Part shown: piece after piece, positions 1 through 64,000 of the stretch
How the letters are laid out: each line of letters begins with the position of its first letter
Numbering within the stretch: position 1 is the first letter of the stretch
NCBI RefSeq assembly: GCF_017488845.2
Contig: NZ_CP083371.1
Span: 1,426,001 to 1,490,000, forward strand
Direction: 5' to 3'
Origin: Ensifer canadensis
Lineage (GTDB): Bacteria > Pseudomonadota > Alphaproteobacteria > Rhizobiales > Rhizobiaceae
Length of the DNA stretch: 64,000 nucleotides
Notes under the pieces: generated by a model
Seen by the model: only the letters and a program-made list of their open reading frames with translations
Database searches by the model: none
Told to the model about the DNA's origin: nothing
Translations under genes and position numbers: made by a program

Positions 1-2
1 GC

Positions 3-497
3 GATTTCATGCGGCCGCCATGGTTCCCCGTCGATCCGGATATCTGTCAGGCAAGCCTTGAAGGCGTCGACTTCAAGCCCGGAGACGTGCTGACCCCGCG
101 CGAGAGCGTGACGATCCGCACGACGAGCCTTACCCATCCCGGCGGCTGCGTCGGCTATCGCGTCGAATGGAACGGCCGCGCAGTGGCGCTCGTCTACGAC
201 ACCGAACACGAACCCGGCATCCTCGACCCGGCGGTCCTTGAGCTCATCGCCGGCGCCGAATTGGTGATCTACGACTGCACTTATCTCGAAAGCGAGATGA
301 CGCATTTTCGCGGTTTTGGTCATTCGACCGGGATGCATGGCGCGCGCCTTGCGATGGCCGCCGGCGTCAAGCGCTTGGCAATGTTCCATCACGACCCCGC
401 GCGAACAGACGCACAGCTGGACGCGATGGAAATCGACGTACAGTCCATGTTTGCCGGTGCGTTCGCTGCCCGTGACGGTCAGATCATCGATCTATGA
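3..497 (+). CDS. MBL-fold metallo-hydrolase, C-terminal part (cut by window edge)
   Basis: The reading frame is open from the first bases, so this is the C-terminal 164 residues of a longer protein whose start lies outside the window. The visible part has the late half of a metallo-beta-lactamase fold. The VYDTEHEPG segment supplies the bridging Asp ligand, the ELVIYDCTYLESE strand follows, then GFGHSTGMHGARLA and a C-terminal His in LAMFHHDP. This pattern is common in RNase Z/PhnP-like MBL hydrolases of unknown substrate in alphaproteobacteria. The N-terminal HxHxDH motif cannot be seen. The stop overlaps the convergent deacetylase gene by 14 bp. The substrate is unknown. Confidence 0.8.
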   Translation, partial: DFMRPPWFPVDPDICQASLEGVDFKPGDVLTPRESVTIRTTSLTHPGGCVGYRVEWNGRAVALVYDTEHEPGILDPAVLELIAGAELVIYDCTYLESEMTHFRGFGHSTGMHGARLAMAAGVKRLAMFHHDPARTDAQLDAMEIDVQSMFAGAFAARDGQIIDL

Positions 498-1254
498 GGT
501 CTTTCGCCTGACGCCACTGGCAACCGGGGTGCCCGGCCGTGACGGTGAAGAGCTTCTCGAGAAAATCCCAGACGGCCTCGTCGTGCACGAGGTGATGGGT
601 CAAGAGACCGACCGTGCGGCCCGACTGATGCTCCTTGCCCTCTATGTCGCCGCTGACCTGCCGCGTGCGCGAGACGATATCGGCAATGATAAGCCCGTGG
701 TCCCGACATCCGCGCGTACCGCGCCAATCCATGACGTCAACATGAGTGTTGACCAGCGGGAAAGGCGACGGCTTCTCCGGTCCGAAAACCGAAAGGGCGG
801 CAAATCCAGCCTCGGGCAGTCGTTGCAGCAGGGCCGGATCGATCCGGTTCCACGGCGGGACGAGCATCGGAATGAAATGTTCGGGAAAGAGCGTTTGCAG
901 ACGCTCGACGCCGCATCGCAATTCATCGAGGATCAAGACGTGCGGCCGGTGGGCACCGAGTTCCTGCTTTTTCTCGCCAGGCGGCGCATGATTGCGGTGC
1001 GCCCAGCCATGCACCGTCACGCAGACATCGGCAAGGCCGGCGAGACGTCGCGCCAGCGCTTCGGTTGCCGGCGCAGGCGGCACGGCGAGCGTCACCGGCA
1101 CCGCATGGCTTGCGGCAAGTAACAGAAGCCGGTCGAGCGGAACACTCGGCTCGATGGCATCGTCGTCCCTCAGCCAGAAGTCGACCTTTCGTCCCCGCAC
1201 GTGCGCGCGATCGAGTTCATCGACGAGTAAGTGCCAGTTGGCATCAATGGTCAC
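484..1254 (-). CDS. Polysaccharide deacetylase family protein (NodB-like fold)
   Basis: This is a 256-residue protein without a signal peptide. Visible family features are the N-terminal DFWLRDDDA segment (the DD metal/catalytic region seen in this non-canonical subgroup), VTVHGWAHRNHAP (the H-x3-H-like metal ligands) and the PPWNRIDPALLQRLPEAGFAALS stretch, where an R/W motif of the NodB fold is expected. The family removes acetyl groups from N-acetylated glycans, but members with DDD and HGWAH often have unproven substrates. Its start overlaps the stop of the glycosyltransferase gene in an ATGA arrangement, so the two are translationally coupled. That fits a joint role in building a surface glycan or glycolipid, which is an inference. 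Confidence 0.8.
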   Translation of the reverse strand: MTIDANWHLLVDELDRAHVRGRKVDFWLRDDDAIEPSVPLDRLLLLAASHAVPVTLAVPPAPATEALARRLAGLADVCVTVHGWAHRNHAPPGEKKQELGAHRPHVLILDELRCGVERLQTLFPEHFIPMLVPPWNRIDPALLQRLPEAGFAALSVFGPEKPSPFPLVNTHVDVMDWRGTRGCRDHGLIIADIVSRTRQVSGDIEGKEHQSGRTVGLLTHHLVHDEAVWDFLEKLFTVTAGHPGCQWRQAKDLIDR

Positions 1255-2348
1255 GCGGGCTCCTCCAGAAATTGATCGAAAATCTCGCCCAATCGCCGTG
1301 CTGCGGCGGGGAAGGACCGCTCTTCGAGGACGAAGCGGCGAGCCTCGTCGGCAAATTTCTGGCGGGTAACCGGTTCATCGATCAGGCGGCGGATCGCTGC
1401 CGCATAGGCATCGACGTCGCCCTCGGGTGTCAACAGCCCGGTCTCACCGTCCCGCACCACCTCGGGCACACCCGCTGTGCACTGCGCAACGACGGGCAGT
1501 CCGGCAGCCTGTGCCTCGAGATAGGCCAGCCCATAGGCTTCACCGCAGCCCGGCCAAAGATAAAGCGCGCTTTCACCGAGGATGCCTGGGATGTCGCTCG
1601 CATCTTTTTCGCCAAGCCAAATCAATCGGTCTGCCGGCAAAGTGGAAAAAACGTCGTGGACATCCTGCCGGCACGGCCCATCACCCACAACGGTCATCGT
1701 CCACGGCCGATCGACAACCAGCGACAGGGATCTGGCAAGCATACGATAGCTCTCCATCTTGTCGCCGCTGCGCATCATCGCCACGGTGACGAGGCGACAA
1801 CCATCCGCAGCACTGCGGAATGCCCGTGTAAACGGAGCCGTATCGATGAAGGGGGGAAGCATCGCCTGCGGGGAGGTGGGTGCTGCCTCGACCAGGCCAT
1901 CTCGATCCCGCTGCGTCAGGCAGATATTGACCGCGGCCTGTTCAATGGCGCGCAGTACATGCCGTTGAGCAACAGCGCGAACGCCTTCATTGCGGCGGAA
2001 GGAGTAGGAGGCCTCGGCTGTGACGTAGGGAATGGAAAACTCGGCAGCAAGCCCTGGCCCGATCAGATCCGGCGCCTTGTAATAGGGGTGATAGCAAAAC
2101 CAGACATCAGGTGGCGTTAGGGACTGCCAAAGCGTGCGAAGACGCTCCGTTTCGCTGGCCGCGGCTGCCGCCAGCGACGCGAATTGTACCTCGCTGGCAT
2201 CCGCCATGAAGCTGCGCAAATCGCTGGCAATCCACACTTCATGTCCCGCCTGCCGCAGCGCGTCGATCAACAGGCGCGCCATCAGCCGGTCACCGGATGG
2301 AACGGGGTGGCTGGGGGATTTCAGCGGTGCGTAGAAGGCGATTTTCAT
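1251..2348 (-). CDS. Glycosyltransferase family 4 (GT-B fold)
   Basis: This 365-residue protein has the GT4 layout. The N-terminal Rossmann half begins MKIAFYAPLKSPSHPVPSGDR with a GDR loop, and the C-terminal nucleotide-sugar half carries LWPGCGEAYGLAYLEAQAAGLPVVA, the E-x7-E motif of this family, followed by GVPEVVRDGETGLLTPEGD. It should transfer a sugar from a nucleotide donor at the cytoplasmic face of the membrane. The acceptor is not evident. It overlaps the downstream deacetylase gene by 4 bp, and a 90-bp gap separates it from the lipoprotein gene upstream. A role in surface polysaccharide or glycolipid assembly is inferred from these neighbours. Confidence 0.85.
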   Translation of the reverse strand: MKIAFYAPLKSPSHPVPSGDRLMARLLIDALRQAGHEVWIASDLRSFMADASEVQFASLAAAAASETERLRTLWQSLTPPDVWFCYHPYYKAPDLIGPGLAAEFSIPYVTAEASYSFRRNEGVRAVAQRHVLRAIEQAAVNICLTQRDRDGLVEAAPTSPQAMLPPFIDTAPFTRAFRSAADGCRLVTVAMMRSGDKMESYRMLARSLSLVVDRPWTMTVVGDGPCRQDVHDVFSTLPADRLIWLGEKDASDIPGILGESALYLWPGCGEAYGLAYLEAQAAGLPVVAQCTAGVPEVVRDGETGLLTPEGDVDAYAAAIRRLIDEPVTRQKFADEARRFVLEERSFPAAARRLGEIFDQFLEEPA

Positions 2349-2438
2349 GCAGATCGAGCTATCGCGTCTTCGTTTGACACTGTCAACGGCAGCGGCAGTA
2401 CAAGCCGGCCTTCGGGCCGCACACGGACCTTAACCGGA

Positions 2439-2723
2439 TCAATTGACAGGTATGTCGAAATAATCCCTTCGAACAAGCCTGAGCGAGCGATCCGGCTGGA
2501 TAACGTATGTCTCTTTGACGAAGCTGCTGCCGCTCACAAAAGTATGCGGCACCATGCTGCCCACCGGCGCCTTCGTCAGCTTCGTCCTCGGCTGCCCGCC
2601 ATAGGTGATGCTTCCCGGTATCGGCTCCAGATCCGGAGTGGTGCAGCCGGCCAGAGCAAGGCCCAACACTGCAAGCAGTACCAATGGCCCGCAGGGACGG
2701 AACGCGCGTTTCGATACAACCAT
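2439..2723 (-). CDS. Small putative lipoprotein
   Basis: This is a 94-residue protein. I chose the ATG at 2723 because GGAGG lies eight bases before it, while the two codons further upstream (GTG, TTG) are badly spaced. The N-terminus has a short positive region, a hydrophobic run (GPLVLLAVLGLALAGC) and a lipobox LAGC, so it should be lipidated by signal peptidase II. The mature part, about 67 residues, is polar (TYGGQPRTKLTKAPVGSMVPHTF) and ends in DYFDIPVN. I do not recognise a domain. It is probably an envelope protein of the rhizobial lineage. The 229 bp upstream of it, to the lytic transglycosylase gene, hold no other gene I can support. Confidence 0.65.
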   Translation of the reverse strand: MVVSKRAFRPCGPLVLLAVLGLALAGCTTPDLEPIPGSITYGGQPRTKLTKAPVGSMVPHTFVSGSSFVKETYVIQPDRSLRLVRRDYFDIPVN

Positions 2724-2958
2724 CACCAAAACCTCCTTCGGGCCGGCCCCGGACGAGGCGCTCGTGACCCAGTATCCAACGCCTCAAAAACGATACGTCA
2801 TGGTCGCCGCAACATTTCACACTCGCCCAAAAATGCATTCACCCGATTCCGACTGAAGGCATCATTCAATAGGCCGGTCGGCGCCATCAGGTCCAGCTGG
2901 CTTTCCGGTCTCCGTCGTCAAGAAGGGCGCGGGCCACTCAAGACGACGTGACGCAAAT

Positions 2959-4407
2959 CTACTGCGCACTGGCATTGGCAGCGAATTGTATCGTGGTGGC
3001 TTCCTGAGCCTGTACCGCCAGCAACCCGTAGGCAACGTAGTACTTGTAGATATTGCTGACATATTGAACCGTCTCGCGCCCAACGATCGCGGCCGCGGCA
3101 TTTTCGACATTGCCGAACCACAAATTCGGATCGAGGCCCATGTCCTTTGCCTTTGCACGGAACTTGTGCAAATTGCCGGGGCCGGCGTTATAGGCCGCGA
3201 AGGCGAAGAGCATGCGGTTGCGCGGCGTGACCGCCGGGTCATCGAGATAGGTATCGATCAGGTACCTCAGATACTTCGATCCGGCCTCGACATTCAGGTT
3301 CTGGTCCTTGTCGATGCCATGGATGCCGACAGCCTTGTCGGCGGCGGTAGACGGCAGAAGCTGCATGATGCCGACTGCACCGCGCGGGCTGCGCCGGGAC
3401 TGGTCAAGCTGCGATTCCTGATAGCCCTGCGCCATCAGCATCAGGTAGTCGAAGGAATAGGTACCGCCGTGCTTGCGGAAAATCTCGACCAGCTGCTGGA
3501 AGCGCTCCATGTCCTCAGGCGCATAGGCACGCTTCAGCATCTTGTCGCTCTTGTAGTAGGTGTTCTTCAGGATGTTGCCGAAGGTGGTGCCGACCCGGTG
3601 GGTCTTGACGAAGGCATCGAGCGCGGTCTTGAGCCGAGGACTATCCTTGCGGATCGCCCAGGCAATCTGTCCGTGATCGGACACAACGATATCGTCACGC
3701 ATCTTGATATCCGTGAACACCGTAGCCCAAATGCTGCCTTTGTATCTGTCGACCACCGCCCAGGGCAAAAGACCGGCATTCACCATCTCGAGAATGTCCT
3801 CGTCCTCGAGATTGTCGTCCATCTCCTTGATCGTGATCGGCGCGCGCCCAGCCTTGACGAAACCGTCGCTCAGCGCGACCAGATGCTCGTGGTAGCTGCT
3901 GGACGTGCGAACACGGACTTCCCGGCCGCTTAGATCGTCCAGATTGGCGATCGCCGGCGCCGACGGCCCCGTAACCAGCACTTCCTTGGCCTCGTTGAAC
4001 AACGGATCGGTGAAGTCGACCTTGGCCAGCCGCGCCTCGGTGATCGTGAGGTTTCCCATGACGATGTCGCCAAGGCCCTCCTCAAGCGCCGTCAGCAGGC
4101 GCCCACGTGCCATCGGCACGAATGCGACCCTTATCTTTTCGATCTCCTTTTTTCGCCCGGCGTTCAGCTCTTTTTCGAGCGCCGTTCCGAACTCGACTGC
4201 TGTGCCGAGCTGCCGACCGCGATCGATAAAGTAGATTGTCTTGCTGAAGGGCACGATGATCCGCACCAGCCGCCGCTTCTCCATGACGTCGAGATCACCC
4301 ATATGCGGGGCGATGATCGGCTGGAATGTACTTTCGTCCGATTGAGCCCATAGATGTCCGGTCCCCGCCACGGCGAAGAACAGCAGAAACAATGCGAGGC
4401 GTCTCAT
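2959..4407 (-). CDS. MltF-like lytic transglycosylase with periplasmic solute-binding domain
   Basis: This 482-residue exported protein has two domains. After a signal peptide (about residues 1-21) comes a type-3 periplasmic binding domain (about 45-285). An SLT lytic transglycosylase domain (about 315-450) follows, with the catalytic Glu in GYQESQLD (Glu331), the GAVGIMQLLPSTA motif and AYNAGPGNLHKF. This is the MltF architecture, in which the first domain senses or binds a muropeptide-like ligand and the second cleaves the peptidoglycan glycan strand to 1,6-anhydro ends. The start is supported by GGGAGG just upstream. The MscS-type channel gene ends 27 bp upstream on the same strand, so the two probably share a transcript concerned with the wall and turgor. 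Confidence 0.88.
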   Translation of the reverse strand: MRRLALFLLFFAVAGTGHLWAQSDESTFQPIIAPHMGDLDVMEKRRLVRIIVPFSKTIYFIDRGRQLGTAVEFGTALEKELNAGRKKEIEKIRVAFVPMARGRLLTALEEGLGDIVMGNLTITEARLAKVDFTDPLFNEAKEVLVTGPSAPAIANLDDLSGREVRVRTSSSYHEHLVALSDGFVKAGRAPITIKEMDDNLEDEDILEMVNAGLLPWAVVDRYKGSIWATVFTDIKMRDDIVVSDHGQIAWAIRKDSPRLKTALDAFVKTHRVGTTFGNILKNTYYKSDKMLKRAYAPEDMERFQQLVEIFRKHGGTYSFDYLMLMAQGYQESQLDQSRRSPRGAVGIMQLLPSTAADKAVGIHGIDKDQNLNVEAGSKYLRYLIDTYLDDPAVTPRNRMLFAFAAYNAGPGNLHKFRAKAKDMGLDPNLWFGNVENAAAAIVGRETVQYVSNIYKYYVAYGLLAVQAQEATTIQFAANASAQ

Positions 4408-4434
4408 TTATGGCCTCCCCAGCCAGAGAAAACC

Positions 4435-6576
4435 CTATTCCGGTGGTGCACCCTCGGCGAGCGCTGCCGCTGCATTCTTCTTGGCGATCGCATCGCGCGT
4501 CGCGGCTGCCGCAGCTGCGTTCTGTTCGTCGCCGGCCACGTGCATTGTCGGCGAAGCGAAGGAGATGCCGTTCTTGTCAAAGGCCTCCTTGATCATCGCC
4601 TGTGCCCGGCGCCGGACCTGTGTCTGATGTCCCGGCTTGGTGGTCATCGCAAAACTCAAGGTGATGCCGTAGTCACCGAAGCTCTCGACGCCCTTCATCT
4701 TCACCGTCTCGATAATCGTCGGCCCCAATTCGGGATCATCTAGAAGCGCCGCGCCAATGCCCTTCACCACCTTCTTCACCTTGGCGATGTCGGCCTCGTA
4801 GGACACATTGATCATAAACTTGTCGATCACCCAGTCGCGACTCATGTTCTGAACTGCACCAAGAGACCCGAACGGCACGGTGAAGACCGGGCCGCGATGA
4901 TGCCGCAACTTCACCGAGCGTATGCTAAAGGATTCCACCGTCCCCTTGTAGCTGCCGCTTTGAATGTACTCGCCAATGCGGAAAGCGTCATCCATCATGT
5001 AGAAGATCCCGCTGATCACATCCTTGACCAGGGTTTGAGAACCAAAACCGATGGCGACGCCAAAAACGCCAGCGCCGGCAATCAGCGGGCCGATCTGAAC
5101 GCCAAGGCCGGAAAGCACCATCAGCAGCGCCACCACGAGGATGAAGGCCGCAAGGAAATTGCGCAGGATCGGCATTAGCGTCAGCAAGCGGGTGTTGCGT
5201 GCGCGTTCGGAGGGGTCAGTCGCTTGGACGGTAGCGTGCTTGACGCGCAGGCTGATCAGGCTCTTCGTCAACTGCCATATCAAGTCAGCCGCGAGCAGAA
5301 TGACGACACCGGCAAGCACACCACGGAAAATCCGATTGAAAACGTCGTCCTGGACCATCATCGCTGCGTTGACGCGGAAGACAAGCGCAAGCCACCCGGC
5401 CGCCAAGGCAATGATCGCCAATCTGGCGCCGCGTTCGATCAACACATTGCGCATGACGCGCATATCGTCGTCCGCCGATACATCCAGCATCGTGCGGGCA
5501 AAGGCACTGGTGAAGCGCAGGAGCGGCGGCAAGCCGATGATGTAAAGGCCGATCCAGAACAGAACCCTCATGTCGGCCACCCACAGCACCCAAAGCAGCA
5601 CCAGGAAGGAGACCAGCAGAATGTTGCCGACCACACGGCGCGATCCTGTGGTTGCGGCTGGTCTCCTCAGCACGGTGAGGATTGCAAGTGCAAGCACGAT
5701 AAGACCGAGCGCGGCCGCCACAAGGTTGCGAACGTCGGGGGCGACGGAAAGAGCCTGCATGGCGTCGCCGATACCCCAGATGGCGGCCGCGGTACAAATG
5801 ATTGCCACTGACGAGCGGTACCAAAAACGCGCATCCTCAGCCGTCAACGAGAGATAGCCGGCTCGACCGGATGGATCGGTCGCATAGACCGCTCCACCAG
5901 ACAGTACTGCGGATCCATTGGTGATCAGCAAGCGGGCTCCGATCCAGGCAACCAGGAGCGGCGCGATGGTTTCTTCAAGCCGCGATGGCCACTCAGCGAC
6001 GGCGAGCACGGCGGTCGTGGCAATAGCGAACACCAGGAGCGGCAGCACCTTGACCAGAATCGTGCGCGCCGACCCGGTCAAGGCCGCCGAACGCAACGTC
6101 CGCCTCAAAAGATAGCGCAGCGCGTATTCGGCGCCGTACCCGACCAGCAGGATCAATAGGAATCCCTTGACGATCGGGGCGGAGCCATGGTTTTCCATGT
6201 CTCCAGCGAGGCGGCTGCGGGCCGCCTCGAATTCTGGGCCGATGCGCGGCACCGCGTTGGTGATACCGGTCAGATGGTGGCGGATTTCAGCCGTCCAGCG
6301 GGCCGCAAATCCGGGCGCCGTCTTGCCATCGGCCGATGTCGTTGCCCCCAGTGTGGTCGCACCAGGCGCCGCCGGCTGCTTGGTGGCCAACCATTGCCGC
6401 ACTTCCGGATCATCGAGCAGCTCGATCAGCTGCTGAACCTTGGCCGGCTCCGCGCCGGGCGTGGCGGTTTGGTTCTGCGCCTGGCTGGCGGACGCAAATC
6501 CTAGGAACACCATCAAGAAAGCGAGAACGCAGGCCATCGGCCCCCAGAATCCACGCAACGAACTGACACCGACCAT
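4435..6576 (-). CDS. MscS-family mechanosensitive channel, large form
   Basis: A protein of about 713 residues. It has a signal-like N-terminus ending near ASASQAQ, a periplasmic segment rich in Ala/Pro, many transmembrane helices (visible from about residue 150 to 560) and the MscS core. The core comprises the pore-lining helix with GVFGVAIGFGSQTLVKDVISG, the beta domain with YKGTVESFSIRSVKLRHHRGP, and the C-terminal alpha/beta domain. It should act as a tension-gated inner-membrane safety valve during osmotic downshock. I use the ATG at 6576 rather than a TTG 18 bases upstream, because the protein from there begins with a normal signal sequence. The ribosome-binding site is weak, so the start is uncertain. 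Confidence 0.85.
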   Translation of the reverse strand: MVGVSSLRGFWGPMACVLAFLMVFLGFASASQAQNQTATPGAEPAKVQQLIELLDDPEVRQWLATKQPAAPGATTLGATTSADGKTAPGFAARWTAEIRHHLTGITNAVPRIGPEFEAARSRLAGDMENHGSAPIVKGFLLILLVGYGAEYALRYLLRRTLRSAALTGSARTILVKVLPLLVFAIATTAVLAVAEWPSRLEETIAPLLVAWIGARLLITNGSAVLSGGAVYATDPSGRAGYLSLTAEDARFWYRSSVAIICTAAAIWGIGDAMQALSVAPDVRNLVAAALGLIVLALAILTVLRRPAATTGSRRVVGNILLVSFLVLLWVLWVADMRVLFWIGLYIIGLPPLLRFTSAFARTMLDVSADDDMRVMRNVLIERGARLAIIALAAGWLALVFRVNAAMMVQDDVFNRIFRGVLAGVVILLAADLIWQLTKSLISLRVKHATVQATDPSERARNTRLLTLMPILRNFLAAFILVVALLMVLSGLGVQIGPLIAGAGVFGVAIGFGSQTLVKDVISGIFYMMDDAFRIGEYIQSGSYKGTVESFSIRSVKLRHHRGPVFTVPFGSLGAVQNMSRDWVIDKFMINVSYEADIAKVKKVVKGIGAALLDDPELGPTIIETVKMKGVESFGDYGITLSFAMTTKPGHQTQVRRRAQAMIKEAFDKNGISFASPTMHVAGDEQNAAAAAATRDAIAKKNAAAALAEGAPPE

Positions 6577-6695
6577 GCTAAACCATACCCCCAACGACCG
6601 GCGAGAGCCGATCGATTCCTGTTCTCATTTGCACAAACGCTAACACAGTCCCCGACGTTTATACCAACTTCCGTTTTCGGTGCGCATTTCCGCGC

Positions 6696-9281
6696 TCAAC
6701 GGCGCCGGAAACCACCGCCACCGTGGAAGCCACCTCCTCCGTGAAAACCACCGCCGCCGGAGAATCCGCCCCCGCCGCCGTGGAAGCCACCGCCACCAAA
6801 TCCGCCGCCACCACCGCCAAATCCGCCGGGGCGATCGAACCCGCCCCCTCCGAAGCCGCCGCCGCTCGGGAAATTCAACGGCCGCTGGTCGAAGGACTGA
6901 TGTTCGAATGAACGCTGATTGCCGATCTGGCGGCCCGCACGGTCGATTGCCAGATGGTCGGGTGCACGGTCACCAATCGCGCTGCCGTCGCCGATCTGAC
7001 CGCGATCGTCTATGCGCTTGTTCAGGTTCTGCGCCGCATCCGGGTGCTGGGTCGCGAACTGCTGGCCGGCTTTCTTCGCATCCTGAATCGATGGCTTTTG
7101 AACCGGTTGCCATCCGTCGGGCGTATGCTTCTGCCATTGGCCATCGTCGCGGCGATAGACATTGCCGTCGCGTCCGGCATAGACGTCGCCGCCCTTGCCG
7201 CCTGCGACAAATCCGTGGTTGCCATCGGACGTGCGCCAATGCGCACCGGCGCCGCCAGCGGTCGACCCGCCGCTGATACGGGCGAAGTCCGAGCCATGCT
7301 TGACGGCGGCCGTCCCCCAGCTGCCGTAAACATTGTTCCCGCCGCGAGCAATTGCAGCGTTGCCGGTACGGGGATTATAGGCGGCGACAAAGCCGCGTTC
7401 ACCCGCAGGTCCATAGCCTGCCGCACCGCGGATATAGGTGCCGGTGCGTGGATTGTAGGCAGCGCCGGCAGCGATGCCGCGATAGGGGCCATAGGCGTAG
7501 CCGTAACGACCGAATGTGCCTACCGCCGGATTGTAGAATGCGCCGACGCCATAGGTTACCGGGCGCGGATAATAGGGCCAAGAGCCACCACCCGCCCAGC
7601 CGTAGTCCCAGTAGTCGTCATAGTACCAGCCGGTGCCGTAGACGAACGTGTCCCAGGCAAGATACGCGCCGAGATACCCCATGGTATATCCGAACCAAAC
7701 TGCGTCCGGCTCGGTCTCGTAGATCCGGACATAGGTGGCATTGTAGACAGGCGACGACGGCGGGATCGTGTAGACTTCGTCCGGAACGGCCCTCGCAACG
7801 GTGAACGGCCCGGTCGGCGTATCGCCGACAAACCACACTCCATCCTTCAACACGAAATATTTGTCGGCAACCTTGATGACCGTCTCATTGGTGTTGACGG
7901 CGTAGGTGAGCGACGTTCCGTCGATTTTCTCGAATTTCGGGTCTCCGCTATAGGCGACGTCAACCTTGACCGAGCCGTCCAACGAAACGCGGGCCTTTTC
8001 GGGGATGCTCGCCTTCAGTCGCGCTTCCGCATTCTCCGAGGTACCGGGAACCGAAGAGCGGACCGTATAATAGGAGGCAGCCTCCGGAATATTCTGGAAA
8101 TCCTGCGGAAGGTTGGGCGTGGCGAAGGTCCAGGGACCATCAAGCGACGCGGCAGAGAACCAGCGGCCGGAGACAAGAACGTACCAGTTCGAATCCGCGG
8201 GCAGATAGAAGACATCGCTCTCGGTGTTCGTCGCAATCTTCAGGCCGGTCCCGGGCACCGCCTCGAGCTTCGGTTCACCGTTGAAGACGAGCAATTCTGA
8301 CGGCTTGTCGGAATAGATGACCTTTGGCGTCACGCCCTCACCGGTGGCAAGCGGGATTGCCGCCCTGGCGTCCTTCCAGTTGTCATCATCCGGCAACTTG
8401 CCGAAGAGATCCGGCAGCGACGTTGCGGCCTGCCAGCCGCTCGACAGGTCTTTCGACTGCAGCCACGCCTTTTCGTTGCGAAGATAGTAGGTGCTGTCGG
8501 CGTCGAGTTTGAACAGGTCCCAATTGGTATTGACGGCGAAGGAAAGACCCTGGACGCCCTTGACCGGCGCAAACACAGCCTTGCCGTCGGTCTGGACAAG
8601 CACCGCCGGCTCCTTGCTGACATAGATCGGCGGTGGATCTGCTTTCAGCCCTTCGACATTGCCGAGCCGCTCATAGTCGGCAAGGCTCGCGGTCAGCTTG
8701 TCCTCCGACAGCGTTATCGTGCCTACAGGCATCAACTTGCCGACTTCCAGTGCCAGGTCGGCGAGTTCCGGACGATCGAGAACCGAGAAGTTGATCTCGT
8801 TGACCTTGATATCGGAGACGACGACCTCGTCCGAGCCACTGTCCGTCACGGTCTTGCCGGTGACGCCGATGACGCCGAAAATCGGCTTGGCATCGTCGGA
8901 CTGCTTGTATTCGGCGGCGATCAGGGCGTCGAGATCGACGAAATTCTTCCAGGCGTTCACCTGTGGCTGGTAGAGTGTGATCGTCGCTCCCTTGTCGGTC
9001 TTGTAGGCGCGTGGCCAGCCAAGGGCTTTCGGATCGGCAGCGTTCAGATACTTGCCGCTGACGAAACCGTCCTTCCCCTCAAAGCTGACGGCGCACCAGG
9101 TGCCGGAATCGTCACATTCCTTGACGTCGACCTGTCCGCCCTCGTCTATCTTCCCCATGCTATCGAAGCCAGTGCCGGGCCCCGCCCGAAAATTGACCGA
9201 TGCAGTCGTCGTGGCCGGACCAGCCAACGCCGGCGCAGCGGCTATGGAAAGTAGCGTCAAGGTCAAGGTTATTCCGCGCAT
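6696..9281 (-). CDS. Large secreted SH3-domain protein with glycine-rich tail
   Basis: About 861 residues from the ATG at 9281, which has GGAG nine bases before it. An upstream extension in the same frame is Arg-rich and lies in the promoter region, so I reject it. The order is: signal peptide (1-20), a bacterial SH3 domain with NFRAGPGTGFDSMG and WCAVSFEGKDGFVSGKYL (about 24-80), then a long middle part with three related blocks of the YYLRNEKAWLQS / WYVLVSGRWFSA / YFVLKDGVWFVG type. A Tyr/Trp/Gly-rich segment with repeated AYNPRTG units follows, and the last 60 or so residues are mostly Gly with Phe and His. It should lie in the periplasm or on the surface, bound to wall or polymer. The function is unknown. 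A copy of the 17-bp GTWAC motif sits 91 bp upstream. Confidence 0.8.
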   Translation of the reverse strand: MRGITLTLTLLSIAAAPALAGPATTTASVNFRAGPGTGFDSMGKIDEGGQVDVKECDDSGTWCAVSFEGKDGFVSGKYLNAADPKALGWPRAYKTDKGATITLYQPQVNAWKNFVDLDALIAAEYKQSDDAKPIFGVIGVTGKTVTDSGSDEVVVSDIKVNEINFSVLDRPELADLALEVGKLMPVGTITLSEDKLTASLADYERLGNVEGLKADPPPIYVSKEPAVLVQTDGKAVFAPVKGVQGLSFAVNTNWDLFKLDADSTYYLRNEKAWLQSKDLSSGWQAATSLPDLFGKLPDDDNWKDARAAIPLATGEGVTPKVIYSDKPSELLVFNGEPKLEAVPGTGLKIATNTESDVFYLPADSNWYVLVSGRWFSAASLDGPWTFATPNLPQDFQNIPEAASYYTVRSSVPGTSENAEARLKASIPEKARVSLDGSVKVDVAYSGDPKFEKIDGTSLTYAVNTNETVIKVADKYFVLKDGVWFVGDTPTGPFTVARAVPDEVYTIPPSSPVYNATYVRIYETEPDAVWFGYTMGYLGAYLAWDTFVYGTGWYYDDYWDYGWAGGGSWPYYPRPVTYGVGAFYNPAVGTFGRYGYAYGPYRGIAAGAAYNPRTGTYIRGAAGYGPAGERGFVAAYNPRTGNAAIARGGNNVYGSWGTAAVKHGSDFARISGGSTAGGAGAHWRTSDGNHGFVAGGKGGDVYAGRDGNVYRRDDGQWQKHTPDGWQPVQKPSIQDAKKAGQQFATQHPDAAQNLNKRIDDRGQIGDGSAIGDRAPDHLAIDRAGRQIGNQRSFEHQSFDQRPLNFPSGGGFGGGGFDRPGGFGGGGGGFGGGGFHGGGGGFSGGGGFHGGGGFHGGGGFRRR

Positions 9282-9371
9282 CTCGCATCTCCGACGTTGC
9301 CGAAATGGACTTCGTTGCAGGCGGGCATGGCCCACATTGCTCAACAGCAACCCGCTGCCCCGGCCGGGCGC

Positions 9372-9388
9372 AAGTACGTAACAGTAAC
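9372..9388 (-). promoter_or_regulatory. GTWAC motif, site 1 (upstream of SH3 protein gene)
   Basis: On the minus strand this reads GTTACTGTTACGTACTT. It is one of six near-identical 17-bp sites in the window, all intergenic. It ends 91 bp before the SH3 gene start, in the same orientation as four other sites relative to their genes. A further GTTAC half-site lies upstream (9396-9400 on the plus strand as GTAAC). It could in principle also affect the divergent XRE gene at 9540, but the orientation rule favours the SH3 gene. The regulator is unknown. Confidence 0.7.
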
Positions 9389-9539
9389 AACGGCCGTAAC
9401 GCCTGCCATCCAATGGGGAATGAGTCGTGCCATACAGCGCAATTATTCGTGTTTTGGCGCGTAGTGATTGCATCGAGTCATTTATTCGAGCAAACTCATA
9501 TGTATGATTTGGTCACGCCTACATGCGGAGGAAACACAC

Positions 9540-9998
9540 GTGAACACAAAAGCACCCAGCCAGATTGATGTCTTTGTCGGTTCCCGCGTCAGGATGCGTC
9601 GGTTGATGGCCGGGTTGAGCCAGGAAAAGCTCGCAGACGGCCTCGGAATTACGTTCCAGCAGGTCCAGAAGTACGAAAAGGGCACGAATCGCATCGGTGC
9701 CAGCCGGCTGCAAGCCATCGCCGACGTTCTCGGCGTTAATCCGAGCTTCTTCTTCCAGGAAGGCGAAGAGGGTGCATCCCCGAGGGCAGGCCTCGGCGAT
9801 GTCCGCGAGCCGAACGAGATCTCGTCCTTCGTCTCGTCAAAGGAGGGCATTGCGCTCAATCGGGCCTTCCTGAAGATTACCGATCCGGTCCTGCGCAAGA
9901 AAATCATCTCGCTGGTGGCTGCCGTCGCACAGACCCCCGAGGCGGAAACAGTCGCAGCCCACGGCAGCACTGCGCCCGCCCCAGACCTGCATGGATAG
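9540..9998 (+). CDS. XRE-family transcriptional regulator (PraR-like)
   Basis: A 152-residue protein from a GTG start with a strong GGAGG at 9527-9531. Residues 8-70 form a Cro/C1 helix-turn-helix: VGSRVRMRRLMAGLSQEKLADGLGITFQQVQKYEKGTNRIGASRLQAIADVLGV, close to the PraR/PhrR type of rhizobial regulators by my recollection of that family. The C-terminal half (FVSSKEGIALNRAFLKITDPVLRKKIISLV) resembles the conserved tail of these proteins. It should bind DNA as a dimer. It is 29 bp upstream of the SARP-like regulator gene and may be co-transcribed with it, so it could control the RiPP-like locus downstream, which is an inference. A TATGAT hexamer lies about 40 bp before the start. Confidence 0.85.
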   Translation: MNTKAPSQIDVFVGSRVRMRRLMAGLSQEKLADGLGITFQQVQKYEKGTNRIGASRLQAIADVLGVNPSFFFQEGEEGASPRAGLGDVREPNEISSFVSSKEGIALNRAFLKITDPVLRKKIISLVAAVAQTPEAETVAAHGSTAPAPDLHG

Positions 9999-10027
9999 CC
10001 GCCACCGGTTGCCGATGAGATAGCCAG

Positions 10028-11884
10028 ATGAAATTTAGATTGCAGACCCTCGGGCGATTACGTCTCGTTGACGAAGACGACTGCGATGTCGCTTTCCCTG
10101 AGAAGGGTCTGCTCATTCTCGCTCAGGCGATTGCCGGCGGCCATCGCGAGCAATCCCGAAACGATGTCGCCAAGCTCTTGTGGAACGAAGTCGTTCCGAG
10201 CCAGGCCTTCGTCAATCTGCGCAAGACAATCTCCCGCATCACGTCGCGTCAGGAAGAACTCGGCCACACGTTCCTCAGTTTTTCGCCATCGACTGTTCGG
10301 ATGCAGCCGGATTCGATTGCGAGCGACCTCGACGACATCGGCCGGAACGCCGAGCAGGACGCGCTATCGCGCTTCCAATGGGCCGGGGAGAAATTCCGTG
10401 ACGATTTTCTCAAGGATTTGAAGTCGCAGGGCCGAGCGCTTCACGACTGGATCGAGCAACGGCGCGCCGATCACGCAGCCCTGCTGCGCGAGTGCCTGAT
10501 CAATGCGGCCGAGATTGCGACCGGCCCGGATCGAAAGCTCGTCAGGTCCGCTGCCGTCAAGCTTCTGGAGAAGAACCCCGACGACGACGAGGTTCGCAAA
10601 ATCCTCAAGACCGTCCTGACGCTGGAGGGCCGGCACTATGACACGCGCCTTCTTTCGGGCGGCGGACTGGTGGCCGCAACCGCCAAGGCGGCACTACCGT
10701 CTAGCTTGCTGGAGACCATGGGCGAAACCCGTCCGCCGCGTGTGGTACTGTTGCCGCCGGGTGCCGGCAATGCCGACGCTGCTGCCACGCTATTTGCTCA
10801 CTCCCTGATCGAGGACGTGACCATCGGCCTTTGCGCGCTCCGCTCGGTTTCGGTGATAGCGCCCTACACGGCAGCGCAGATCAGCCTGCAGGCGGACAAG
10901 GCCAGCACCTACGAACAACACGCCATCAGCTATATCCTCGATACGCGCCTGACGAACGAAGGCAGCCGACAGACACTGTTCACGCAGCTGATCTTCTTTG
11001 CCAACGACGAAGTGATCTGGGCCGATCGCTTTACGCTCGATGACGATGGCTTGATGAGGTCACGCCAGGAGATTGCGCGACAGATCGCGTTTGCCATTGC
11101 CAGTCAGGTCGAGCGCAACGAGACAATGCGCAAGACCTATGAAAGCAACGGCAGTTCCTATCGCAGCTACCTGCTCGGCCAGCGTTATCTCAAGCAACTC
11201 AACCTGCCGGAGGTTCGGCGTGCTCGAAAGAGCTTCCGCGAGGCACTCAGCCAGAATGCCGATCTGGCTCCGGCGATGAGTGGACTTGCGCGAAGCTATT
11301 TCGTCGAGTGGCTTTTGACCGCCCGCGGTGACAGCGAACTTCTGGCGCTTGCCGAACAGCACGCCCGTGATGCGATCGCCATCGACGACACGCTTGCGGC
11401 GGGCTACCGCGAGCTCGGTGTCGTCAAACTCTACAGCCGGCAATTCGACGAAAGCATCGAATTCCATGAGAAGGCCGAAGCGCTCAGCCCGCAGCATGCC
11501 AATGTGATTGCCAGCTACGCCGATACGCTTGTACAGGCCTCGCGCCCGGATGGCGGCCTGCGCAAGATCGAAGCCGCAATCAATCTCAACCCGATGGCTC
11601 CGGACGAATATTTCTGGACCGCCGCCGGCGCCTGCTACTCACTTTCGCAATATGATCAAGCACTTGACTATATCGAGCGGATGCGCGATCCCACCCCGGC
11701 CGATCGTCTCGCCGCGGCGAGCTGGGGTATGCTCGGCAATCGCAAGAAGGCTGGCCAATACGTGCGCAAGACGTTTGAGGTCCACCCGGACTTCAACCTG
11801 GACAAATGGATTGCGATCGTTCCGTTCCGCGAGGAATGGCAGCGAACCCATTACTGCGAAGGCCTGCGCAAGGCCGGATTCTAA
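10028..11884 (+). CDS. SARP-like transcriptional regulator with BTAD and TPR regions
   Basis: A 618-residue cytoplasmic protein. Residues 1-90 look like the OmpR-type winged helix of SARP activators (FRLQTLGRLRLVDEDD, LLWNEVVPSQAFVNLRKTISR). Residues about 95-180 resemble the bacterial transcriptional activation domain (FLKDLKSQGRALHDWIEQRRADHAALLRE). About 230-370 form a TolB/adenylate-cyclase-associated region (VVLLPPGAGNADAAATLFAHSLIEDVT), and about 380-590 contain TPR-like helices. Proteins of this plan usually activate a neighbouring pathway. It lies 29 bp after the XRE gene and just before the precursor-like gene, YcaO and TfuA, so it is the likely local activator (inference). No signal peptide or membrane helix is seen. 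Confidence 0.75.
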   Translation: MKFRLQTLGRLRLVDEDDCDVAFPEKGLLILAQAIAGGHREQSRNDVAKLLWNEVVPSQAFVNLRKTISRITSRQEELGHTFLSFSPSTVRMQPDSIASDLDDIGRNAEQDALSRFQWAGEKFRDDFLKDLKSQGRALHDWIEQRRADHAALLRECLINAAEIATGPDRKLVRSAAVKLLEKNPDDDEVRKILKTVLTLEGRHYDTRLLSGGGLVAATAKAALPSSLLETMGETRPPRVVLLPPGAGNADAAATLFAHSLIEDVTIGLCALRSVSVIAPYTAAQISLQADKASTYEQHAISYILDTRLTNEGSRQTLFTQLIFFANDEVIWADRFTLDDDGLMRSRQEIARQIAFAIASQVERNETMRKTYESNGSSYRSYLLGQRYLKQLNLPEVRRARKSFREALSQNADLAPAMSGLARSYFVEWLLTARGDSELLALAEQHARDAIAIDDTLAAGYRELGVVKLYSRQFDESIEFHEKAEALSPQHANVIASYADTLVQASRPDGGLRKIEAAINLNPMAPDEYFWTAAGACYSLSQYDQALDYIERMRDPTPADRLAAASWGMLGNRKKAGQYVRKTFEVHPDFNLDKWIAIVPFREEWQRTHYCEGLRKAGF

Positions 11885-11919
11885 GTATCATCACCACATG
11901 AGGGACAAGGGGAAAGATG

Positions 11920-12143
11920 ATGACGACCACTCAGGTAGTTGTATTTGGCGTTGAGGGCGACGATGGCCTGTGGCTGGCCGATCTCGGGACGGGAACTGTC
12001 ACACGCATTGTAGATCCGCTCACGGGCGCCCTGGCTTCGGCAATGAGCACAGGAACGCAGGCGCAACGGTGGTCAAGGGTGTCAACTTGGCCGTGCGTGC
12101 AAACTCCGCGGGCTCCGTGTCCGGCGGGTTCATGGACGGCTAA
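11920..12143 (+). pseudogene. RiPP precursor-like small gene with a one-base frameshift
   Basis: A good ribosome-binding site (AAGGGGAAAG) precedes ATGATG at 11917/11920. The frame begins MTTTQVVVFGVEGDDGLWLA and runs through LTGALASAMSTGTQ. After about position 12060 this frame becomes Arg/Trp/Cys-rich nonsense overlapping YcaO. In the frame one base back, the sequence continues GATVVKGVNLAVRANSAG and ends SGGFMDG at a TAA at 12141-12143. Adding one G in the GG at 12060-12061 restores a single 74-residue protein that stops 18 bp before YcaO. Size, position and a Gly/Ala/Val/Ser-rich tail without Cys fit a RiPP precursor whose backbone is modified by YcaO-TfuA, which is an inference. The break may be a base-calling error or a real mutation. 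Confidence 0.6.
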
Positions 12144-12161
12144 GTCTCGGCGCGCTTGCGC

Positions 12162-13412
12162 ATGGCTTCGGACACACATTCAGATCGGGCGAGCGAAAGC
12201 CGCCCGATTTCGGACAATCCTTACATTGCAGATCTTTACTCCGACCGTGTCTGCGCGCCCGAAGAGACCTTCGCGCGCGTCGCTCCTCTGTTGCCCTCAT
12301 TCGGCATCAGCAGGCTTGCCCGTCTGACCGGGCTCGATAGCATCGGCATACCCGTCTGGAACGCCGTTTCGCCGAATGCGAAGTCGATCGTCATCAACCA
12401 GGGTAAAGGCATCACCGATATCGACGCGAAGGTATCGGCGGCGATGGAAGCGCTGGAGCGCGCGGTCGCCTGCAACCCATCAGCACCAACAACGCACGCG
12501 ACGCGGTGTGCATTGCTGGAAAAGGGCGAAAGAGCGCTCACCCTTCCGGGCCTTGTAGCGGCCGGCGAAGCCGATCTTGACGATGACGAAGCAACGGCGT
12601 GGCTGCGCGGCTTCGACCTTCTCGATCAACAGGCGACCTTCGTTCCACTTCAGGCGGTACTGCTCGATCGCACGCTCGAGCGCTGCCGCTACTGGCAGTC
12701 GTCGGACGGGCTTGCCTCCGGCAACACCGAAAGCGAGGCGGTGCTGCACGGCCTGCTGGAGCGGATCGAACGCGATGCCGAGACCCTGTGGCGGCTGCTG
12801 TCCCTGACGGCGCGACTGCGCACCTGCATCGACGCCGATCTGCTCGACGATCCCATCATTAACGACATGACGCGCCGCATTGCTGCAGCGGGCCTGACGT
12901 TCCGCCTGTTCGACATGACCAGTGACATCGGCATCCCCTGCCTGACCGCCGTTATCGCGGATGTGGGCATTCTGGCGGCGAAAGAGCCGCGTTACCATGA
13001 CGTCACGGTCGGGCATGGCGCCCATCCCGATCCGCGACGCGCCGCAATCCGCGCCATCACCGAGGCGGCGCAATCGCGTCTCACCTATATTAGTGGCGCA
13101 CGCGACGATGTTTTTCCGGAAACCTTCACCCGCAGGCTGCCGCGCGAGACGCAGCAACTGTTCGAGGCAGTGCCGGGAGCACGAAACCCGCTCATCTCGG
13201 TCGCTGGCAACCGAGCCAACTCGCTGCTCAAGCACGTGCTCGAAGCGCTGAAGCACGCCGGTATCGGGACTGTCGTTGCGGTTCCGCTACTCGCCGCGCC
13301 GCTACCGTTCTCCGTGATAAAAATCTTCGTACCGGAACTCGAAAATCCCGATGGAGCACGCAAGCGCCGTTTTGGCGCAAGGGCACTGTCGCGCGCGCTG
13401 GAGGTCGCATGA
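12162..13412 (+). CDS. YcaO-domain protein (probable thioamide-forming RiPP enzyme)
   Basis: A 416-residue protein from the ATG at 12162. The YcaO ATP-binding motifs are all visible: SAAMEALERAVA (S-x3-E-x2-E-R), ESEAVLHGLLERIERDA (E-x3-H-x2-L-E-x2-E-R-D) and RRAAIRAITEAAQSRLTYI (R-A-x2-E-A-x-Q-x-R-L). YcaO enzymes activate peptide backbone amides by ATP-dependent phosphorylation. Those paired with TfuA install thioamides, while those with E1/ocin-ThiF partners make azolines. There is no ThiF-like partner here, and the C-terminus lacks the Pro-rich end of azoline-type enzymes, so thioamidation is the better inference. The gene starts 18 bp after the precursor-like gene and overlaps tfuA by 4 bp (ATGA). 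Confidence 0.9.
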   Translation: MASDTHSDRASESRPISDNPYIADLYSDRVCAPEETFARVAPLLPSFGISRLARLTGLDSIGIPVWNAVSPNAKSIVINQGKGITDIDAKVSAAMEALERAVACNPSAPTTHATRCALLEKGERALTLPGLVAAGEADLDDDEATAWLRGFDLLDQQATFVPLQAVLLDRTLERCRYWQSSDGLASGNTESEAVLHGLLERIERDAETLWRLLSLTARLRTCIDADLLDDPIINDMTRRIAAAGLTFRLFDMTSDIGIPCLTAVIADVGILAAKEPRYHDVTVGHGAHPDPRRAAIRAITEAAQSRLTYISGARDDVFPETFTRRLPRETQQLFEAVPGARNPLISVAGNRANSLLKHVLEALKHAGIGTVVAVPLLAAPLPFSVIKIFVPELENPDGARKRRFGARALSRALEVA

Positions 13413-14134
13413 AGATCCTCTTTGCCGGCCCGACCTTGCCGGACGCGCAAGCGCTCATCGACACCGACATCGTGTTGTGCCCCCCAGCCGTACAGGGCGA
13501 CATCGTGCACGCCACGCAGGACGGCGCCACTGTCATCGGACTTGTCGACGGTCACTTCGAACAGGTCGCGCCGGTCTGGCACAAGGAGATCCTGTTTGCG
13601 TTATCCGAAGGTGTGCGCATCTACGGCGCCGCCAGCATGGGCGCGCTTCGCGCCGCCGAATGCGCGACCTTCGGCATGATCGGCGTCGGCAGGATCTATC
13701 AGCAATATGCGACGGGCGAGCTTGAAGACGATGCCGATGTCGCCCTTCTCCATGGCCCGGCGGAACTGGGCTATCTGGCCTTGACCCTGCCGCTGGTCAA
13801 TGTCGTGGCGACCCTTGAAGATTTGCGCGCACGCCAACAGATCGACGCAGCGTCTGCCGCGCAACTGCGGTTGGCGTCCGCCGAGATCTTTTACAAGCAC
13901 CGCAACTGGTCGGCGATCGTGGCGCGTGCCAACCTTCCACCCACCACGGATTTGAAACGGATAGAGGCGCTTCTCACAACCGGCTCGATAGACCAGAAGC
14001 GTGTCGATGCTCTGGATCTTCTCGGCATCATGCGCTCCGCCCCCGCCCAAAAGACGAAGGCCCCGGAAGGCTGGGCATTCAATTCTACAAGCCTTTGGAA
14101 GCGGTTGCTCAATCAACTTGTCGCTTCATCCTAA
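13409..14134 (+). CDS. tfuA: TfuA-like protein, YcaO partner
   Basis: A 241-residue protein. The TfuA core is clear: VWHKEILFALSEGVRIYGAASMGALRAAECATFGMIGVG, with the strongly conserved GAASMGALRAAE. TfuA was first named from the trifolitoxin locus of Rhizobium leguminosarum. In characterised systems it works with YcaO to deliver sulfur for backbone thioamide formation, for example on methyl-coenzyme M reductase in archaea. The C-terminal 100 residues (about 140-241) are helical and end with a lineage-specific tail. The gene overlaps ycaO by 4 bp, so the two proteins should be made in step. The sulfur donor is not encoded nearby. Confidence 0.9.
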   Translation: MKILFAGPTLPDAQALIDTDIVLCPPAVQGDIVHATQDGATVIGLVDGHFEQVAPVWHKEILFALSEGVRIYGAASMGALRAAECATFGMIGVGRIYQQYATGELEDDADVALLHGPAELGYLALTLPLVNVVATLEDLRARQQIDAASAAQLRLASAEIFYKHRNWSAIVARANLPPTTDLKRIEALLTTGSIDQKRVDALDLLGIMRSAPAQKTKAPEGWAFNSTSLWKRLLNQLVASS

Positions 14135-14160
14135 GAATGCAGATTTCCCATGCAACGTGT

Positions 14161-14204
14161 GTCACGCTGATGTCACGCGCATCAATAAAAAGTCACGCTA
14201 TGAT
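14161..14204 (+). promoter_or_regulatory. Possible promoter with GTCACGC heptamer repeats
   Basis: Three exact GTCACGC heptamers start at 14161, 14172 and 14192. The last directly precedes a TATGAT -10-like hexamer at 14199-14204. There is no recognisable -35 hexamer where one would be expected. SARP activators bind heptameric direct repeats at about one-turn spacing next to a -10 box, and a SARP-like gene lies 2.3 kb upstream, so this could be its target. Only one of the two spacings (11 bp) fits, and the heptamer also occurs by chance in this GC-rich DNA. Confidence 0.3.
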
Positions 14205-14254
14205 TTGCCATGTTGAAGCGGATCGGACCGATCCGTAGGGAACTGGGGAAAATC

Positions 14255-14491
14255 ATGCAATCTTCGATCGCCATGTCCTTTGAACCTGAAGACAAGGAGA
14301 AGGAGCTGCTCGCGCTGGCCCGCCTTGTCACCTACGCGCGCGATTCTTCGCGCACACTGAATGTCGAAGGCGTTCAATATTGCCTCGAGCTGGCGCTCGC
14401 CGCGCTGCTTAAGGAAGTCGAGGAATGCGGCGACAAGACCGCACTGCTGACCAACGAACTCATGAGCCGCGCCAGCCTCGGAAACTGCTGA
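14255..14491 (+). CDS. Small conserved-looking protein of unknown function
   Basis: A 78-residue protein from the ATG at 14255, preceded by GGGGAAAATC. An in-frame ATG 45 bases upstream lacks a good ribosome-binding site. The sequence is acidic and helical (FEPEDKEKELLALARLVTYARDSSRTL, then LELALAALLKEVEECG) with two Cys and no signal peptide. I recognise no family. It follows tfuA by 120 bp with its own apparent promoter and is closed by a strong terminator. It may therefore belong to the YcaO locus, as a chaperone or immunity factor or an unrelated small protein. That link is only positional. Confidence 0.6.
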   Translation: MQSSIAMSFEPEDKEKELLALARLVTYARDSSRTLNVEGVQYCLELALAALLKEVEECGDKTALLTNELMSRASLGNC

Positions 14492-14532
14492 GCAGACGAG
14501 GTCGACTTCAATTTCGCTGGTGGCACAGAAAA

Positions 14533-14575
14533 AGGCCCTGCTTCGCGCTCCCGCAAAGCAGGGCTTTTGATTTTA
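14533..14575. terminator. Bidirectional rho-independent terminator
   Basis: GCCCTGCTT and AAGCAGGGC form a near-perfect stem around a short GC-rich loop (about 14535-14563). A T-run (CTTTTGATTTT) follows on the plus strand, and AAAAAGG precedes it, giving T-runs for both directions. It sits between the small gene ending at 14491 and the convergent decayed transporter gene ending at 14573. Confidence 0.85.
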
Positions 14576-15700
14576 ATCGGCCCGGCAATCCCACCACAAG
14601 CGCGAGAAGTTCAGGTCCCAGCTCTGCATCGGGATATAGGCGTAACCCTGCAGGCATTTGCTTGCGGCATAACGCTCCACCGTCAGGAATACATCGGCCT
14701 GTGCATCGGCGACCTTGCGCTGAATCTCCTTATAAAGATCGTTTTGCGCGGCGGGATCCAGCGTCTCGCGTGACTTGTCAATCAGGGCGTCGATCTCAGG
14801 ATCCTGCAGCCATTCCATCGAGGCCAGGTGCCTTTCGCCTTGAAGACGCTTTCGGGTGACGGATAGGTCGGGCCATAGAAGACCTGCGTGGTCGCGGGCG
14901 TCGTCTCGACCTTGGCCGCCAGTTCATGCGGCTCCACGGTTCCGGCTTGATGTCGAGTTCGATGCCGATCTGCTCCAGATTGGCCCGCATTAGCAGCGCC
15001 ATATCTTCTTCGAAAGCCAGGCCCGTGACATAGGTATGGCTGAGCTTGATCGGCCCCTTGCCGGCATATTTCGACTTGGCGAGTTCTTCCTTCGCCTTCT
15101 CCAGGTTGTACTCCGGGGAAGGTCGTTGAGATAGGCGTCCTTGAACACGGATGCCAGCGGTCCGTTCATCGGTTCGCCGGGATGAAGGACGTTGCGCACC
15201 GTTTCATAGTCGGTTGCGAGCGCAATCGCACGCCTGACGTGAATATCATCCGTCGGCGGCATCTTGGTGTTCATCTTGATGTAGAAGCCGTTTGCCGTCG
15301 TGCCGCGCAGGATCTTGTAGCCCGCATCTTCTCGATCGCCTCGAAGGTCTCGATTGCCTTGACGCGCGCCGACATGCCGAGTTCGCCCTTGGTCGCGAGC
15401 GCCTTCACCGTTGCTTCGTCATGGGTGATGACGAAAGAATCTCGTCGATCGGCTGACCCTTGCTCCAGCCGCCGTGACAGCCCCCGTAGCGATTGACGAC
15501 CATCTGCGACGCTGCCAGGATGAGAGCATGTAAGGCCCGGCGCCGGCCGAGTGATCGGCCAGATAACCCGTCCGCCACTCTTCCTTGCTGTTTTCCCTGA
15601 TCAGCTTTTCGTTGAGAACAAGGATCAGCGGCGTGTTGCTGATGAACGGCGCGTAGACTTTCTTCAGCCCGATCTCGACGGTCCGGTCGTCGACGACCGC
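14573..15700 (-). pseudogene. Decayed peptide ABC-transporter binding protein (family 5), truncated and frameshifted
   Basis: Reading right to left, successive pieces of one protein appear in changing frames: DDRTVEIGLKKVYAPFIS, SQMVVNRYGG, VITHDEATVKALATKGELG, KMPPTDDIHVRRAIALATDYE, PEYNLEKAKEELAKSKYAG, MRANLEQIGIELDIKPE and DPEIDALIDKSRETLDPAAQ, ending near WWDCRAD. These match the C-terminal three-quarters of an oligopeptide/dipeptide-binding protein (DppA/OppA class). I count six frame breaks, near 15525, 15440, 15330, 15118, 14935 and 14825. Each is repaired by adding one base, usually within a homopolymer. The N-terminal quarter and signal peptide are absent, because the gene stops abruptly at about 15700 against the tail of another gene. 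No permease or ATPase genes of this type are nearby. Confidence 0.85.
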
Positions 15701-15704
15701 GCAT

Positions 15705-15782
15705 ACCGTCATCTACCTCATGGAGAATGGTTTCATGAACGGCTCGACGCTCTATCCCGACGGTGGCTTTGCGTTGCGTTGA
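15705..15782 (+). pseudogene. C-terminal tail of a short-chain dehydrogenase (SDR), orphan fragment
   Basis: Twenty-five codons read TVIYLMENGFMNGSTLYPDGG followed by FALR and a stop at 15780-15782. NGFMNGSTLYPDGG is the typical end of classical SDR enzymes, where the last strand carries G-x-x-L-x-x-D-G-G. Nothing upstream on this strand encodes the rest. The bases before it belong to the decayed binding-protein gene on the opposite strand. It is a remnant left at a deletion or recombination junction. Confidence 0.75.
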
Positions 15783-16220
15783 CGAAGCCGCCGGGAGCAG
15801 CCGCTGATTGGCTGCTCCCAGCACGCCAACACCATTCCCACAATGATGCGACTGAAGAGAACTGCCGCCCTCTCCACACTCCACCACGGCCGAGGTCGCA
15901 TTTTCGCTTGTCCACCGCGCCCGGCGCATGGCGATCGCAGTGATCAATGCCGGTCATGAGGCATCAATGCGACGGCCGGCGTTCCCCCAGCAATCCGGAG
16001 CAGAATAGAAATTCTCGCAAATGGGATTGTTGCCCAAATGCTTCTGCGCCTGCGGCTCCGTATTTAGTCTAGATTTTCAATAGACAATATTGAATTACCG
16101 GCGCCGACAGGTAAGCTTCCCTCAGCATCTGCGGCCTGCCATTTCAGCGCCGTGTCGGCTTCACACAGGAGAAGACGGCATCGCCACCCGTCGCAGCCTA
16201 GAAAATGAAGGGAGCCACCA
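15783..16220. other. Intergenic stretch, no gene seen
   Basis: I find no convincing coding frame. The right part (about 16060-16110) is comparatively AT-rich (TAGACAATATTGAATTACC) and may hold the promoter of the oxygenase-metY pair that follows. The left part follows the SDR remnant and may be further non-coding debris of the same junction. No repeat or terminator is evident. Confidence 0.4.
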
Positions 16221-17258
16221 TTGACCGACGCCAACTCATCCTTGCCCATTCTCGATTTGCAACGCTTTGCGGCGGGCCATCCCGAGCGGGCGACGGCGCT
16301 TGAAGAATTGCGCAGCGTCGCCCGCTCGGTGGGCTTTTTCTACCTCGAGGGACACGGCATCCCGCAGGAACAGATCGATGGCGTCCTCGATCTCTCGCGC
16401 CGTTTCTTCACCCTGCCGGAACAGGACAAGCTGGCGATCGAGATGCGCAAGTCGCCGCACTTTCGCGGCTACAATCGCGCCGGCCTGGAATATACCCGCG
16501 GGACGCAGGATTGGCGCGAGCAGGTGGATTTCGGACCCGAGCGCGCGCCCCTCGCGATCCACGCAAACGATGCACCGTGGAAGCGCCTGGTCGGCCCCAA
16601 CCAGTTTCCGGACGCCTTGCCCGAACTGAAGCCGGCGATCCTCGCCTGGATCGAGGCGGTGACCCGACTTGGCATCCGCCTGATCGAGGTTTTCGCCGAG
16701 GCGCTCGGACAGCGCGCCGACGTGTTCGAGCCGATCTATCGCGACGGCCCCAACCAGCTGTTGAAGATCATCCGCTATCCCGGCCGCGACAAGACCGAAA
16801 GCGACCAGGGTGTCGGCGCACACAAGGACGGCGGTTTCGTAACCATCCTGCTTCAGGATGAAGTCGGCGGCCTCCAGGTCGATGACGGCAAGGGTGGCTG
16901 GATCGATGCGCCGCCGAAGCGCGGCACCTTCGTCATCAATGTCGGCGAACTGCTGGAACTGGCATCGAACGGCTACCTGCTCGCCAATATCCACCGCGTC
17001 ATCACGCCGCCCGCCGGCGGCGATCGCCGCTCGGTCGCCTTCTTCCTTGGCGCGAACCTCGCCTCGACCATCCCGGTGCTCGATCTGCCGCCCGAACTTG
17101 CGGCCGAGGTTCGCGGCGTGACGCAGGACCCGCTCAACCCGCTGTTCCACGAGGTCGGGCGCAATGTCCTGAAATCACGCCTCAGGTCGCACCCCGACGT
17201 CGCCGCTGCCCACCATGCCGATCTTGTCGAGCAGCTGAAGGCGCCGGTGCCGGCCTGA
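16221..17258 (+). CDS. Fe(II)/2-oxoglutarate-type oxygenase, isopenicillin-N-synthase family
   Basis: A 345-residue protein from a TTG start with GGGAG upstream. The N-terminal DIOX_N domain (about 8-120) includes ARSVGFFYLEGHGIP. The catalytic jelly roll (about 175-285) has the iron ligands His201 and Asp203 (GVGAHKDGGFVTILLQD) and His258 (NIHRVI). The R-x-S co-substrate motif is at 269-271 (RRSVAFF). Such enzymes hydroxylate or desaturate small molecules. The substrate cannot be told from sequence. The metY gene begins 42 bp downstream on the same strand, so a shared transcript and a link to sulfur amino acid metabolism are plausible but unproven. Confidence 0.88.
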   Translation: MTDANSSLPILDLQRFAAGHPERATALEELRSVARSVGFFYLEGHGIPQEQIDGVLDLSRRFFTLPEQDKLAIEMRKSPHFRGYNRAGLEYTRGTQDWREQVDFGPERAPLAIHANDAPWKRLVGPNQFPDALPELKPAILAWIEAVTRLGIRLIEVFAEALGQRADVFEPIYRDGPNQLLKIIRYPGRDKTESDQGVGAHKDGGFVTILLQDEVGGLQVDDGKGGWIDAPPKRGTFVINVGELLELASNGYLLANIHRVITPPAGGDRRSVAFFLGANLASTIPVLDLPPELAAEVRGVTQDPLNPLFHEVGRNVLKSRLRSHPDVAAAHHADLVEQLKAPVPA

Positions 17259-17300
17259 TCCATCCCACTGCAACCACTCGAACGCTGAAGGAAGCAATCC

Positions 17301-18662
17301 ATGACGATCCATCAAAAGCCTGAGGAGCCTGCAGTCGAAATCAAGGCTCCGAGCGGCCTGCGCGATACGTCGCGACCGCTTCAGCCCGAAACGCTGGCGC
17401 TTCATGGCGGCAGCTACCGTTTCGATCCGGTGAGCGGCGCCGTCGCCGTGCCGATCTACCAGACGACGTCCTATCAGCTGCCGGGCACCGATGGCGCAGA
17501 CAAGCTGTTTGCGCTTGAGGCGGCCGGCCATCTCTACACCCGCGTGTCCAATCCGACGCAGGACGCATTCGAACAGCGCCTCGCCGAAATCGAGGGCGGT
17601 GCCGCCGCCCTCGCGCTTGGCTCCGGCCAGGCGGCGTCGGCCTTCGCCGTGCTCAATCTTGCTCGATCCGGCGACAATATCGTCAGTGCCGCCGGGCTCT
17701 ACGGCGGCACCTGGGCGCTCTTTGCCTCAACGCTGAAGAGTTTCGGCATCGAGGTGCGTTTCGTCGATGCGTCCGATCCGGAGGCATTTGCGAAGGCGAC
17801 CGACGAGAGGACACGGGCCTATTACGCGGAGTCGCTTCCCAATCCGAGCCTCGAAGTCTTCCCGATCGGCGAAGTCGCCGAGATCGGCCGTCGGTTCGGC
17901 ATTCCGCTGATTATCGACAACACGGCGGCGCCCCTGACCATCCGCCCCTTCGATCACGGGGCCGCTATCGTCGTCTATTCCACCACGAAATATATCGGCG
18001 GACACGGCACCTCCATCGGCGGCGCCATCATCGATGGCGGCACTTTTCCGTGGCACGAACACGCCGAGCGCCATCCCAATCTGCACGAGCCGGATGCGAG
18101 CTATCAGGGCAAGACCTGGCTGGAAAAAGCCGCCGCCATCGACTTTCACCCCTATATCTTGCGTGCCCGCGCCGTTCTCCTGCGCGACCTCGGCGCTGCC
18201 ATCAGCCCGCAGAATGTGTTCCAGTTCATTCAGGGGCTGGAAACCTTGCCGCTGCGCATCCGCCAGCACAGCGAAAACGCCATCAAGGTCGCGGATTTCC
18301 TCCGTGCGCACCCAAAAGTGGCGCGTGTGATCTTTCCGAAGTTTCAGGACGGCGACGCCAAGGCACGCGGCGAGAAATACCTGCGCAACGGCCACTATGG
18401 TGCACTGGTCGGCTTCGAGTTGAAGGAGGGACGCGAGGCCGGACGCCGCTTCATCGACGGACTACAATTGCTCTACCACGTCGCCAACATCGGTGACGCG
18501 CGGTCGCTGGCGATCCACCCGGCAACGACCACCCACTCGCAGCTCTCCGAGGTGGACCAGCTCAGAACCGGTGTCACCCCCGGCTATGTCAGACTGTCTG
18601 TTGGCATCGAGCATCCTGACGACATTATCGCCGACCTGAAGCAGGCGATCGACGCGGCGTAA
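17301..18662 (+). CDS. metY: O-acetylhomoserine sulfhydrylase family enzyme (MetY)
   Basis: A 453-residue member of the Cys/Met-metabolism PLP family, longer than cystathionine-type relatives as is usual for MetY. Visible motifs are TLALHGGSYRFDP, YTRVSNPTQDAFEQRLAEIEGG, SGQAASAFAVLNL, IIDNTAAPL and the PLP lysine, Lys230, in YSTTKYIGGHGTSIGG. The C-terminal NIGDARSLAIHPATTTHSQL is typical of the O-acetylhomoserine branch. It should make homocysteine from O-acetylhomoserine and sulfide, bypassing cystathionine, in the cytoplasm. The sequence shows no riboswitch upstream. It probably shares a transcript with the oxygenase gene 42 bp upstream. Confidence 0.9.
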   Translation: MTIHQKPEEPAVEIKAPSGLRDTSRPLQPETLALHGGSYRFDPVSGAVAVPIYQTTSYQLPGTDGADKLFALEAAGHLYTRVSNPTQDAFEQRLAEIEGGAAALALGSGQAASAFAVLNLARSGDNIVSAAGLYGGTWALFASTLKSFGIEVRFVDASDPEAFAKATDERTRAYYAESLPNPSLEVFPIGEVAEIGRRFGIPLIIDNTAAPLTIRPFDHGAAIVVYSTTKYIGGHGTSIGGAIIDGGTFPWHEHAERHPNLHEPDASYQGKTWLEKAAAIDFHPYILRARAVLLRDLGAAISPQNVFQFIQGLETLPLRIRQHSENAIKVADFLRAHPKVARVIFPKFQDGDAKARGEKYLRNGHYGALVGFELKEGREAGRRFIDGLQLLYHVANIGDARSLAIHPATTTHSQLSEVDQLRTGVTPGYVRLSVGIEHPDDIIADLKQAIDAA

Positions 18663-18686
18663 CCCGGCGAAATCAACAATGGGTTC

Positions 18687-18719
18687 AATGGCCCAACCGT
18701 CGGCAACGGTTGGGCCATT
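18687..18719 (+). terminator. Perfect 14-bp inverted repeat after metY, probable terminator
   Basis: AATGGCCCAACCGT and ACGGTTGGGCCATT pair perfectly around a CGGCA loop, 25 bp after the metY stop. There is no long T-run, only ATTGTCAT. It may act as an intrinsic terminator or an mRNA 3-prime stabiliser. Confidence 0.6.
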
Positions 18720-18883
18720 GTCATATTCGATGATCGGCCAAAGCTTCGAAAGTTCGGCACCGAGCCCAGGGCCAGAAGTCGCGGCTTGCCGTCTTGAGTG
18801 ACGCCCGCGAAGGTAGCCAACCAGAAACATCTTACCCGCTACGCTGCCACAGAGCGCATGCGCCAGCGGCGGAAGGAAGTGCG

Positions 18884-19912
18884 ATGACCTCCGAAAACAC
18901 CCAGATCCTTCTTGCCTCCCGCCCGGACGGCAAGCCGAGACAAGACAATTTCAGGATCGGTCATTCCGCGATCCCGGAACCTGCCGATGGCCAGGTCCTG
19001 CTGAAGATCGTCTACCTGTCGCTCGATCCCTATATGCGCGGTCGCATGAATGCCGGGAAATCCTATGCCAGGCCCGTCGAGATCGGCGATGTGATGGAGG
19101 GTGGGACGGTAGCCCGCGTCGTGCGCTCGCGTCACCCGGATTTCGCCGAGGGCGATTTCGTGCTTTCTCATTCCGGCTGGCAGGCATACGCCGTTTCCGA
19201 TGGCGCAGCCCTGCGCAGGCTCGACCCATCGGCGGCCCCGCTGTCAACCGCTCTCGGGGTCCTGGGCATGCCCGGCTTTACCGCCTATTCCGGCCTGCTG
19301 ACGATCGGCAAGCCGAAGGCGGGCGAAACAGTCGTGGTTGCGGCGGCAAGCGGCGCTGTCGGTTCGGCGGTCGGGCAGATCGCCCGCATCAAAGGCGCGC
19401 GAGCCGTCGGGATCGCAGGGGGTGCCGCAAAATGCGCTTTCGTTCGCGACGAACTCGGCTTTGACGCGGTGATCGATCACCACGCAGCCGATTTTCCCGA
19501 ACAACTGGCAGCCGCCTGCCCTGGCGGGATCGACGTCTATTTCGAGAATGTCGGCGGGCATGTTTGGGATGCGGTATTTCCGCTGCTGAATGATTTCGCC
19601 CGCATTCCCGTCTGCGGATTGATCGCACAATACAACAGCCGCCCCGGCGAACAGACGGGCGGCGACCGCCTGCCCCTCGTCATGCGTGACGTCTTGAGCA
19701 AGAGCCTGCAAATTCGCGGCTTCATCCAAAGGGAATTTGTCGACCAGCGCCCCGACTTCTATCGGGAAATGGCCGGTTGGATTACATCGGGCCAGATCCG
19801 CTACCGGGAAGACATCGTCGACGGCCTCGATAATGCGCCGACAGCCTTCATCGGGCTGCTGGAGGGCCACAACTTCGGCAAGCTCGTCATTCGCGTCGCC
19901 GACGAGAACTAA
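18884..19912 (+). CDS. NADP-dependent oxidoreductase, MDR family (CurA/prostaglandin-reductase-like)
   Basis: A 342-residue protein from the ATG at 18884, preceded by GGAAGGAAG. The in-frame ATG 90 bases upstream is less convincing. It has the zinc-less medium-chain reductase plan: an N-terminal GroES-like part (LKIVYLSLDPYMRGRMN, VMEGGTVARVV), FTAYSGLLTIGKPKAGETVVVAAASGAVGSAVGQIARIKGARAVGIAGG for NADPH binding, and VYFENVGGHVWDAVFPLL. Relatives reduce activated C=C bonds of enones and aldehydes, often in detoxification. It stands alone between the metY terminator and a RIME element, so no pathway context is available. Confidence 0.88.
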   Translation: MTSENTQILLASRPDGKPRQDNFRIGHSAIPEPADGQVLLKIVYLSLDPYMRGRMNAGKSYARPVEIGDVMEGGTVARVVRSRHPDFAEGDFVLSHSGWQAYAVSDGAALRRLDPSAAPLSTALGVLGMPGFTAYSGLLTIGKPKAGETVVVAAASGAVGSAVGQIARIKGARAVGIAGGAAKCAFVRDELGFDAVIDHHAADFPEQLAAACPGGIDVYFENVGGHVWDAVFPLLNDFARIPVCGLIAQYNSRPGEQTGGDRLPLVMRDVLSKSLQIRGFIQREFVDQRPDFYREMAGWITSGQIRYREDIVDGLDNAPTAFIGLLEGHNFGKLVIRVADEN

Positions 19913-19944
19913 CGCCTGGCGCGGCGGCCAGGCTTTGTCGCCGC

Positions 19945-20048
19945 CTACAGCGCCGCGCGTCTTTTCAGACGCGCAAAGGTCGCTGTAGCGCTTTGAATTG
20001 CTGCATGTTTTTGTCCATAAATCGGGTACGATTTAAGGAAACATGCAG
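19945..20048. repeat. RIME-type intergenic palindromic element, copy 1
   Basis: Two palindromes lie side by side. The first is CTACAGCG/CGCTGTAG (19945-19952, 19981-19988), enclosing a second stem GCGCGTCT/AGACGCGC. The next is CTGCATGTTT/AAACATGCAG (20001-20010, 20039-20048). The same CTACAGCG-type palindrome plus a CTGCA-type palindrome recurs at 45218-45316 (inverted order) and 55942-56050. This is the two-palindrome structure of rhizobial RIME elements. The next 90 bp, up to the regulator gene at 20139, continue with another structured piece (GCGCAAAAGTG..., AAAGCGC..GCGCTTTA), so this copy is composite. Confidence 0.8.
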
Positions 20049-20138
20049 TGGAGCATGTCGCGCAAAAGTGTTCCCCGGTTTTGCGTAGAAACAAGAACTT
20101 AAAGCGCAGCAAGCGAATCTGAAAGATCGCGACGCGCT

Positions 20139-21908
20139 TTAGGGATTTTCGGCCGGTCGGACACCGGCCTTGCCGAGGCCGTCTTCGATCATCGCCGCCA
20201 GTTCCGGCGCATAGCTCCTTGTCACCGGTTTCGCCAAAAGCGAAATATCCGCAGGTCCCGTCGGCGCGCGCACCTCGTCAAGAGCGCTGGCCGCCTCCTG
20301 CGTCAATCCGAGCTGGCCGGCGACGGCCAGGCGCAGCAGGTTGACGGCCAGGTCCGATGTGTTTGCAAGCTGGCGCACACGAAGCAGGGCCTCCTCGTAA
20401 CGGCGCCCGCGATAGGCGTCGAGCGCCAGCGTCAGCGCTGCATCGTGATGCACATACTCCCCATTCGCCTCCGCCAGCCGCGCCAATCTTACACCTTCGG
20501 ACCAGTGGCCGGAGATGTACTGCAACAGCCCCAACCTCGCCGGAATGGCCTCGTCCAGCGGATTGAGCGCGCTGGCGCGCTGCCCTGAAAGAAAGGCCGC
20601 CTCCGTATCCCCCGCCGCAAAGCGCGCCATCATCTGCGCCACATAGCTCTGGCTTGCCTGGGGGGCGAGCGCGACTGCCTTGTCTGCCAGCTTCAACGCC
20701 CTGTTGCCAGCGATCGGCGAAGTATCCGCTTCGCCCGTCACCACCAGGATCATTGCCAGGCTTGCCGATACATCCGCGTCGTTTGCATTGTAGGCAAGCG
20801 ACCGCTCGAGGCAGGCAAGCGCGCTTGCGAGATTTTCGGAGTCGGTTCGTGCCAAAGCCATATCGGCCTGCAACACGCAGCCATAACCGAGGGATGGCGC
20901 ACTGACCTGGCGTGCAGCCTCCAGGCTGGTGATGACGCCGTCTTCGCCCGCAAGTGCGCGCGCAAGTCTCACCAGAAGCGTTTGTTGAATCTGGTGGGCA
21001 TCACCGCTCTCTAGTGGCAGCTTCGAGACACCGGAGCGCAAAGCCTCGCTACTCTGTGGGTCCACCACCTGCCAGGCGAGCTCGTGAGCATCGTTCGCCA
21101 TGCTGTAGCTGATCGACAGTCTATATTCCTTGCTGCCGGCAAGGCGGACAGCCGGTCTGGGTGCAACCCAACCTGTCACCGATGCGACGTCGATGCCGGC
21201 AGACTGCTCCTGCGCCAGCGTCCGTACCGACGAGAACTGCGACAGGGCATGCACCAGATAGTCGCCAATCTTCCTCTGCTCTTCGCCGTCTTTCACCCGT
21301 TGCGGCTGCACGTCGACAACGACGGTCGGCTTTTCGGACAGGATCGGTTTCCACGGGAAATGGTCGGCCATCGAAACGTAGAACGCTGCAGCCATCGCCA
21401 AAACCCCGGCGCTCGCAATGGCAACATTCGCCATGGAGATGCGGCGCCCGACGGCGACGGCCGAAGGCGATGGCGGCGGTGGCTCGGCGGCATCAGGCGC
21501 TATCGTCGGTGGAGCGAGGACGGCTTGTGACGGTTTTCCGTCAGCCCTGACGAAGAGCGGGACGTAGTTGCCCTTGGGGAGTTCGATGCGCAGGGCGGCT
21601 TCATCGCCAAGCGCCTCGTAATATTGTGCCAGGGCCGCTCGAAGCCGCGACGCCTCGACGCGCACGATCGGATCGGTCGCCGGGTCGAAGGAACTCGGCC
21701 GGGCGAAGACATCGATCGCGATTGTATAGGCCTTCACCGAGGCTGAACGACCGGCGAAGAACTCGTCAACCAGGTATCGCAAGAGCTTGCGGTGTCGCTC
21801 TGTCCCATGAAAGCGCGGGTCGCCCAACATACGGTCGAGTTCGGCTCGCGCCGGGCGCTCGGCAACTGGGCAGTAAGCCGCTCGGTCCGCGTCTTCTCTT
21901 GTGTTCAT
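20139..21908 (-). CDS. Membrane-anchored TPR protein with N-terminal wHTH-like domain
   Basis: A 589-residue protein. The N-terminal 110 residues (LDRMLGDPRFHGTERHRKLLRYLVDEFFAGR, KAYTIAIDVFARPSSFDPATDPIVRVEASRLRAALAQYYEALG) match a DNA-binding-like module common at the front of TPR and adenylate-cyclase-type regulators. A single transmembrane helix follows at about 160-182 (VAIASAGVLAMAAAFYV), then a TolB-like region (about 190-310) and several TPR-like helices (about 330-560). The plan resembles CadC/ToxR-type one-component regulators, with DNA binding inside and a sensor outside. It is transcribed alone. The target is unknown. Confidence 0.7.
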   Translation of the reverse strand: MNTREDADRAAYCPVAERPARAELDRMLGDPRFHGTERHRKLLRYLVDEFFAGRSASVKAYTIAIDVFARPSSFDPATDPIVRVEASRLRAALAQYYEALGDEAALRIELPKGNYVPLFVRADGKPSQAVLAPPTIAPDAAEPPPPSPSAVAVGRRISMANVAIASAGVLAMAAAFYVSMADHFPWKPILSEKPTVVVDVQPQRVKDGEEQRKIGDYLVHALSQFSSVRTLAQEQSAGIDVASVTGWVAPRPAVRLAGSKEYRLSISYSMANDAHELAWQVVDPQSSEALRSGVSKLPLESGDAHQIQQTLLVRLARALAGEDGVITSLEAARQVSAPSLGYGCVLQADMALARTDSENLASALACLERSLAYNANDADVSASLAMILVVTGEADTSPIAGNRALKLADKAVALAPQASQSYVAQMMARFAAGDTEAAFLSGQRASALNPLDEAIPARLGLLQYISGHWSEGVRLARLAEANGEYVHHDAALTLALDAYRGRRYEEALLRVRQLANTSDLAVNLLRLAVAGQLGLTQEAASALDEVRAPTGPADISLLAKPVTRSYAPELAAMIEDGLGKAGVRPAENP

Positions 21909-22131
21909 AGCGCGCCCCCATTTACCTACAACCCGAGAGAGAGTGCAAATGCGAGGTGAACTCTAGATCACAGAGCCGGGAGCGGAAAGAGAAATGTAGG
22001 GCAGTCACAAAACATTTTTCTAACAAATGCCGTAGCCCCAAAATGAAACGGCCAGTGAACTGGAAATCCAATAAGATTACAGGGGCTGCGTGATAGAAAC
22101 CGAAAATTCCAGACCAACGAACAACTGATCA

Positions 22132-22404
22132 CTATGGATTAGATTCACTGCTTGCACTGGAGAGGCAGATGGAAATCACCTCCTCTTCGATCTCTAGACA
22201 GATCAGTTCGTACTCTGCCACCATCGATGCATCCTGCGGATCACACCGACGCTGCCGATCCAGCATGGAGGTCGCCTCGTCATATGCCTCGCAAAGGCTT
22301 GCGAGCGGCATGTTCTTGGCGCTCAGCAGTTGCAACTGGCCGCGCAACGCCGGAAGCTTGAGCATCAGCTTCAAAAGTCCCCGTTGTTTGGCTTCGTTGG
22401 GCAT
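22132..22404 (-). CDS. Small hypothetical protein
   Basis: A 90-residue acidic, helical protein (KLMLKLPALRGQLQLLSAKN, YDEATSMLDRQRRCD, EYELICLEIEEEVISICLSS). It has no signal peptide and no family I recognise. GGATAGAG lies before the ATG. A copy of the 17-bp GTWAC motif at 22631-22647 points towards this gene but is 227 bp away, farther than for the other members. Coding status rests on length, composition and the start context only. It sits between the TPR regulator gene and a 594-bp intergenic region. Confidence 0.5.
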   Translation of the reverse strand: MPNEAKQRGLLKLMLKLPALRGQLQLLSAKNMPLASLCEAYDEATSMLDRQRRCDPQDASMVAEYELICLEIEEEVISICLSSASSESNP

Positions 22405-22630
22405 TGTGCTCTATCCGCTTGAACGACGATCGATGCTTCATGCCACGCCTGCGCGCGAAAATAGCGTTCGCGCGCCTCAGTACAGATCCGGAATGCCACC
22501 GGTACTCTGATTGCCAGCGTCTCGTTGAGATATGCCTACCTGACGGGTGCAGCCTCGGGTCAGCTAAACGACCAACTTCTACCTATCCCTCTCCTGCCCC
22601 CGCAAAATCGCAGGAACCGTCCGTTTCCGG

Positions 22631-22647
22631 AAGTACGTAACAGTAAC
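22631..22647 (-). promoter_or_regulatory. GTWAC motif, site 2
   Basis: On the minus strand this reads GTTACTGTTACGTACTT, identical to site 1. The nearest minus-strand start is at 22404, 227 bp away, which makes this the only site not within 100 bp of a start. Either the leader is long, a nearer small gene was missed, or the site acts at a distance on the gene at 22999. Confidence 0.6.
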
Positions 22648-22893
22648 ATTGCCGCCGCTGGCTTGACGGCGAAGCGATCCCGTCCCCGAAAACGCACCGA
22701 TGACACCTCGTCGGATCCGGCATTGATAGCCAGGCCAGGGCACGTTAATCGCAACCGCCACTCCCCAGGCCAGCGACGTGCAGCTTACCGTAATCGCGAC
22801 GGCTTGCTTGGCATGGGCATTGCGCTACAGTTGGCTTCCACGGGGTGACACAGCTGACATATTGCACTTCTCCACAGCGGTTCATCGCCGATT

Positions 22894-22910
22894 GTAACTG
22901 TTACGTACTT
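22894..22910 (+). promoter_or_regulatory. GTWAC motif, site 3 (upstream of secreted protein gene)
   Basis: The sequence is GTAACTGTTACGTACTT on the plus strand, ending 88 bp before the start codon at 22999. Orientation and distance match sites 1, 4, 5 and 6. A TTTAGA hexamer about 20 bp downstream could be the -10 box. Confidence 0.7.
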
Positions 22911-22998
22911 CGATGCGGAATACTGCGATGTTTAGAATGCCTACGATGACATTCGGCGACAGGCCGTATCGCGTGCTGAGTACAACGGAGAGATTTCC

Positions 22999-23682
22999 AT
23001 GCGATCCTTGGACAAGACATCTCATTGCGGACGTTTGGTAGCGTTCCTTTCTGCAGGGATCGCCGCGACCGGTCTGACGCTGCTGAGCACCGAGCTTGCG
23101 GCAAGCGACGACAAATTGAGCGGCCTGCCCTCACTCGTCCTTGGTGGGCTGACGGCGACAGCGCAGACACTCCAGTTCGAGACGCCTTTCAACAATCTCA
23201 TCAATGCCGGCTCGCTCCCGATCACGCTCGAGAAGACGACACTCGACGAGGTCAAGGCCACGTTCGGAGGCAATATCCGCAGCCGGACGGTGGAGGGCAT
23301 GACGGTCGGCTGGCTGTGCTACGAGCTTGCGACCGGAGATCTGCCGCGGCGGATCTGGTTCGTCGCCAACGACAGATCTGACGCAGCCACGCCTGCCCAG
23401 AAACCGGTGACATTCATCTCCACCGAAGAAGTTGCCGACGAAGCCGATAAATGTGACACCCCAACCGTTGCGCTCGCGCCGTTGTTGCTTCCGGTTCCGA
23501 CCTTGAAGGACGGCACGGAAGCCCTGGAGGAACGCTTCGGAGCAGCTCCGAAGCAAGGCATGGTGCGTTACACCCACCAGCAACAGGGCGAACAGAACAC
23601 GACGGTCATGCAAATGCTTGTCTATCGGCTAAAAGGCGGCCACATCGATGGCATCGCCTTCACGCAGATTACATCGAAATAG
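22999..23682 (+). CDS. Secreted protein of unknown function
   Basis: A 227-residue protein. The N-terminus has a basic stretch and a hydrophobic core (LVAFLSAGIAATGLTLLSTELAAS), consistent with a Sec signal peptide cut near residue 36. The mature part has a KTTLDEVKATFGGNIRSRTVEGMTVGWLCYELATGDLPRRIWFV segment and a second similar half ending GGHIDGIAFTQIT, which together suggest two beta-rich units. I recognise no family. GGAGAGATTTCC precedes the ATG. The GTWAC motif lies 88 bp upstream, placing it in the same apparent regulon as the FGE, sulfatase and MoxR operons. It converges on the HAD gene. Confidence 0.75.
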   Translation: MRSLDKTSHCGRLVAFLSAGIAATGLTLLSTELAASDDKLSGLPSLVLGGLTATAQTLQFETPFNNLINAGSLPITLEKTTLDEVKATFGGNIRSRTVEGMTVGWLCYELATGDLPRRIWFVANDRSDAATPAQKPVTFISTEEVADEADKCDTPTVALAPLLLPVPTLKDGTEALEERFGAAPKQGMVRYTHQQQGEQNTTVMQMLVYRLKGGHIDGIAFTQITSK

Positions 23683-23743
23683 CGGGTATAATTGACACCC
23701 CTCGCGGCCGTGCTGGCGGCGAGTGATGTCCCCGGCACACTGT

Positions 23744-24805
23744 CTATTTCTCGAAGGCGTAGATCCTGTTCCAGTCGGCTTTCATGTCGATGAGAAGCCA
23801 TTTCCGCTGCTCCGCCTCGTTCATCGCCTTGTCGAGCTTGCCGACATGCGACTGGCGGTCATACGCCCATTCCCGCTCGCCGTCGGTGTGGTGCACGATC
23901 ATCCCGAAGCTCGGCCCTGCGCCAGAGGTAACCCACCGCAGCATCTCGTAGTCGCCGTCGGAATTGCCGGCGACAAAGATCGGGCGGCGACCAATGAACT
24001 TGTTGATGCCGACCGGCTTGCCGGGGCCATCGTCGATGAAATCCACCTTCGGTTCGCGCATGAGCACCGGGGTGTCACCCTGAAGTTCATACTTGGTAGT
24101 TATGGTGCTGCCGACAACCTGTTCCGGCGGTATCCCGTACATCTGCTCGGTCATCGGCCGCATGAATTCGATGCCGCCGCCCGAAACGATATAGGTCTTG
24201 AAGCCGTTTTCCCGCAGATAATCCAATACCTCCCTCATCGGCAGGTAGGTAATCTCGTTATAGGGCCGGTCGAAACGCGGGTGTTTCGCGGTTGCGAACC
24301 AATCCTTGACGATCTTCGTGAATTCGTCCGTCGTCATCCCTGCATGTGTCGCCATCGCGAGCTCGACAAGACCTTTCTCGCCGGCCGCAGCCACGCCGGC
24401 CATATCGCCCTTCAGCAGCGATGCGAACGGCTCCTTGTCCTTCCATTCCGGGTGATCCGGGGCCATAGCCTTGATGCGATCGTTGATGAACATGCCCTGG
24501 AAATACATCGGCTGCTCGGTCCAGAGCGTACCGTCGTTGTCAAACACGGCGATACGGTCCACTTCAGTGACATAATCAGGGCCGCCTTCGGTCGTCACCC
24601 GCGTCACGAAGTCGATGATTGCCGATTTCGCCAAACCGTCGTTCCAGGAAGGAAGGCCAGCCGGAGGTGCATCAGCGGCCACCACAAGCGCCGGCGCGGC
24701 CAGCATCAATGCGAATGATGCCGCAACTCCCATGAAGGTCCGCCACCAGCCCTTCCGATGCGTATCCACATCAATCGACGCGAACTCTCCTGCCCTCAAA
24801 ATCAT
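23744..24805 (-). CDS. Exported HAD-superfamily phosphatase-like protein
   Basis: A 353-residue protein with an N-terminal basic region and hydrophobic helix (FMGVAASFALMLAAPALVVAADAP, about 24-46), so it is exported or anchored. HAD motif I is VFDNDGTLW (nucleophile Asp and acid/base Asp), motif II is TYIVSGGG and motif IV is FVAGNSDGDYEML. The KWLLIDMKADWNRIY end is typical of this periplasmic subgroup. It should hydrolyse a phosphate ester, but the substrate is unknown. It is 44 bp downstream of the FGE gene on the same strand with GGAGG before its ATG, so both should be made from the motif-controlled promoter. Confidence 0.85.
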   Translation of the reverse strand: MILRAGEFASIDVDTHRKGWWRTFMGVAASFALMLAAPALVVAADAPPAGLPSWNDGLAKSAIIDFVTRVTTEGGPDYVTEVDRIAVFDNDGTLWTEQPMYFQGMFINDRIKAMAPDHPEWKDKEPFASLLKGDMAGVAAAGEKGLVELAMATHAGMTTDEFTKIVKDWFATAKHPRFDRPYNEITYLPMREVLDYLRENGFKTYIVSGGGIEFMRPMTEQMYGIPPEQVVGSTITTKYELQGDTPVLMREPKVDFIDDGPGKPVGINKFIGRRPIFVAGNSDGDYEMLRWVTSGAGPSFGMIVHHTDGEREWAYDRQSHVGKLDKAMNEAEQRKWLLIDMKADWNRIYAFEK

Positions 24806-24849
24806 CGGGTGTCCTCCTCAACCGAAACAAGACTGTCGGTGTTAGACGT

Positions 24850-25821
24850 CTACGGCCGGCGAATGCAGCGAAAGCCGATATGGGTCGTTGCCGCATTTTC
24901 CTCATGCGCGTGACGGGCCGCGGGGCGGTAGCGACGGCAATAGTTCGGCGCGCAGAGATGCGATCCGCCCTTCACCACCCGCCGCGCGATCAGGATCTCC
25001 GGCTGCCGCGGGTCGTAACTTGCCTCAGCCCCGCCGCCGCGCGGATTGGAGGGGATGCAGCAGCTTTTTTGCGCAGGCCCCGGGTGGTTGCTCGACCAGT
25101 AGTCGCTTGTCCATTCCCAGACATTGCCGATCATGTCGTAAAGGCCATAGCCGTTGGGCGGGAAGCTGGCGACCGGCGACGTCCGCTCGAAGCCGTCAGG
25201 GCGCAGGTTCTCGGTCGGGAAGGTGCCGTGCCAGGTGTTGGCCATGAAACGGCCCTCAGGGACAAGTTCGGCGCCCCACGCATATTCCGCGTCATTCGGG
25301 CCGCCCTTGGCGGCATACTCCCACTCGGCTTCCGTCGGCAGATCCTTGCCGGCCCATTTCGCATAGGCCATGGCATCGACATAGGAAATCTGCACGACGG
25401 GATGGTCGAGCTTGCCGCGAATGTTGCTCTGCCGGCCATATGGCCTTTTCCAGTCGGCACCGAACTTGAAGTTCCACCATTGCGAGGGGTCACGGCTGGT
25501 GACGCGCTTCGGCGGATCGAAAATCACCGACCCCGGCCGCATCATTTCCGGCAGTGCACCCGGGTATTCCTTCGGGTCAGGCGCCTTCTCGGCAACGGTG
25601 ACGTAGCCGGTCGCCTCGACGAATGCACCAAACTGCCGGTTGGTGACAGGCGTGACGTCGATCCAGAATCCGTCGACCTTCACCGGGTGAGCCGGTGCCT
25701 CTTCGGGGTAATGATTGTCGGACCCCATCGTGAAGGTGCCGCCTTCGATCCAGATCGGCTCGCGCGCGCTGATCGCCATTGGCGTTTCGTCGAGGGTCGG
25801 CCTGGTGGATAGTGTTTGCAT
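24850..25821 (-). CDS. Formylglycine-generating enzyme (SUMF1 family)
   Basis: A 323-residue protein without a signal peptide. The FGE-sulfatase fold is evident: WIEGGTFTMGSDNHYPEEAPAHPVKVDGFWID at the front, PVVQISYVDAMAYAKWAGKDLPTEAEWEYAAKGG in the middle, GNVWEWTSDYW, and GGSHLCAPNYCRRYRPAAR near the end. Cys290 and Cys295 match the copper-binding active-site pair of true FGEs, which many family members lack. So it should oxidise the Cys in a sulfatase motif to formylglycine in the cytoplasm before export. An arylsulfatase with the needed motif is at 32681. The two share the GTWAC motif upstream although 7 kb apart. Confidence 0.9.
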   Translation of the reverse strand: MQTLSTRPTLDETPMAISAREPIWIEGGTFTMGSDNHYPEEAPAHPVKVDGFWIDVTPVTNRQFGAFVEATGYVTVAEKAPDPKEYPGALPEMMRPGSVIFDPPKRVTSRDPSQWWNFKFGADWKRPYGRQSNIRGKLDHPVVQISYVDAMAYAKWAGKDLPTEAEWEYAAKGGPNDAEYAWGAELVPEGRFMANTWHGTFPTENLRPDGFERTSPVASFPPNGYGLYDMIGNVWEWTSDYWSSNHPGPAQKSCCIPSNPRGGGAEASYDPRQPEILIARRVVKGGSHLCAPNYCRRYRPAARHAHEENAATTHIGFRCIRRP

Positions 25822-25896
25822 ACGGCTTCGATCTCCCGGGCGGATGTCGCGTCCATCCTGATAGCCCGAAGTCTAGACGCAAACTTTCCGACTCCA

Positions 25897-25913
25897 AAGT
25901 ACGTAACTGTTAC
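25897..25913 (-). promoter_or_regulatory. GTWAC motif, site 4 (upstream of FGE-HAD operon)
   Basis: On the minus strand this reads GTAACAGTTACGTACTT, ending 75 bp before the FGE start at 25821. A TCTAGA hexamer lies about 19 bp further downstream. It is 74 bp from site 5, which faces the other way, so two divergent operons share this intergenic region. Confidence 0.7.
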
Positions 25914-25987
25914 GACGGCGCACGAATCGAATTCGGGCGCCGTTTGCCCCGCCCGTGGATTGATCGAGAACCACAATCGCCCGCTTC

Positions 25988-26004
25988 GTTACTGTTACGT
26001 TCTT
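25988..26004 (+). promoter_or_regulatory. GTWAC motif, site 5 (upstream of MoxR-Bat operon)
   Basis: The sequence is GTTACTGTTACGTTCTT, ending 99 bp before the MoxR start at 26104. It differs from the others by one base (GTTC for GTAC). Orientation to the gene is the same as at sites 1, 3, 4 and 6. Confidence 0.65.
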
Positions 26005-26103
26005 TCCAACGGGCCGCATGTCACCTTAATCTCCCCTCAGAGTTCACAAATGAGAGTTCACAAGGGTTGGCGCCGCCGGGCCGGCGGGAGGGGCTAAATC
26101 TCA

Positions 26104-27075
26104 ATGGGTACACGTGACGACATCGAACAGCTCGGCAAGCGGATCGGCGAAGCCATTGTCGGCCAACAGGGCATGATCGAACGCCTGCTGCTCGGCCTCC
26201 TGAGCAACGGCCACCTGCTGGTCGAAGGCCTGCCCGGGCTTGCCAAGACGCGGGCCATCAAGAGCATGGCGAAGAACCTCGACGCCGAGCTGTCACGCAT
26301 CCAGTTCACACCGGACCTTTTACCCTCCGACATCACCGGCTCGGAGGTCTATTTCACCGAAGGCGGCAAGGGCGAGTTCCGCTTTCAGCAGGGTCCGATC
26401 TTCGCCAATCTCATCCTTGCCGACGAAGTCAACCGCGCACCGGCGAAAGTGCAGTCCGCCCTGCTCGAGGCGATGGAGGAGCGGCAAGTGACTGTCGGTG
26501 GCGACAGTCACGAGCTTCCCGAGCTCTTCATGGTGATGGCAACGCAAAACCCGATCGAGCAGGAAGGCACCTACCCCTTGCCTGAGGCGCAGCTCGATCG
26601 TTTCCTCATGCACATCCAGGTCGATTATCCCGACGCCAAGTCGGAGGCCGAGATCATGCGGCTGGTGCGGTCGGAAGAAACGGCTGCCGCCTCGAAAGTG
26701 AAGTCCAACGAAAAGCTGGCTCAGGATGCGGTGTTTACGGCACGAAAGGAAATCTCGGCAGTGACCGTCTCGAGCGCGATCGAGGACTATATCGTCGCCC
26801 TGGTTATGGCGACACGCTACCCGGACAAGCTCGACAAGGACGTGGCCAAATGGATCCAGGTGGGCATCAGTCCGCGCGGCGTCATCGGTCTCGACAAGGT
26901 CTCGCGCGCCCATGCCTGGCTGAAGGGAAGAGACTTCGTGACGCCGGATGACGTGCAAGCGACAGTACACGACGTCTTCCGCCACCGGCTCGTCCTCTCC
27001 TATGAAGCCCATGCCGGCGGCACGAGGGCCAACCAGGTCATAGACCGGATCGTGCAGCAGGTCGCTGTCGCCTGA
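26104..27075 (+). CDS. moxR: MoxR-family AAA+ ATPase
   Basis: A 323-residue protein with Walker A GLPGLAKT (residues 42-49), Walker B LILADEVNRA, sensor 1 ATQNP and the MoxR-typical IEQEGTYPLPEAQLDRFLM. MoxR ATPases act as chaperones for membrane-linked complexes that contain VWA-domain proteins. The gene heads a tight run with a DUF58 protein, a DUF4381 protein, two VWA proteins and BatD, all within 0-16 bp or overlapping. GGGAGG precedes the start, and GTWAC site 5 lies 99 bp upstream. The likely role is assembly or control of the Bat membrane complex in envelope stress tolerance, by analogy with other bacteria. Confidence 0.92.
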   Translation: MGTRDDIEQLGKRIGEAIVGQQGMIERLLLGLLSNGHLLVEGLPGLAKTRAIKSMAKNLDAELSRIQFTPDLLPSDITGSEVYFTEGGKGEFRFQQGPIFANLILADEVNRAPAKVQSALLEAMEERQVTVGGDSHELPELFMVMATQNPIEQEGTYPLPEAQLDRFLMHIQVDYPDAKSEAEIMRLVRSEETAAASKVKSNEKLAQDAVFTARKEISAVTVSSAIEDYIVALVMATRYPDKLDKDVAKWIQVGISPRGVIGLDKVSRAHAWLKGRDFVTPDDVQATVHDVFRHRLVLSYEAHAGGTRANQVIDRIVQQVAVA

Positions 27076-27091
27076 GAGATGGAGAGGCCCG

Positions 27092-28087
27092 ATGGCAATA
27101 TCCCTGTCCGCATTCGCCCGGTCGAAGGGCATTGCCCATCCTCCGAAGGTGGAGGCATCGGGCGCCTACACCTCCGTCGACGAACTGGTCGGCCTTGAGG
27201 CGACAGCCCGTGACCTGACCTTCCTGCGTAAGGCGCCGGTCCGGCGATTGCTGGCAGGACGCCATGAATCGCGCATGCGTGGTCGTGGGCTTTCCTTCGA
27301 GGAGCTTCGCGAATACCTGCCTGGCGACGATATCCGCACCATCGATTGGAGGGTGACGGCGCGGACCGGCAAACCGGTCGTGCGGGTTTATGACGAGGAG
27401 AAGGATCGGCCGGCGCTTGTGATCGTCGACCAGCGCATCAACATGTTCTTCGGCAGCCGCCGCGCCATGAAGTCGGTTGCCGCGGCGGAAGTGGCCGCCC
27501 TCTGCGCCTGGCGCATCACGGCGCTTGGCGATCGGGTCGGCGGCTTTGTATTCGGAGATGAGACCGTCGACGAGATCAGGCCCTACCGCAGCCGCGAGGC
27601 CGTCATTCGGTTTGCCGACGTCATCGTTCGCCACAACATCGCACTCTCCGCAACCTCCAAGGTTGCAAGAGGCGACGAGCAACTGGACATCGTGCTTTCG
27701 GCCGTTGCCAACATCGCCAAACATGACCATCTGATCATCGTCATCAGCGATTTCGACGGCCACGGCCTGGAAACGCGCGACATGCTGCTCAAGCTCTCTG
27801 CCCATAATGACGTGATCGCCATCCTGATCTACGACCCCTTCATGCTGGAATTGCCGCGCAAGGGCGACATCGTCGTCAGCGGCGGCGCGCAACAGGCAGA
27901 GCTTCAATTCGGTCATGCAAACGTCCGCGAGGCGATCGACAGCTTCGCGCGCAAGCGCGGCCGCGCGCTTCAGGCATGGCAGGAGGACCTGGGGCTGCCG
28001 ATGCTGCCGATTTCCTCGGCGGAAGAGATTGCACCGCAATTGCGCACCATGCTCGGCCAGTTGGCCTGGCGTCAGCGGAGACGGTAG
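27092..28087 (+). CDS. DUF58 domain protein of the MoxR-Bat operon
   Basis: A 331-residue protein. The DUF58 signature RMRGRGLSFEELREYLPGDDIRTIDWRVTARTGKPVVRVYDEEKDRP is clear at about residues 64-112, followed by a degenerate VWA-like fold (ALVIVDQRINMFFGSRRAMKSVAA, LIIVISDFDGHGLETRD). There is no signal peptide and no evident transmembrane helix. Its place between MoxR and the VWA proteins is the standard order of these operons. DUF58 proteins are thought to bridge the ATPase and the membrane complex. The start is 16 bp after moxR. Confidence 0.9.
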   Translation: MAISLSAFARSKGIAHPPKVEASGAYTSVDELVGLEATARDLTFLRKAPVRRLLAGRHESRMRGRGLSFEELREYLPGDDIRTIDWRVTARTGKPVVRVYDEEKDRPALVIVDQRINMFFGSRRAMKSVAAAEVAALCAWRITALGDRVGGFVFGDETVDEIRPYRSREAVIRFADVIVRHNIALSATSKVARGDEQLDIVLSAVANIAKHDHLIIVISDFDGHGLETRDMLLKLSAHNDVIAILIYDPFMLELPRKGDIVVSGGAQQAELQFGHANVREAIDSFARKRGRALQAWQEDLGLPMLPISSAEEIAPQLRTMLGQLAWRQRRR

Positions 28088-28089
28088 CG

Positions 28090-28617
28090 ATGGAAGGGAC
28101 CACGCCAGCGGTCGATCCCGGCCTCGCTGCCGCGCTCCGCGGCCTTGCCGATATCGCCTTGCCACCGCCCGTCTCGATGCTGCCGCAGACCTGGGCCTGG
28201 GCGGTGCTCGCCGGACTTGTTCTACTGGCAATCGCCTTCGCGCTCCGGCGCTGGTATCGCCACCGCGAGCTCAATCGTTACCGCCGCGAGGCGCTTGGCG
28301 AGCTTCGCCAGATAGAACAGCGCATTGGTGCTGCTCAAACACGTGGCGATGCGCTCGCTGCCCTGCCCGCCCTTCTCAAGCGCACCGCGCTTGCGGTCTG
28401 GCCACGCGAGACGATCGCCAATCTGAGCGGCAAGGGCTGGACCGGCTTCCTCGACGCCCATTCCGGTGGCCCTGTCTTTCCCACAACCGCGGCGCATTTC
28501 TTCGAAGAGGCTGAGTACCGCGGGCCGGTGGTTTTGGCATCTGTTCCCGAGGCCGAAGCGAAAGCCCATGTTGCGGCGGCACGATATTGGATCGAGGCGC
28601 ACCATGTACGTCCTTGA
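28090..28617 (+). CDS. DUF4381 family single-pass membrane protein
   Basis: A 175-residue protein from the ATG at 28090, two bases after the previous stop. It has a short Pro-rich N-terminus (LADIALPPPVSMLPQTWAW), one transmembrane helix (AVLAGLVLLAIAFALRRWY, about 37-55) and a cytoplasmic helical domain with YRREALGELRQIEQRIGA and LLKRTALAVWPRETIANLSG. This is the DUF4381 layout found in MoxR-VWA operons. It overlaps the next gene by 14 bp. Its biochemical role is unknown. An adaptor in the Bat complex is the usual guess. Confidence 0.85.
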   Translation: MEGTTPAVDPGLAAALRGLADIALPPPVSMLPQTWAWAVLAGLVLLAIAFALRRWYRHRELNRYRREALGELRQIEQRIGAAQTRGDALAALPALLKRTALAVWPRETIANLSGKGWTGFLDAHSGGPVFPTTAAHFFEEAEYRGPVVLASVPEAEAKAHVAAARYWIEAHHVRP

Positions 28618-29608
28618 TCATTCCTGGCTGCTCGTCCTGCTGCCACTTCCGGCCGTCATCTGGTGGCTGCTTCCGGCCTATCGCGAGCAATCGGCGGCGG
28701 TCCGGATCCCATTTTTCAAGGACATCACCGCAGCGGCGGGCATCGGCGCGACCGAAGGATCGGTCGTGCCCAAGTCGAACTTTGGGCAGAAGCTGATTGC
28801 GCCGATCTGCTGGGGCCTGATCGTACTGGCACTGGCGCGGCCGCAATATATCGAGCCGCCGATCGAAAAGACCGAACCGCAACGCGATCTCATGCTGGCA
28901 ATCGACCTGTCGCAATCGATGGATACGCGCGACTTTCACGATCCGGCCGGCAATCTGCAGGCCCGGGTCGATGCCGTGCACACGGTCGTCGCCGATTTTA
29001 TCGACAAGCGCCCCGAAGACCGTCTCGGCCTCATCGCCTTTGGCGATGCCCCCTACCCGCTCGTGCCGTTCACGCTCGACCACAAGACGGTCAAGGCGAT
29101 GCTGGCCGACAGCCTGCCGGGAATGGCGGGTCCACGCACCGCGATCGGCGATGCGATCGGCCTTGCGATCAAGATGTTCGACCAAAGCACGGCACCGGAC
29201 AAGGTGCTGATCCTACTGACCGATGGCAACGACACCGCGAGCAAGATGCCGCCCGACAAGGCCGCCGGCATTGCCGCCGAAAAACACATCGTCATCCACA
29301 CGGTCGGCATCGGCGATCCCAATGCGCAAGGGGAACAGAAGCTCGACACGTCAGTCTTGCAACAGATCGCGACGGCGACGCATGGACGATATTTCTTCGG
29401 CCAGGACCAGGCCTCGCTGCAGAATATCTACGAGCTTCTCGATCAGTTGACGCCGGAAAACCAAAAGACCCTGTCCTGGCGGCCGCGCATCGAAGTGTTC
29501 CACTATCCGCTGGGCGCGGCGTTGATCCTCGTCCTCGCCTATCACGCGATCATGTGGCTGCTGTCGGCCCGCGCAGACCGGCGTCGCGAAAGGGAGGCGG
29601 GAGCATGA
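28604..29608 (+). CDS. batA: BatA-like VWA-domain membrane protein
   Basis: A 334-residue protein from the ATG at 28604. N-terminal hydrophobic helices flank a short loop (HSWLLVLLPLPAVIWWLLPAY and KLIAPICWGLIVLALARP). A VWA domain follows (about 90-280) with an intact metal-ion site DLSQSMD (D-x-S-x-S) and ILLTDGNDTA. A C-terminal transmembrane helix (YPLGAALILVLAYHAIMWLL) completes it, so the VWA domain should face the periplasm. The stop overlaps the next start (ATGA). It is the canonical BatA partner in this operon class. Confidence 0.9.
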   Translation: MYVLDHSWLLVLLPLPAVIWWLLPAYREQSAAVRIPFFKDITAAAGIGATEGSVVPKSNFGQKLIAPICWGLIVLALARPQYIEPPIEKTEPQRDLMLAIDLSQSMDTRDFHDPAGNLQARVDAVHTVVADFIDKRPEDRLGLIAFGDAPYPLVPFTLDHKTVKAMLADSLPGMAGPRTAIGDAIGLAIKMFDQSTAPDKVLILLTDGNDTASKMPPDKAAGIAAEKHIVIHTVGIGDPNAQGEQKLDTSVLQQIATATHGRYFFGQDQASLQNIYELLDQLTPENQKTLSWRPRIEVFHYPLGAALILVLAYHAIMWLLSARADRRREREAGA

Positions 29609-31176
29609 TCACCGACTTCCATTTCCTCCGGCCGCTCTGGCTGCTGGCGCTGCTAGCCGCCCCCCTGCTTGTGATGTTGATCGGCCGGCGCACCGACGTG
29701 CGCTCGCAATGGCAGAACATGATCGCGCCGCATCTTCTCGACCACCTGCTGATCGAGAAAGGCGGAAGGCGATGGCTGCAACCGGTTCACCTGACGGCCG
29801 TGCTGATCGTGATTGCCGCGATCGCGGCGGCCGGACCGACATGGCAGCGTGAAAAGCCGCCCTTCGTCGAGGATACGGCGCCGCTGGCGATCGCGATCGA
29901 CCTGACCGAAACGATGAATGCCACTGATGTCTCGCCGACGCGGCTCGAGCGAGCCAAGTTGAAGGTGCAGGATATCCTTTCTCTGCGAAAGGGCGCGCGT
30001 ACTGCCCTGTTTGCCTATGCCGGCACAGCACACATGGTGCTGCCGCTCACCGACGATGCAAACCTCATAAAGACCTATCTGGCCGCCCTCTCGCCGAGCA
30101 TCATGCCGGTAACCGGCCGAGACACCGGCAGGGCGCTGCAGGTCGCCGAGGATGCGCTTTCCAGCGAGACCGTACCGGGCACGATCCTGTTCATGACCGA
30201 TGGCGTCGAGCGCACGGCATTCGACGCCTTTGCGCGATATCAGGGCCGCAACGACCTGATGGTGCTCGGCATCGGCACCGCCGATGGCGGCCCGGTGAAG
30301 ACGGCCGATGGCCAGTTCCTCACCGACGCGACGGGCGCGCGGGTCCGTGCCAAACTCGACGTCGATGCGCTGAAGGCATTGCAAGCGGCGTCGAAAGCGC
30401 AGGTCGCGACGGTCACGCCCGACGACAGCGACGTGCGCTGGATCATCAGGCGGATCCAGAGCAGCTTCGCGCAAAAGACCGCCGAAGGCCTGACGCGCTG
30501 GTACGATGCCGGCTGGTGGCTGACCATCCCGATCGCACTCCTTGCCGCGTTGTGGTTCCGCCGCGGCTGGACAGTCCGTTGGGCGGTCTATCTGGTAGCC
30601 GTCGGCACGGTGCTGCCAGGGGTAAAGGCCGAGGCAGCCGATCGCAGCTTTGCCGATCTCTGGTTCACCCCGGACCAGCAGGGCCAGCGGGCCATCGATC
30701 GCGGCGATTTCCAGGGAGCGGCCGGCGATTTCCAGGACCCGGCCTGGCAGGGCGTCGCCCTCTTTCGTATCGGACGCTATCAGGATGCCATCGATGCCTT
30801 TGCGCAGGGCGATACGGCCGAAAGCTACTATAACCAAGGCAACGCCCTGATGCATCTCGACAAGGCCGAGGAGGCGATTGCCGCCTACCAGCAGGCGCTC
30901 AAACGCCGCCCGGACTGGCCCGAAGCCAGGCAGAACCTGGCAGTGGCCGAGAAACGCAAGGCAGACAATGACAAGCAGGATCAGGATGCCCAGCAGGAGG
31001 CGGCCGGGCTCGATCCGGATCAGATCCAGTTCGACGACAAGGGCAAGAAGGGCAAGGAGGGCACGGTGGCGGGAGCGCCGCAGACCGCTGAGATGTGGAT
31101 GCGCAATATCCAGGTTTCCCCGGCCGATCTGCTGGCACGGAAATTCGCGATCGAAGCGAAGGATGCAGTGCCGTGA
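29605..31176 (+). CDS. batB: BatB/BatC-type fusion: VWA domain plus TPR repeats
   Basis: A 523-residue protein from the ATG at 29605, which overlaps the batA stop. Transmembrane helices at about 8-25 and 58-75 precede a VWA domain (about 90-290) whose metal site reads DLTETMN, so Thr replaces the usual Ser residues. LFMTDGVERTAF follows. A helix at about 305-330 returns to the membrane, and the C-terminus has TPR units (YYNQGNALMHLDKAEEAIAAYQQALKRRPDWPEARQNLAVAEKRK, about 405-450) and a Lys/Asp-rich linker. In many bacteria the VWA (BatB) and TPR (BatC) parts are separate genes. Here they are one protein. The open frame extends upstream to 28663, but that part is a shadow of batA. Confidence 0.9.
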   Translation: MITDFHFLRPLWLLALLAAPLLVMLIGRRTDVRSQWQNMIAPHLLDHLLIEKGGRRWLQPVHLTAVLIVIAAIAAAGPTWQREKPPFVEDTAPLAIAIDLTETMNATDVSPTRLERAKLKVQDILSLRKGARTALFAYAGTAHMVLPLTDDANLIKTYLAALSPSIMPVTGRDTGRALQVAEDALSSETVPGTILFMTDGVERTAFDAFARYQGRNDLMVLGIGTADGGPVKTADGQFLTDATGARVRAKLDVDALKALQAASKAQVATVTPDDSDVRWIIRRIQSSFAQKTAEGLTRWYDAGWWLTIPIALLAALWFRRGWTVRWAVYLVAVGTVLPGVKAEAADRSFADLWFTPDQQGQRAIDRGDFQGAAGDFQDPAWQGVALFRIGRYQDAIDAFAQGDTAESYYNQGNALMHLDKAEEAIAAYQQALKRRPDWPEARQNLAVAEKRKADNDKQDQDAQQEAAGLDPDQIQFDDKGKKGKEGTVAGAPQTAEMWMRNIQVSPADLLARKFAIEAKDAVP

Positions 31177-32537
31177 ACCGACGTATCCAGCCCATTCTTC
31201 TTGCGCTCGCCGCCTTCTGGCTGTCGCTGGCGAACGTCGCGCTGGCAGCCGATCCATTCGCCCGCGCCACGCTCGCCACCAAGGGAACGATCTACGCCGG
31301 ACAGCAGGTTGAGGTCGACGTCGACGTTTTCGCGCCGAACTACTTTCTGTCGCCGCCACAGTTTCCGCTGTTCGACCTTCCCGGCACCATCGTGACGATG
31401 CCAGACGATCGCGGCCTGAACCTCAACGAGACAATCGATGGCGTCGATTTCTCCGGTATCCGCAAGACCTACGTCATCACACCGCAGGCGGCGGGAGACT
31501 ACACTTTACCGCCTGTCGATATCCCGTTCGGTTATGCGGCCGTTCCCGGCAAAACCACGCAAGGGCGAGTGAAATTGCCGACGCTGCGGCTGACAGTGAC
31601 GGAGGTGCCCGGCGGCGCTGACGGCAAGGCCGGCGTCACCGCCGAGAAAGTGACGATCACGCAAGTCTTTGATCGTGATCCGGCAAGCCTGCGTGCCGGC
31701 GACGCTCTGGTTCGCACCGTTACCTTCGAAGCGGATGGACTGGCGGCGATGATGATCCCGGAGCCGTCCTTCGAAGCACCCGCGGGTGTCAAAGTCTATG
31801 TCCACGACCCCTTGCTCTCCGAGCATAGGTCGGATCGCGGCGTGTTCCTGGGCGGCGTCCGCAAGGACACGGCCACCTATGTCTTCGCGAAAGCCGGTAC
31901 CTACACGATCCCCGCAATCAGCCTACAGTGGTTCAATCCGTCGCTCGGCAAGACGCAAACGGCCGAAGCGCCGTTGGCCAAGGTTTCGGTTGCGGCAGCA
32001 CCTGCAGATGCGACCGCCCTTGCCCCGCCGCACCCGCCGCCTGAGAATGCGCCATTCGACTGGCAGTGGTGGGTCGGCGCAGGCCTGGTGGTGGTGGCAC
32101 TGGCGCTCCTGATCCACTTTGCCGCCGTTATGGCCGGCCGTATCCAGGCATGGTTTGACGAAATACGGACGCGCAAGGCGCAGTCCGAGGCAACGGCTTT
32201 CCATCGCGTCGACGAGGGATGTCGCAGCGGCGACGCAGAGCGGTTCGAGGCGGCGATCGACGCATGGTCGCGCAAGACGGGGAATGTTCCAATGACCCAG
32301 TGGCTCGATCGCTTCGCCGACCCGGAGACAAGGGCCGCCTTCGCCAACCACCAGCAGTCGCTTTATCGAGACCAGCAGGACGCGGCGCAGAAGCCGAATC
32401 TCCTGCCGCTTAGAGCCGGCCTTGGCAAAGCCAGAAGCCGCTGGCTCGAGCAAATCTTCGACGACGAGCCGGTGCCGGCCAATGAACTCCCCGATCTCAA
32501 CCCGGCGTTCGACGCCGATTTACCAACCAGTCGCTAG
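31173..32537 (+). CDS. batD: BatD-like exported membrane protein
   Basis: A 454-residue protein from a GTG start overlapping the batB stop (GTGA). It has a signal peptide (IQPILLALAAFWLSLANVALA, cut near AADP), a large periplasmic beta-rich part with two immunoglobulin-like units (about 30-290), one transmembrane helix at about 295-318 (WWVGAGLVVVALALLIHFAAV) and a cytoplasmic helical tail rich in charged residues. That is the BatD plan, and its place as last gene of the operon supports this. It should anchor the complex across the membrane. The next gene begins 143 bp downstream behind its own motif site. Confidence 0.85.
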   Translation: MNRRIQPILLALAAFWLSLANVALAADPFARATLATKGTIYAGQQVEVDVDVFAPNYFLSPPQFPLFDLPGTIVTMPDDRGLNLNETIDGVDFSGIRKTYVITPQAAGDYTLPPVDIPFGYAAVPGKTTQGRVKLPTLRLTVTEVPGGADGKAGVTAEKVTITQVFDRDPASLRAGDALVRTVTFEADGLAAMMIPEPSFEAPAGVKVYVHDPLLSEHRSDRGVFLGGVRKDTATYVFAKAGTYTIPAISLQWFNPSLGKTQTAEAPLAKVSVAAAPADATALAPPHPPPENAPFDWQWWVGAGLVVVALALLIHFAAVMAGRIQAWFDEIRTRKAQSEATAFHRVDEGCRSGDAERFEAAIDAWSRKTGNVPMTQWLDRFADPETRAAFANHQQSLYRDQQDAAQKPNLLPLRAGLGKARSRWLEQIFDDEPVPANELPDLNPAFDADLPTSR

Positions 32538-32566
32538 CGCTGCCGGACCGGGCGTTACGATCCTTC

Positions 32567-32583
32567 GTAACTGTTACGTACTT
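32567..32583 (+). promoter_or_regulatory. GTWAC motif, site 6 (upstream of arylsulfatase gene)
   Basis: The sequence is GTAACTGTTACGTACTT, identical to site 3, ending 97 bp before the sulfatase start. Extra half-sites flank it: GTTAC at 32554-32558 and GTAAC at 32588-32592. It begins 29 bp after the batD stop, so the sulfatase can be induced independently of the Bat operon. Confidence 0.7.
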
Positions 32584-32680
32584 GCCCGTAACACCCGCCT
32601 CAACCCAAAGTTCAACGGTACGTTCCGAGACTTTGCCTACCTGACTAAAAGCAATCCATCGTGCCTCGAGGAGACATGAG

Positions 32681-34327
32681 ATGCCCATTGATATGAAGAA
32701 TGCCATCGGACTGCTGGCTGCTTCAGCAGTTCGAAGGTCCATCAAGCCGAAAGCGCTTGCGCTTGCGGGCACCGTGCTGATGTCGACGCTATCGGCATCG
32801 GTCATGCCAGCAATGGCCCAGGATGCGGCCAAGCCCAATATCCTCGTCATCTTCGGCGACGATATCGGCCAGACCAACATCAGCGCCTATTCCATGGGTG
32901 TCATGGGCTACAAGACGCCCAATATCGACCGGCTTGCCTCTGAAGGCATGATGTTTACGGACTACTACGCCGAGAACAGCTGCACCGCCGGCCGCTCCAC
33001 TTTCATCACCGGCCAGTCGGTGCTTCGTACCGGCATGTCGAAGGTCGGCGTTCCCGGAGCGCCCGTCGGCATCCAGGACCGAGACGTAACGATCGCCCAG
33101 GCGCTGAAGCCGCTCGGCTATGCGACGGGCCAGTTCGGCAAGAACCACCTGGGCGACCAGGATCGTTTCCTCCCGACAGCGCACGGTTTCGACGAATTCT
33201 TCGGCAACCTCTATCACCTCAATGCCGAGGAAGAGCCGGAGCGCCCCTACTGGCCGAAGGATCCCAATGATCCCTTCGTCAAGGCGGCCACGCCCCGCGG
33301 CGTGCTGCATTCGTTCGCCGACGGCAAGATTGAGGATACCGGCGCACTCAACACCAAGCGCATGGAAACGATCGACGACGAGACCACGGCAGCAGCCATC
33401 GGCTTCATGGAAAAGCAGGTCAAGGAAGGCAAGCCCTTCTTCACCTGGATGAACACGACGCGCATGCATCTGTTCACCCATATCCGGCCGGAATATAAGG
33501 GACAGAGCGGCATGCCGGGCAATGACTATGCCGACGGCATGATCGAGCACGACAACGATGTCGGCAAGCTGTTGAAGGCACTCGACGACCTGAAGATCGC
33601 CGAGAACACCATCGTCGTTTACGCCACCGACAACGGGCCCAATCAGTTCTCCTGGCCGGACGCGGCGACAACCCCGTTCCGCAGCGAGAAGGACACCAAC
33701 TGGGAAGGCGCCTTCCGCGTGCCGGCGATGGTGCGCTGGCCGGGCAAGATCAAGCCCGGTGTTTCCAACGAGATGGTTTCCGGTCTCGACTGGTTCCCGA
33801 CCTTGCTTGCCGCTGCCGGTGACAAGGACGTCAAGGAGCGGCTGTTGACGGGCACCAAGCTCGGCGACAAGGACTTCAAGGTTCACCTCGACGGCTACAA
33901 CCAGCTTCCCTACCTTCTAGGCGAGCAGCCGAAGGGCGCGCGCAACGAGTTCTTCTACTTCAACGACGACGCCAAGCTCGTGGCCATTCGCTGGGACAAC
34001 TGGAAAGCGGCCTTCTGCGAAATGCGCAAGCCCGGTGGCTTCGACGTCTGGCAGGATCCGTTCACCTGCCTGCGTGTGCCGAAGATCTTCAACCTGCGCA
34101 TGGACCCCTATGAGCGGGCCGACATCGTCTCCGACCAGTACGACGACTGGAGGACCAAGAACGTCTATCTTGCAGGGATAGCCACCATGAAGGCCGCAAG
34201 CTTCCTGGAAACCTTCATCGAGTATCCGCCGAGCCAGAAGCCGGCGAGCTTCTCGGTCGACCAGGTCGAGGAAGGCGTGCATGCCAAGATCGACGAAATC
34301 ATGAAAAAGGCCCCGGCCGCCCAATAA
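32681..34327 (+). CDS. Exported arylsulfatase with formylglycine motif
   Basis: A 548-residue protein with a long N-terminal signal (about residues 1-47, hydrophobic ALAGTVLMSTLSASVMPAMA). The sulfatase fold starts at KPNILVIFGDDIGQTN, where the DD pair binds calcium. The active-site motif is ENSCTAGRSTFITGQ, with Cys101 in C-x-A-x-R, an accepted variant of the C-x-P-x-R motif that FGE converts to formylglycine. Lys/His ligands follow in GQFGKNHLGDQDRFLPT, and YATDNGPNQFSWPD supplies the distal metal ligands. It should hydrolyse sulfate esters in the periplasm, releasing sulfate. The sequence does not reveal the substrate. The FGE at 24850 and this gene share the upstream motif. Confidence 0.92.
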   Translation: MPIDMKNAIGLLAASAVRRSIKPKALALAGTVLMSTLSASVMPAMAQDAAKPNILVIFGDDIGQTNISAYSMGVMGYKTPNIDRLASEGMMFTDYYAENSCTAGRSTFITGQSVLRTGMSKVGVPGAPVGIQDRDVTIAQALKPLGYATGQFGKNHLGDQDRFLPTAHGFDEFFGNLYHLNAEEEPERPYWPKDPNDPFVKAATPRGVLHSFADGKIEDTGALNTKRMETIDDETTAAAIGFMEKQVKEGKPFFTWMNTTRMHLFTHIRPEYKGQSGMPGNDYADGMIEHDNDVGKLLKALDDLKIAENTIVVYATDNGPNQFSWPDAATTPFRSEKDTNWEGAFRVPAMVRWPGKIKPGVSNEMVSGLDWFPTLLAAAGDKDVKERLLTGTKLGDKDFKVHLDGYNQLPYLLGEQPKGARNEFFYFNDDAKLVAIRWDNWKAAFCEMRKPGGFDVWQDPFTCLRVPKIFNLRMDPYERADIVSDQYDDWRTKNVYLAGIATMKAASFLETFIEYPPSQKPASFSVDQVEEGVHAKIDEIMKKAPAAQ

Positions 34328-34334
34328 GCTGACG

Positions 34335-34373
34335 AAGGCGGCGCTCACCCGAGCGCCGCCTTTTCTTTCTTTG
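34335..34373 (+). terminator. Rho-independent terminator after arylsulfatase
   Basis: AAGGCGGCGCT and AGCGCCGCCTT form a perfect 11-bp stem with a six-base loop, followed by TTCTTTCTTT. It lies seven bases after the sulfatase stop and isolates the next gene. Confidence 0.9.
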
Positions 34374-34464
34374 CATTTAGAATCTATGGTGAGCCGGATT
34401 GACCGCAAAGAGTTCCGCGCCCGTACGCTCGGTCGATGTCGACGGGGCTAACGAGAGACAGGGC

Positions 34465-36960
34465 ATGCAGCAACGGGCCTTTGCCATCAGCCCCGCAATG
34501 GCCGGGTTCATGCTTTTCCTTTCCGGCGCGGCCGCGCTGATCTTTCAGGTTCTCTGGATCAAGCAACTCTCGCTCGTCACCGGTGTCGATGTGCATGCGG
34601 TCAGCGCCGGCGTCAGCGCCTTCTTTCTCGGCCTTGCCCTCGGCAGCTTCGCCATTGGTCGCTTCGGTGATCGTGCCCGCCGTCCCTTGCGCCTCTATGC
34701 GCTGCTTGAGACCGGCGTCGCCCTGCTCGGCGTTGTCGCCACATTTGCACTGGCGCGGATCGCGCCTCTCTTCGTCTCGATCGAGTCGAGCTTGCCTGTT
34801 GTCGCGTGGGGGATGCTGATCCTGCTCGTCGCCACACCAGCCTTTCTGATGGGCGGCACGCTGCCTGTTCTTCTGCGCGGCCTGCAGTCGGCTCCCGGCG
34901 GGATCGGGACCAAAGGCGGACGCCTCTACGCTGCCAATACGCTTGGCGCGATCGTCGGCTGCCTCGCCGTCTCCTTCGTCATCATTCCAGCGCTTGGGGT
35001 CCAGGCCACCGGCCTTGCCGCCGCCGCTCTCGGGCTAACCGCCGCTGCTATCGGCTTCTTGCGCAGTTCGGCTTTCGCCGTCTCCGCGCCGGACGCATCG
35101 CCGGCATCGTCCACTGGCGAAGGTGGGTCTCGCCTGGCGCTTGTTCTCTACGCGCTCGCCGGCGGCGTCGCGCTCGGCTACGAGGTCGCCTGGTCGCAGG
35201 CGATCGTGCAATTTATCTCCACCCGCTCCTTTGCCTTCTCCGTTGTGCTTGCCACCTACCTTGCCGGCCTTGCGCTGGGCGCAGCACTCTTTGCGCGGCG
35301 GACCGATCGGCTTGCCGATCCCTGGACCGCGTTCGGCCTGCTGATTACCGCCGCCGGCCTCGTCGCCCTTTTCGAACTGGCTGTGCTCGGCACCTGGCTC
35401 ACCGCCTGGCAGACGAATGCCGAAGCTACGGTCGCAGCCATGACGGGCAGCATCTTTGCCGGCATGAGCGCGCGGTTTGTCGTGGCGGCGCTGAGCATCG
35501 TTTTCGTTCCGACGCTGATCCTCGGTGCTGCCTTTCCAGTCGCGTTGCGCCTTGCGGTCAACCCCGCCCATGTCGGGCGCGATACCGGCCGTGTGCTGGC
35601 GTTCAACACGCTCGGCGGCATCGCAGGAACCCTGGTCACGGGCTTTCTGCTGATCCCGGCACTCGGCATCATCCGCAGCTTTGCCATATTGGCGGTCGTC
35701 GCCGCCGTGATCGGCCTTGTCGCAATCTTCAGGGGCAAAGGCAGCGTGCTTGCCGGCTCTCGCCTGGTCGTGCCCGTGCTCGGCGCCCTCACGCTTTTGC
35801 TTGCGGTCCTCGTGCCATCGGACCGGCTCGCCACTCTGCTGACGAAGTCGCGCAGCGACGGTAGAATCATTTCCTACGAAGAGGGCCTCGGCGCCACGGT
35901 CGCGGTTATCGAGCAGGGGCAAGCCGACCGCCGCTTCCGCCGGCTCTATATCCAGGGTGTTTCCAACACCGGCGATGCCATGCCGTCGCTGCGCTACATG
36001 CGGCTGCAGGCTTTGTTGCCGCTCCTCATCCACAAGGGCGAACCGAAGTCGGCGCTGGTGATCGGGCTTGGAACCGGCATTACCGCCGGCTCGCTGCTCG
36101 CCTATCCCGGGCTGGAACGCCGCGTGGCAGCGGAGCTATTGCCCTCCGTTGCGCGTGCAACAAGCCTGTTCAAGGGCAATTATGACGCAGCCAAGGATCC
36201 CCGACTTGAGGTCCGGCTGCGCGACGGGCGCCGCGAACTGCTGCGCAGCCAGGAACGCTACGACCTCATCACCCTGGAGCCGCCGCCGCCATCGGCGGCC
36301 GGCGTCGTCAATCTCTACTCGTCGGACTTCTACCGCCTCGCGCGCGACCGCCTGGCTGAGAATGGCATGGTCGCGCAATGGCTGCCGATCGCAACCCAGA
36401 ACGACGAAGACACCCGCTCCCTCGTCAGGAGCTTCCTCGACACCTTCCCCGAAGCTACGCTCTGGTCGACGGAACTGCACGAGATGCTGCTCATCGGCTC
36501 GCTCGAACCGCAACAGCTCGACGCGACACGAATTGCCGACCGGATGAAAGAGCGCTCGATTGCCGCAGCCCTCGGCGAGGTCGGCATATCCAGCCCGGCC
36601 GATCTGCTGGCGACCTGGATGATGGACCGCACGGGGCTGGAACGTTACGCGGGTTCTGCACTTCCGGTGACCGACGACCAGCCTCGGATCGAATATGCAA
36701 GCTGGGTGCGCCCCGACGAGTTGCAGCGCATCCTTCCGGCGCTGATCGCCCTGCGGACGGAACTTCCGCTTGTTGCCGCCGACCCCACGACGAAAGCGTC
36801 GATTGCCGAGGCGCACAACCGGTTGCTGCTCTTCTACCAGGCCTCGCTCAATGCCTATGCCGGCTACCGCGCCGAATGGGCTCGCGACTTGGAACTGCTG
36901 ATGCAGGTCGAGCCGGCCAATCCCTATTACAAATGGTTCGTTTCAAGCAGTCAGCGATGA
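34465..36960 (+). CDS. Membrane-fused spermidine-synthase-like protein
   Basis: About 831 residues. The first two-thirds (to about residue 460) is a polytopic transporter-like domain of some 12-14 helices (MAGFMLFLSGAAALIFQVLWIKQL, FFLGLALGSFAIGRFGDR, AANTLGAIVGCLAVSF, FNTLGGIAGTLVTGFLLIPALG). The last third is a spermidine-synthase-like methyltransferase fold (LLPLLIHKGEPKSALVIGLGTGITAGSLLAYPGLERRVAAELLP, YDLITLEPPPPSAAGVVNLYSSDFY). Such fusions are widespread but few have a known substrate. I prefer the ATG at 34465, with AGAGACAGGG before it. A TTG at 34399 is possible but lies only 26 bp after a terminator. It is transcribed alone. The 235 bp after it hold no other gene I can support. Confidence 0.85.
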   Translation: MQQRAFAISPAMAGFMLFLSGAAALIFQVLWIKQLSLVTGVDVHAVSAGVSAFFLGLALGSFAIGRFGDRARRPLRLYALLETGVALLGVVATFALARIAPLFVSIESSLPVVAWGMLILLVATPAFLMGGTLPVLLRGLQSAPGGIGTKGGRLYAANTLGAIVGCLAVSFVIIPALGVQATGLAAAALGLTAAAIGFLRSSAFAVSAPDASPASSTGEGGSRLALVLYALAGGVALGYEVAWSQAIVQFISTRSFAFSVVLATYLAGLALGAALFARRTDRLADPWTAFGLLITAAGLVALFELAVLGTWLTAWQTNAEATVAAMTGSIFAGMSARFVVAALSIVFVPTLILGAAFPVALRLAVNPAHVGRDTGRVLAFNTLGGIAGTLVTGFLLIPALGIIRSFAILAVVAAVIGLVAIFRGKGSVLAGSRLVVPVLGALTLLLAVLVPSDRLATLLTKSRSDGRIISYEEGLGATVAVIEQGQADRRFRRLYIQGVSNTGDAMPSLRYMRLQALLPLLIHKGEPKSALVIGLGTGITAGSLLAYPGLERRVAAELLPSVARATSLFKGNYDAAKDPRLEVRLRDGRRELLRSQERYDLITLEPPPPSAAGVVNLYSSDFYRLARDRLAENGMVAQWLPIATQNDEDTRSLVRSFLDTFPEATLWSTELHEMLLIGSLEPQQLDATRIADRMKERSIAAALGEVGISSPADLLATWMMDRTGLERYAGSALPVTDDQPRIEYASWVRPDELQRILPALIALRTELPLVAADPTTKASIAEAHNRLLLFYQASLNAYAGYRAEWARDLELLMQVEPANPYYKWFVSSSQR

Positions 36961-37195
36961 CGGATTGGCTGAGGTGATCGATGCGGCTCCAATGGCCCCG
37001 CGCCGGCACCTGCATGCCGCGCCGCCAACCGCAACCGATCAAGAATAATTCCGCGAGAAATGCAGCTGGGCGCGAAATATTTGCGCAACAGCCCTTGTGA
37101 ATGGGACGGATTTGCAACCCGGCGCCCGCGATCACGGTGTATCCTGTCGCTCAATCGAACCAACCATCTGTTGGACAGGGAGGCAGGGTATCTTC

Positions 37196-37732
37196 ATGAC
37201 AAACGAGGACAAGACCGGGGACGCGGCGACATCACGCGCCGCGATGGAAGGCGAGTTGGGCATTCTCGCACGGCGACGCATAGAGGCGGGCATTATCGCG
37301 CCGATCTATGAGGCAATGCGCGAAGAGATCGGCGAGGAGCGCGCCCAGGCTATTCTCGACAAGGCCGTCAGCCGCGCCGCGATCGAGGCCGGCAAGGCGT
37401 TTGCGGCGAAAACGCCTGGCGGTACCAACCTGCGGACGTTCCAGGAATTGCAGGATCTCTGGACGCAGGACGATGCCCTGACGATCGAGGTGACGAAGGC
37501 GACCGACGACGAATTCCACTACAACGTCAAGCGCTGTCGCTACGCCGAGACCTATCGCGAGATGGGGCTCGGCCATATCGGCCACCTGCTTTCCTGCAAC
37601 CGCGACGGCGTGTTCTGCACCGGCTACGATCCGCGCATCACGCTCGAGCGCACGCAAACGGTGATGCAGGGCGCGTCCCATTGCGATTTCCGCTACCGCC
37701 TGAATGCTGAAGCAACCGGAGAGCAGAAATGA
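37196..37732 (+). CDS. atcB: L-2-amino-thiazoline-4-carboxylate hydrolase family protein
   Basis: A 178-residue protein from the ATG at 37196. The family core is visible: LGILARRRIEAGIIAPIYEAMREEIGEERAQAILDKAVSRAAIEAGKAFA, NVKRCRYAETYREMGLGHIGHLLSCNRDGVFCTGYDPRITLERTQTVMQGASHCDFRYRL. The conserved Cys and His residues around LLSCNRD and GASHCDFRY are typical of the L-2-amino-thiazoline-4-carboxylic acid (ATC) hydrolase family. In pseudomonads AtcB opens L-ATC to N-carbamoyl-L-cysteine. The next gene is an M20 carbamoylase overlapping by 4 bp, which matches AtcC. So L-ATC to cysteine is the inferred pathway. The substrate is not proven here. Confidence 0.7.
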   Translation: MTNEDKTGDAATSRAAMEGELGILARRRIEAGIIAPIYEAMREEIGEERAQAILDKAVSRAAIEAGKAFAAKTPGGTNLRTFQELQDLWTQDDALTIEVTKATDDEFHYNVKRCRYAETYREMGLGHIGHLLSCNRDGVFCTGYDPRITLERTQTVMQGASHCDFRYRLNAEATGEQK

Positions 37733-38988
37733 CCACGGCGGGACAGCCAAGCAAAACCCCGGCCGCCGGCACCAACATGCCCCGGATCAACGGCGACCGG
37801 CTATGGGCTGATATCGTCACGACCGCTCGCTTCGGTGGCACCGACAAGGGCGGCGTCACCCGGCTGACACTGACGGAAGAGGACCGGCAGGTCCGCGACT
37901 GGTTCGTCGGCGAATGCCGCTCGCTTGGTTGCACGATCGACGTCGACGGGATCGGCAATATCTTCGCCACCTACCCCGGCGAAGATCCATCAATGCCGCC
38001 TATCGCCGTCGGCAGCCACCTTGATACCCAGCCGCAAGGCGGCAGGTTCGATGGCGTCCTCGGCGTTCTTGCCGGGGTTGAACTGATCCGCACGCTCAAG
38101 GAGACCGGCACAGTGCTGCGGCATGGCCTGACCGTCGTCAACTGGACGAACGAGGAAGGCTCGCGCTTCTCGCCGGCGATGATGGGTTCCGGCGTCTTTT
38201 CCGGCGCATCCTGCCTGGAAGCGATCGAGGCCCTGACTGACCGGGACGGGACGACCGTGAAGACGGCGCTCGAAACGATCGGCTATCGCGGCGAAATCCC
38301 TGTCGGACATGTGGGCTTTGCCGCCTATGTCGAACTCCACATCGAGCAGGGCCCGCTCTTGGAAGCAGCGGCGACGGAAATCGGCATCGTCACAGGCGTG
38401 CAGGGTGTGCGCTGGTTCGACGTCTCCATTACCGGGACCGAGGCCCATGCGGGCAGCACCCCGATGGCGCAACGCGACGACGCGCTGGTCGCGGCTTCAG
38501 AGATCGTGCTTGCCGTGCGCGACATCGCCCGCCGTCATTCGCCCGGTGTCGGGACAACAGGCTTTGCCACGGTCGGCCCCAATTCCCGCAATGTCGTGCC
38601 GGGCACAGTGCAATTGCAGATCGATATGCGTCACCCTTCGGAAGCAGGCCTGAGCCAAATGCAGGCCGCGCTGGAGCAGGCTGTCGCAGCGATCGATGCC
38701 GAGATCGGGCTCAAACACATCTGGTCGAAGCAGCCGGTCGTCTTCGAACCCGCCACTGTCGAAGCGGTGCGCGCCAGCGCCGAGGCACTCAGCTATTCCG
38801 CAACCGAAGTGGTCTCCGGTGCCGGTCACGATGCAGCCCATATCGCCGGCATCTGCCCGACGGCCATGATCTTCGTGCCTTCCAAGGACGGGCTGTCGCA
38901 CAACGAGGCGGAATATTCCTCGCCTGAGGAATGCGCGCGCGGTACCGACGTCCTGCTGCAGACGGTCCTGCAGATCGACCTGAAATGA
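37729..38988 (+). CDS. atcC: M20 family N-carbamoyl-L-amino-acid amidohydrolase
   Basis: A 419-residue zinc hydrolase of the hydantoinase/carbamoylase type. Metal ligands appear in AVGSHLDTQPQGGRFDGVLGVLAGVE (His, Asp), NWTNEEGSRFSPAMMGSGVF (Glu pair) and HIEQGPLLEAAATEIGIVTGVQGVRW (His). GAGHDAAHIAGICPTAMIFVPSKDGLSHNEAEY supplies the last His. The dimer domain has GTEAHAGSTPMAQRDDALVAA. It should remove carbamoyl groups from N-carbamoyl-L-amino acids, or act on allantoate-like substrates. The overlap with the ATC hydrolase gene favours N-carbamoyl-L-cysteine as substrate. There is no signal peptide. Confidence 0.85.
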   Translation: MTTAGQPSKTPAAGTNMPRINGDRLWADIVTTARFGGTDKGGVTRLTLTEEDRQVRDWFVGECRSLGCTIDVDGIGNIFATYPGEDPSMPPIAVGSHLDTQPQGGRFDGVLGVLAGVELIRTLKETGTVLRHGLTVVNWTNEEGSRFSPAMMGSGVFSGASCLEAIEALTDRDGTTVKTALETIGYRGEIPVGHVGFAAYVELHIEQGPLLEAAATEIGIVTGVQGVRWFDVSITGTEAHAGSTPMAQRDDALVAASEIVLAVRDIARRHSPGVGTTGFATVGPNSRNVVPGTVQLQIDMRHPSEAGLSQMQAALEQAVAAIDAEIGLKHIWSKQPVVFEPATVEAVRASAEALSYSATEVVSGAGHDAAHIAGICPTAMIFVPSKDGLSHNEAEYSSPEECARGTDVLLQTVLQIDLK

Positions 38989-38996
38989 CGACAGAT

Positions 38997-39030
38997 GTCG
39001 CCGGCAGGGCTTCCCACCGGCGACGTTTTC
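38997..39030. terminator. Terminator hairpin between convergent genes
   Basis: GTCGCCGG (38997-39004) pairs with CCGGCGAC (39017-39024), followed by GTTTTCTC. It lies eight bases after the carbamoylase stop and 20 bp before the end of the convergent isochorismatase gene. Confidence 0.7.
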
Positions 39031-39045
39031 TCAGTGCGTGCTGGT

Positions 39046-39735
39046 TCAGCCGCGGGCTGAATCCAATTGCTCGTGCTCTTTCTCGACCTGCTGTGCCTTC
39101 AGGTAGCTTTCGATCAGCAACTGATATTCCGGGAAGATCTTGGTGTAGATCTCGGCCCATTGCTGCGCATCGTCACGATGCCAGGTGCGCTGAAGCTCGG
39201 AAGCGACGGCCGCCGTGTCCATCGGGACAACGCCCGCCTGGACGACGCGGGCAAGCGTGATCTCCTGCGCCATCTTCGAGTAGGTACCCGATGCGTCGAC
39301 GACGGCGAAGACCTTGTAGCCTTCATGGACGGCGCTGATCGCCGGGAATGCCATGCAGACGCTGGTGATGGTGCCGGCAATGATCAGCGTCTTGCGGCCC
39401 GTCGCCTTGACGGCCGCCACGAAGTCCGGATTGTCCCAAGCGTTGATCTCGCCGCGACGCGCAATGTACGTGGCATGCGGCGCATTCGCATGGATTTCCG
39501 GGATCAGCGGACCATTCGGCCCCTGCGGCACCGATGCCGTGGTGATGACAGGCATCTTCGTCAGCGTCGCCATGCTTGCAAGGGCCGCCGCATGGGCGCG
39601 CAGCTTCGGCATCGGCATGTCGTTGACGGTCTGGAACAGCCCGCTCTGGTGATCGATCAGAAGCATGACCGCATCATCGGGATCGATGACCGGGCGAGCG
39701 CCGTTGAAGTTGGCGACATTGTTGACGTTCGTCAT
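39046..39735 (-). CDS. Isochorismatase-family hydrolase (second of a pair)
   Basis: A 229-residue protein from the ATG at 39735, which has AGGAGA upstream. The catalytic Asp of the cysteine-hydrolase fold is in DDAVMLLIDHQSGLF, the Lys in GRKTLIIAGTITSVCMAFPAISA, and the nucleophilic Cys is the C of SVCMAFPA. TASVPQGPNGPLIPEI and NAWDNPDFVAAVKATG are typical of the YcaC-like branch of unknown substrate. It is a diverged paralogue of the gene immediately upstream, and the two share the order D-K-C and most motifs. It is probably co-transcribed with that gene and the pirin gene. Confidence 0.85.
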   Translation of the reverse strand: MTNVNNVANFNGARPVIDPDDAVMLLIDHQSGLFQTVNDMPMPKLRAHAAALASMATLTKMPVITTASVPQGPNGPLIPEIHANAPHATYIARRGEINAWDNPDFVAAVKATGRKTLIIAGTITSVCMAFPAISAVHEGYKVFAVVDASGTYSKMAQEITLARVVQAGVVPMDTAAVASELQRTWHRDDAQQWAEIYTKIFPEYQLLIESYLKAQQVEKEHEQLDSARG

Positions 39736-39762
39736 GGGTATTCTCCTGTTGCCAGACCGCAA

Positions 39763-40389
39763 TTAGCGGGAAGCCTTGGTGGTGGTGTAGCTGCTGATCA
39801 GGTTGCGGTAGTCGGGGATATGGTTGGAGAACAGCGTTCCCAGCCCCTCGACGTCGTTGCGCCAATCGCGATGCAGTTCGCAGGCGAGACCAAACCAGGT
39901 CATCAGTTGGGCGCCGGCTTGCGACATGCGATCCCAGGCCGAATGGCGGGTGATTTCGTTGAACGTGCCTGACGCGTCAGTGACGACGAAGACGTCAAAA
40001 CCTTCCTCGAGGGCGGACAGGGCTGGGAAGGCAACGCAGACCTCGGTGACGACGCCGGCAATGATCAGCTGCTTCTTGCCGGTAGCCTTGATCGCCTTGA
40101 CGAAGTCTTCATTGTCCCAGGCATTGATCTGGCCGGGGCGCGGGATGAACGGCGCATCCGGGAACATTTCCTTCAGTTCCGGCACGATCGGGCCGTTGGG
40201 GCCATCCTCGAAGCTGGTCGTCAGAACCGTCGGCAGCTTGAAGTATTTCGCGAGGTCCGCGAGCGCCAGAACGTTGTTCTTGAACTTGTCGGGGTCGATA
40301 TCCCTGACCAGCGAGAGCAGACCCGCTTGGTGGTCGACGAGCAGAACCGCAACCTGATCCTTGTCGAGACGCTTGTAGGTTTTTGCCAT
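39763..40389 (-). CDS. Isochorismatase-family hydrolase, YcaC-like
   Basis: A 208-residue protein from the ATG at 40389, with AAGGAG before it. The fold motifs are VAVLLVDHQAGLLSLVRDI (catalytic Asp), KKQLIIAGVVTEVCVAFPALSALEEGFDVFVVTDASGTF (Lys region and Cys in EVCVAF). It matches YcaC-type hydrolases, which form octamers in E. coli and whose substrate is unknown. Its paralogue is 27 bp downstream and the pirin gene 93 bp upstream, all on the minus strand, divergent from a LysR gene. Confidence 0.87.
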   Translation of the reverse strand: MAKTYKRLDKDQVAVLLVDHQAGLLSLVRDIDPDKFKNNVLALADLAKYFKLPTVLTTSFEDGPNGPIVPELKEMFPDAPFIPRPGQINAWDNEDFVKAIKATGKKQLIIAGVVTEVCVAFPALSALEEGFDVFVVTDASGTFNEITRHSAWDRMSQAGAQLMTWFGLACELHRDWRNDVEGLGTLFSNHIPDYRNLISSYTTTKASR

Positions 40390-40482
40390 AGTGAAGACTC
40401 CTTCATCTTTTGTCTTGTCCGCGTGCTCGGGCCGTTGATCGGCCGTCATGGGCTCGGCGCGGAGTTCCGAGCTCACGAGAAC

Positions 40483-41358
40483 TCAAAGTGCCGGTGCGGC
40501 AACGGCGCCGAAGCTGCCGTTCTGGAAGTCGGCGAAGGCCTGACGGATTTCGTCGGCCGTGTTCATCACGAAGGGGCCGTGCATGACCACGGGTTCATCG
40601 ATCGGCTCGCCGCTCAAGACGAGAACGGTCGCATCGGAGCTGGCGTCGAGCGTAATGGCGCCGCCTTCGCGGCCGAGGAGGCCGAACTGGGCTTCGCCGA
40701 TCAGATCGCTGCCGTTCACCAGCACGGTGCCGTGTAGCACCGCCAGGCCGACCGAATGGCTCTCAGGCAGGTCGAGTGCAAGAGAGCCACCCCGTTTCAG
40801 GCGGAGGTCCCAAAGATTGATCGGGGTAAATGTCTTCGCAGGTCCATTGCGACCGTCGAACGCGCCGGCGATCACCCGCAGCGTCCCGGCATCCTCCGGC
40901 AGCGTCACCGTCGGAATGTCGCCGTTGACCAGCGTCTGGTAACCAGGCTTTGCGGATTTGGCGCGCGCCGGCAGGTTGACCCAGAGCTGGACCATCTCCA
41001 GCGTCCCGCCCTGTTTGGTGAAGGCGTCGGAATGGTATTCTTCGTGAAGGATGCCGGCGGCGGCCGTCATCCATTGCACGTCGCCGGGACCGATATGGCC
41101 GCCATTGCCTGCCGAGTCGCGATGATCCACTTCGCCGCGATAGACGATGGTCACCGTCTCGAAGCCGCGATGCGGATGCACGCCGACGCCACGCGGCCGG
41201 CTGGTCGGTGCAAATTCTGTCGGGCCTGCATAGTCGACCAGCAGGAACGGGCTTGCATGTTCGCCGACGCTGTCATGGGACAGCAGCGAACGGACCGGAA
41301 AACCATCGCCAACCCAGTGCTGCCGGGCGTTTCCAAAAATGCCGAGTATCTTGCGCAT
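40483..41358 (-). CDS. Pirin family protein (quercetinase-like cupin)
   Basis: A 291-residue protein from the ATG at 41358, preceded by AAGGAG. Pirin motifs: SPFLLVDYAGP, GVGVHPHRGFETVTIVYRGEVDHRDSAGNGGHIGPGDVQWMTAAAGILHEEYH, where HPHRGFET and the later His and Glu are the metal ligands of the first cupin. A second cupin has ALDLPESHSVGLAVLHGTV. Bacterial pirins can have quercetin 2,3-dioxygenase activity or act as redox-linked cofactors. It is the first gene of the minus-strand operon with the two isochorismatases, under the LysR gene's intergenic region. Confidence 0.9.
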   Translation of the reverse strand: MRKILGIFGNARQHWVGDGFPVRSLLSHDSVGEHASPFLLVDYAGPTEFAPTSRPRGVGVHPHRGFETVTIVYRGEVDHRDSAGNGGHIGPGDVQWMTAAAGILHEEYHSDAFTKQGGTLEMVQLWVNLPARAKSAKPGYQTLVNGDIPTVTLPEDAGTLRVIAGAFDGRNGPAKTFTPINLWDLRLKRGGSLALDLPESHSVGLAVLHGTVLVNGSDLIGEAQFGLLGREGGAITLDASSDATVLVLSGEPIDEPVVMHGPFVMNTADEIRQAFADFQNGSFGAVAAPAL

Positions 41359-41457
41359 TGGTGTTTCTCCTTGTGCATCGCCTTGCAAGCGATGACGTTG
41401 GGAGGAACATATTCTCGCGACAAATCTGGCGGTAGACAGCCAAATCGGACTATTGTG

Positions 41458-41471
41458 TCCTATCAATAGGA
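41458..41471. promoter_or_regulatory. Inverted repeat between LysR and pirin genes, probable operator
   Basis: TCCTAT and ATAGGA form a perfect inverted repeat with a CA spacer, inside a wider imperfect dyad (ATTGTGTCC...GGACAAT). It is 12 bp before the LysR start, where autoregulation would act, and 99 bp before the pirin start. LysR proteins commonly bind such T-rich/A-rich dyads, so this is the best operator candidate. Confidence 0.5.
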
Positions 41472-41483
41472 CAATCATCCGCC

Positions 41484-42404
41484 ATGCAGGACCTGAACGA
41501 TCTTAAGCTTTTCGTCGATGTCGTCGAGCAGAACGGTTTTGCTGCGGCCGCGCGCAAGCTCAATATGCCGCGTTCGCGGCTGAGCCGCCGCATCGGCTTG
41601 CTGGAAGAACAGCTTCGCGTCCGCCTTGTTCAGCGTTCGACGCGCCACTTCGTCGTGACGGATATCGGCAGGGAGTACTATCGCCATTGTGTGGCGATGC
41701 TGGTCGAGGCGGAAGCCGCGCAGGAGGTGATCGACCGTATGCGCTCCGAACCGCAGGGCGTCGTGCATGTCAGTTGTCCCTCCTCGGTCCTCTATTTCCA
41801 GGTCGGCGAGATGATTGCCCGCTTCATGGCCGGCTGCCCGAAGGTCGAGGTGGTGCTCGAAAGCACCAATAGGCAAGTGGATGTGCTGCGCGAAGGCATA
41901 GACGTGGCCATCCGCGTTCGTTTTCCACCGCTCGAGGAGAGCGATCTCGTGATCAAGAGGCTGGCTGAAAGCGGGCAGCGCCTGGTCGCCAGCCCCGGAC
42001 TGCTCGGTCAGGATGCACGACCGCTGAAGCCCGCCGATCTCACGGACCTTCCGAGCCTGGCATGGAATTCCAACCGGCAGGAGCATGAGTGGTGTCTGGA
42101 CGGTCCTGATGGTGCCAATGCCATTGTCCGCCATCACCCGCGGCTTGTCACCGAAGATATGGTGGCCCTGCGCCTCGCCGCCCTGAAAGGCGTCGGCGTC
42201 ACCCAGCTGCCGACCATGGTCGTCAGGCAGGACCTGAAGGACGGAACGCTGGTCGACGTGCTGCCCGACTGGGCGCCCCGATCAGGCATCATTCACGCAG
42301 CCTTTCCATCGCGGCGCGGCCTGCTTCCCTCGGTCAGGGCTCTGCTCGACTTTCTCGCGGCCGAATATGCCGAACTTGCACGCCTTGACGAGCCGGGGAC
42401 CTGA
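41484..42404 (+). CDS. LysR-family transcriptional regulator
   Basis: A 306-residue protein. The N-terminal winged helix (MQDLNDLKLFVDVVEQNGFAAAARKLNMPRSRLSRRIGLLEEQLRVRLVQRSTRHFVVTDIGREYYRHC) is a standard LysR DNA-binding domain. Residues about 90-300 form the periplasmic-binding-like effector domain. It belongs to the AaeR/DsdC-like branch in which RLSRRIG replaces the more usual AVS-x-x-I. It is divergent from the pirin-isochorismatase operon with 125 bp between starts, so regulation of that operon is likely. The inducer is unknown. Confidence 0.9.
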   Translation: MQDLNDLKLFVDVVEQNGFAAAARKLNMPRSRLSRRIGLLEEQLRVRLVQRSTRHFVVTDIGREYYRHCVAMLVEAEAAQEVIDRMRSEPQGVVHVSCPSSVLYFQVGEMIARFMAGCPKVEVVLESTNRQVDVLREGIDVAIRVRFPPLEESDLVIKRLAESGQRLVASPGLLGQDARPLKPADLTDLPSLAWNSNRQEHEWCLDGPDGANAIVRHHPRLVTEDMVALRLAALKGVGVTQLPTMVVRQDLKDGTLVDVLPDWAPRSGIIHAAFPSRRGLLPSVRALLDFLAAEYAELARLDEPGT

Positions 42405-42436
42405 TCGGCGCCGATGACGCGCCGCAAGCCGCAGCC

Positions 42437-43666
42437 TCAGGAATGGTCGGCGGCGCGGGTCTTCAGGATTGCCGAAAAGCGCGGGTCAAATGTGCGGCTG
42501 ATCGGCTCGGCGGCAGCGCCGATCGCGACCGCCCAGGGATCGGTGAAGCCGACCTGCAGGCGCGGCAGACTGCGATCACGGCGATCGGCGAGTGACGGAA
42601 GCAGTGGTTGCATCGCATCCGTGACCAGCCGCGCCAGGCCGGGCGGAAGCCCGCCGCACAGGATCACCGTCTGCGGGTCGAAGATGGTTTCGAGTGCCTG
42701 GACAGCCGCGCGCAGTTCGTAGACGGCCGCATCCAGCCAACCGGGCAACCTGATATCTTCACTCTCCACGGCCGCATCAATGTGGGCATAGAGGTCCGGA
42801 TCGGCAGGATCGAGCGCGAGCAGCTTGCACAGAGAGGCGATCGAAGCGCGGTATTCAAGCGGCGTGCGCTCATGCTCGGCAGCACCGCGCGGCAGACTGA
42901 GAATCATGCCGATCTCGCCGGCATTGCCATTGGCACCGCGATAAAGCTCGCCATTGAGGATCAACCCGGCGCCAAGGCCATAGCCGAGATAGATGCAGAT
43001 CGCGTGATCGACGCCATGGGCGGCACCGACCAGGCGCTCGGCGGTGGCTGCGGCGGCAGAGTCGTTCTGCAGGCCGACATCGAGACCTGTGCCTGCAGCA
43101 AGCGTTTCGAGTAGCGGGAAATTCTGCCACGCCGCCATCATCCAGGGATCGTCAGCGTCGGCGTCGATACCGAAGGGACCGGGCATCGCCGCACCGAGCC
43201 CGACGAGGCGATCCTCCGATTGCGGCGCGATCGACGCCAGGTCGCTTCGGGTCTTTTCGATCAGGTCGAGAATGGTTTTCACGCCGGTCACCGGCCCGCC
43301 CGCCGGAAGGTTGGCCTCCCGGCGCGCCAGGACCGTACCCACCAGGTCGACGGCGATGGTGCGTGTGACGTGCCTGTCGATCTGCAGGCCGATCGCGAAG
43401 GCGCCCTCGGCAACCAGACGATAGGGCGTTGACGGCTGTCCCCGGCCGCTGCGAACGACTGCCAGCGACTGAACCAGCCCGTCACGCTCAAGCTCTTCGA
43501 TGATGTTTGAAACCGTCTGCTTCGTCAGCGCCGTCGCACGGGCAAGATCGGCGCGGGACAGCTGCCCGTTCAGCCGCAACGCGTCGATCATGACACGACG
43601 GTTGTGGGCGCTCGCCCCTTCCTGGTTGGTGCCGCTCTTTGCCCGGATCGGGCGTAAATCATTCAT
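42437..43666 (-). CDS. ROK-family transcriptional regulator
   Basis: A 409-residue protein from the ATG at 43666. The N-terminal helix-turn-helix is NGQLSRADLARATALTKQTVSNIIEELERDGLV. The ROK sugar-kinase-like domain begins near residue 85 with AIGLQIDRHVTRTIAVDLVGTVL and contains VGLGAAMPGPFGID. The zinc-binding Cys motif of many ROK proteins (C-x-G-C-x3-C) is not present, which is known for some regulators. ROK repressors bind a sugar or sugar phosphate. It is divergent from the sugar ABC operon at 43898 with an inverted repeat between them, so it should control that operon. Confidence 0.9.
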   Translation of the reverse strand: MNDLRPIRAKSGTNQEGASAHNRRVMIDALRLNGQLSRADLARATALTKQTVSNIIEELERDGLVQSLAVVRSGRGQPSTPYRLVAEGAFAIGLQIDRHVTRTIAVDLVGTVLARREANLPAGGPVTGVKTILDLIEKTRSDLASIAPQSEDRLVGLGAAMPGPFGIDADADDPWMMAAWQNFPLLETLAAGTGLDVGLQNDSAAAATAERLVGAAHGVDHAICIYLGYGLGAGLILNGELYRGANGNAGEIGMILSLPRGAAEHERTPLEYRASIASLCKLLALDPADPDLYAHIDAAVESEDIRLPGWLDAAVYELRAAVQALETIFDPQTVILCGGLPPGLARLVTDAMQPLLPSLADRRDRSLPRLQVGFTDPWAVAIGAAAEPISRTFDPRFSAILKTRAADHS

Positions 43667-43709
43667 CCTCAAAACCCTCTTGACACTGTTAGAATATTGA
43701 ACAAGAAAT

Positions 43710-43728
43710 AAGTCAAGACAATTGACTT
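43710..43728. promoter_or_regulatory. Perfect inverted repeat, probable ROK operator
   Basis: AAGTCAA and TTGACTT form a perfect 7-bp dyad with a five-base spacer. It lies 43 bp upstream of the ROK gene start and about 170 bp before the sugar-binding protein gene. Adjacent AT-rich sequence (GAATATTGAACAAG) resembles promoter DNA. ROK regulators typically bind dyads of this kind. Confidence 0.5.
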
Positions 43729-43897
43729 AATTGAGAGCCGCAAAGAGCTCCAGGGGAACGAAGGTCATGGCCAAAGGTCGTCACCAGCGCTCCGATAGAT
43801 ATGTCGACGGCCGTCCGCAAGCGGGCGGATTTCTTATATTCGGTGCACCGGGGAGGTGTATCGGCAAAACTGAACCGCTCAGTTATTGGAGGCAGGA

Positions 43898-45136
43898 ATG
43901 TTGAAATCCATTAAAACCACGTTGCTCAGCGCAACCTTGCTCGGCTTGTCCTTTGCCGGCCACGCCTATGCTGAAACCACACTCAATGCGCTGTTCATGG
44001 CGCAGGCGGCCTATAGCGAAGCCGACGTGCGCGCGATGACCGAGGCCTTCACCAAGGCCAATCCCGACGTGAAGGTGAACCTCGAATTCGTTCCCTACGA
44101 AGGCCTGCATGACAAGACCGTGCTGGCGCAGGGCTCCGGCGGCGGCTACGACGTCGTGCTCTTCGACGTGATCTGGCCGGCCGAATACGCCGCCAACAAG
44201 GTGCTGGTCGACATCTCCGACCGGATCACCGACGAGATGAAATCCGGCGTGCTGCCGGGCGCCTGGACGACGGTCGAATATGACGCCAAGCGCTACGGCA
44301 TGCCTTGGATCCTCGACACAAAATACCTGTTCTACAACAAGGAAATCCTTGAAAAGGCTGGGATCAAGGCGCCGCCGAAAACCTGGGACGAACTGACGGA
44401 ACAGGCCAAGATCATCAAGGACAAGGGGTTGCTCGCAACGCCGATCGCCTGGAGCTGGTCGCAGGCCGAAGCCGCGATCTGCGACTACACCACGCTTGTC
44501 AGCGCCTATGGCGGCAAGTTCATCGACGGCGGCAAGCCTGCCTTTACGTCCGGCGGCGGTCTCGACGCGCTCAACTACATGGTCACGAGCTATTCGTCGG
44601 GCCTGACCAATCCGAACTCGAAGGAATTCCTCGAGGAAGACGTTCGCAAGGTCTTTCAGAACGGTGAAGCCGCCTTCGCGCTCAACTGGACCTACATGTA
44701 CAACCTCGCCAACGACCCCAAGGAAAGCAAGGTTGCCGGCAAGGTCGGCGTCGTGCCGGCACCGGGTGTTGCGGGCAAGAGCGAGGTGTCGGCCGTCAAC
44801 GGGTCGATGGGCCTCGGCATCACCTCGACCAGCAAGCACCCGGACGAAGCGTGGAAGTACATCGTCCACATGACATCGCAGCCGACGCAGAATGCCTATG
44901 CCAAGCTGAGCCTGCCGATCTGGGCCTCGTCCTATGAAGACGCCAATGTCACCAAGGGCCAGGAAGAGCTGATCGCCGCCGCCAAGCTCGGCCTTGCCGC
45001 CATGTATCCGCGCCCGACGACGCCGAAGTACCAGGAGCTTTCGACAGCCCTGCAGCAGGCGATCCAGGAAGCGTTGCTTGGACAGGCCTCCGCCGAGGAT
45101 GCACTCAAGACCGCCGCCGAAAACAGCGGTCTCTGA
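43898..45136 (+). CDS. Sugar ABC transporter substrate-binding protein (family 1)
   Basis: A 412-residue protein from the ATG at 43898, with GGAGGCAGGA before it. It has a signal peptide (about 1-25, LLSATLLGLSFAGHAYA). The mature part follows the MalE/UgpB-like plan: TEAFTKANPDVKVNLEFVPYEGLHDKTVLAQGSGGGYDVVLFDVIWPAEYA, YGMPWILDTKYLFYNKEILEKAGI, and Trp-rich AWSWSQAEA. It should capture a sugar or sugar derivative in the periplasm and pass it to the two permeases and ATPase encoded downstream. A RIME element separates it from the permease genes, which may help raise binding-protein levels over the membrane parts. Confidence 0.92.
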   Translation: MLKSIKTTLLSATLLGLSFAGHAYAETTLNALFMAQAAYSEADVRAMTEAFTKANPDVKVNLEFVPYEGLHDKTVLAQGSGGGYDVVLFDVIWPAEYAANKVLVDISDRITDEMKSGVLPGAWTTVEYDAKRYGMPWILDTKYLFYNKEILEKAGIKAPPKTWDELTEQAKIIKDKGLLATPIAWSWSQAEAAICDYTTLVSAYGGKFIDGGKPAFTSGGGLDALNYMVTSYSSGLTNPNSKEFLEEDVRKVFQNGEAAFALNWTYMYNLANDPKESKVAGKVGVVPAPGVAGKSEVSAVNGSMGLGITSTSKHPDEAWKYIVHMTSQPTQNAYAKLSLPIWASSYEDANVTKGQEELIAAAKLGLAAMYPRPTTPKYQELSTALQQAIQEALLGQASAEDALKTAAENSGL

Positions 45137-45217
45137 TCCCACGGCTTCGACCTCCCGGGTGGCCCTGCCGCCCGGGACTTGCCGGAACGGTTTCACCGGC
45201 AATAGCATGAGCCCACG

Positions 45218-45316
45218 GCATAATTCCTTAAATCGGAATCGACTTAAGGAATTATGCGGCAGGTTTAAAGCGCTACAGCGTGCTTTGCGCGTCATATCTG
45301 ATGCGCGGCGCTGTAG
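45218..45316. repeat. RIME-type intergenic palindromic element, copy 2
   Basis: GCATAATTCCTTAA (45218-45231) pairs with TTAAGGAATTATGC (45244-45257). Then CTACAGCG (45273-45280) pairs with CGCTGTAG (45309-45316) around GCGCGTCATATCTGATGCGC. The second palindrome matches that of copies 1 and 3, while the first belongs to a different subtype. It lies inside the operon, between the binding-protein stop and the first permease start. Confidence 0.8.
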
Positions 45317-45339
45317 ATGGCCTAAAAGGTTTCCATCCC

Positions 45340-46221
45340 ATGTCCGGTACCTGGATAACAACACGCGCGTGGCTGCTGATGCTGCCGCTGCTCGCAGTCA
45401 TGATCGCTGTCATCGGTTGGCCGTTGGTCGACACCGTCAGGCTTTCGTTCACTGACGCAAAGCTCGTCGGCACCGAAGGCAGCTTCGTCGGCCTCGACAA
45501 CTATGCCAAGGTGCTCGGCGGTTCGAACTTCATGCGGGCCTTGGTCACGACCACATGGTTTGCGGTTGTCTCGGTGACCGCCGAAATGGTGATCGGCGTG
45601 CTGGCGGCCCTGCTGCTCAATCAGCAATTCCGCGGCCGCACGGCATTGCGCGCCTTGATGATCCTGCCCTGGGCGCTGCCGACGGTCGTCAACGCGACGC
45701 TGTGGCGGCTGATCTACAATCCGGAATATGGTGCACTGAACGCGGCCCTGATGCAGATCGGCCTGATCGACAGCTATCGCTCCTGGCTCGGCGAGCCCAG
45801 CTCGGCGCTGACAGCCCTGATCGTCGCCGACTGCTGGAAGAACTTTCCGCTCGTTGCCCTGATCGCGCTTGCAGCTCTCCAGGCGGTGCCGCGCGACATC
45901 ACGGCCGCCTCGCTCGTCGATGGCGCAGGCCCGTTCAACCGCTTCCGCTATGTCATCATGCCCTATCTCGCCGGCCCGTTGCTCGTGGCGCTGGTGCTGC
46001 GCACGATCGAAGCCTTCAAGGTCTTCGACCTCATCTGGGTGATGACACGCGGCGGCCCGGCCAACAGCACGCGCACGCTGTCGATCCTCGTCTATCAGGA
46101 AGCTTTCTCGTTTCAGCGGGCAGGGTCCGGCGCCTCGCTGGCGCTGATCGTCACACTGCTGGTGACCGTACTTGCGGTCGCCTATGCCGCACTTGTGCGC
46201 AAAGCCGCGGGAGCCACCTGA
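45340..46221 (+). CDS. Sugar ABC transporter permease 1 (MalF-like)
   Basis: A 293-residue protein with six transmembrane helices. I start it at the ATG at 45340. The open frame upstream reads through the RIME element and is not protein-like. The conserved coupling loop (EAA motif) is DITAASLVDGAGPFNRFRYVIMPYLAGPL, and the N-terminal helix is AWLLMLPLLAVMIAVIGWPLVDTVRLSFTDAKL, as in UgpA/MalF-type sugar permeases. It overlaps the next gene by one base (TGATG). With the partner permease and the ATPase at 49024 it forms an importer. Confidence 0.92.
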   Translation: MSGTWITTRAWLLMLPLLAVMIAVIGWPLVDTVRLSFTDAKLVGTEGSFVGLDNYAKVLGGSNFMRALVTTTWFAVVSVTAEMVIGVLAALLLNQQFRGRTALRALMILPWALPTVVNATLWRLIYNPEYGALNAALMQIGLIDSYRSWLGEPSSALTALIVADCWKNFPLVALIALAALQAVPRDITAASLVDGAGPFNRFRYVIMPYLAGPLLVALVLRTIEAFKVFDLIWVMTRGGPANSTRTLSILVYQEAFSFQRAGSGASLALIVTLLVTVLAVAYAALVRKAAGAT

Positions 46222-47066
46222 TGGAACGCCAGAGCCCACTGTTCACTGCCTTCATCTACGCCTGCGCCCTGTTGCTGACGGCCGTCATCCTGGCGCCTGT
46301 TGTGTGGCTCTTCGTCATGAGCATCTCGTCTGCGGCCGACCTTTCGGCAAAGCCGCTCAACTGGTGGCCTGATGAGATCGATCTGTCGCGCTATGGGCTG
46401 CTGCTGACCACGCTCGAAAACACCGCCGGCGCGGCCTTCGTCGCTTCGCTCTTCAATAGCCTGAAGGTCGCCGGCATGGCGACGCTTGCCGCCATCGCCG
46501 TTGCCATTCCCTCGGCCTGGGCCGTGTCGCGCACGCCCACCGTCTCCTGGTCGCTTTACGCGGTGATCGCCACCTACATGCTGCCGCCGGTGGCGCTGGC
46601 GGTGCCGCTCTATATGGGCCTTGCCACTCTCGGCCTGTTGAATTCGGTCTTCGGCCTTGCACTCGTCTATCTCACCATCCTTGCGCCCTTCACCACCTGG
46701 CTGCTGAAGTCCGGCTTCGATTCCATTCCCAAGGAGATCGAGAGCGCTGCCATGATCGACGGCGCCAGGCTGGATCAGATCCTCAGGCTGATCACCCTGC
46801 CGCTCGCCGCCCCCGTGATGGCGACCTCGGCACTCTTTGCCTTTCTGCTTGCCTGGGACGAATTCTTCTATGCGCTGCTGTTCACCTCGGACCTGCGCGC
46901 AAAAACCCTGACGGTCGCCATCGCCGATCTCGCCGGCGGCCGCGTTTCCGACTACGGACTGATTGCGACCGCCGGCGTGCTAGCCGCCCTGCCTCCGGTG
47001 CTGATCGGCCTCATCATGCAAAAAGCCCTGATCTCCGGGCTCACCAGCGGCGGCGTCAAGGGATGA
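46221..47066 (+). CDS. Sugar ABC transporter permease 2 (MalG-like)
   Basis: A 281-residue protein starting at the ATG that overlaps the previous stop. Six transmembrane helices are visible, with LFTAFIYACALLLTAVILAPVVWLFVMSISSAADL at the front and the EAA loop KEIESAAMIDGARLDQILRLITLPLAAPVM in the second half. This is the MalG/UgpE type. The stop overlaps the SIS-domain gene by 4 bp, so the transport and catabolic genes are translated in step. Confidence 0.92.
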   Translation: MERQSPLFTAFIYACALLLTAVILAPVVWLFVMSISSAADLSAKPLNWWPDEIDLSRYGLLLTTLENTAGAAFVASLFNSLKVAGMATLAAIAVAIPSAWAVSRTPTVSWSLYAVIATYMLPPVALAVPLYMGLATLGLLNSVFGLALVYLTILAPFTTWLLKSGFDSIPKEIESAAMIDGARLDQILRLITLPLAAPVMATSALFAFLLAWDEFFYALLFTSDLRAKTLTVAIADLAGGRVSDYGLIATAGVLAALPPVLIGLIMQKALISGLTSGGVKG

Positions 47067-48088
47067 CCATGAGCGATACCACAAACCGCCCGGCCGGGCT
47101 CATTGCAATAGACCGCGAAATGGCCCGTCAGGCTTCAGACGCCGTCGCCTCGTTCCACGCCGCACAGGCGCTCAACGGCAGGATCGCTGCATCGCTCAGA
47201 TCGACCGGCAAGCTGTTACTGCTCGGAATGGGCGGCTCGCATGCGGTTGGTCGCGCGCTCGAACCGCTCTACCGGGCCCACGGCATCGACGCGATCGCGC
47301 TGCCGCTGTCCGAACAGCTGGGCCAGCCGCTGGCGATCGAAGGCAAGACGATCCTCGTCACGTCGCAGTCCGGTGAAAGTGCGGAGGTTCTGCGCTGGTT
47401 CGCCGAGACCAATGGGGCGACCGGCGACACCTTCGGCCTGACCCTCGAAGAGGGCTCCTTCTTGGCCCGCAGCGCCCCATCGCTGGTCGGCGTCGGTGGC
47501 ACCGAAAAGGCATTTGCCGCGACACGCAGCCTGACGATCAGCTTCGCGCTGCACCTCTCGATCCTTGCCGCCCTCGGAGACGACGCATCTGCGACATTGC
47601 AGGCGATCGAAGCGCCTCAGGCGCCCGACACGACTTCGGCGCTCGCAGCGCTTGCGGATGTCCGCGCCGTGGTAACGTCCGGCCGCCAACTTCAGGGACT
47701 TGCCGAAGCGATCGGGCTCGGTCTGACCGAGTTGTCCCGGCTGCCCTGCTTCTCGCTCGAAGGCGGGCAGCTGCGGCACGGGCCAATGGAAATGCTCGGC
47801 CCGTCGGTCGGCGTCGTCTTGTTTCGCGCCGCCGATGCAACTGCCGGCCTCGTCAGCGTCATGGCGGTTTCCGCAGCCGAAGCCGGTTCTCCGGTTGTCG
47901 TCTTTGATGCCTCCGGCGAGGCACCAATCCCTGGCGTGACCACGCTTTCCTTCAAACCGGCCGCCGGCATGGCCGCGATCTTTGCGATGCTGCCGGTGGC
48001 GCAGTTGTTCATGATCGCCTTTGCCGAGGCGCGTGTCGTCGATGCCGGAACGCCGGTCCGATCGACCAAGATTACCCGGAGCGAATGA
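47063..48088 (+). CDS. SIS-domain sugar-phosphate isomerase/deglycase-like protein
   Basis: A 341-residue protein with two SIS domains. The first has GKLLLLGMGGSHAVGRALEPL and ILVTSQSGESAEVLRWF. The second has VVTSGRQLQGLAEAIGLGLTELSRLPCFSLEGGQLRHGPMEMLGPSVGVVLF, where E-G-x-x-R-H-G-P-x is the sugar-phosphate binding loop of the AgaS/FrlB/GlmS-isomerase group. It should isomerise or deaminate a phosphorylated amino sugar, or remove the amine from a phosphorylated Amadori product. The PfkB kinase next door would supply the phosphate. The actual substrate is not clear. It overlaps the permease gene upstream. Confidence 0.85.
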   Translation: MTMSDTTNRPAGLIAIDREMARQASDAVASFHAAQALNGRIAASLRSTGKLLLLGMGGSHAVGRALEPLYRAHGIDAIALPLSEQLGQPLAIEGKTILVTSQSGESAEVLRWFAETNGATGDTFGLTLEEGSFLARSAPSLVGVGGTEKAFAATRSLTISFALHLSILAALGDDASATLQAIEAPQAPDTTSALAALADVRAVVTSGRQLQGLAEAIGLGLTELSRLPCFSLEGGQLRHGPMEMLGPSVGVVLFRAADATAGLVSVMAVSAAEAGSPVVVFDASGEAPIPGVTTLSFKPAAGMAAIFAMLPVAQLFMIAFAEARVVDAGTPVRSTKITRSE

Positions 48089-48091
48089 AGC

Positions 48092-49027
48092 ATGCGTCCT
48101 CTTGTCGTCATCGGCAACGTCAACGTCGATCTGATCCTCGGGCCGGCCGCACCCTGGCCAAAGGCCGGCACCGAAATCATCGTCGATCACGATGAGCTGC
48201 GCGTCGGCGGCTGCGCCGGCAACAGCGCGCTTGCCTGGGATTCGCTTGGGGTCGATTATGCGATCGCCGCCAACATCGGTAACGACCAGTTCGGCACCTG
48301 GCTGAAAGACGCCTTTGCCGAGCGGGCCAGTGGCTGGCCGGTCGAAAACGTCGGCACGACGCTGTCGGTCGGCATTACCCATCCGGACGGCGAGCGCACC
48401 TTCTTCACCACCCGTGGACACCTACCGCTCTTAAATTTCGACGAAATCCGGACAATGCTCGACGGCGAGCACCTGCGTGGCGGTCTGGCGCTGCTTGCCG
48501 GCTCCTTCCTCACCGACGCGCTGACCGCCGCCTATGACGATGTCTTCGACTGGGCCGAGGCGCATGACATCGCCGTGGCACTCGACACCGGCTGGCCGCT
48601 CGACGGCTGGACGGATGCCAACTGCGCGGCGACGATCGGCTGGCTGAAACGCTGTCGGCTCGCGCTCTTCAACGAGGTCGAGACGACGACGCTGACGGGC
48701 CTTGTCGATGCGGCAGAGGCAGCGCGCGCGCTCAAGTCCCACATGCCGGCCGACGCGATCGTCGTCGTCAAGCGCGGGCCGAACGGCGCCCTTGCCCTCG
48801 GCCCGACCGGAGACATCGTCTCCGTCGTCGCGCCCACGGTCAAAGTGATCGACACGATCGGCGCGGGCGACGTGTTCAACGCCGGGTTCCTTGCAGCCCT
48901 TGCCGCCGGAATGCCGCTGGAAAACTGCCTTCGCACCGGCGTCACCATCGCCTCTGAGGCAATCTCGACGCTGCCGCGCAGCTATGGAAAACCCTTGTCC
49001 GCCTTTCTTCAGGAGACGATCGCATGA
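48092..49027 (+). CDS. PfkB-family carbohydrate kinase
   Basis: A 311-residue protein. The N-terminal glycine motif is ELRVGGCAGNSALAWDSLGVDYAIAANIGNDQFG. The C-terminal ATP/catalytic motif is KVIDTIGAGDVFNAGFLAALAAG, with the catalytic Asp in D-T-I-G-A-G-D. It should phosphorylate a sugar or sugar adduct brought in by the ABC transporter. Its pairing with a SIS protein resembles fructoselysine-type operons but is also found for other amino sugars. It overlaps the ATPase gene by 4 bp. Confidence 0.9.
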   Translation: MRPLVVIGNVNVDLILGPAAPWPKAGTEIIVDHDELRVGGCAGNSALAWDSLGVDYAIAANIGNDQFGTWLKDAFAERASGWPVENVGTTLSVGITHPDGERTFFTTRGHLPLLNFDEIRTMLDGEHLRGGLALLAGSFLTDALTAAYDDVFDWAEAHDIAVALDTGWPLDGWTDANCAATIGWLKRCRLALFNEVETTTLTGLVDAAEAARALKSHMPADAIVVVKRGPNGALALGPTGDIVSVVAPTVKVIDTIGAGDVFNAGFLAALAAGMPLENCLRTGVTIASEAISTLPRSYGKPLSAFLQETIA

Positions 49028-50109
49028 GCGCGCTTGAGATCCACAACATCCACAAGCGCTACGGCGAAGTCGAAACGCTGAAGGGCATCGACATCGCGCT
49101 GGAAAGCGGCGAGTTTCTCGTGCTGCTCGGCTCTTCGGGCTGCGGCAAGTCGACCCTGCTCAATATCATCGCCGGCCTTGCCGAGCCGAGCGGTGGCGAT
49201 ATCCGCATCGGGCCTCGGTCGATCATCGGGATGCACCCAAAGGATCGCGACATCGCCATGGTGTTCCAATCCTATGCGCTCTACCCAAACATGAGCGTTG
49301 CCCGCAACATCGGTTTCGGCCTCGAAATGCGTAAAGTTCCGGCGCCGGAACGGGAAAAGGCGGTCATTGAGACAGCGAAGCTGCTGCAGATCGAAAACCT
49401 GCTTGAGCGCAAGCCGAGCCAGCTCTCTGGCGGCCAGCGACAGCGCGTCGCCATCGGCCGGGCGCTCGTGCGAAACCCGCAGGTTTTCCTCTTCGACGAG
49501 CCGCTGTCGAACCTCGATGCCAAGCTGCGGATGGAGATGCGCACCGAGCTGAAGCGCCTGCACCAATTGCTGAAGACGACGGTTGTTTATGTCACCCATG
49601 ACCAGATCGAGGCGATGACGCTTGCTACGCGCATCGCCGTCATGCGCGACGGCCGCATCGAACAGCTCGGCACGCCGGAAGAGATCTACGATCGCCCGGC
49701 CACGCTTTATGTCGCGGGCTTCGTCGGCTCGCCGCCGATGAACATTTTTGAGGCTGAAGTATCAGACAGCAGTTTGCGCGTGGAAGGCGGCGACCAGCCG
49801 ATCGCCCTGCCGGCGCGTTTTCATGGCAAGGTGCAGAATGGCCAACGCGTCAAGGTCGGCATCCGCCCGGAGGCGCTGCGGCTGGCAACAGCCGAGTCCA
49901 ATGCACTGCGGCTGACGGCGCGCGTCGAGGTTGTCGAGCTGACCGGCCCGGAACTGGTGGTGACGGCGCGCATCGGCGACCAGCGCATCACCGCCTGCCT
50001 GCCGCCGCGCACGCAGCTGGCCATCGATGCGGAGCGAACATTCGCTTTCGACGAGGGCGCCTTGCATCTGTTCGACCCGGAAACCGGTCGGTCCTTGCTT
50101 TCCGGTTGA
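49024..50109 (+). CDS. Sugar ABC transporter ATP-binding protein (UgpC/MalK type)
   Basis: A 361-residue protein. Walker A is GSSGCGKST, the signature is [16 protein letters not shown], and Walker B is VFLFDEPLSNLD. The C-terminal regulatory OB domain is present (FVGSPPMNIFEAEV, VKVGIRPEALRL). It energises the importer formed by the two permeases at 45340 and 46221. It is the last gene of a seven-part unit (binding protein, RIME, two permeases, SIS, kinase, ATPase). The 160 bp after it, up to the convergent transporter gene, have no clear terminator. Confidence 0.93.
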   Translation: MSALEIHNIHKRYGEVETLKGIDIALESGEFLVLLGSSGCGKSTLLNIIAGLAEPSGGDIRIGPRSIIGMHPKDRDIAMVFQSYALYPNMSVARNIGFGLEMRKVPAPEREKAVIETAKLLQIENLLERKPSQLSGGQRQRVAIGRALVRNPQVFLFDEPLSNLDAKLRMEMRTELKRLHQLLKTTVVYVTHDQIEAMTLATRIAVMRDGRIEQLGTPEEIYDRPATLYVAGFVGSPPMNIFEAEVSDSSLRVEGGDQPIALPARFHGKVQNGQRVKVGIRPEALRLATAESNALRLTARVEVVELTGPELVVTARIGDQRITACLPPRTQLAIDAERTFAFDEGALHLFDPETGRSLLSG

Positions 50110-50269
50110 TGCGGAAAGGGGCTCGCTCGGTCCCGGCGCCTATCGCGTACCCAAAGCGAGTGGCGAAGTGACGTTCGATATGTCGACCTGCGGCGGAGGC
50201 GCCGCAAGCACTGTTCCGCGGCCCTCATGCCCGGATGCCACGACCGCCCCTGCCAACGGTATTTGTGCA

Positions 50270-51040
50270 TCAGTTGAACGACGAGGTTTTCAGGAATTCG
50301 GCCAGGCGCTCAGTCTGCGGCTTCAGGAACATCTCCCGCGGATTGCCCTCTTCGCCGATGCGCCCCTGGTTCATGAAGATCACCCGGGAAGACACCTCGT
50401 AGGCAAACCGCATCTCATGCGTCACGAGCAACATGCTCATCCCGTCCTCCGCCAGCCCCTTGATCACCTGCAGCACCTCGTTGACAAGCTCCGGATCGAG
50501 CGCAGAGGTCACCTCGTCGAACAGCATCAGCTTCGGGTTCATGGCAATCGCCCGGGCGATCGCTACGCGCTGCTGCTGACCGCCCGAAAGCTGGCCGGGA
50601 TAATGATCCCTGTGCGAGAGCAACCCCACCCGGTCGAGCCATTTCTCGGCCACCGACAGTGCTTCGTCCCGCCCCATGCCGCGCACCTTGATAAGGCCGA
50701 GCATGACGTTCTTCGCCGCGCTCATGTGCGGAAAGAGGTTGAACTGCTGGAACGCCATGCCGGTCATTGCCCGCTGGCGGGCGATTTCCTTTTCCCGCTT
50801 GCGCCGCCTGACGCCGGCGACGGTGTCATAGCCGATCTCCTGGCCGTCAATGCGGATCGACCCGCCCTGGAACTCCTCCAGCATGTTGATGCAGCGCAGC
50901 ATCGTCGTCTTGCCCGAGCCGCTGGAGCCGATGATCGAAATAACCTCGCCCTGCGCCATTGTGCAATCGACGCCCTTCAGCACCTCGACGGGGCCATAAC
51001 GCTTGTGCAGGTCGCGGATTTCAAGAAGTGCCTGGGTCAT
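50270..51040 (-). CDS. Polar amino-acid ABC transporter ATP-binding protein
   Basis: A 256-residue protein from the ATG at 51040. Walker [10 protein letters not shown], signature [78 protein letters not shown]. This is the HisP/GlnQ class. It is the last gene of a minus-strand operon after the binding protein and two permeases. An ATG 81 bases upstream in frame would overlap the permease gene heavily and is unlikely. Confidence 0.93.
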
Positions 51041-51053
51041 CGGATCCGGTGCC

Positions 51054-51716
51054 TCACGATGGGACGGCTGTCTTGCGCTCGACGTAACGGCCGAAGCGCT
51101 CGATGCTGTAGTTGATGACAAAATAGAGGAAGCCGGCGAAGAAATAGAACTCGAGGCTCATGAAAGTGCGCGAGATCAGCTCCTGCGTGCGCAGCAAAAG
51201 CTCGGCGACGCCGATGATCGACAGCAGCGTCGAAGCCTTGACCATTTCGGCGGCGGTATTCACCCAGGCCGGCAAGGCCTGCCGCAAAGCCTGAGGACCA
51301 AGGATATAGGCAAAAGTCTGCGGGAATGTCAGGCCGATCGCCTTGGCCGCCTCCGTCTGTCCCTTGGGGATCGCCTGAAGCGCGCCGCGGACCAGTTCAC
51401 CCACATGCGAGCTGCAGAAAACCGAAAGGGCAAGGATGCCGGCCTGGAACGGCCCGAGATCAATGCCGATGGTGCTGAGCACGTAGTAGCTGGCGAGAAC
51501 CAGCACCAGTACCGGCGTGCCGCGGATGAAGTCGGTATAGCCGCGCACGATGAAGCGCACGGGTTTGTAGCCGTAGGTCAAGGCGAGACCGACGAAGACG
51601 CCGAGCACCGTCCCGACAACGATGGACAGGAAAGAAATGGAAACCGATACGCCGAGACCCTTGAGAAGGGGGATGCGGGCGATCCAGAGCTGGTCGAGGA
51701 ATGCGGAAAGATCCAT
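51054..51716 (-). CDS. Polar amino-acid ABC transporter permease
   Basis: A 220-residue protein from the ATG at 51716. It has the HisM/GlnP plan: [55 protein letters not shown], and the EAA loop [36 protein letters not shown]. About five transmembrane helices are visible. An extended frame upstream to 51815 overlaps the preceding permease gene and is not protein-like. The previous gene ends five bases upstream. Confidence 0.92.
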
Positions 51717-51721
51717 GGCGA

Positions 51722-52384
51722 TCACCTCGGCACGGCAAGTCGGCGCTCGACCGCGCGCATCAATGCGGCGAGAAGCGAACAGGTGGCGACATAGAGGCAG
51801 CTGGCGACGATCCACGTCTCAATCACCCGGAAGCTTTCGACATTGATCTTGCGCGCCTCGAAGGTCAGTTCGGGAACGGCGATCGCGGCTGCAAGCGAGG
51901 TATCCTTGAACAGGGAGATCATCGTGCTGCCGAGCGAGGGAAGTACATTGCGCAGCATCAGCGGCAGGATAATCGAGGTGCGGATCTGCATTTCCGTGAG
52001 CCCGATCGCCAGTCCCGCCTCCCTTTGGCCAGGAGGCACGGAAAGCAACCCGCCGCGGAACACCTCGGCGAGATAGGCGCCGGAATAGATCGCCAGCGTC
52101 AGCACGAAACTCTCGATCTTACCTAGCCTGACGCCAAGCTGCGGCAGGGCAAAGTAGCTGAACAGCACCAGCACCAGGATCGGCGTGTTGCGGATCGCGG
52201 TCACATAGAAGCCGGCCGGCTCGCGTAGAACCATGGACTTCGACACCAGCCCGAAGGCGGTGACGAGGCCGATGAGACAACCGGCGAGGATCGCCGCGAA
52301 GGCGAGGCCGAGACTGAGAGCCAGACCTTCGAGCAGAAGGTCGAAAGACCGCCAGACTGCGGCGAAATTCAACTGATAACCCAT
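51722..52384 (-). CDS. Polar amino-acid ABC transporter permease, second subunit
   Basis: A 220-residue protein. The ATG at 52384 begins MGYQLNFAAVWRSFDLLLEGLALSLGLAFAAILAG. An in-frame ATG 12 bases upstream is also possible. FYVTAIRNTPILVLVLFSYFALPQLGVRLG and the EAA loop PGQREAGLAIGLTEMQIRTSIILPLMLRNVLPSLGS mark it as the HisQ-type partner. It should pair with the permease at 51054 and the ATPase at 50270. Confidence 0.92.
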   Translation of the reverse strand: MGYQLNFAAVWRSFDLLLEGLALSLGLAFAAILAGCLIGLVTAFGLVSKSMVLREPAGFYVTAIRNTPILVLVLFSYFALPQLGVRLGKIESFVLTLAIYSGAYLAEVFRGGLLSVPPGQREAGLAIGLTEMQIRTSIILPLMLRNVLPSLGSTMISLFKDTSLAAAIAVPELTFEARKINVESFRVIETWIVASCLYVATCSLLAALMRAVERRLAVPR

Positions 52385-52456
52385 GTCTTCAGCCATCCAT
52401 GCCGACAGGACAGGCGTCGATCCCGCACGAGTACGGGATCGACCGAACGGAAGCGC

Positions 52457-53296
52457 CTACTTGAATTCGACCGGAAAGCCGATCTGCGGCGGCGTCAGGT
52501 CCTTGCCGAACCAGGTCTTGAACGACTTCGCATAGAAATCGAAATCCACCCCGGTCATGGCTTCGTGCAGCGCGGTGTTGACGAAGTTCAGCCAGTCCTG
52601 ATCCCCGCGCTTGACGCCGCAGGCATAGGTCTGCGGGTTCCAGCCATAGCCGGCGTCCTTGTAGCGATCGGGGTTCTGGGTCATGTACCAGGCAAGCGAC
52701 GACTGGTCGGTGGCCACAGTATCGGCCCGGCCGGATTCGAGCGCCTGATAGATGAGGTCGACAGATTCATACTGATCGACGGTCGCTTCCGGCAATGCCG
52801 CATGAACCATCGCCTCGGCATAGACGTTCTGCAGAACCGACACGGTCACCGATGAACCCGCCGCCTTCAGCGCCGCATAGTCGGCATATTTGCCGTCCGA
52901 CTTCAGCATCAGGCCGACGCCTTCGCGATAATAGGGGATGGTGAAGGCGATCTGCTGGGCGCGCTCGCCGGTCACCGTCATGAACTGGCAGGTGATGTCC
53001 ACCTTGTTGGTGGTGATGTTCGGGATACGGGCGTCTGATGACTGGTTGACGTATTCGATCTTTTCCGGGTCGCCGAACAGCGCCTTGGCGATGATCCGGC
53101 CCATGTCGACATCGAAGCCCTGCAGCTTGTCTTCGGCGCTCTTGAAGTGCCACGGTGCATTGGTGCTGCCGGTGCCGAGCACGAGATGACCGCGCGCGAG
53201 AATTTCGTCGAGTTTGCTCGCTGGCTGCTGCGCCTGTGCCGGCAAGGTAATGGAGGCGGCTGCGATGGCGGCAGCCGCGAGAACTGTCTTGATCAT
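52457..53296 (-). CDS. Polar amino-acid ABC transporter substrate-binding protein (family 3)
   Basis: A 279-residue protein from the ATG at 53296, with GGGAG at proper spacing. The signal peptide is IKTVLAAAAIAAASITLPAQAQ. The mature part has KLDEILARGHLVLGTGSTNAPWHFKSAEDKLQGFDVDMGRIIAKALFGD, DITCQFMTVTGERAQQIAFTIPYYREGVGLML and TVATDQSSLAWYM, the family-3 binding fold. It should bind a polar amino acid or small derivative in the periplasm. The divergent aldolase-like gene hints at a beta-hydroxy amino acid, which is an inference. Confidence 0.92.
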   Translation of the reverse strand: MIKTVLAAAAIAAASITLPAQAQQPASKLDEILARGHLVLGTGSTNAPWHFKSAEDKLQGFDVDMGRIIAKALFGDPEKIEYVNQSSDARIPNITTNKVDITCQFMTVTGERAQQIAFTIPYYREGVGLMLKSDGKYADYAALKAAGSSVTVSVLQNVYAEAMVHAALPEATVDQYESVDLIYQALESGRADTVATDQSSLAWYMTQNPDRYKDAGYGWNPQTYACGVKRGDQDWLNFVNTALHEAMTGVDFDFYAKSFKTWFGKDLTPPQIGFPVEFK

Positions 53297-53331
53297 CTGC
53301 ATTCTCCCATTTTTGGGTTCCCGTCATTATT

Positions 53332-53363
53332 CCATTATACAGTATTACAATCCTGAATAATGG
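53332..53363. promoter_or_regulatory. Inverted repeat in divergent promoter region
   Basis: CCATTAT (53332-53338) and ATAATGG (53357-53363) form a perfect 7-bp dyad with an 18-bp AT-rich spacer. It lies 36 bp upstream of the binding-protein start and 93 bp upstream of the aldolase-like gene. It could be an operator or part of overlapping promoters. No dedicated regulator gene is adjacent. Confidence 0.45.
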
Positions 53364-53456
53364 ATTGACGTATGAAATGCCGACGGTCATAACTTGTCAA
53401 GGGTGGATGATGTAGCTTCCCCGTGTGCCGCGCCCGACAAAAGGAAGTGATGAGCG

Positions 53457-54515
53457 ATGCCCCTGCCGATCGAAACGCCCGCCGTGCTGGTCGATATCGA
53501 GATCGCCAAGCGCAACATCCGCACGTTCCAGGACTACGCGGACATCAACGGCATCCGCGTTCGGCCGCATATCAAGACCCACAAGTTGCCGCAGATGGCC
53601 GAGCTGCAGCTCGACGCCGGCGCCATCGGCATCACCTGCCAGAAGGTGACCGAAGCTGAAGCGATGGTGGACGGTAGTGCGCGGATCAACGATGTCCTCA
53701 TCACCTACAACATTCTCGGAACGCCCAAGCTCGACCGGCTCGAGCGCCTTAATGGACGCATCGCGCTGGCAGTCGTCGCCGACAACGAGACGGTCATCAA
53801 TGGACTTTCCCGTCACTTCTCGACCAAGGGCAAGCCGCTTCGGGTGTTCGTCGAATGCAACACCGGCGCGGACCGTTGTGGCGTCGCTTCGCCCGTGGAA
53901 GCCGCCCGTCTGGCCCGCCTGATCAATGATGCCAAGGGTATCGAATTCGCCGGCCTGATGACCTATCCGCCAATCGCCGGCGAGGCAAAGGTTCAGGCCT
54001 TCATGAGCGAGGCCAAGCGCCTGATCGAGGCGGACGGCCTGACCGTGCCTGCGATCACCTCGGGCGGCACGCCGAGCATGATGCATTCGGCCGGCGCGCC
54101 GATTGCATCCGAATATCGGCCCGGCACCTATATCTACAACGACCGCTCCCTCGTTTCGCGCGGCGTCGCAACCTGGGACGACTGCGCCCTCACCGTACTG
54201 GCGACCGTCGTATCGGTGCCTTCTGAGCACCGTGCGATCATCGATGCGGGCAGCAAGGTTCTGACCGCCGACCTCCTAGGCCTCACCGGCTATGGCCATG
54301 TGCTTGGCCGCGACGACATCCGCATAGACCAGCTCTCGGAGGAACACGGCCGACTTGTGACCGACGGACCGATCGGCCTGACGGTCGGGCAGCAGCTGCG
54401 CATCGTTCCCAATCATGCCTGCGTCGTGACCAACATGGTCGACGCCGTGCATATCGTCGAGGGCGACGAGCCGAAGGCCATCTGGCCGATCGTCGCCCGT
54501 GGCCACGTGCTCTAG
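53457..54515 (+). CDS. D-threonine aldolase-like PLP enzyme (DSD1/alanine-racemase-N fold)
   Basis: A 352-residue protein with AAGGAAG before the ATG. The N-terminal PLP barrel begins PAVLVDIEIAKRNIRTFQDYADINGIRVRPHIKTHKLPQMAELQLDAGAIGITCQKVTEAEAM, with the PLP lysine region in HIKTHK. The C-terminal domain carries the metal ligands His and Asp expected near VPNHACVVTNMVDAVHIV. This is the D-threonine aldolase / D-3-hydroxyaspartate aldolase family, which cleaves beta-hydroxy D-amino acids to glycine and an aldehyde. It is divergent from an amino-acid ABC transporter, so uptake and cleavage of the same compound is plausible. Confidence 0.87.
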   Translation: MPLPIETPAVLVDIEIAKRNIRTFQDYADINGIRVRPHIKTHKLPQMAELQLDAGAIGITCQKVTEAEAMVDGSARINDVLITYNILGTPKLDRLERLNGRIALAVVADNETVINGLSRHFSTKGKPLRVFVECNTGADRCGVASPVEAARLARLINDAKGIEFAGLMTYPPIAGEAKVQAFMSEAKRLIEADGLTVPAITSGGTPSMMHSAGAPIASEYRPGTYIYNDRSLVSRGVATWDDCALTVLATVVSVPSEHRAIIDAGSKVLTADLLGLTGYGHVLGRDDIRIDQLSEEHGRLVTDGPIGLTVGQQLRIVPNHACVVTNMVDAVHIVEGDEPKAIWPIVARGHVL

Positions 54516-54856
54516 CGGGTTTGTTGCTGCGGCAACCGTTCTTTGGCTGAGTTTTCCTAGGCCCCGCTTCGTCCCAGAAGGGTCGCATCCCTAGCGTGCC
54601 CAAACCGCGTCCATACGGCCGCCCGATCACATAGCCCATCCGGAATTTTGATGTGCGCGTCAAAGGGCTCATGCTATTCTCCGCCCGGTTCGCCACTGAC
54701 AGGAGATCGGCGACCAGACGGGCGTTGGGCAAACCGTTCCTTAAAAAGGCACAACAACGATAGGACTTTTCCCGATAGCCACCTCCCGCATCATCAGTTT
54801 GCGTTGAAGCAGTCAATTAAATTGATAGTTTTATCTGGTAACCGATGGAGGTCGAG
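54516..54856. other. Intergenic region upstream of sulfate-binding protein gene
   Basis: No gene is supported here. The last 50 bp are AT-rich, with a CAATT-A-AATTG dyad at 54814-54824 and TTTTATCTGG after it, probably the sulfate-operon promoter and perhaps an operator. The rest shows open frames on both strands of shadow-like composition only. Confidence 0.4.
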
Positions 54857-55882
54857 ATGGGCTTTGGACGAATTACCGGAATTGTGGGACTGGCAATTGT
54901 AGTCGGAGGCCTGCAGCTTGGTGCTGCAAGTGTGGCTTTTGCCGACACGACGATCCTGAACGTGTCCTATGACCCGACACGTGAACTTTACAAGGACTTC
55001 AACGCTGCCTTCGGTGAAAAGTGGAAGGCGGACACCGGCGAAACCGTGACGATCCAGACATCGCATGGCGGCTCCGGCAAGCAGGCCCGCTCCGTGATCG
55101 ACGGACTGCAGGCCGACGTCGTGACGCTGGCGCTTGAGGCGGACATCGACGCGATCGCCAAGGAAACCGGAAAGATCCCGGCAGACTGGAAGACCAAGTT
55201 CGAAAATAACAGCGCACCCTACACGTCGACGATCGTCTTCCTGGTGCGCAAGGGCAACCCGAAAGGCATCAAGGACTGGGGCGATCTCGTCAAGGACGAC
55301 ATCCAGGTGATCACGCCGAACCCGAAGACCTCGGGCGGCGCGCGCTGGAACTTCCTGGCAGCCTGGGCCTACGCACGTGCGGCCAATGGCGGCGACGATG
55401 CCAAGGCGCAGGCATTCGTTACCGATCTGTTCAAGCATGTGCCGGTGCTCGATACCGGTGCGCGCGGCTCGACCACGACCTTCGTCCAGCGCGGCCTTGG
55501 CGACGTGCTGCTCGCCTGGGAAAACGAAGCCTATCTTTCGCTCGAGGAACTCGGCCCGGATAATTTCGACATCATCACGCCGTCGATCTCGATCAAGGCC
55601 GAGCCGCCGGTCGCGCTGGTTGACGGCAATGTCGATGCCAAGGGTACGCGCAAGGTCGCCGAGGCCTATCTCGGTTACCTCTACAGCGACGCCGGCCAGA
55701 AAATCGCTGCGAAGCATTACTATCGCCCGTTCAAGCCGGCGGCTGCCGACCCCAAGGATGTCGCTCGCTTCGGTGATCTCAAGCTGGTGACGATCGAGGA
55801 CTTTGGCGGCTGGAAGGAAGCGCAACCGAAGTTCTTCGGCGACGGTGGTGTGTTCGACCAGATCTACAAGCCGGGGCAATAA
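54857..55882 (+). CDS. sbp: Sulfate ABC transporter substrate-binding protein
   Basis: A 341-residue protein from the ATG at 54857, preceded by GGAGGTCGAG. The signal peptide is about residues 1-30 (GIVGLAIVVGGLQLGAASVAFA). The mature part matches sulfate/thiosulfate-binding proteins: LNVSYDPTRELYKDFNAAF, SHGGSGKQARSVIDGLQADVVTLALEADIDAIA, VITPNPKTSGGARWNFLAAWAYA and DVLLAWENEAYLS. SHGGSGKQ and KTSGGARW line the anion site. It delivers sulfate (or thiosulfate) to the CysTWA importer downstream. A hairpin and a RIME element separate it from cysT. Confidence 0.92.
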   Translation: MGFGRITGIVGLAIVVGGLQLGAASVAFADTTILNVSYDPTRELYKDFNAAFGEKWKADTGETVTIQTSHGGSGKQARSVIDGLQADVVTLALEADIDAIAKETGKIPADWKTKFENNSAPYTSTIVFLVRKGNPKGIKDWGDLVKDDIQVITPNPKTSGGARWNFLAAWAYARAANGGDDAKAQAFVTDLFKHVPVLDTGARGSTTTFVQRGLGDVLLAWENEAYLSLEELGPDNFDIITPSISIKAEPPVALVDGNVDAKGTRKVAEAYLGYLYSDAGQKIAAKHYYRPFKPAAADPKDVARFGDLKLVTIEDFGGWKEAQPKFFGDGGVFDQIYKPGQ

Positions 55883-55906
55883 TCGACCCTGTTCATGACA
55901 TGAGAA

Positions 55907-55936
55907 GATCGGCCGGACCATTCGATCCGGCCGATC
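55907..55936 (+). terminator. Perfect hairpin after the sulfate-binding protein gene, possible attenuator
   Basis: GATCGGCCGGA and TCCGGCCGATC pair perfectly over 11 bp with an 8-base loop, 24 bp after the stop. There is no T-run, so partial termination or protection of the upstream mRNA is more likely than full termination. It directly precedes RIME copy 3. Confidence 0.55.
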
Positions 55937-55941
55937 CCGTG

Positions 55942-56050
55942 CTACAGCGCCGCGCGTCAAATATGACGCGTAAAGGGACGCTGTAGCGCTTTGAACTTGC
56001 TGCAAATTTCCTCGTAAAACCGTTTCCGATTTGAGGAGGAAATTGTGCAG
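55942..56050. repeat. RIME-type intergenic palindromic element, copy 3
   Basis: CTACAGCG (55942-55949) pairs with CGCTGTAG (55979-55986) around CGCGTCA/TGACGCG. CTGCAAATTTCCTC (56000-56013) pairs with GAGGAAATTGTGCAG (56036-56050) with one mismatch. It has the same order as copy 1 at 19945. It lies between the sulfate-binding protein gene and cysT, inside the operon. Confidence 0.85.
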
Positions 56051-56109
56051 TGGGCCCACATGGGGATTGCGGGCATCATTGAGGACCGCTTGGGTTTTTT
56101 GCCTTGGGC

Positions 56110-56988
56110 ATGAGAGGTGAGTTGGATTTGAGAGAGCATGGCCACAACAGGCGCTGGCGGTTTCGCCAGCCGAGTGTGCTTCCGGGGTTTGGTCTGGCGC
56201 TCGGCGTCACGCTATTCTGGCTGGTTTTGATCATCCTCATTCCGCTGTCGGGCCTGATCTGGCGCTCGAGCGGCCTTGGCTGGTCGCAGTTCATGACGCT
56301 GGCGCTCGATACCCGCACGCTCAATGCACTCAGGATCAGTTTCGGCACGGCCTTTGTCGCCGCCATCGTCAATCTGATCTTCGGCGTCATCCTCGCCTGG
56401 GTGCTGGTGCGCTATCGTTTCCCCGGCAAGCGGGTGATCGACGCCATGGTCGACCTGCCGTTCGCGCTGCCGACGGCGGTCGCCGGCATTGCGCTGGCGA
56501 CACTGTATGCCCCGAACGGCTGGATCGGCGCGCTGCTGGCCCCACTTGGCATCAAGATCGCCTTTACCCCCGTCGGCATCGTCATCGCGCTGATCTTCGT
56601 CGGCCTGCCCTTCGTCGTCCGGACCGTGCAGCCGATCATGGAGGAGATCGACAAGGAAGTGGAGGAGGCCGCCGCCACGCTCGGCGCCAGCCGCTTCCAG
56701 ACGATCCGCCGGGTGCTGTTGCCGGGGCTGCTGCCAGCTGGGCTGACCGGCTTTGCGCTCGCCTTTGCCCGCGGCGTCGGCGAATACGGCTCGGTGATCT
56801 TCATCGCCGGCAACCTGCCCTACGTCTCCGAGATCGCTCCGCTCTTGATCGTCATCCGGCTGGAAGAGTTTAATTATCCCGCCGCCACCGCCATTGCCGC
56901 GGTGATGCTGGTGATCTCCTTTGCCATGCTGCTCGTCATCAACTCGATCCAGGCCTGGAGCCGGCGGAGATATGTCTATGTCGCCTGA
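56110..56988 (+). CDS. cysT: Sulfate ABC transporter permease CysT
   Basis: A 292-residue protein. The ATG at 56110 is preferred over a TTG six bases upstream, though the ribosome-binding site is weak. Six transmembrane helices are visible ([48 protein letters not shown]). The EAA loop is [56 protein letters not shown], and GEYGSV is typical of sulfate/molybdate permeases. It pairs with CysW, whose start overlaps its stop. Confidence 0.92.
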
Positions 56989-57850
56989 TCTGACTACAGC
57001 CGCCCATCACGTGCGTGCCGCCACCTCGGAAAGCCGCTTTGCCCGCATAAGTCTGATCGCTGCAGCGCTCGCCTTCGTCGGCCTGTTCCTGCTGCTGCCG
57101 CTGGCCGCCGTCTTTACCGAGGCGCTGCGCAAGGGACCGGCCGAATTCCTGTCGGCGCTTGGCGATGCCGAAACCTTCTCCGCCATCCGCCTGACGCTGA
57201 TTGTCGCCGCCATCGCCGTGCCGCTCAACCTCGTCTTCGGCGTCGCCGCCGCCTGGGCGATCGCCAAGTTCGAGTTCATCGGCAAGGCCTTCCTGACGAC
57301 GCTGATCGACCTGCCGTTCTCGGTCTCGCCGGTGATCTCCGGTCTGGTCTTCGTGCTTCTGTTCGGCTCGCACAGCCTCATCGGCCCGTGGCTGCAGAGC
57401 CATGGCATCCAGATCCTGTTTGCCGTGCCGGGACTGGTGCTGGCCACCGTCTTCGTCACCTTCCCCTTCGTTGCCCGCGAACTGATCCCGTTGATGCAGG
57501 AACAGGGCACCAGCGACGAGGAGGCGGCGCTGTCCTTGGGCGCATCCGGCTGGCAGACCTTCTGGCATGTGACGCTGCCCAACATCAAATGGGGGCTGCT
57601 TTACGGCGTGCTCCTGTGCAACGCCCGCGCCATGGGCGAGTTCGGCGCGGTGTCGGTGGTCTCGGGCCATATTCGTGGCCAGACCAACACCATGCCGTTG
57701 CAGGTGGAAATCCTCTATAATGAATATAACTTCGTCGCCGCCTTTGCGGTTGCGACGTTGCTGGCGCTGCTGGCGCTGGTCACCCTCGTCTTGAAAACGG
57801 CGCTCGAGCTTCGCTACAGCGCCGAGATCGCCGCCAGCCGCAGGCATTGA
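56978..57850 (+). CDS. cysW: Sulfate ABC transporter permease CysW
   Basis: A 290-residue protein. Two in-frame ATG codons at 56972 and 56978 follow GGAGA, and spacing favours 56978. The sequence has six helices and the sulfate-permease EAA loop [77 protein letters not shown] is also typical of CysW. It overlaps cysT by 11 bp and is followed by cysA after 15 bp. Confidence 0.93.
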
Positions 57851-57865
57851 AAGGTCCGGATCGTC

Positions 57866-58990
<1,125 letters not shown>

Positions 58991-59095
58991 CGGCTTCTCA
59001 GCGCCCGATCCTCATCTCGCCTCCAAGCCATTTCCCGTTTCTGCCGAGATGCGCTACAGCACCTCATGCGGTGAGAGAAGCGGGAGACGAGGCGC

Positions 59096-60460
59096 ATGTC
59101 CGTTATTGACGATCTGAAACAGGCACTCGGCGATGCCGTGCTGACCGGCACTGACATCGGCGAGCGCTATCGCAGCGACGCCAGCCTCACCGGACGTTAT
59201 CTTCCGAAGGCCGTCATCCGCCCTGCGAACACAGAGGAAGTCGCAGCGACCCTCCGCATATGCAACGCCCATGGCCAGGCGGTCGTCGTACAAGGTGGGC
59301 TGACCGGCCTTGCCGGCGGCGCGAACCCGGACGAGGACGCGATTTCCATCTCGCTCGAACGCCTGACCGGCGTTGAGGAAATCGATCCGCTTTCCGCAAC
59401 CATGACCGTCCTTGCCGGCACGCCGCTCGAGGTCGCCCAGCGCGCCGCCGACGATGCAGGCTTCCTGCTGCCGATAGACCTCGGCGCCCGCGGCTCCTGC
59501 CAGATCGGCGGCAATCTCGCCACCAATGCCGGCGGCATCCGCGTCATCGGCCATGGCGTCACGCGTGACAACGTCCTGGGGCTTGAAACCGTGCTTGCCG
59601 ATGGCACGATCCTCTCGTCGCTCAGCAAGATGATCAAGAACAACACCGGCTATGATCTGCGCCAGTATTTCATCGGTTCGGAGGGCACGCTCGGCGTCAT
59701 CACACGCGCCGTCCTGCGGTTGAAGCCGCGGCCGTCCGGACGGCTGACGGCGCTCTGCGCGCTTCAGACCTATGACCAGGTCGTCGCCTTCCTGGCGCGA
59801 GCACAAAGAGGACTTCCTGGCCTCTCGGCCTTCGAGGCCATGTGGGAAGACTATTTTCACTTCAACTGCGAGGCGGAGGGACAGCGCTTTTTCGAGACGT
59901 CCCCCGCCTTTGCGGTGATCGTGGAACAGGATGTCCAGGGCCACGAGACCGACAGCGAGGAATTTGAGACCTTCCTCGGCGCCGCACTGGAAGACGATGT
60001 CATCGTCAATGCTCTGATCGCCCAGTCGGAGAAAGAAAGCCGGCTCTTCTGGCAGGTGCGCGAGGGCCACGCGATGGACCGCTTGCTGCCGGCGCTGATC
60101 AATCTCGACGTCAGCCTGCCGATCGGCGAAATCGGCCGTTTCGCGGCCGAATGCGGCGCGGCGCTCGCCGCCCGTTTCCCGCAGGCGCACATCTCCTTCT
60201 TCGGGCATGTTGCCGACAGCAATCTGCACATCGCTTTTTCCACGTCGGGAAGCGACGAGAGCACGCAGCACGCGGTCGACGGCATCGTCTATGACATCGT
60301 TCGGCGCTATCGCGGCTCGATCTCCGCCGAACACGGCATCGGCACCTTGAAGCGGGAGTTCCTCGGCCATTCGCGAAGTGCGGCTGAGCTTGAGGTCATG
60401 CGCCGGATCAAGCACGCGCTTGACCCGAAGGGCATCCTGAACCCCGGCAAGGTTTTTTGA
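59096..60460 (+). CDS. FAD-binding oxidoreductase, GlcD / D-2-hydroxyacid dehydrogenase type
   Basis: A 454-residue protein with GGGAGACGAGG before the ATG. The PCMH FAD domain is at about 35-215: VQGGLTGLAGGANPDEDAISISLERLTGVEEI, LGARGSCQIGGNLATNAGGIRVIGHGVTRDNVLGLETVLADG. The C-terminal FAD-linked oxidase domain ends with HGIGTLKREFLGHSRSAAELEVMRRIKHALDPKGILNPGKVF. Relatives oxidise D-lactate, glycolate or D-2-hydroxyglutarate and pass electrons to ETF or quinone. It follows cysA by 105 bp and may be co-transcribed, but a functional link to sulfate uptake is not apparent. Confidence 0.9.
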   Translation: MSVIDDLKQALGDAVLTGTDIGERYRSDASLTGRYLPKAVIRPANTEEVAATLRICNAHGQAVVVQGGLTGLAGGANPDEDAISISLERLTGVEEIDPLSATMTVLAGTPLEVAQRAADDAGFLLPIDLGARGSCQIGGNLATNAGGIRVIGHGVTRDNVLGLETVLADGTILSSLSKMIKNNTGYDLRQYFIGSEGTLGVITRAVLRLKPRPSGRLTALCALQTYDQVVAFLARAQRGLPGLSAFEAMWEDYFHFNCEAEGQRFFETSPAFAVIVEQDVQGHETDSEEFETFLGAALEDDVIVNALIAQSEKESRLFWQVREGHAMDRLLPALINLDVSLPIGEIGRFAAECGAALAARFPQAHISFFGHVADSNLHIAFSTSGSDESTQHAVDGIVYDIVRRYRGSISAEHGIGTLKREFLGHSRSAAELEVMRRIKHALDPKGILNPGKVF

Positions 60461-60475
60461 CTGGGCGTATCGGCC

Positions 60476-60982
60476 TCAGAGCCAGGACGCCGGCGTCTTC
60501 GGCAAGCGGCTTTCCGGATCGATCACCGTCAACTCCGCCCCGCCGGCATTCCATCGCCAGAGCGCGACGCAGCTGCCGCCCGGGGACATGAAGGACGGGT
60601 AGATCAGCCCATCGAAACCACGGCTGGTCAACTCCGCCTGCAGACGGTGCGTCGCCGGCACCACGCCTTGATCCAGTGCGTCGCGCCACTCCTCCCGGTG
60701 GATATCATCAGTAACGCCGAAATCCGCAAGCACATCCGGCGCCATCATATCGGCCAGCCACGCATGCCGCAGTTCAAGCTGAGCGATCAAAGCGGGATGC
60801 TGGACAAAGCTCTGGTTATATTCCGCCCAGGCGGTCGACAGTTCGCGCGCCGCGTAAATCGTCGGCAGGCCGACCGGGTTCCAGCGGCCGCCGAAGCGCG
60901 CGGCACCATCGCCCGAAAGCGGAGCGTGGGCCCAGCGGGGCACATAGGCGCGCCAGAGGCGCACCGGCTCACTCTCCGACAT
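60476..60982 (-). CDS. RES-domain toxin (NAD+ phosphorylase family)
   Basis: A 168-residue protein. The RES signature residues are visible: Arg in VRLWRAYVPRWAHAPLSGDGAARFGGRWNPVGLPTIYAARELSTAWAEYN, where Arg and Glu are the catalytic pair, and Ser in MSPGGSCVALWRW. RES toxins degrade NAD+ and are held in check by an Xre/DUF2384 antitoxin. Such an antitoxin is encoded immediately upstream, with the stop and start sharing one base. The order antitoxin-toxin is usual. Confidence 0.92.
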   Translation of the reverse strand: MSESEPVRLWRAYVPRWAHAPLSGDGAARFGGRWNPVGLPTIYAARELSTAWAEYNQSFVQHPALIAQLELRHAWLADMMAPDVLADFGVTDDIHREEWRDALDQGVVPATHRLQAELTSRGFDGLIYPSFMSPGGSCVALWRWNAGGAELTVIDPESRLPKTPASWL

Positions 60983-61353
60983 CAGGCGTAGACACCCGAA
61001 CGCACGGCCTCGAGATAGGCAAGCACCTTGTCTGCCTTGCCCTCTCGGGCAAGATCATAGGCAGTCTTGCCCGCCCATCCGGGGATCGGCTGGTGCTTGA
61101 ACCAGATCACGGCCCGGCTCTCGTCGCCCGCCATTTCGGCAGCCATGGCGAGGATACGCACGACTTTGCTGAGAGCCGCGTCGACCTTGCGCGCGCTCGA
61201 CTTCGCCGTCAGCGTGTTGCGTGCGACGCCGATCAGCTTCGCCAGTTCCGCAAGTGTCACGCCCAGACGATCCGCGACCAGCCGGGCAGACAGAAACGAC
61301 GACTGGCTTTCGCCGAAATGGGAGGCAGAGATGTTGAAGCCGACGGCTGACAT
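60982..61353 (-). CDS. Xre/MbcA/ParS-type antitoxin (DUF2384)
   Basis: A 123-residue protein from the ATG at 61353, which has GGA at fair spacing. Start codons at 61380 and 61383 lie inside the upstream palindrome and are less likely. It has an N-terminal helix-turn-helix (ARLVADRLGVTLAELAKLIGVARNTLTAKSSARKVDAALSKVVRI) and a C-terminal DUF2384 toxin-binding domain (VIWFKHQPIPGWAGKTAYDLAREGKADKVLAYLEAVRSGVYA). It should neutralise the RES toxin and repress its own promoter through the dyad at 61373-61391. Confidence 0.92.
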   Translation of the reverse strand: MSAVGFNISASHFGESQSSFLSARLVADRLGVTLAELAKLIGVARNTLTAKSSARKVDAALSKVVRILAMAAEMAGDESRAVIWFKHQPIPGWAGKTAYDLAREGKADKVLAYLEAVRSGVYA

Positions 61354-61372
61354 GGCGCATTCCGATCTTATC

Positions 61373-61391
61373 TTGATCATCACCTGATCAA
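61373..61391. promoter_or_regulatory. Inverted repeat operator for the RES/Xre module
   Basis: TTGATCA and TGATCAA form a perfect dyad with a five-base spacer, 20 bp upstream of the antitoxin start. Antitoxins of this class bind such dyads to autoregulate. Confidence 0.65.
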
Positions 61392-61414
61392 AATAGGCTC
61401 AAAATCTGCTCAAA

Positions 61415-62209
61415 TCAAGGAAGCGATGCCTGTCGCCAAGAGGGCTCGCGCCGTTCGAAGAAGGCGGCAACGCCTTCGCGCGCCTCATCGGACTCCCAGC
61501 AATCGGCAAGCTGCTCGATCGTCGCGGCAATAGTCTCTTCGGTGATCGGCTGTCCGAGCGAACGGGCAAGCCGTTTCGCCCGTCCGGTCGCACCGGGCGC
61601 TGTCTGGAGATAGGGTTCGACCTCGGCCGCAATTGCCGCATCAAGCGCATCGGGGCCAGCAATGGCCGTCACCAGACCGGCATCCCTTGCCTCTTCGGCG
61701 CTGAACAGGCGTGCGGACATGAACAGAGGCCGCGCCCTGCCCTCGCCGATGCGGGCAACGACGTAGGGGCTGATGGTCGCCGGAATGAGGCCGAGCCGGG
61801 TTTCGGTCAGGCCGAAGCGCGCATCGGACGACGCAATGACGGCATCGCAGATGCTCATGAGGCCGACGCCGCCGCCGAAGGCATTGCCGTGCACCCGTGC
61901 GATGACCGGCTTGGCGATCTCGTTCAGCGCCTTGAACATCAACGCCAGACGGGTCGCCTCGGCGATCCGGGTCGGCCGGTCCGCGTCGAACTGCTCGCGC
62001 ATCCAGTTGAGATCGCCGCCGGCGCAGAAACTGCGGCCTTCGGCATCGAGCACCACGACGCGGACGGTGACATCCACTGACAGTCGCTCCGCCGCCTCAG
62101 TCAGTTCACCGATCATGATTGCGGAAAGCGCGTTGTGCTTCTGCGGTTGCGCCAGCGTCAGGCGGGCGACGCCCTTCGCATCGACGGCGTATCGGATCGT
62201 TTCGAACAT
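61415..62209 (-). CDS. liuC: Enoyl-CoA hydratase, probable methylglutaconyl-CoA hydratase
   Basis: A 264-residue crotonase. Oxyanion-hole segments are HNALSAIMIGELTEA and EGRSFCAGGDLNWM, followed by ARVHGNAFGGGVGLMSICDAVIASSDARFGLTETRLGLIPATISPYVVARIG. The catalytic Glu lies in LTETRLGL. The gene's start abuts the HMG-CoA-lyase gene, whose stop overlaps it by one base, and both follow a biotin carboxylase subunit. This gene order is that of the leucine/isovalerate (liu) operon, so the product should hydrate 3-methylglutaconyl-CoA to HMG-CoA. Confidence 0.85.
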   Translation of the reverse strand: MFETIRYAVDAKGVARLTLAQPQKHNALSAIMIGELTEAAERLSVDVTVRVVVLDAEGRSFCAGGDLNWMREQFDADRPTRIAEATRLALMFKALNEIAKPVIARVHGNAFGGGVGLMSICDAVIASSDARFGLTETRLGLIPATISPYVVARIGEGRARPLFMSARLFSAEEARDAGLVTAIAGPDALDAAIAAEVEPYLQTAPGATGRAKRLARSLGQPITEETIAATIEQLADCWESDEAREGVAAFFERREPSWRQASLP

Positions 62210-63078
62210 CAGCCAGCACTCCTCAGCGATCGTGCGAAGGCGGCCGCATCTTCGAGCCTTGCCGCATCCAGCCCCGTCGAAAACCCGCGCCCGATGACAA
62301 AGGCATTGACATCAAGCGTATCGACATTCCCTGCGGCGCCCGGCGCATAGGGGCAGCCGCCAAGGCCACCGGCAGAAGCGTCGAAGACACGCAAGCCGCG
62401 CTCGAGCGCGACTCCGATATTGTCGAGCGCTCGCCCGGACGTGTCGTGAAAATGGCCCGCCAATTGTTCGGCCGGAACATGAGCCAGCACGGCCGCCAAC
62501 ATCGCGTCGACCGCCTCGGGCGTGCCGCGCCCGATCGTGTCGCCAAGGCTGATCTCGTAACAGCCAAGCACCATCAAGGCGGCGGCCACTTGGGCAGCGC
62601 TCTCCGGCGCGATCGCGCCTTCATAGGGGCACTCGACAACGCAGCTGACATAGCCTCGCAACGGCACAGCACTGGCGCGGCAGGCCTCTGCAACCGGGCG
62701 AAAGCGCTCGATGCTTTCGGCGATCGAACAATTGATGTTCTTCTGCGAGAAGGTCTCAGACGCCGAGGCGAAGATCGCAACCTCGTCGGCCTTGGCCGCC
62801 AGAGCCGCATCGAAGCCCTGCATGTTCGGCGTCAGCGCCGCGTAGCGCGTACCCGGTCGACGCTTTATCCCGGCCATGACAGCCGACGCATCCGCCATTT
62901 GCGGCACCCATTTCGGGCTGACGAAGCTCGTGACCTCTATGCGCTGGTAACCACAGTCCGACAGCAGATCGACAAGGTGGATCTTGTCCTTCGTGTCGAC
63001 AAGCCGCTTCTCGTTCTGCAAGCCGTCGCGTGGCGCCATTTCGACAAGTGTGACATGTTCTGGCGCCAGCACGCTCAT
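62209..63078 (-). CDS. liuE: Hydroxymethylglutaryl-CoA lyase
   Basis: A 289-residue TIM-barrel lyase. Motifs: VEMAPRDGLQNEKRLVDTKDKIHLVDLLSDCGYQRIEVTSFVSPKWVPQMADA (metal site Asp and Arg), ALTPNMQGFDAALAAKADEVAIF, YVSCVVECPYEGAI, GHFHDTSGRALDNI (metal His pair) and the catalytic Cys in GLGGCPYAPGAAGNVDT. It splits HMG-CoA into acetyl-CoA and acetoacetate, the last step of leucine breakdown. It overlaps the carboxylase subunit gene by 4 bp. Confidence 0.93.
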   Translation of the reverse strand: MSVLAPEHVTLVEMAPRDGLQNEKRLVDTKDKIHLVDLLSDCGYQRIEVTSFVSPKWVPQMADASAVMAGIKRRPGTRYAALTPNMQGFDAALAAKADEVAIFASASETFSQKNINCSIAESIERFRPVAEACRASAVPLRGYVSCVVECPYEGAIAPESAAQVAAALMVLGCYEISLGDTIGRGTPEAVDAMLAAVLAHVPAEQLAGHFHDTSGRALDNIGVALERGLRVFDASAGGLGGCPYAPGAAGNVDTLDVNAFVIGRGFSTGLDAARLEDAAAFARSLRSAG

Positions 63079-64000
63079 TCGCTGCGCTCCGGTTGCAACA
63101 CGACGAGGATCGCGCCGGCGCTTACCTGTTCGCCTGGCGTTACCAGCGCGCTCTCGATGACGCCCGCACGCGACGCTGCCAGCGTCAGCTCCATTTTCAT
63201 CGCTTCCATCACCACGAGCGGTTGGCCCTTCGTGACCACGTCGCCGGCGCGAACATGGATGAGCTTGACGATGCCGGGCATCGGAGCAGCAAGCTCGTCC
63301 TCCGCCGCCTCACCGGCGTGGGCGGTGGCGAGCGCATCGGGAAGGCGAAGAACGAAGGTCTCGCCACTGACGAAGAGCGTGATGGTTTCATGCTCGCGCA
63401 GGAAGCGGAAGACGCGTTGCTCGCCGGAGATCTCCACACGGGCGCCATCGTCGAACCGATCGAGCACAAGCACCGGAAAGGTGCTTTCGCCAGCCCGCAC
63501 TGCGAACTGATCGCGCCCGCGCGCGGCAAGCGTGACGACCGATCGCCCGCCGGCGTGGTCGACGGCAATGCTTCTATGAGCATCCCCCCAGATCTGCCAG
63601 TGACCGAGCGACGACCAGGGATCGTCGGATTTCATCGGCTGCAGCACGCCGGTGGCGGCGATCGCCGCCAGTGCCAGCGCCTCGTCACTCGGCACCACAG
63701 GCGTCGTCAATTGATCGATTGCCCGGTCGATAAGGCCGGTATCCGGCCGCCCGGCGCGAAACTCGGGCTCTGCAGCGAGGCGGGCCAAGAAATCGAGATT
63801 GGTGATGGTACCGCCGATACGGCAGGCTTTGAGGGCGCTCTCCAGCCGCGCCAGCGCCGACGAGCGGCTCGGCCCGTGTACGATCAGCTTGGCGATCAGC
63901 GGGTCGTAGTAGGGGGCGATGACGTCGCCCTGCCGGACGCCGGCATCGACGCGGACGCCGTCTACAGGAAAATCGAGCGTTGCGAGCCGCCCGGTTGCCG
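63075..64000 (-). CDS. liuD: Methylcrotonyl-CoA carboxylase biotin-carrying subunit, C-terminal part (cut by window edge)
   Basis: The frame is open to the window end, so the N-terminal biotin carboxylase part lies outside. Visible are the end of the carboxylase domain (TLDFPVDGVRVDAGVRQGD, VIAPYYDPLIAKLIVHGPSR, IGGTITNLDFLARLA), a middle BT-like domain and the biotinyl domain with the biotin-attachment lysine in VVMEAMKMELTLAAS, near the C-terminus. With LiuE and LiuC downstream it marks the leucine-degradation operon, so 3-methylcrotonyl-CoA is the likely substrate. Confidence 0.9.
   Translation of the reverse strand, partial: ATGRLATLDFPVDGVRVDAGVRQGDVIAPYYDPLIAKLIVHGPSRSSALARLESALKACRIGGTITNLDFLARLAAEPEFRAGRPDTGLIDRAIDQLTTPVVPSDEALALAAIAATGVLQPMKSDDPWSSLGHWQIWGDAHRSIAVDHAGGRSVVTLAARGRDQFAVRAGESTFPVLVLDRFDDGARVEISGEQRVFRFLREHETITLFVSGETFVLRLPDALATAHAGEAAEDELAAPMPGIVKLIHVRAGDVVTKGQPLVVMEAMKMELTLAASRAGVIESALVTPGEQVSAGAILVVLQPERSE

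Follow-up and report, generated by a model that had tools for sequence, protein, structure and literature searches.

A membrane-anchored CadC/ToxR-like candidate regulator and its probable 17-bp operator ahead of secreted and envelope genes in Ensifer

A 17-bp element recurs ahead of secreted and envelope genes in the 64,000-nt stretch of Ensifer DNA analyzed here (the window). It is very probably the operator of a CadC/ToxR-like, membrane-anchored one-component activator encoded between the sites (589 aa; 20139-21908, minus strand), which we chose as the candidate regulator by its predicted fold and its co-occurrence with the motif. The regulator appears to switch on a secreted and envelope gene set in Ensifer and some relatives, likely by direct binding to the sites. 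An orphan motif is now tied to a named candidate regulator.

The repeated 17-letter signal is real. Six sites were found in the window against 0.04 expected (100 shuffles), and no seventh match appeared there with up to three mismatches allowed. Coordinates and strands agree with the original prediction, five sites being exact and the one at 25988 carrying one mismatch. The refined consensus, KTWACNGTWACGTACTT, is a conserved block containing a dyad. Two putative operators read GTTACTGTTACGTACTT. The first, 9372-9388 (-), lies 90 bp ahead of the gene for an SH3/glycine-rich secreted protein (SH3_3, 861 aa; 6696-9281, -), and the second, 22631-22647 (-), faces a conserved small ORF of 90 aa (22132-22404, -) at 226 bp, with the regulator gene behind it, 722 bp from the site. 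Two others read GTAACTGTTACGTACTT: 22894-22910 (+) is 88 bp ahead of a gene for a functionally uncharacterized 227-aa secreted protein whose N-terminus resembles a signal peptide (22999-23682, +), and 32567-32583 (+) is 97 bp ahead of a gene for a 548-aa sulfatase (32681-34327, +). The site GTAACAGTTACGTACTT at 25897-25913 (-), with TAGACT at the -10 position, stands 75 bp ahead of a unit for an FGE-sulfatase (sulfatase-modifying factor) family protein (24850-25821, -) and a HAD-type hydrolase with a hydrophobic segment at its N-terminus (23744-24805, -). The site GTTACTGTTACGTTCTT at 25988-26004 (+) is 99 bp ahead of a MoxR-Bat unit (26104-32537, +) encoding a MoxR ATPase, DUF58 and DUF4381 proteins, two vWA proteins (one with TPR) and a BatD-like protein. 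The predicted distance of 75-99 bp to a likely start codon in the same orientation is thus seen at five of the six sites, the 22631 site being the sixth. The claim that all sites are intergenic hinges on the start chosen at 9372, where the longest ORF (6696-9473) covers the site; the start at 9281, which gives a signal peptide, is likelier.

Across promoters, the site spans about -50 to -34 relative to a -10-like T, which is present in 56 of 87 cases, and the strongest -10 bases (A38, A39 and T43) reach only 40-64%. These counts leave out the loci of genomes G348, G380, G447, G484, G492, G018 and G558. Since the sites stand at about -50 to -34, we read them as activator-type and infer activation rather than repression. 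In the whole genome, a scan with the consensus of the original prediction at one mismatch or fewer gave 10 sites against none for the pattern read backward. Exact sites number 4-12 per genome in all 16 Ensifer genomes searched, and a sample of 249 genomes from the order Rhizobiales contained the motif in two. The scans of relatives support the predicted conserved regulon of secreted and envelope genes with activator-type geometry. A search for GTTACGTACTT or GTAACGTACTT in the literature gave text matches only in works unrelated by title, and none was found, in mostly open-access literature, joining Ensifer adhaerens with the motif, the regulon and the sulfatase.

The regulator and the motif occur together. 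Two regulators, the 589-aa protein and a SARP-like protein, were examined for co-occurrence with the sites. The 589-aa protein is found at E≤1e-56 in 17 of 297 family genomes and at least two sites are found in 16 of the 297, all 16 being among the 17. In a set of 13 genomes, each carrying the target sulfatase, two or more sites were seen solely in the two that also encode the regulator. Five genomes without the regulator (G348, G380, G447, G484 and G492) have one site, which is at chance level, as the backward pattern gave 8 matches in the 297 genomes. The original prediction had placed no OmpR-type response-regulator gene in the window; that statement should be amended to take in the predicted CadC/ToxR-like membrane regulator, which tracks the motif across genomes. 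In 16 of 16 Ensifer genomes a site precedes the regulator gene by 689-726 bp, and the 22631 site is presumed to be autoregulatory. The target genes were rejected as drivers of the motif, since 72 of 80 sulfatase-orthologue loci have no site at two or fewer mismatches of KTWACNGTWACGTACTT. Those 72 loci carry the sulfatase (72), DUF58 (68), MoxR (67), HAD (64) and FGE (6) genes. The other eight (L053-L057, L062, L075 and L126) bear 2-8 sites each, and the backward control gave 12 matches in 12 of the 80 loci.

The fold prediction suggests a CadC/ToxR-like membrane one-component regulator with a divergent winged helix. Residues about 17-121 are predicted to form an N-terminal OmpR/PhoB-type winged helix. 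Residues 160-183 form a helix in the structure model and are hydrophobic by inspection, indicating a probable single membrane helix. The C-terminal side is predicted as an alpha/beta plus TPR part resembling CadC, and its location is likely periplasmic. The periplasmic domain of CadC (3lya) ranked third in the Foldseek search (E 3.9e-5, 310 columns), with other TPR proteins ranking alike and an rmsd of 18. The protein, which lacks a receiver domain, belongs to no Pfam family, and its sole NCBIfam match is a weak one to TPR. Pfam gave only stray matches (E at least 0.036) on 33 winged-helix domain sequences, and a sequence search for solved relatives with the whole protein and the winged helix found no OmpR-type or other convincing one. 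In the cross-genome comparison, the recognition helix of the winged helix varies along with the site. The domain tree left out L166, L232 and L233, which had no clean domain match or duplicated rows included. Databases name the family 'tetratricopeptide repeat protein' or 'hypothetical protein', and no paper on it was found in the mostly open-access literature on CadC, TPR and membrane regulators. A family filed under those names would gain an operator and a probable function in DNA binding. We lean toward the broader view that the N-terminal domain, with no Pfam model or PDB sequence relative found, is the founding case of a class of membrane-anchored transcription factors with TPR sensors that is widespread and undescribed. 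An operator and a multi-promoter envelope regulon would then be defined for the first time in the Ensifer/Phyllobacterium/Rhizobium clade, and paralogues within the same genomes would read other operators through recognition-helix residues 86-88.

The predicted order of cytoplasmic winged helix, probable single membrane helix and CadC-matching periplasmic part, with no receiver domain found, is shared with Escherichia coli CadC. The Ensifer protein differs from CadC in its targets and in a winged helix too divergent for Pfam, and its operator is a sharp 17 bp at several scattered promoters per genome, whereas the CadC sites Cad1 and Cad2 are described in PMC5430869 as AT-rich and located at cadBA. 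Unlike in Vibrio cholerae ToxR, the small companion is encoded upstream and shows no obvious membrane segment on visual inspection; targets and operator differ as well. Unlike the OmpR/PhoB-family response regulators PrrA, PhoB, RstA and PhoP, the Ensifer protein has no receiver domain and is predicted to be membrane-bound, and its operator does not take the form of a 10-11 bp direct repeat.

The 90-aa ORF may instead be the DNA-binding or decisive factor, or form a ToxR-ToxS-like pair with the 589-aa protein, although we consider this unlikely. The ORF immediately precedes the regulator gene at L230, at L231 and at 14 of the 17 best family loci, G469 among them; of 12 other homologues, only the second G362 copy has it alongside, and in G295 it is near the sites with the regulator about 13 kb away. 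However, the ORF has no NCBIfam match and no evident DNA-binding domain, the winged helix that varies with the site belongs to the 589-aa protein, and G469 has the ORF and no sites. The gap between the ORF and the regulator gene is 223 bp, which leaves a common operon uncertain.

An OmpR-type two-component response regulator encoded elsewhere, such as ChvI, FeuP or another, is a quite unlikely binder of the sites. The envelope-type targets, the repeat/dyad character and the overlap with -35, as with PhoB-type activators, would suit it, and the Sinorhizobium ExoR-ExoS-ChvI regulon shares envelope and secreted targets in related bacteria. ChvI, the candidate of the original prediction, does not fit because its motif and distribution differ from those of the element. 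The S. meliloti consensus N-GCC-N8-GCC, as quoted in PMC9731502, is absent at the sites since GCC cannot fit KTWACNGTWACGTACTT by the site matrix, and the Caulobacter consensus TTGC-N3-GCAA (PMC9731502) does not match either. PMC4550343 describes ExoS/ChvI orthologues as ancestral to Rhizobiales, whereas the motif occurs in two of the 249 genomes from that order. For FeuP, the candidate motif given in PMC3616915, TTCA-N7-TTCA, is absent from the 17-bp consensus. ChvI and FeuP were dropped on motifs and distribution.

It is very unlikely that the element serves as the -35 region of a promoter read by an alternative (ECF) sigma factor. The element keeps a fixed distance to the -10-like base and its end, GTACTT, resembles the ECF -35 GGAACTT, but ECF promoters have a sharp -10, the best -10 bases here are weak, and the conserved dyad block exceeds the length of a -35 element. 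A SARP-like TPR protein encoded inside the cluster near the 9372 site (10028-11884, +), whose first ~90 residues we take to resemble a SARP/BTAD regulator, is hardly credible as the regulator because its distribution contradicts the sites: of 18 site-bearing genomes tested, four (G295, G445, G500 and G506) gave no match at E≤1e-20, and of five site-free ones tested, two (G211 and G539) have the protein.

In the preferred reading, with the 589-aa protein as activator, its periplasmic CadC-like/TPR part may sense an envelope or periplasmic cue, and its cytoplasmic winged helix would bind KTWACNGTWACGTACTT, whose final TT stands in what may be a poor -35 box. The bound regulator would recruit RNA polymerase to a -10 element located 21 nt downstream. 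Activated genes would include sulfatases with their FGE maturase, the HAD phosphatase, the SH3 protein, the MoxR-Bat unit, and DUF1254/DUF1214 and outer-membrane proteins; the regulator's own locus is a probable further target.

The putative target classes are sulfatases, FGE, HAD, SH3, DUF1254/DUF1214 and outer-membrane proteins. One envelope programme would unite DUF1254/DUF1214 proteins, sulfatases with FGE and MoxR-Bat units, which would offer a way to approach DUF1254, a name scarce in the mostly open-access literature searched. Separately, the genome scan at three or fewer mismatches gave 17 sites against 19 in the backward control and was not above control; even so, of the 11 sites it gave elsewhere in the genome, seven stand ahead of DUF1254/DUF1214, sulfatase, SH3_3 or DUF3302 genes.

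The six copies of the 17-bp motif lie in the window where the original prediction placed them, at 9372(-), 22631(-), 22894(+), 25897(-), 25988(+) and 32567(+). The observation of the sites is confirmed; five are exact, and 25988 has one mismatch. No further match with up to three mismatches was found in the window, 0.04 being expected by chance. The proposed arrangement also held, with start codons in the same orientation 75, 88, 90, 97 and 99 bp past the site end for five of the six sites, and 22631(-) faces a 90-aa ORF (22132-22404, minus strand) 226 bp off. The suggested genome-wide scan (8.09 Mb) gave 10 sites at one mismatch or fewer versus none for the backward control, the pattern read in reverse letter order; at three mismatches the count was not above the control (17 versus 19). 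In each of two intergenic regions the sites (22631/22894 and 25897/25988) form a divergent pair, with spacings of about 90 to 265 bp. Divergent pairs also occur in other genomes, e.g., G014:C9:132446/132622 and G012:C1:318579/318763.

The motif was expected to be kept in relatives, and all 16 Ensifer genomes searched carry 5-15 sites at one mismatch or fewer. A relaxed consensus, KTWACNGTWACGTACTT, derived from the sites of the window's source genome, has 4-12 exact matches in each of the 16. Sulfatase relatives at 85-96% identity belong to Ensifer or Sinorhizobium sp. A49, and near relatives of P0001, the window's predicted CadC/ToxR-like membrane regulator (589 aa, 20139-21908, minus strand), to Ensifer. 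Outside the genus, one of 25 genomes scanned has a site (one site, at one mismatch or fewer). Sites with up to two mismatches occur in 8 of 80 sulfatase-orthologue loci, namely six of Ensifer/Sinorhizobium sp. A49, one of Phyllobacterium pellucidum (L062) and one of Rhizobium mayense (L126), whose sites are mainly TTTACAGTAACGTACTT. No site at that threshold occurs in the remaining 72 loci (from Pseudomonas, Cupriavidus, Mesorhizobium and others), all of which contain the sulfatase and 67 of which contain MoxR. Judged by its conservation, the putative regulon is real.

The P. pellucidum locus holds a P0001 relative (40% over 577 aa) with a relative of the 90-aa ORF before it, whereas neither is found in any of the 72 site-free loci; P0001 was therefore tested on whole genomes. 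In a sample of 249 genomes of the order, the two genomes with sites are the same two that have P0001 (E≤1e-60). Among 297 drawn from the family, for which matching genomes were listed singly and the remainder without a match given as a number, P0001 was found in 17 at E≤1e-56, a cut set after the gap in E-values was visible. At least two sites were found in 16, all among the 17, the sole exception being G469 (match at 2e-58, no site). Eight family genomes with weaker matches (5.7e-41 to 8.3e-48) are all without sites. The co-occurrence has a Fisher p of 1.5e-25, and exact agreement within the seven genera where the pair is found in just part of the sampled species has a probability of 1.6e-5. 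A single site occurs in each of five P0001-free family genomes, and the backward control gave eight matches in the same 297. G380 (L172) and G447 (L173), congeneric genomes that both lack the regulator, have one identical site in common, TTAACAGTTACGTACTT, which may be chance, a relic or the site of another reader.

A tree of 34 rows agrees with the 1e-56 cut. The 18 best matches of site-bearing genomes share one clade of 20 with G469 and the second of the G362 copies. Of the remaining 14 rows, 10 come from genomes lacking two sites and four are extra copies from site-bearing genomes. Among 13 genomes picked for having the sulfatase, only two combine P0001 with sites: P. pellucidum (match 3.0e-116, 15 sites) and R. 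mayense (9.4e-89, nine sites), whose orthologue was predicted from its sites ahead of the search. In the remaining 11 there is no P0001 match at E≤1e-56, with no site in 10 and one site in one; two of these 11, G554 and G555, look identical to G340 and G316 from the family sample. In Ensifer, sites and P0001 occur together in 16 of 16 genomes. The predicted CadC-like protein encoded in the window itself is the most likely regulator.

A site lies 689-726 bp upstream of the P0001 gene in all 16 Ensifer genomes. Within 1.5-kb flanks, a site with up to two mismatches accompanies 13 of the 17 best family matches and none of 12 other homologues (eight weaker matches and four second copies). The 90-aa ORF is 5' of the P0001 gene in 14 of the 17 best loci; in G295 the two are separated by about 13 kb. 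Locus L228 (G469:C44:158000-171000) combines the P0001 orthologue with the 90-aa ORF, the sulfatase and the HAD gene but has no site even at two mismatches; one reading is that its operator was lost or changed. In L154 (G500:C42), the N-terminal part of the regulator gene is not in one aligned frame with the rest in that assembly.

Residue 86 of P0001 is near the start of the recognition helix. It is isoleucine or valine in four genomes, where T starts 18 of 20 sites, and alanine in ten, where T starts 12 of 71 listed sites; these counts take 13 of the 20 sites of G468 and represent Ensifer by the source genome. The correlation would fit direct recognition of the operator by P0001. The four I/V86 proteins group in one clade with the second copy of G362, which has M86 and no site nearby, so a single event may account for the change. 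That copy (L163, G362:C5) has its own 90-aa ORF and no nearby site of the same type, and may read another operator.

The source genome has 11 sites outside the window at three mismatches or fewer. DUF1254/DUF1214 proteins lie downstream of four of them, and a sulfatase, an SH3_3 protein, a DUF3302 protein and a 56-aa lipoprotein-like ORF downstream of one site apiece. By a family scan of 20 target proteins, source genome included, these families recur in other genera, with FGE, HAD, DUF202, Phenol_MetA_deg outer-membrane proteins, family-2 glycosyltransferase, short-chain dehydrogenase and DUF900 hydrolase as extra targets. No clear target was seen for the site in locus L023. An ORF starts 20-150 bp downstream of 77 of 87 non-redundant sites; with ORFs of at least 200 aa, the count is 63 of 87, compared with 153 of 435 for positions picked at random from these loci.

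Promoter geometry was read from 121 distinct exact sites, 87 after keeping flanks less than 50% alike, with eight loci of regulator-free single sites excluded. At the base 43 nt after the site's first base, 56 of the 87 have T against a background of 22% (p 3e-17, uncorrected for the roughly 113 positions), the second-best T position is the adjoining 42 (38 of 87), and A is commonest at 38 (40%) and 39 (47%). None of the 121 has CTTGAC, the -35 sequence usual in these bacteria, at its end. Taking T43 as -7, the site spans -50 to -34 with its final TT at the -35 start, the position expected of a class II activator. Among the window sites, T is exactly at 43 in 22631 and 25897, 22894 has TAGAAT one base past the expected -10 position, and 9372, 25988 and 32567 have no good -10 match there.

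ChvI, the candidate first put forward, was not borne out as regulator. The Caulobacter motif TTGC-N3-GCAA and the S. meliloti motif N-GCC-N8-GCC quoted with it (PMC9731502) misfit the sites, and ExoS/ChvI is treated as ancestral to Rhizobiales in PMC4550343, whereas the motif is sporadic; the parts consulted of PMC3687685 and PMC10659215 give no consensus letters. FeuP was rejected, as its proposed motif TTCA-N7-TTCA, taken from PMC3616915, misfits the sites. A gene of the L-2-amino-thiazoline-4-carboxylic acid hydrolase family (37097-37732, plus strand) lies near the regulon cluster. The 618-aa protein at 10028-11884(+), with a TPR C-terminus and an N-terminus resembling SARP/BTAD, has several homologues in many tested genomes and was ruled out as regulator by its distribution. 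At 12156-14134(+), a YcaO cyclodehydratase gene is followed at once, with a 4-base overlap, by a TfuA-like gene, a pair known from peptide and protein modification.
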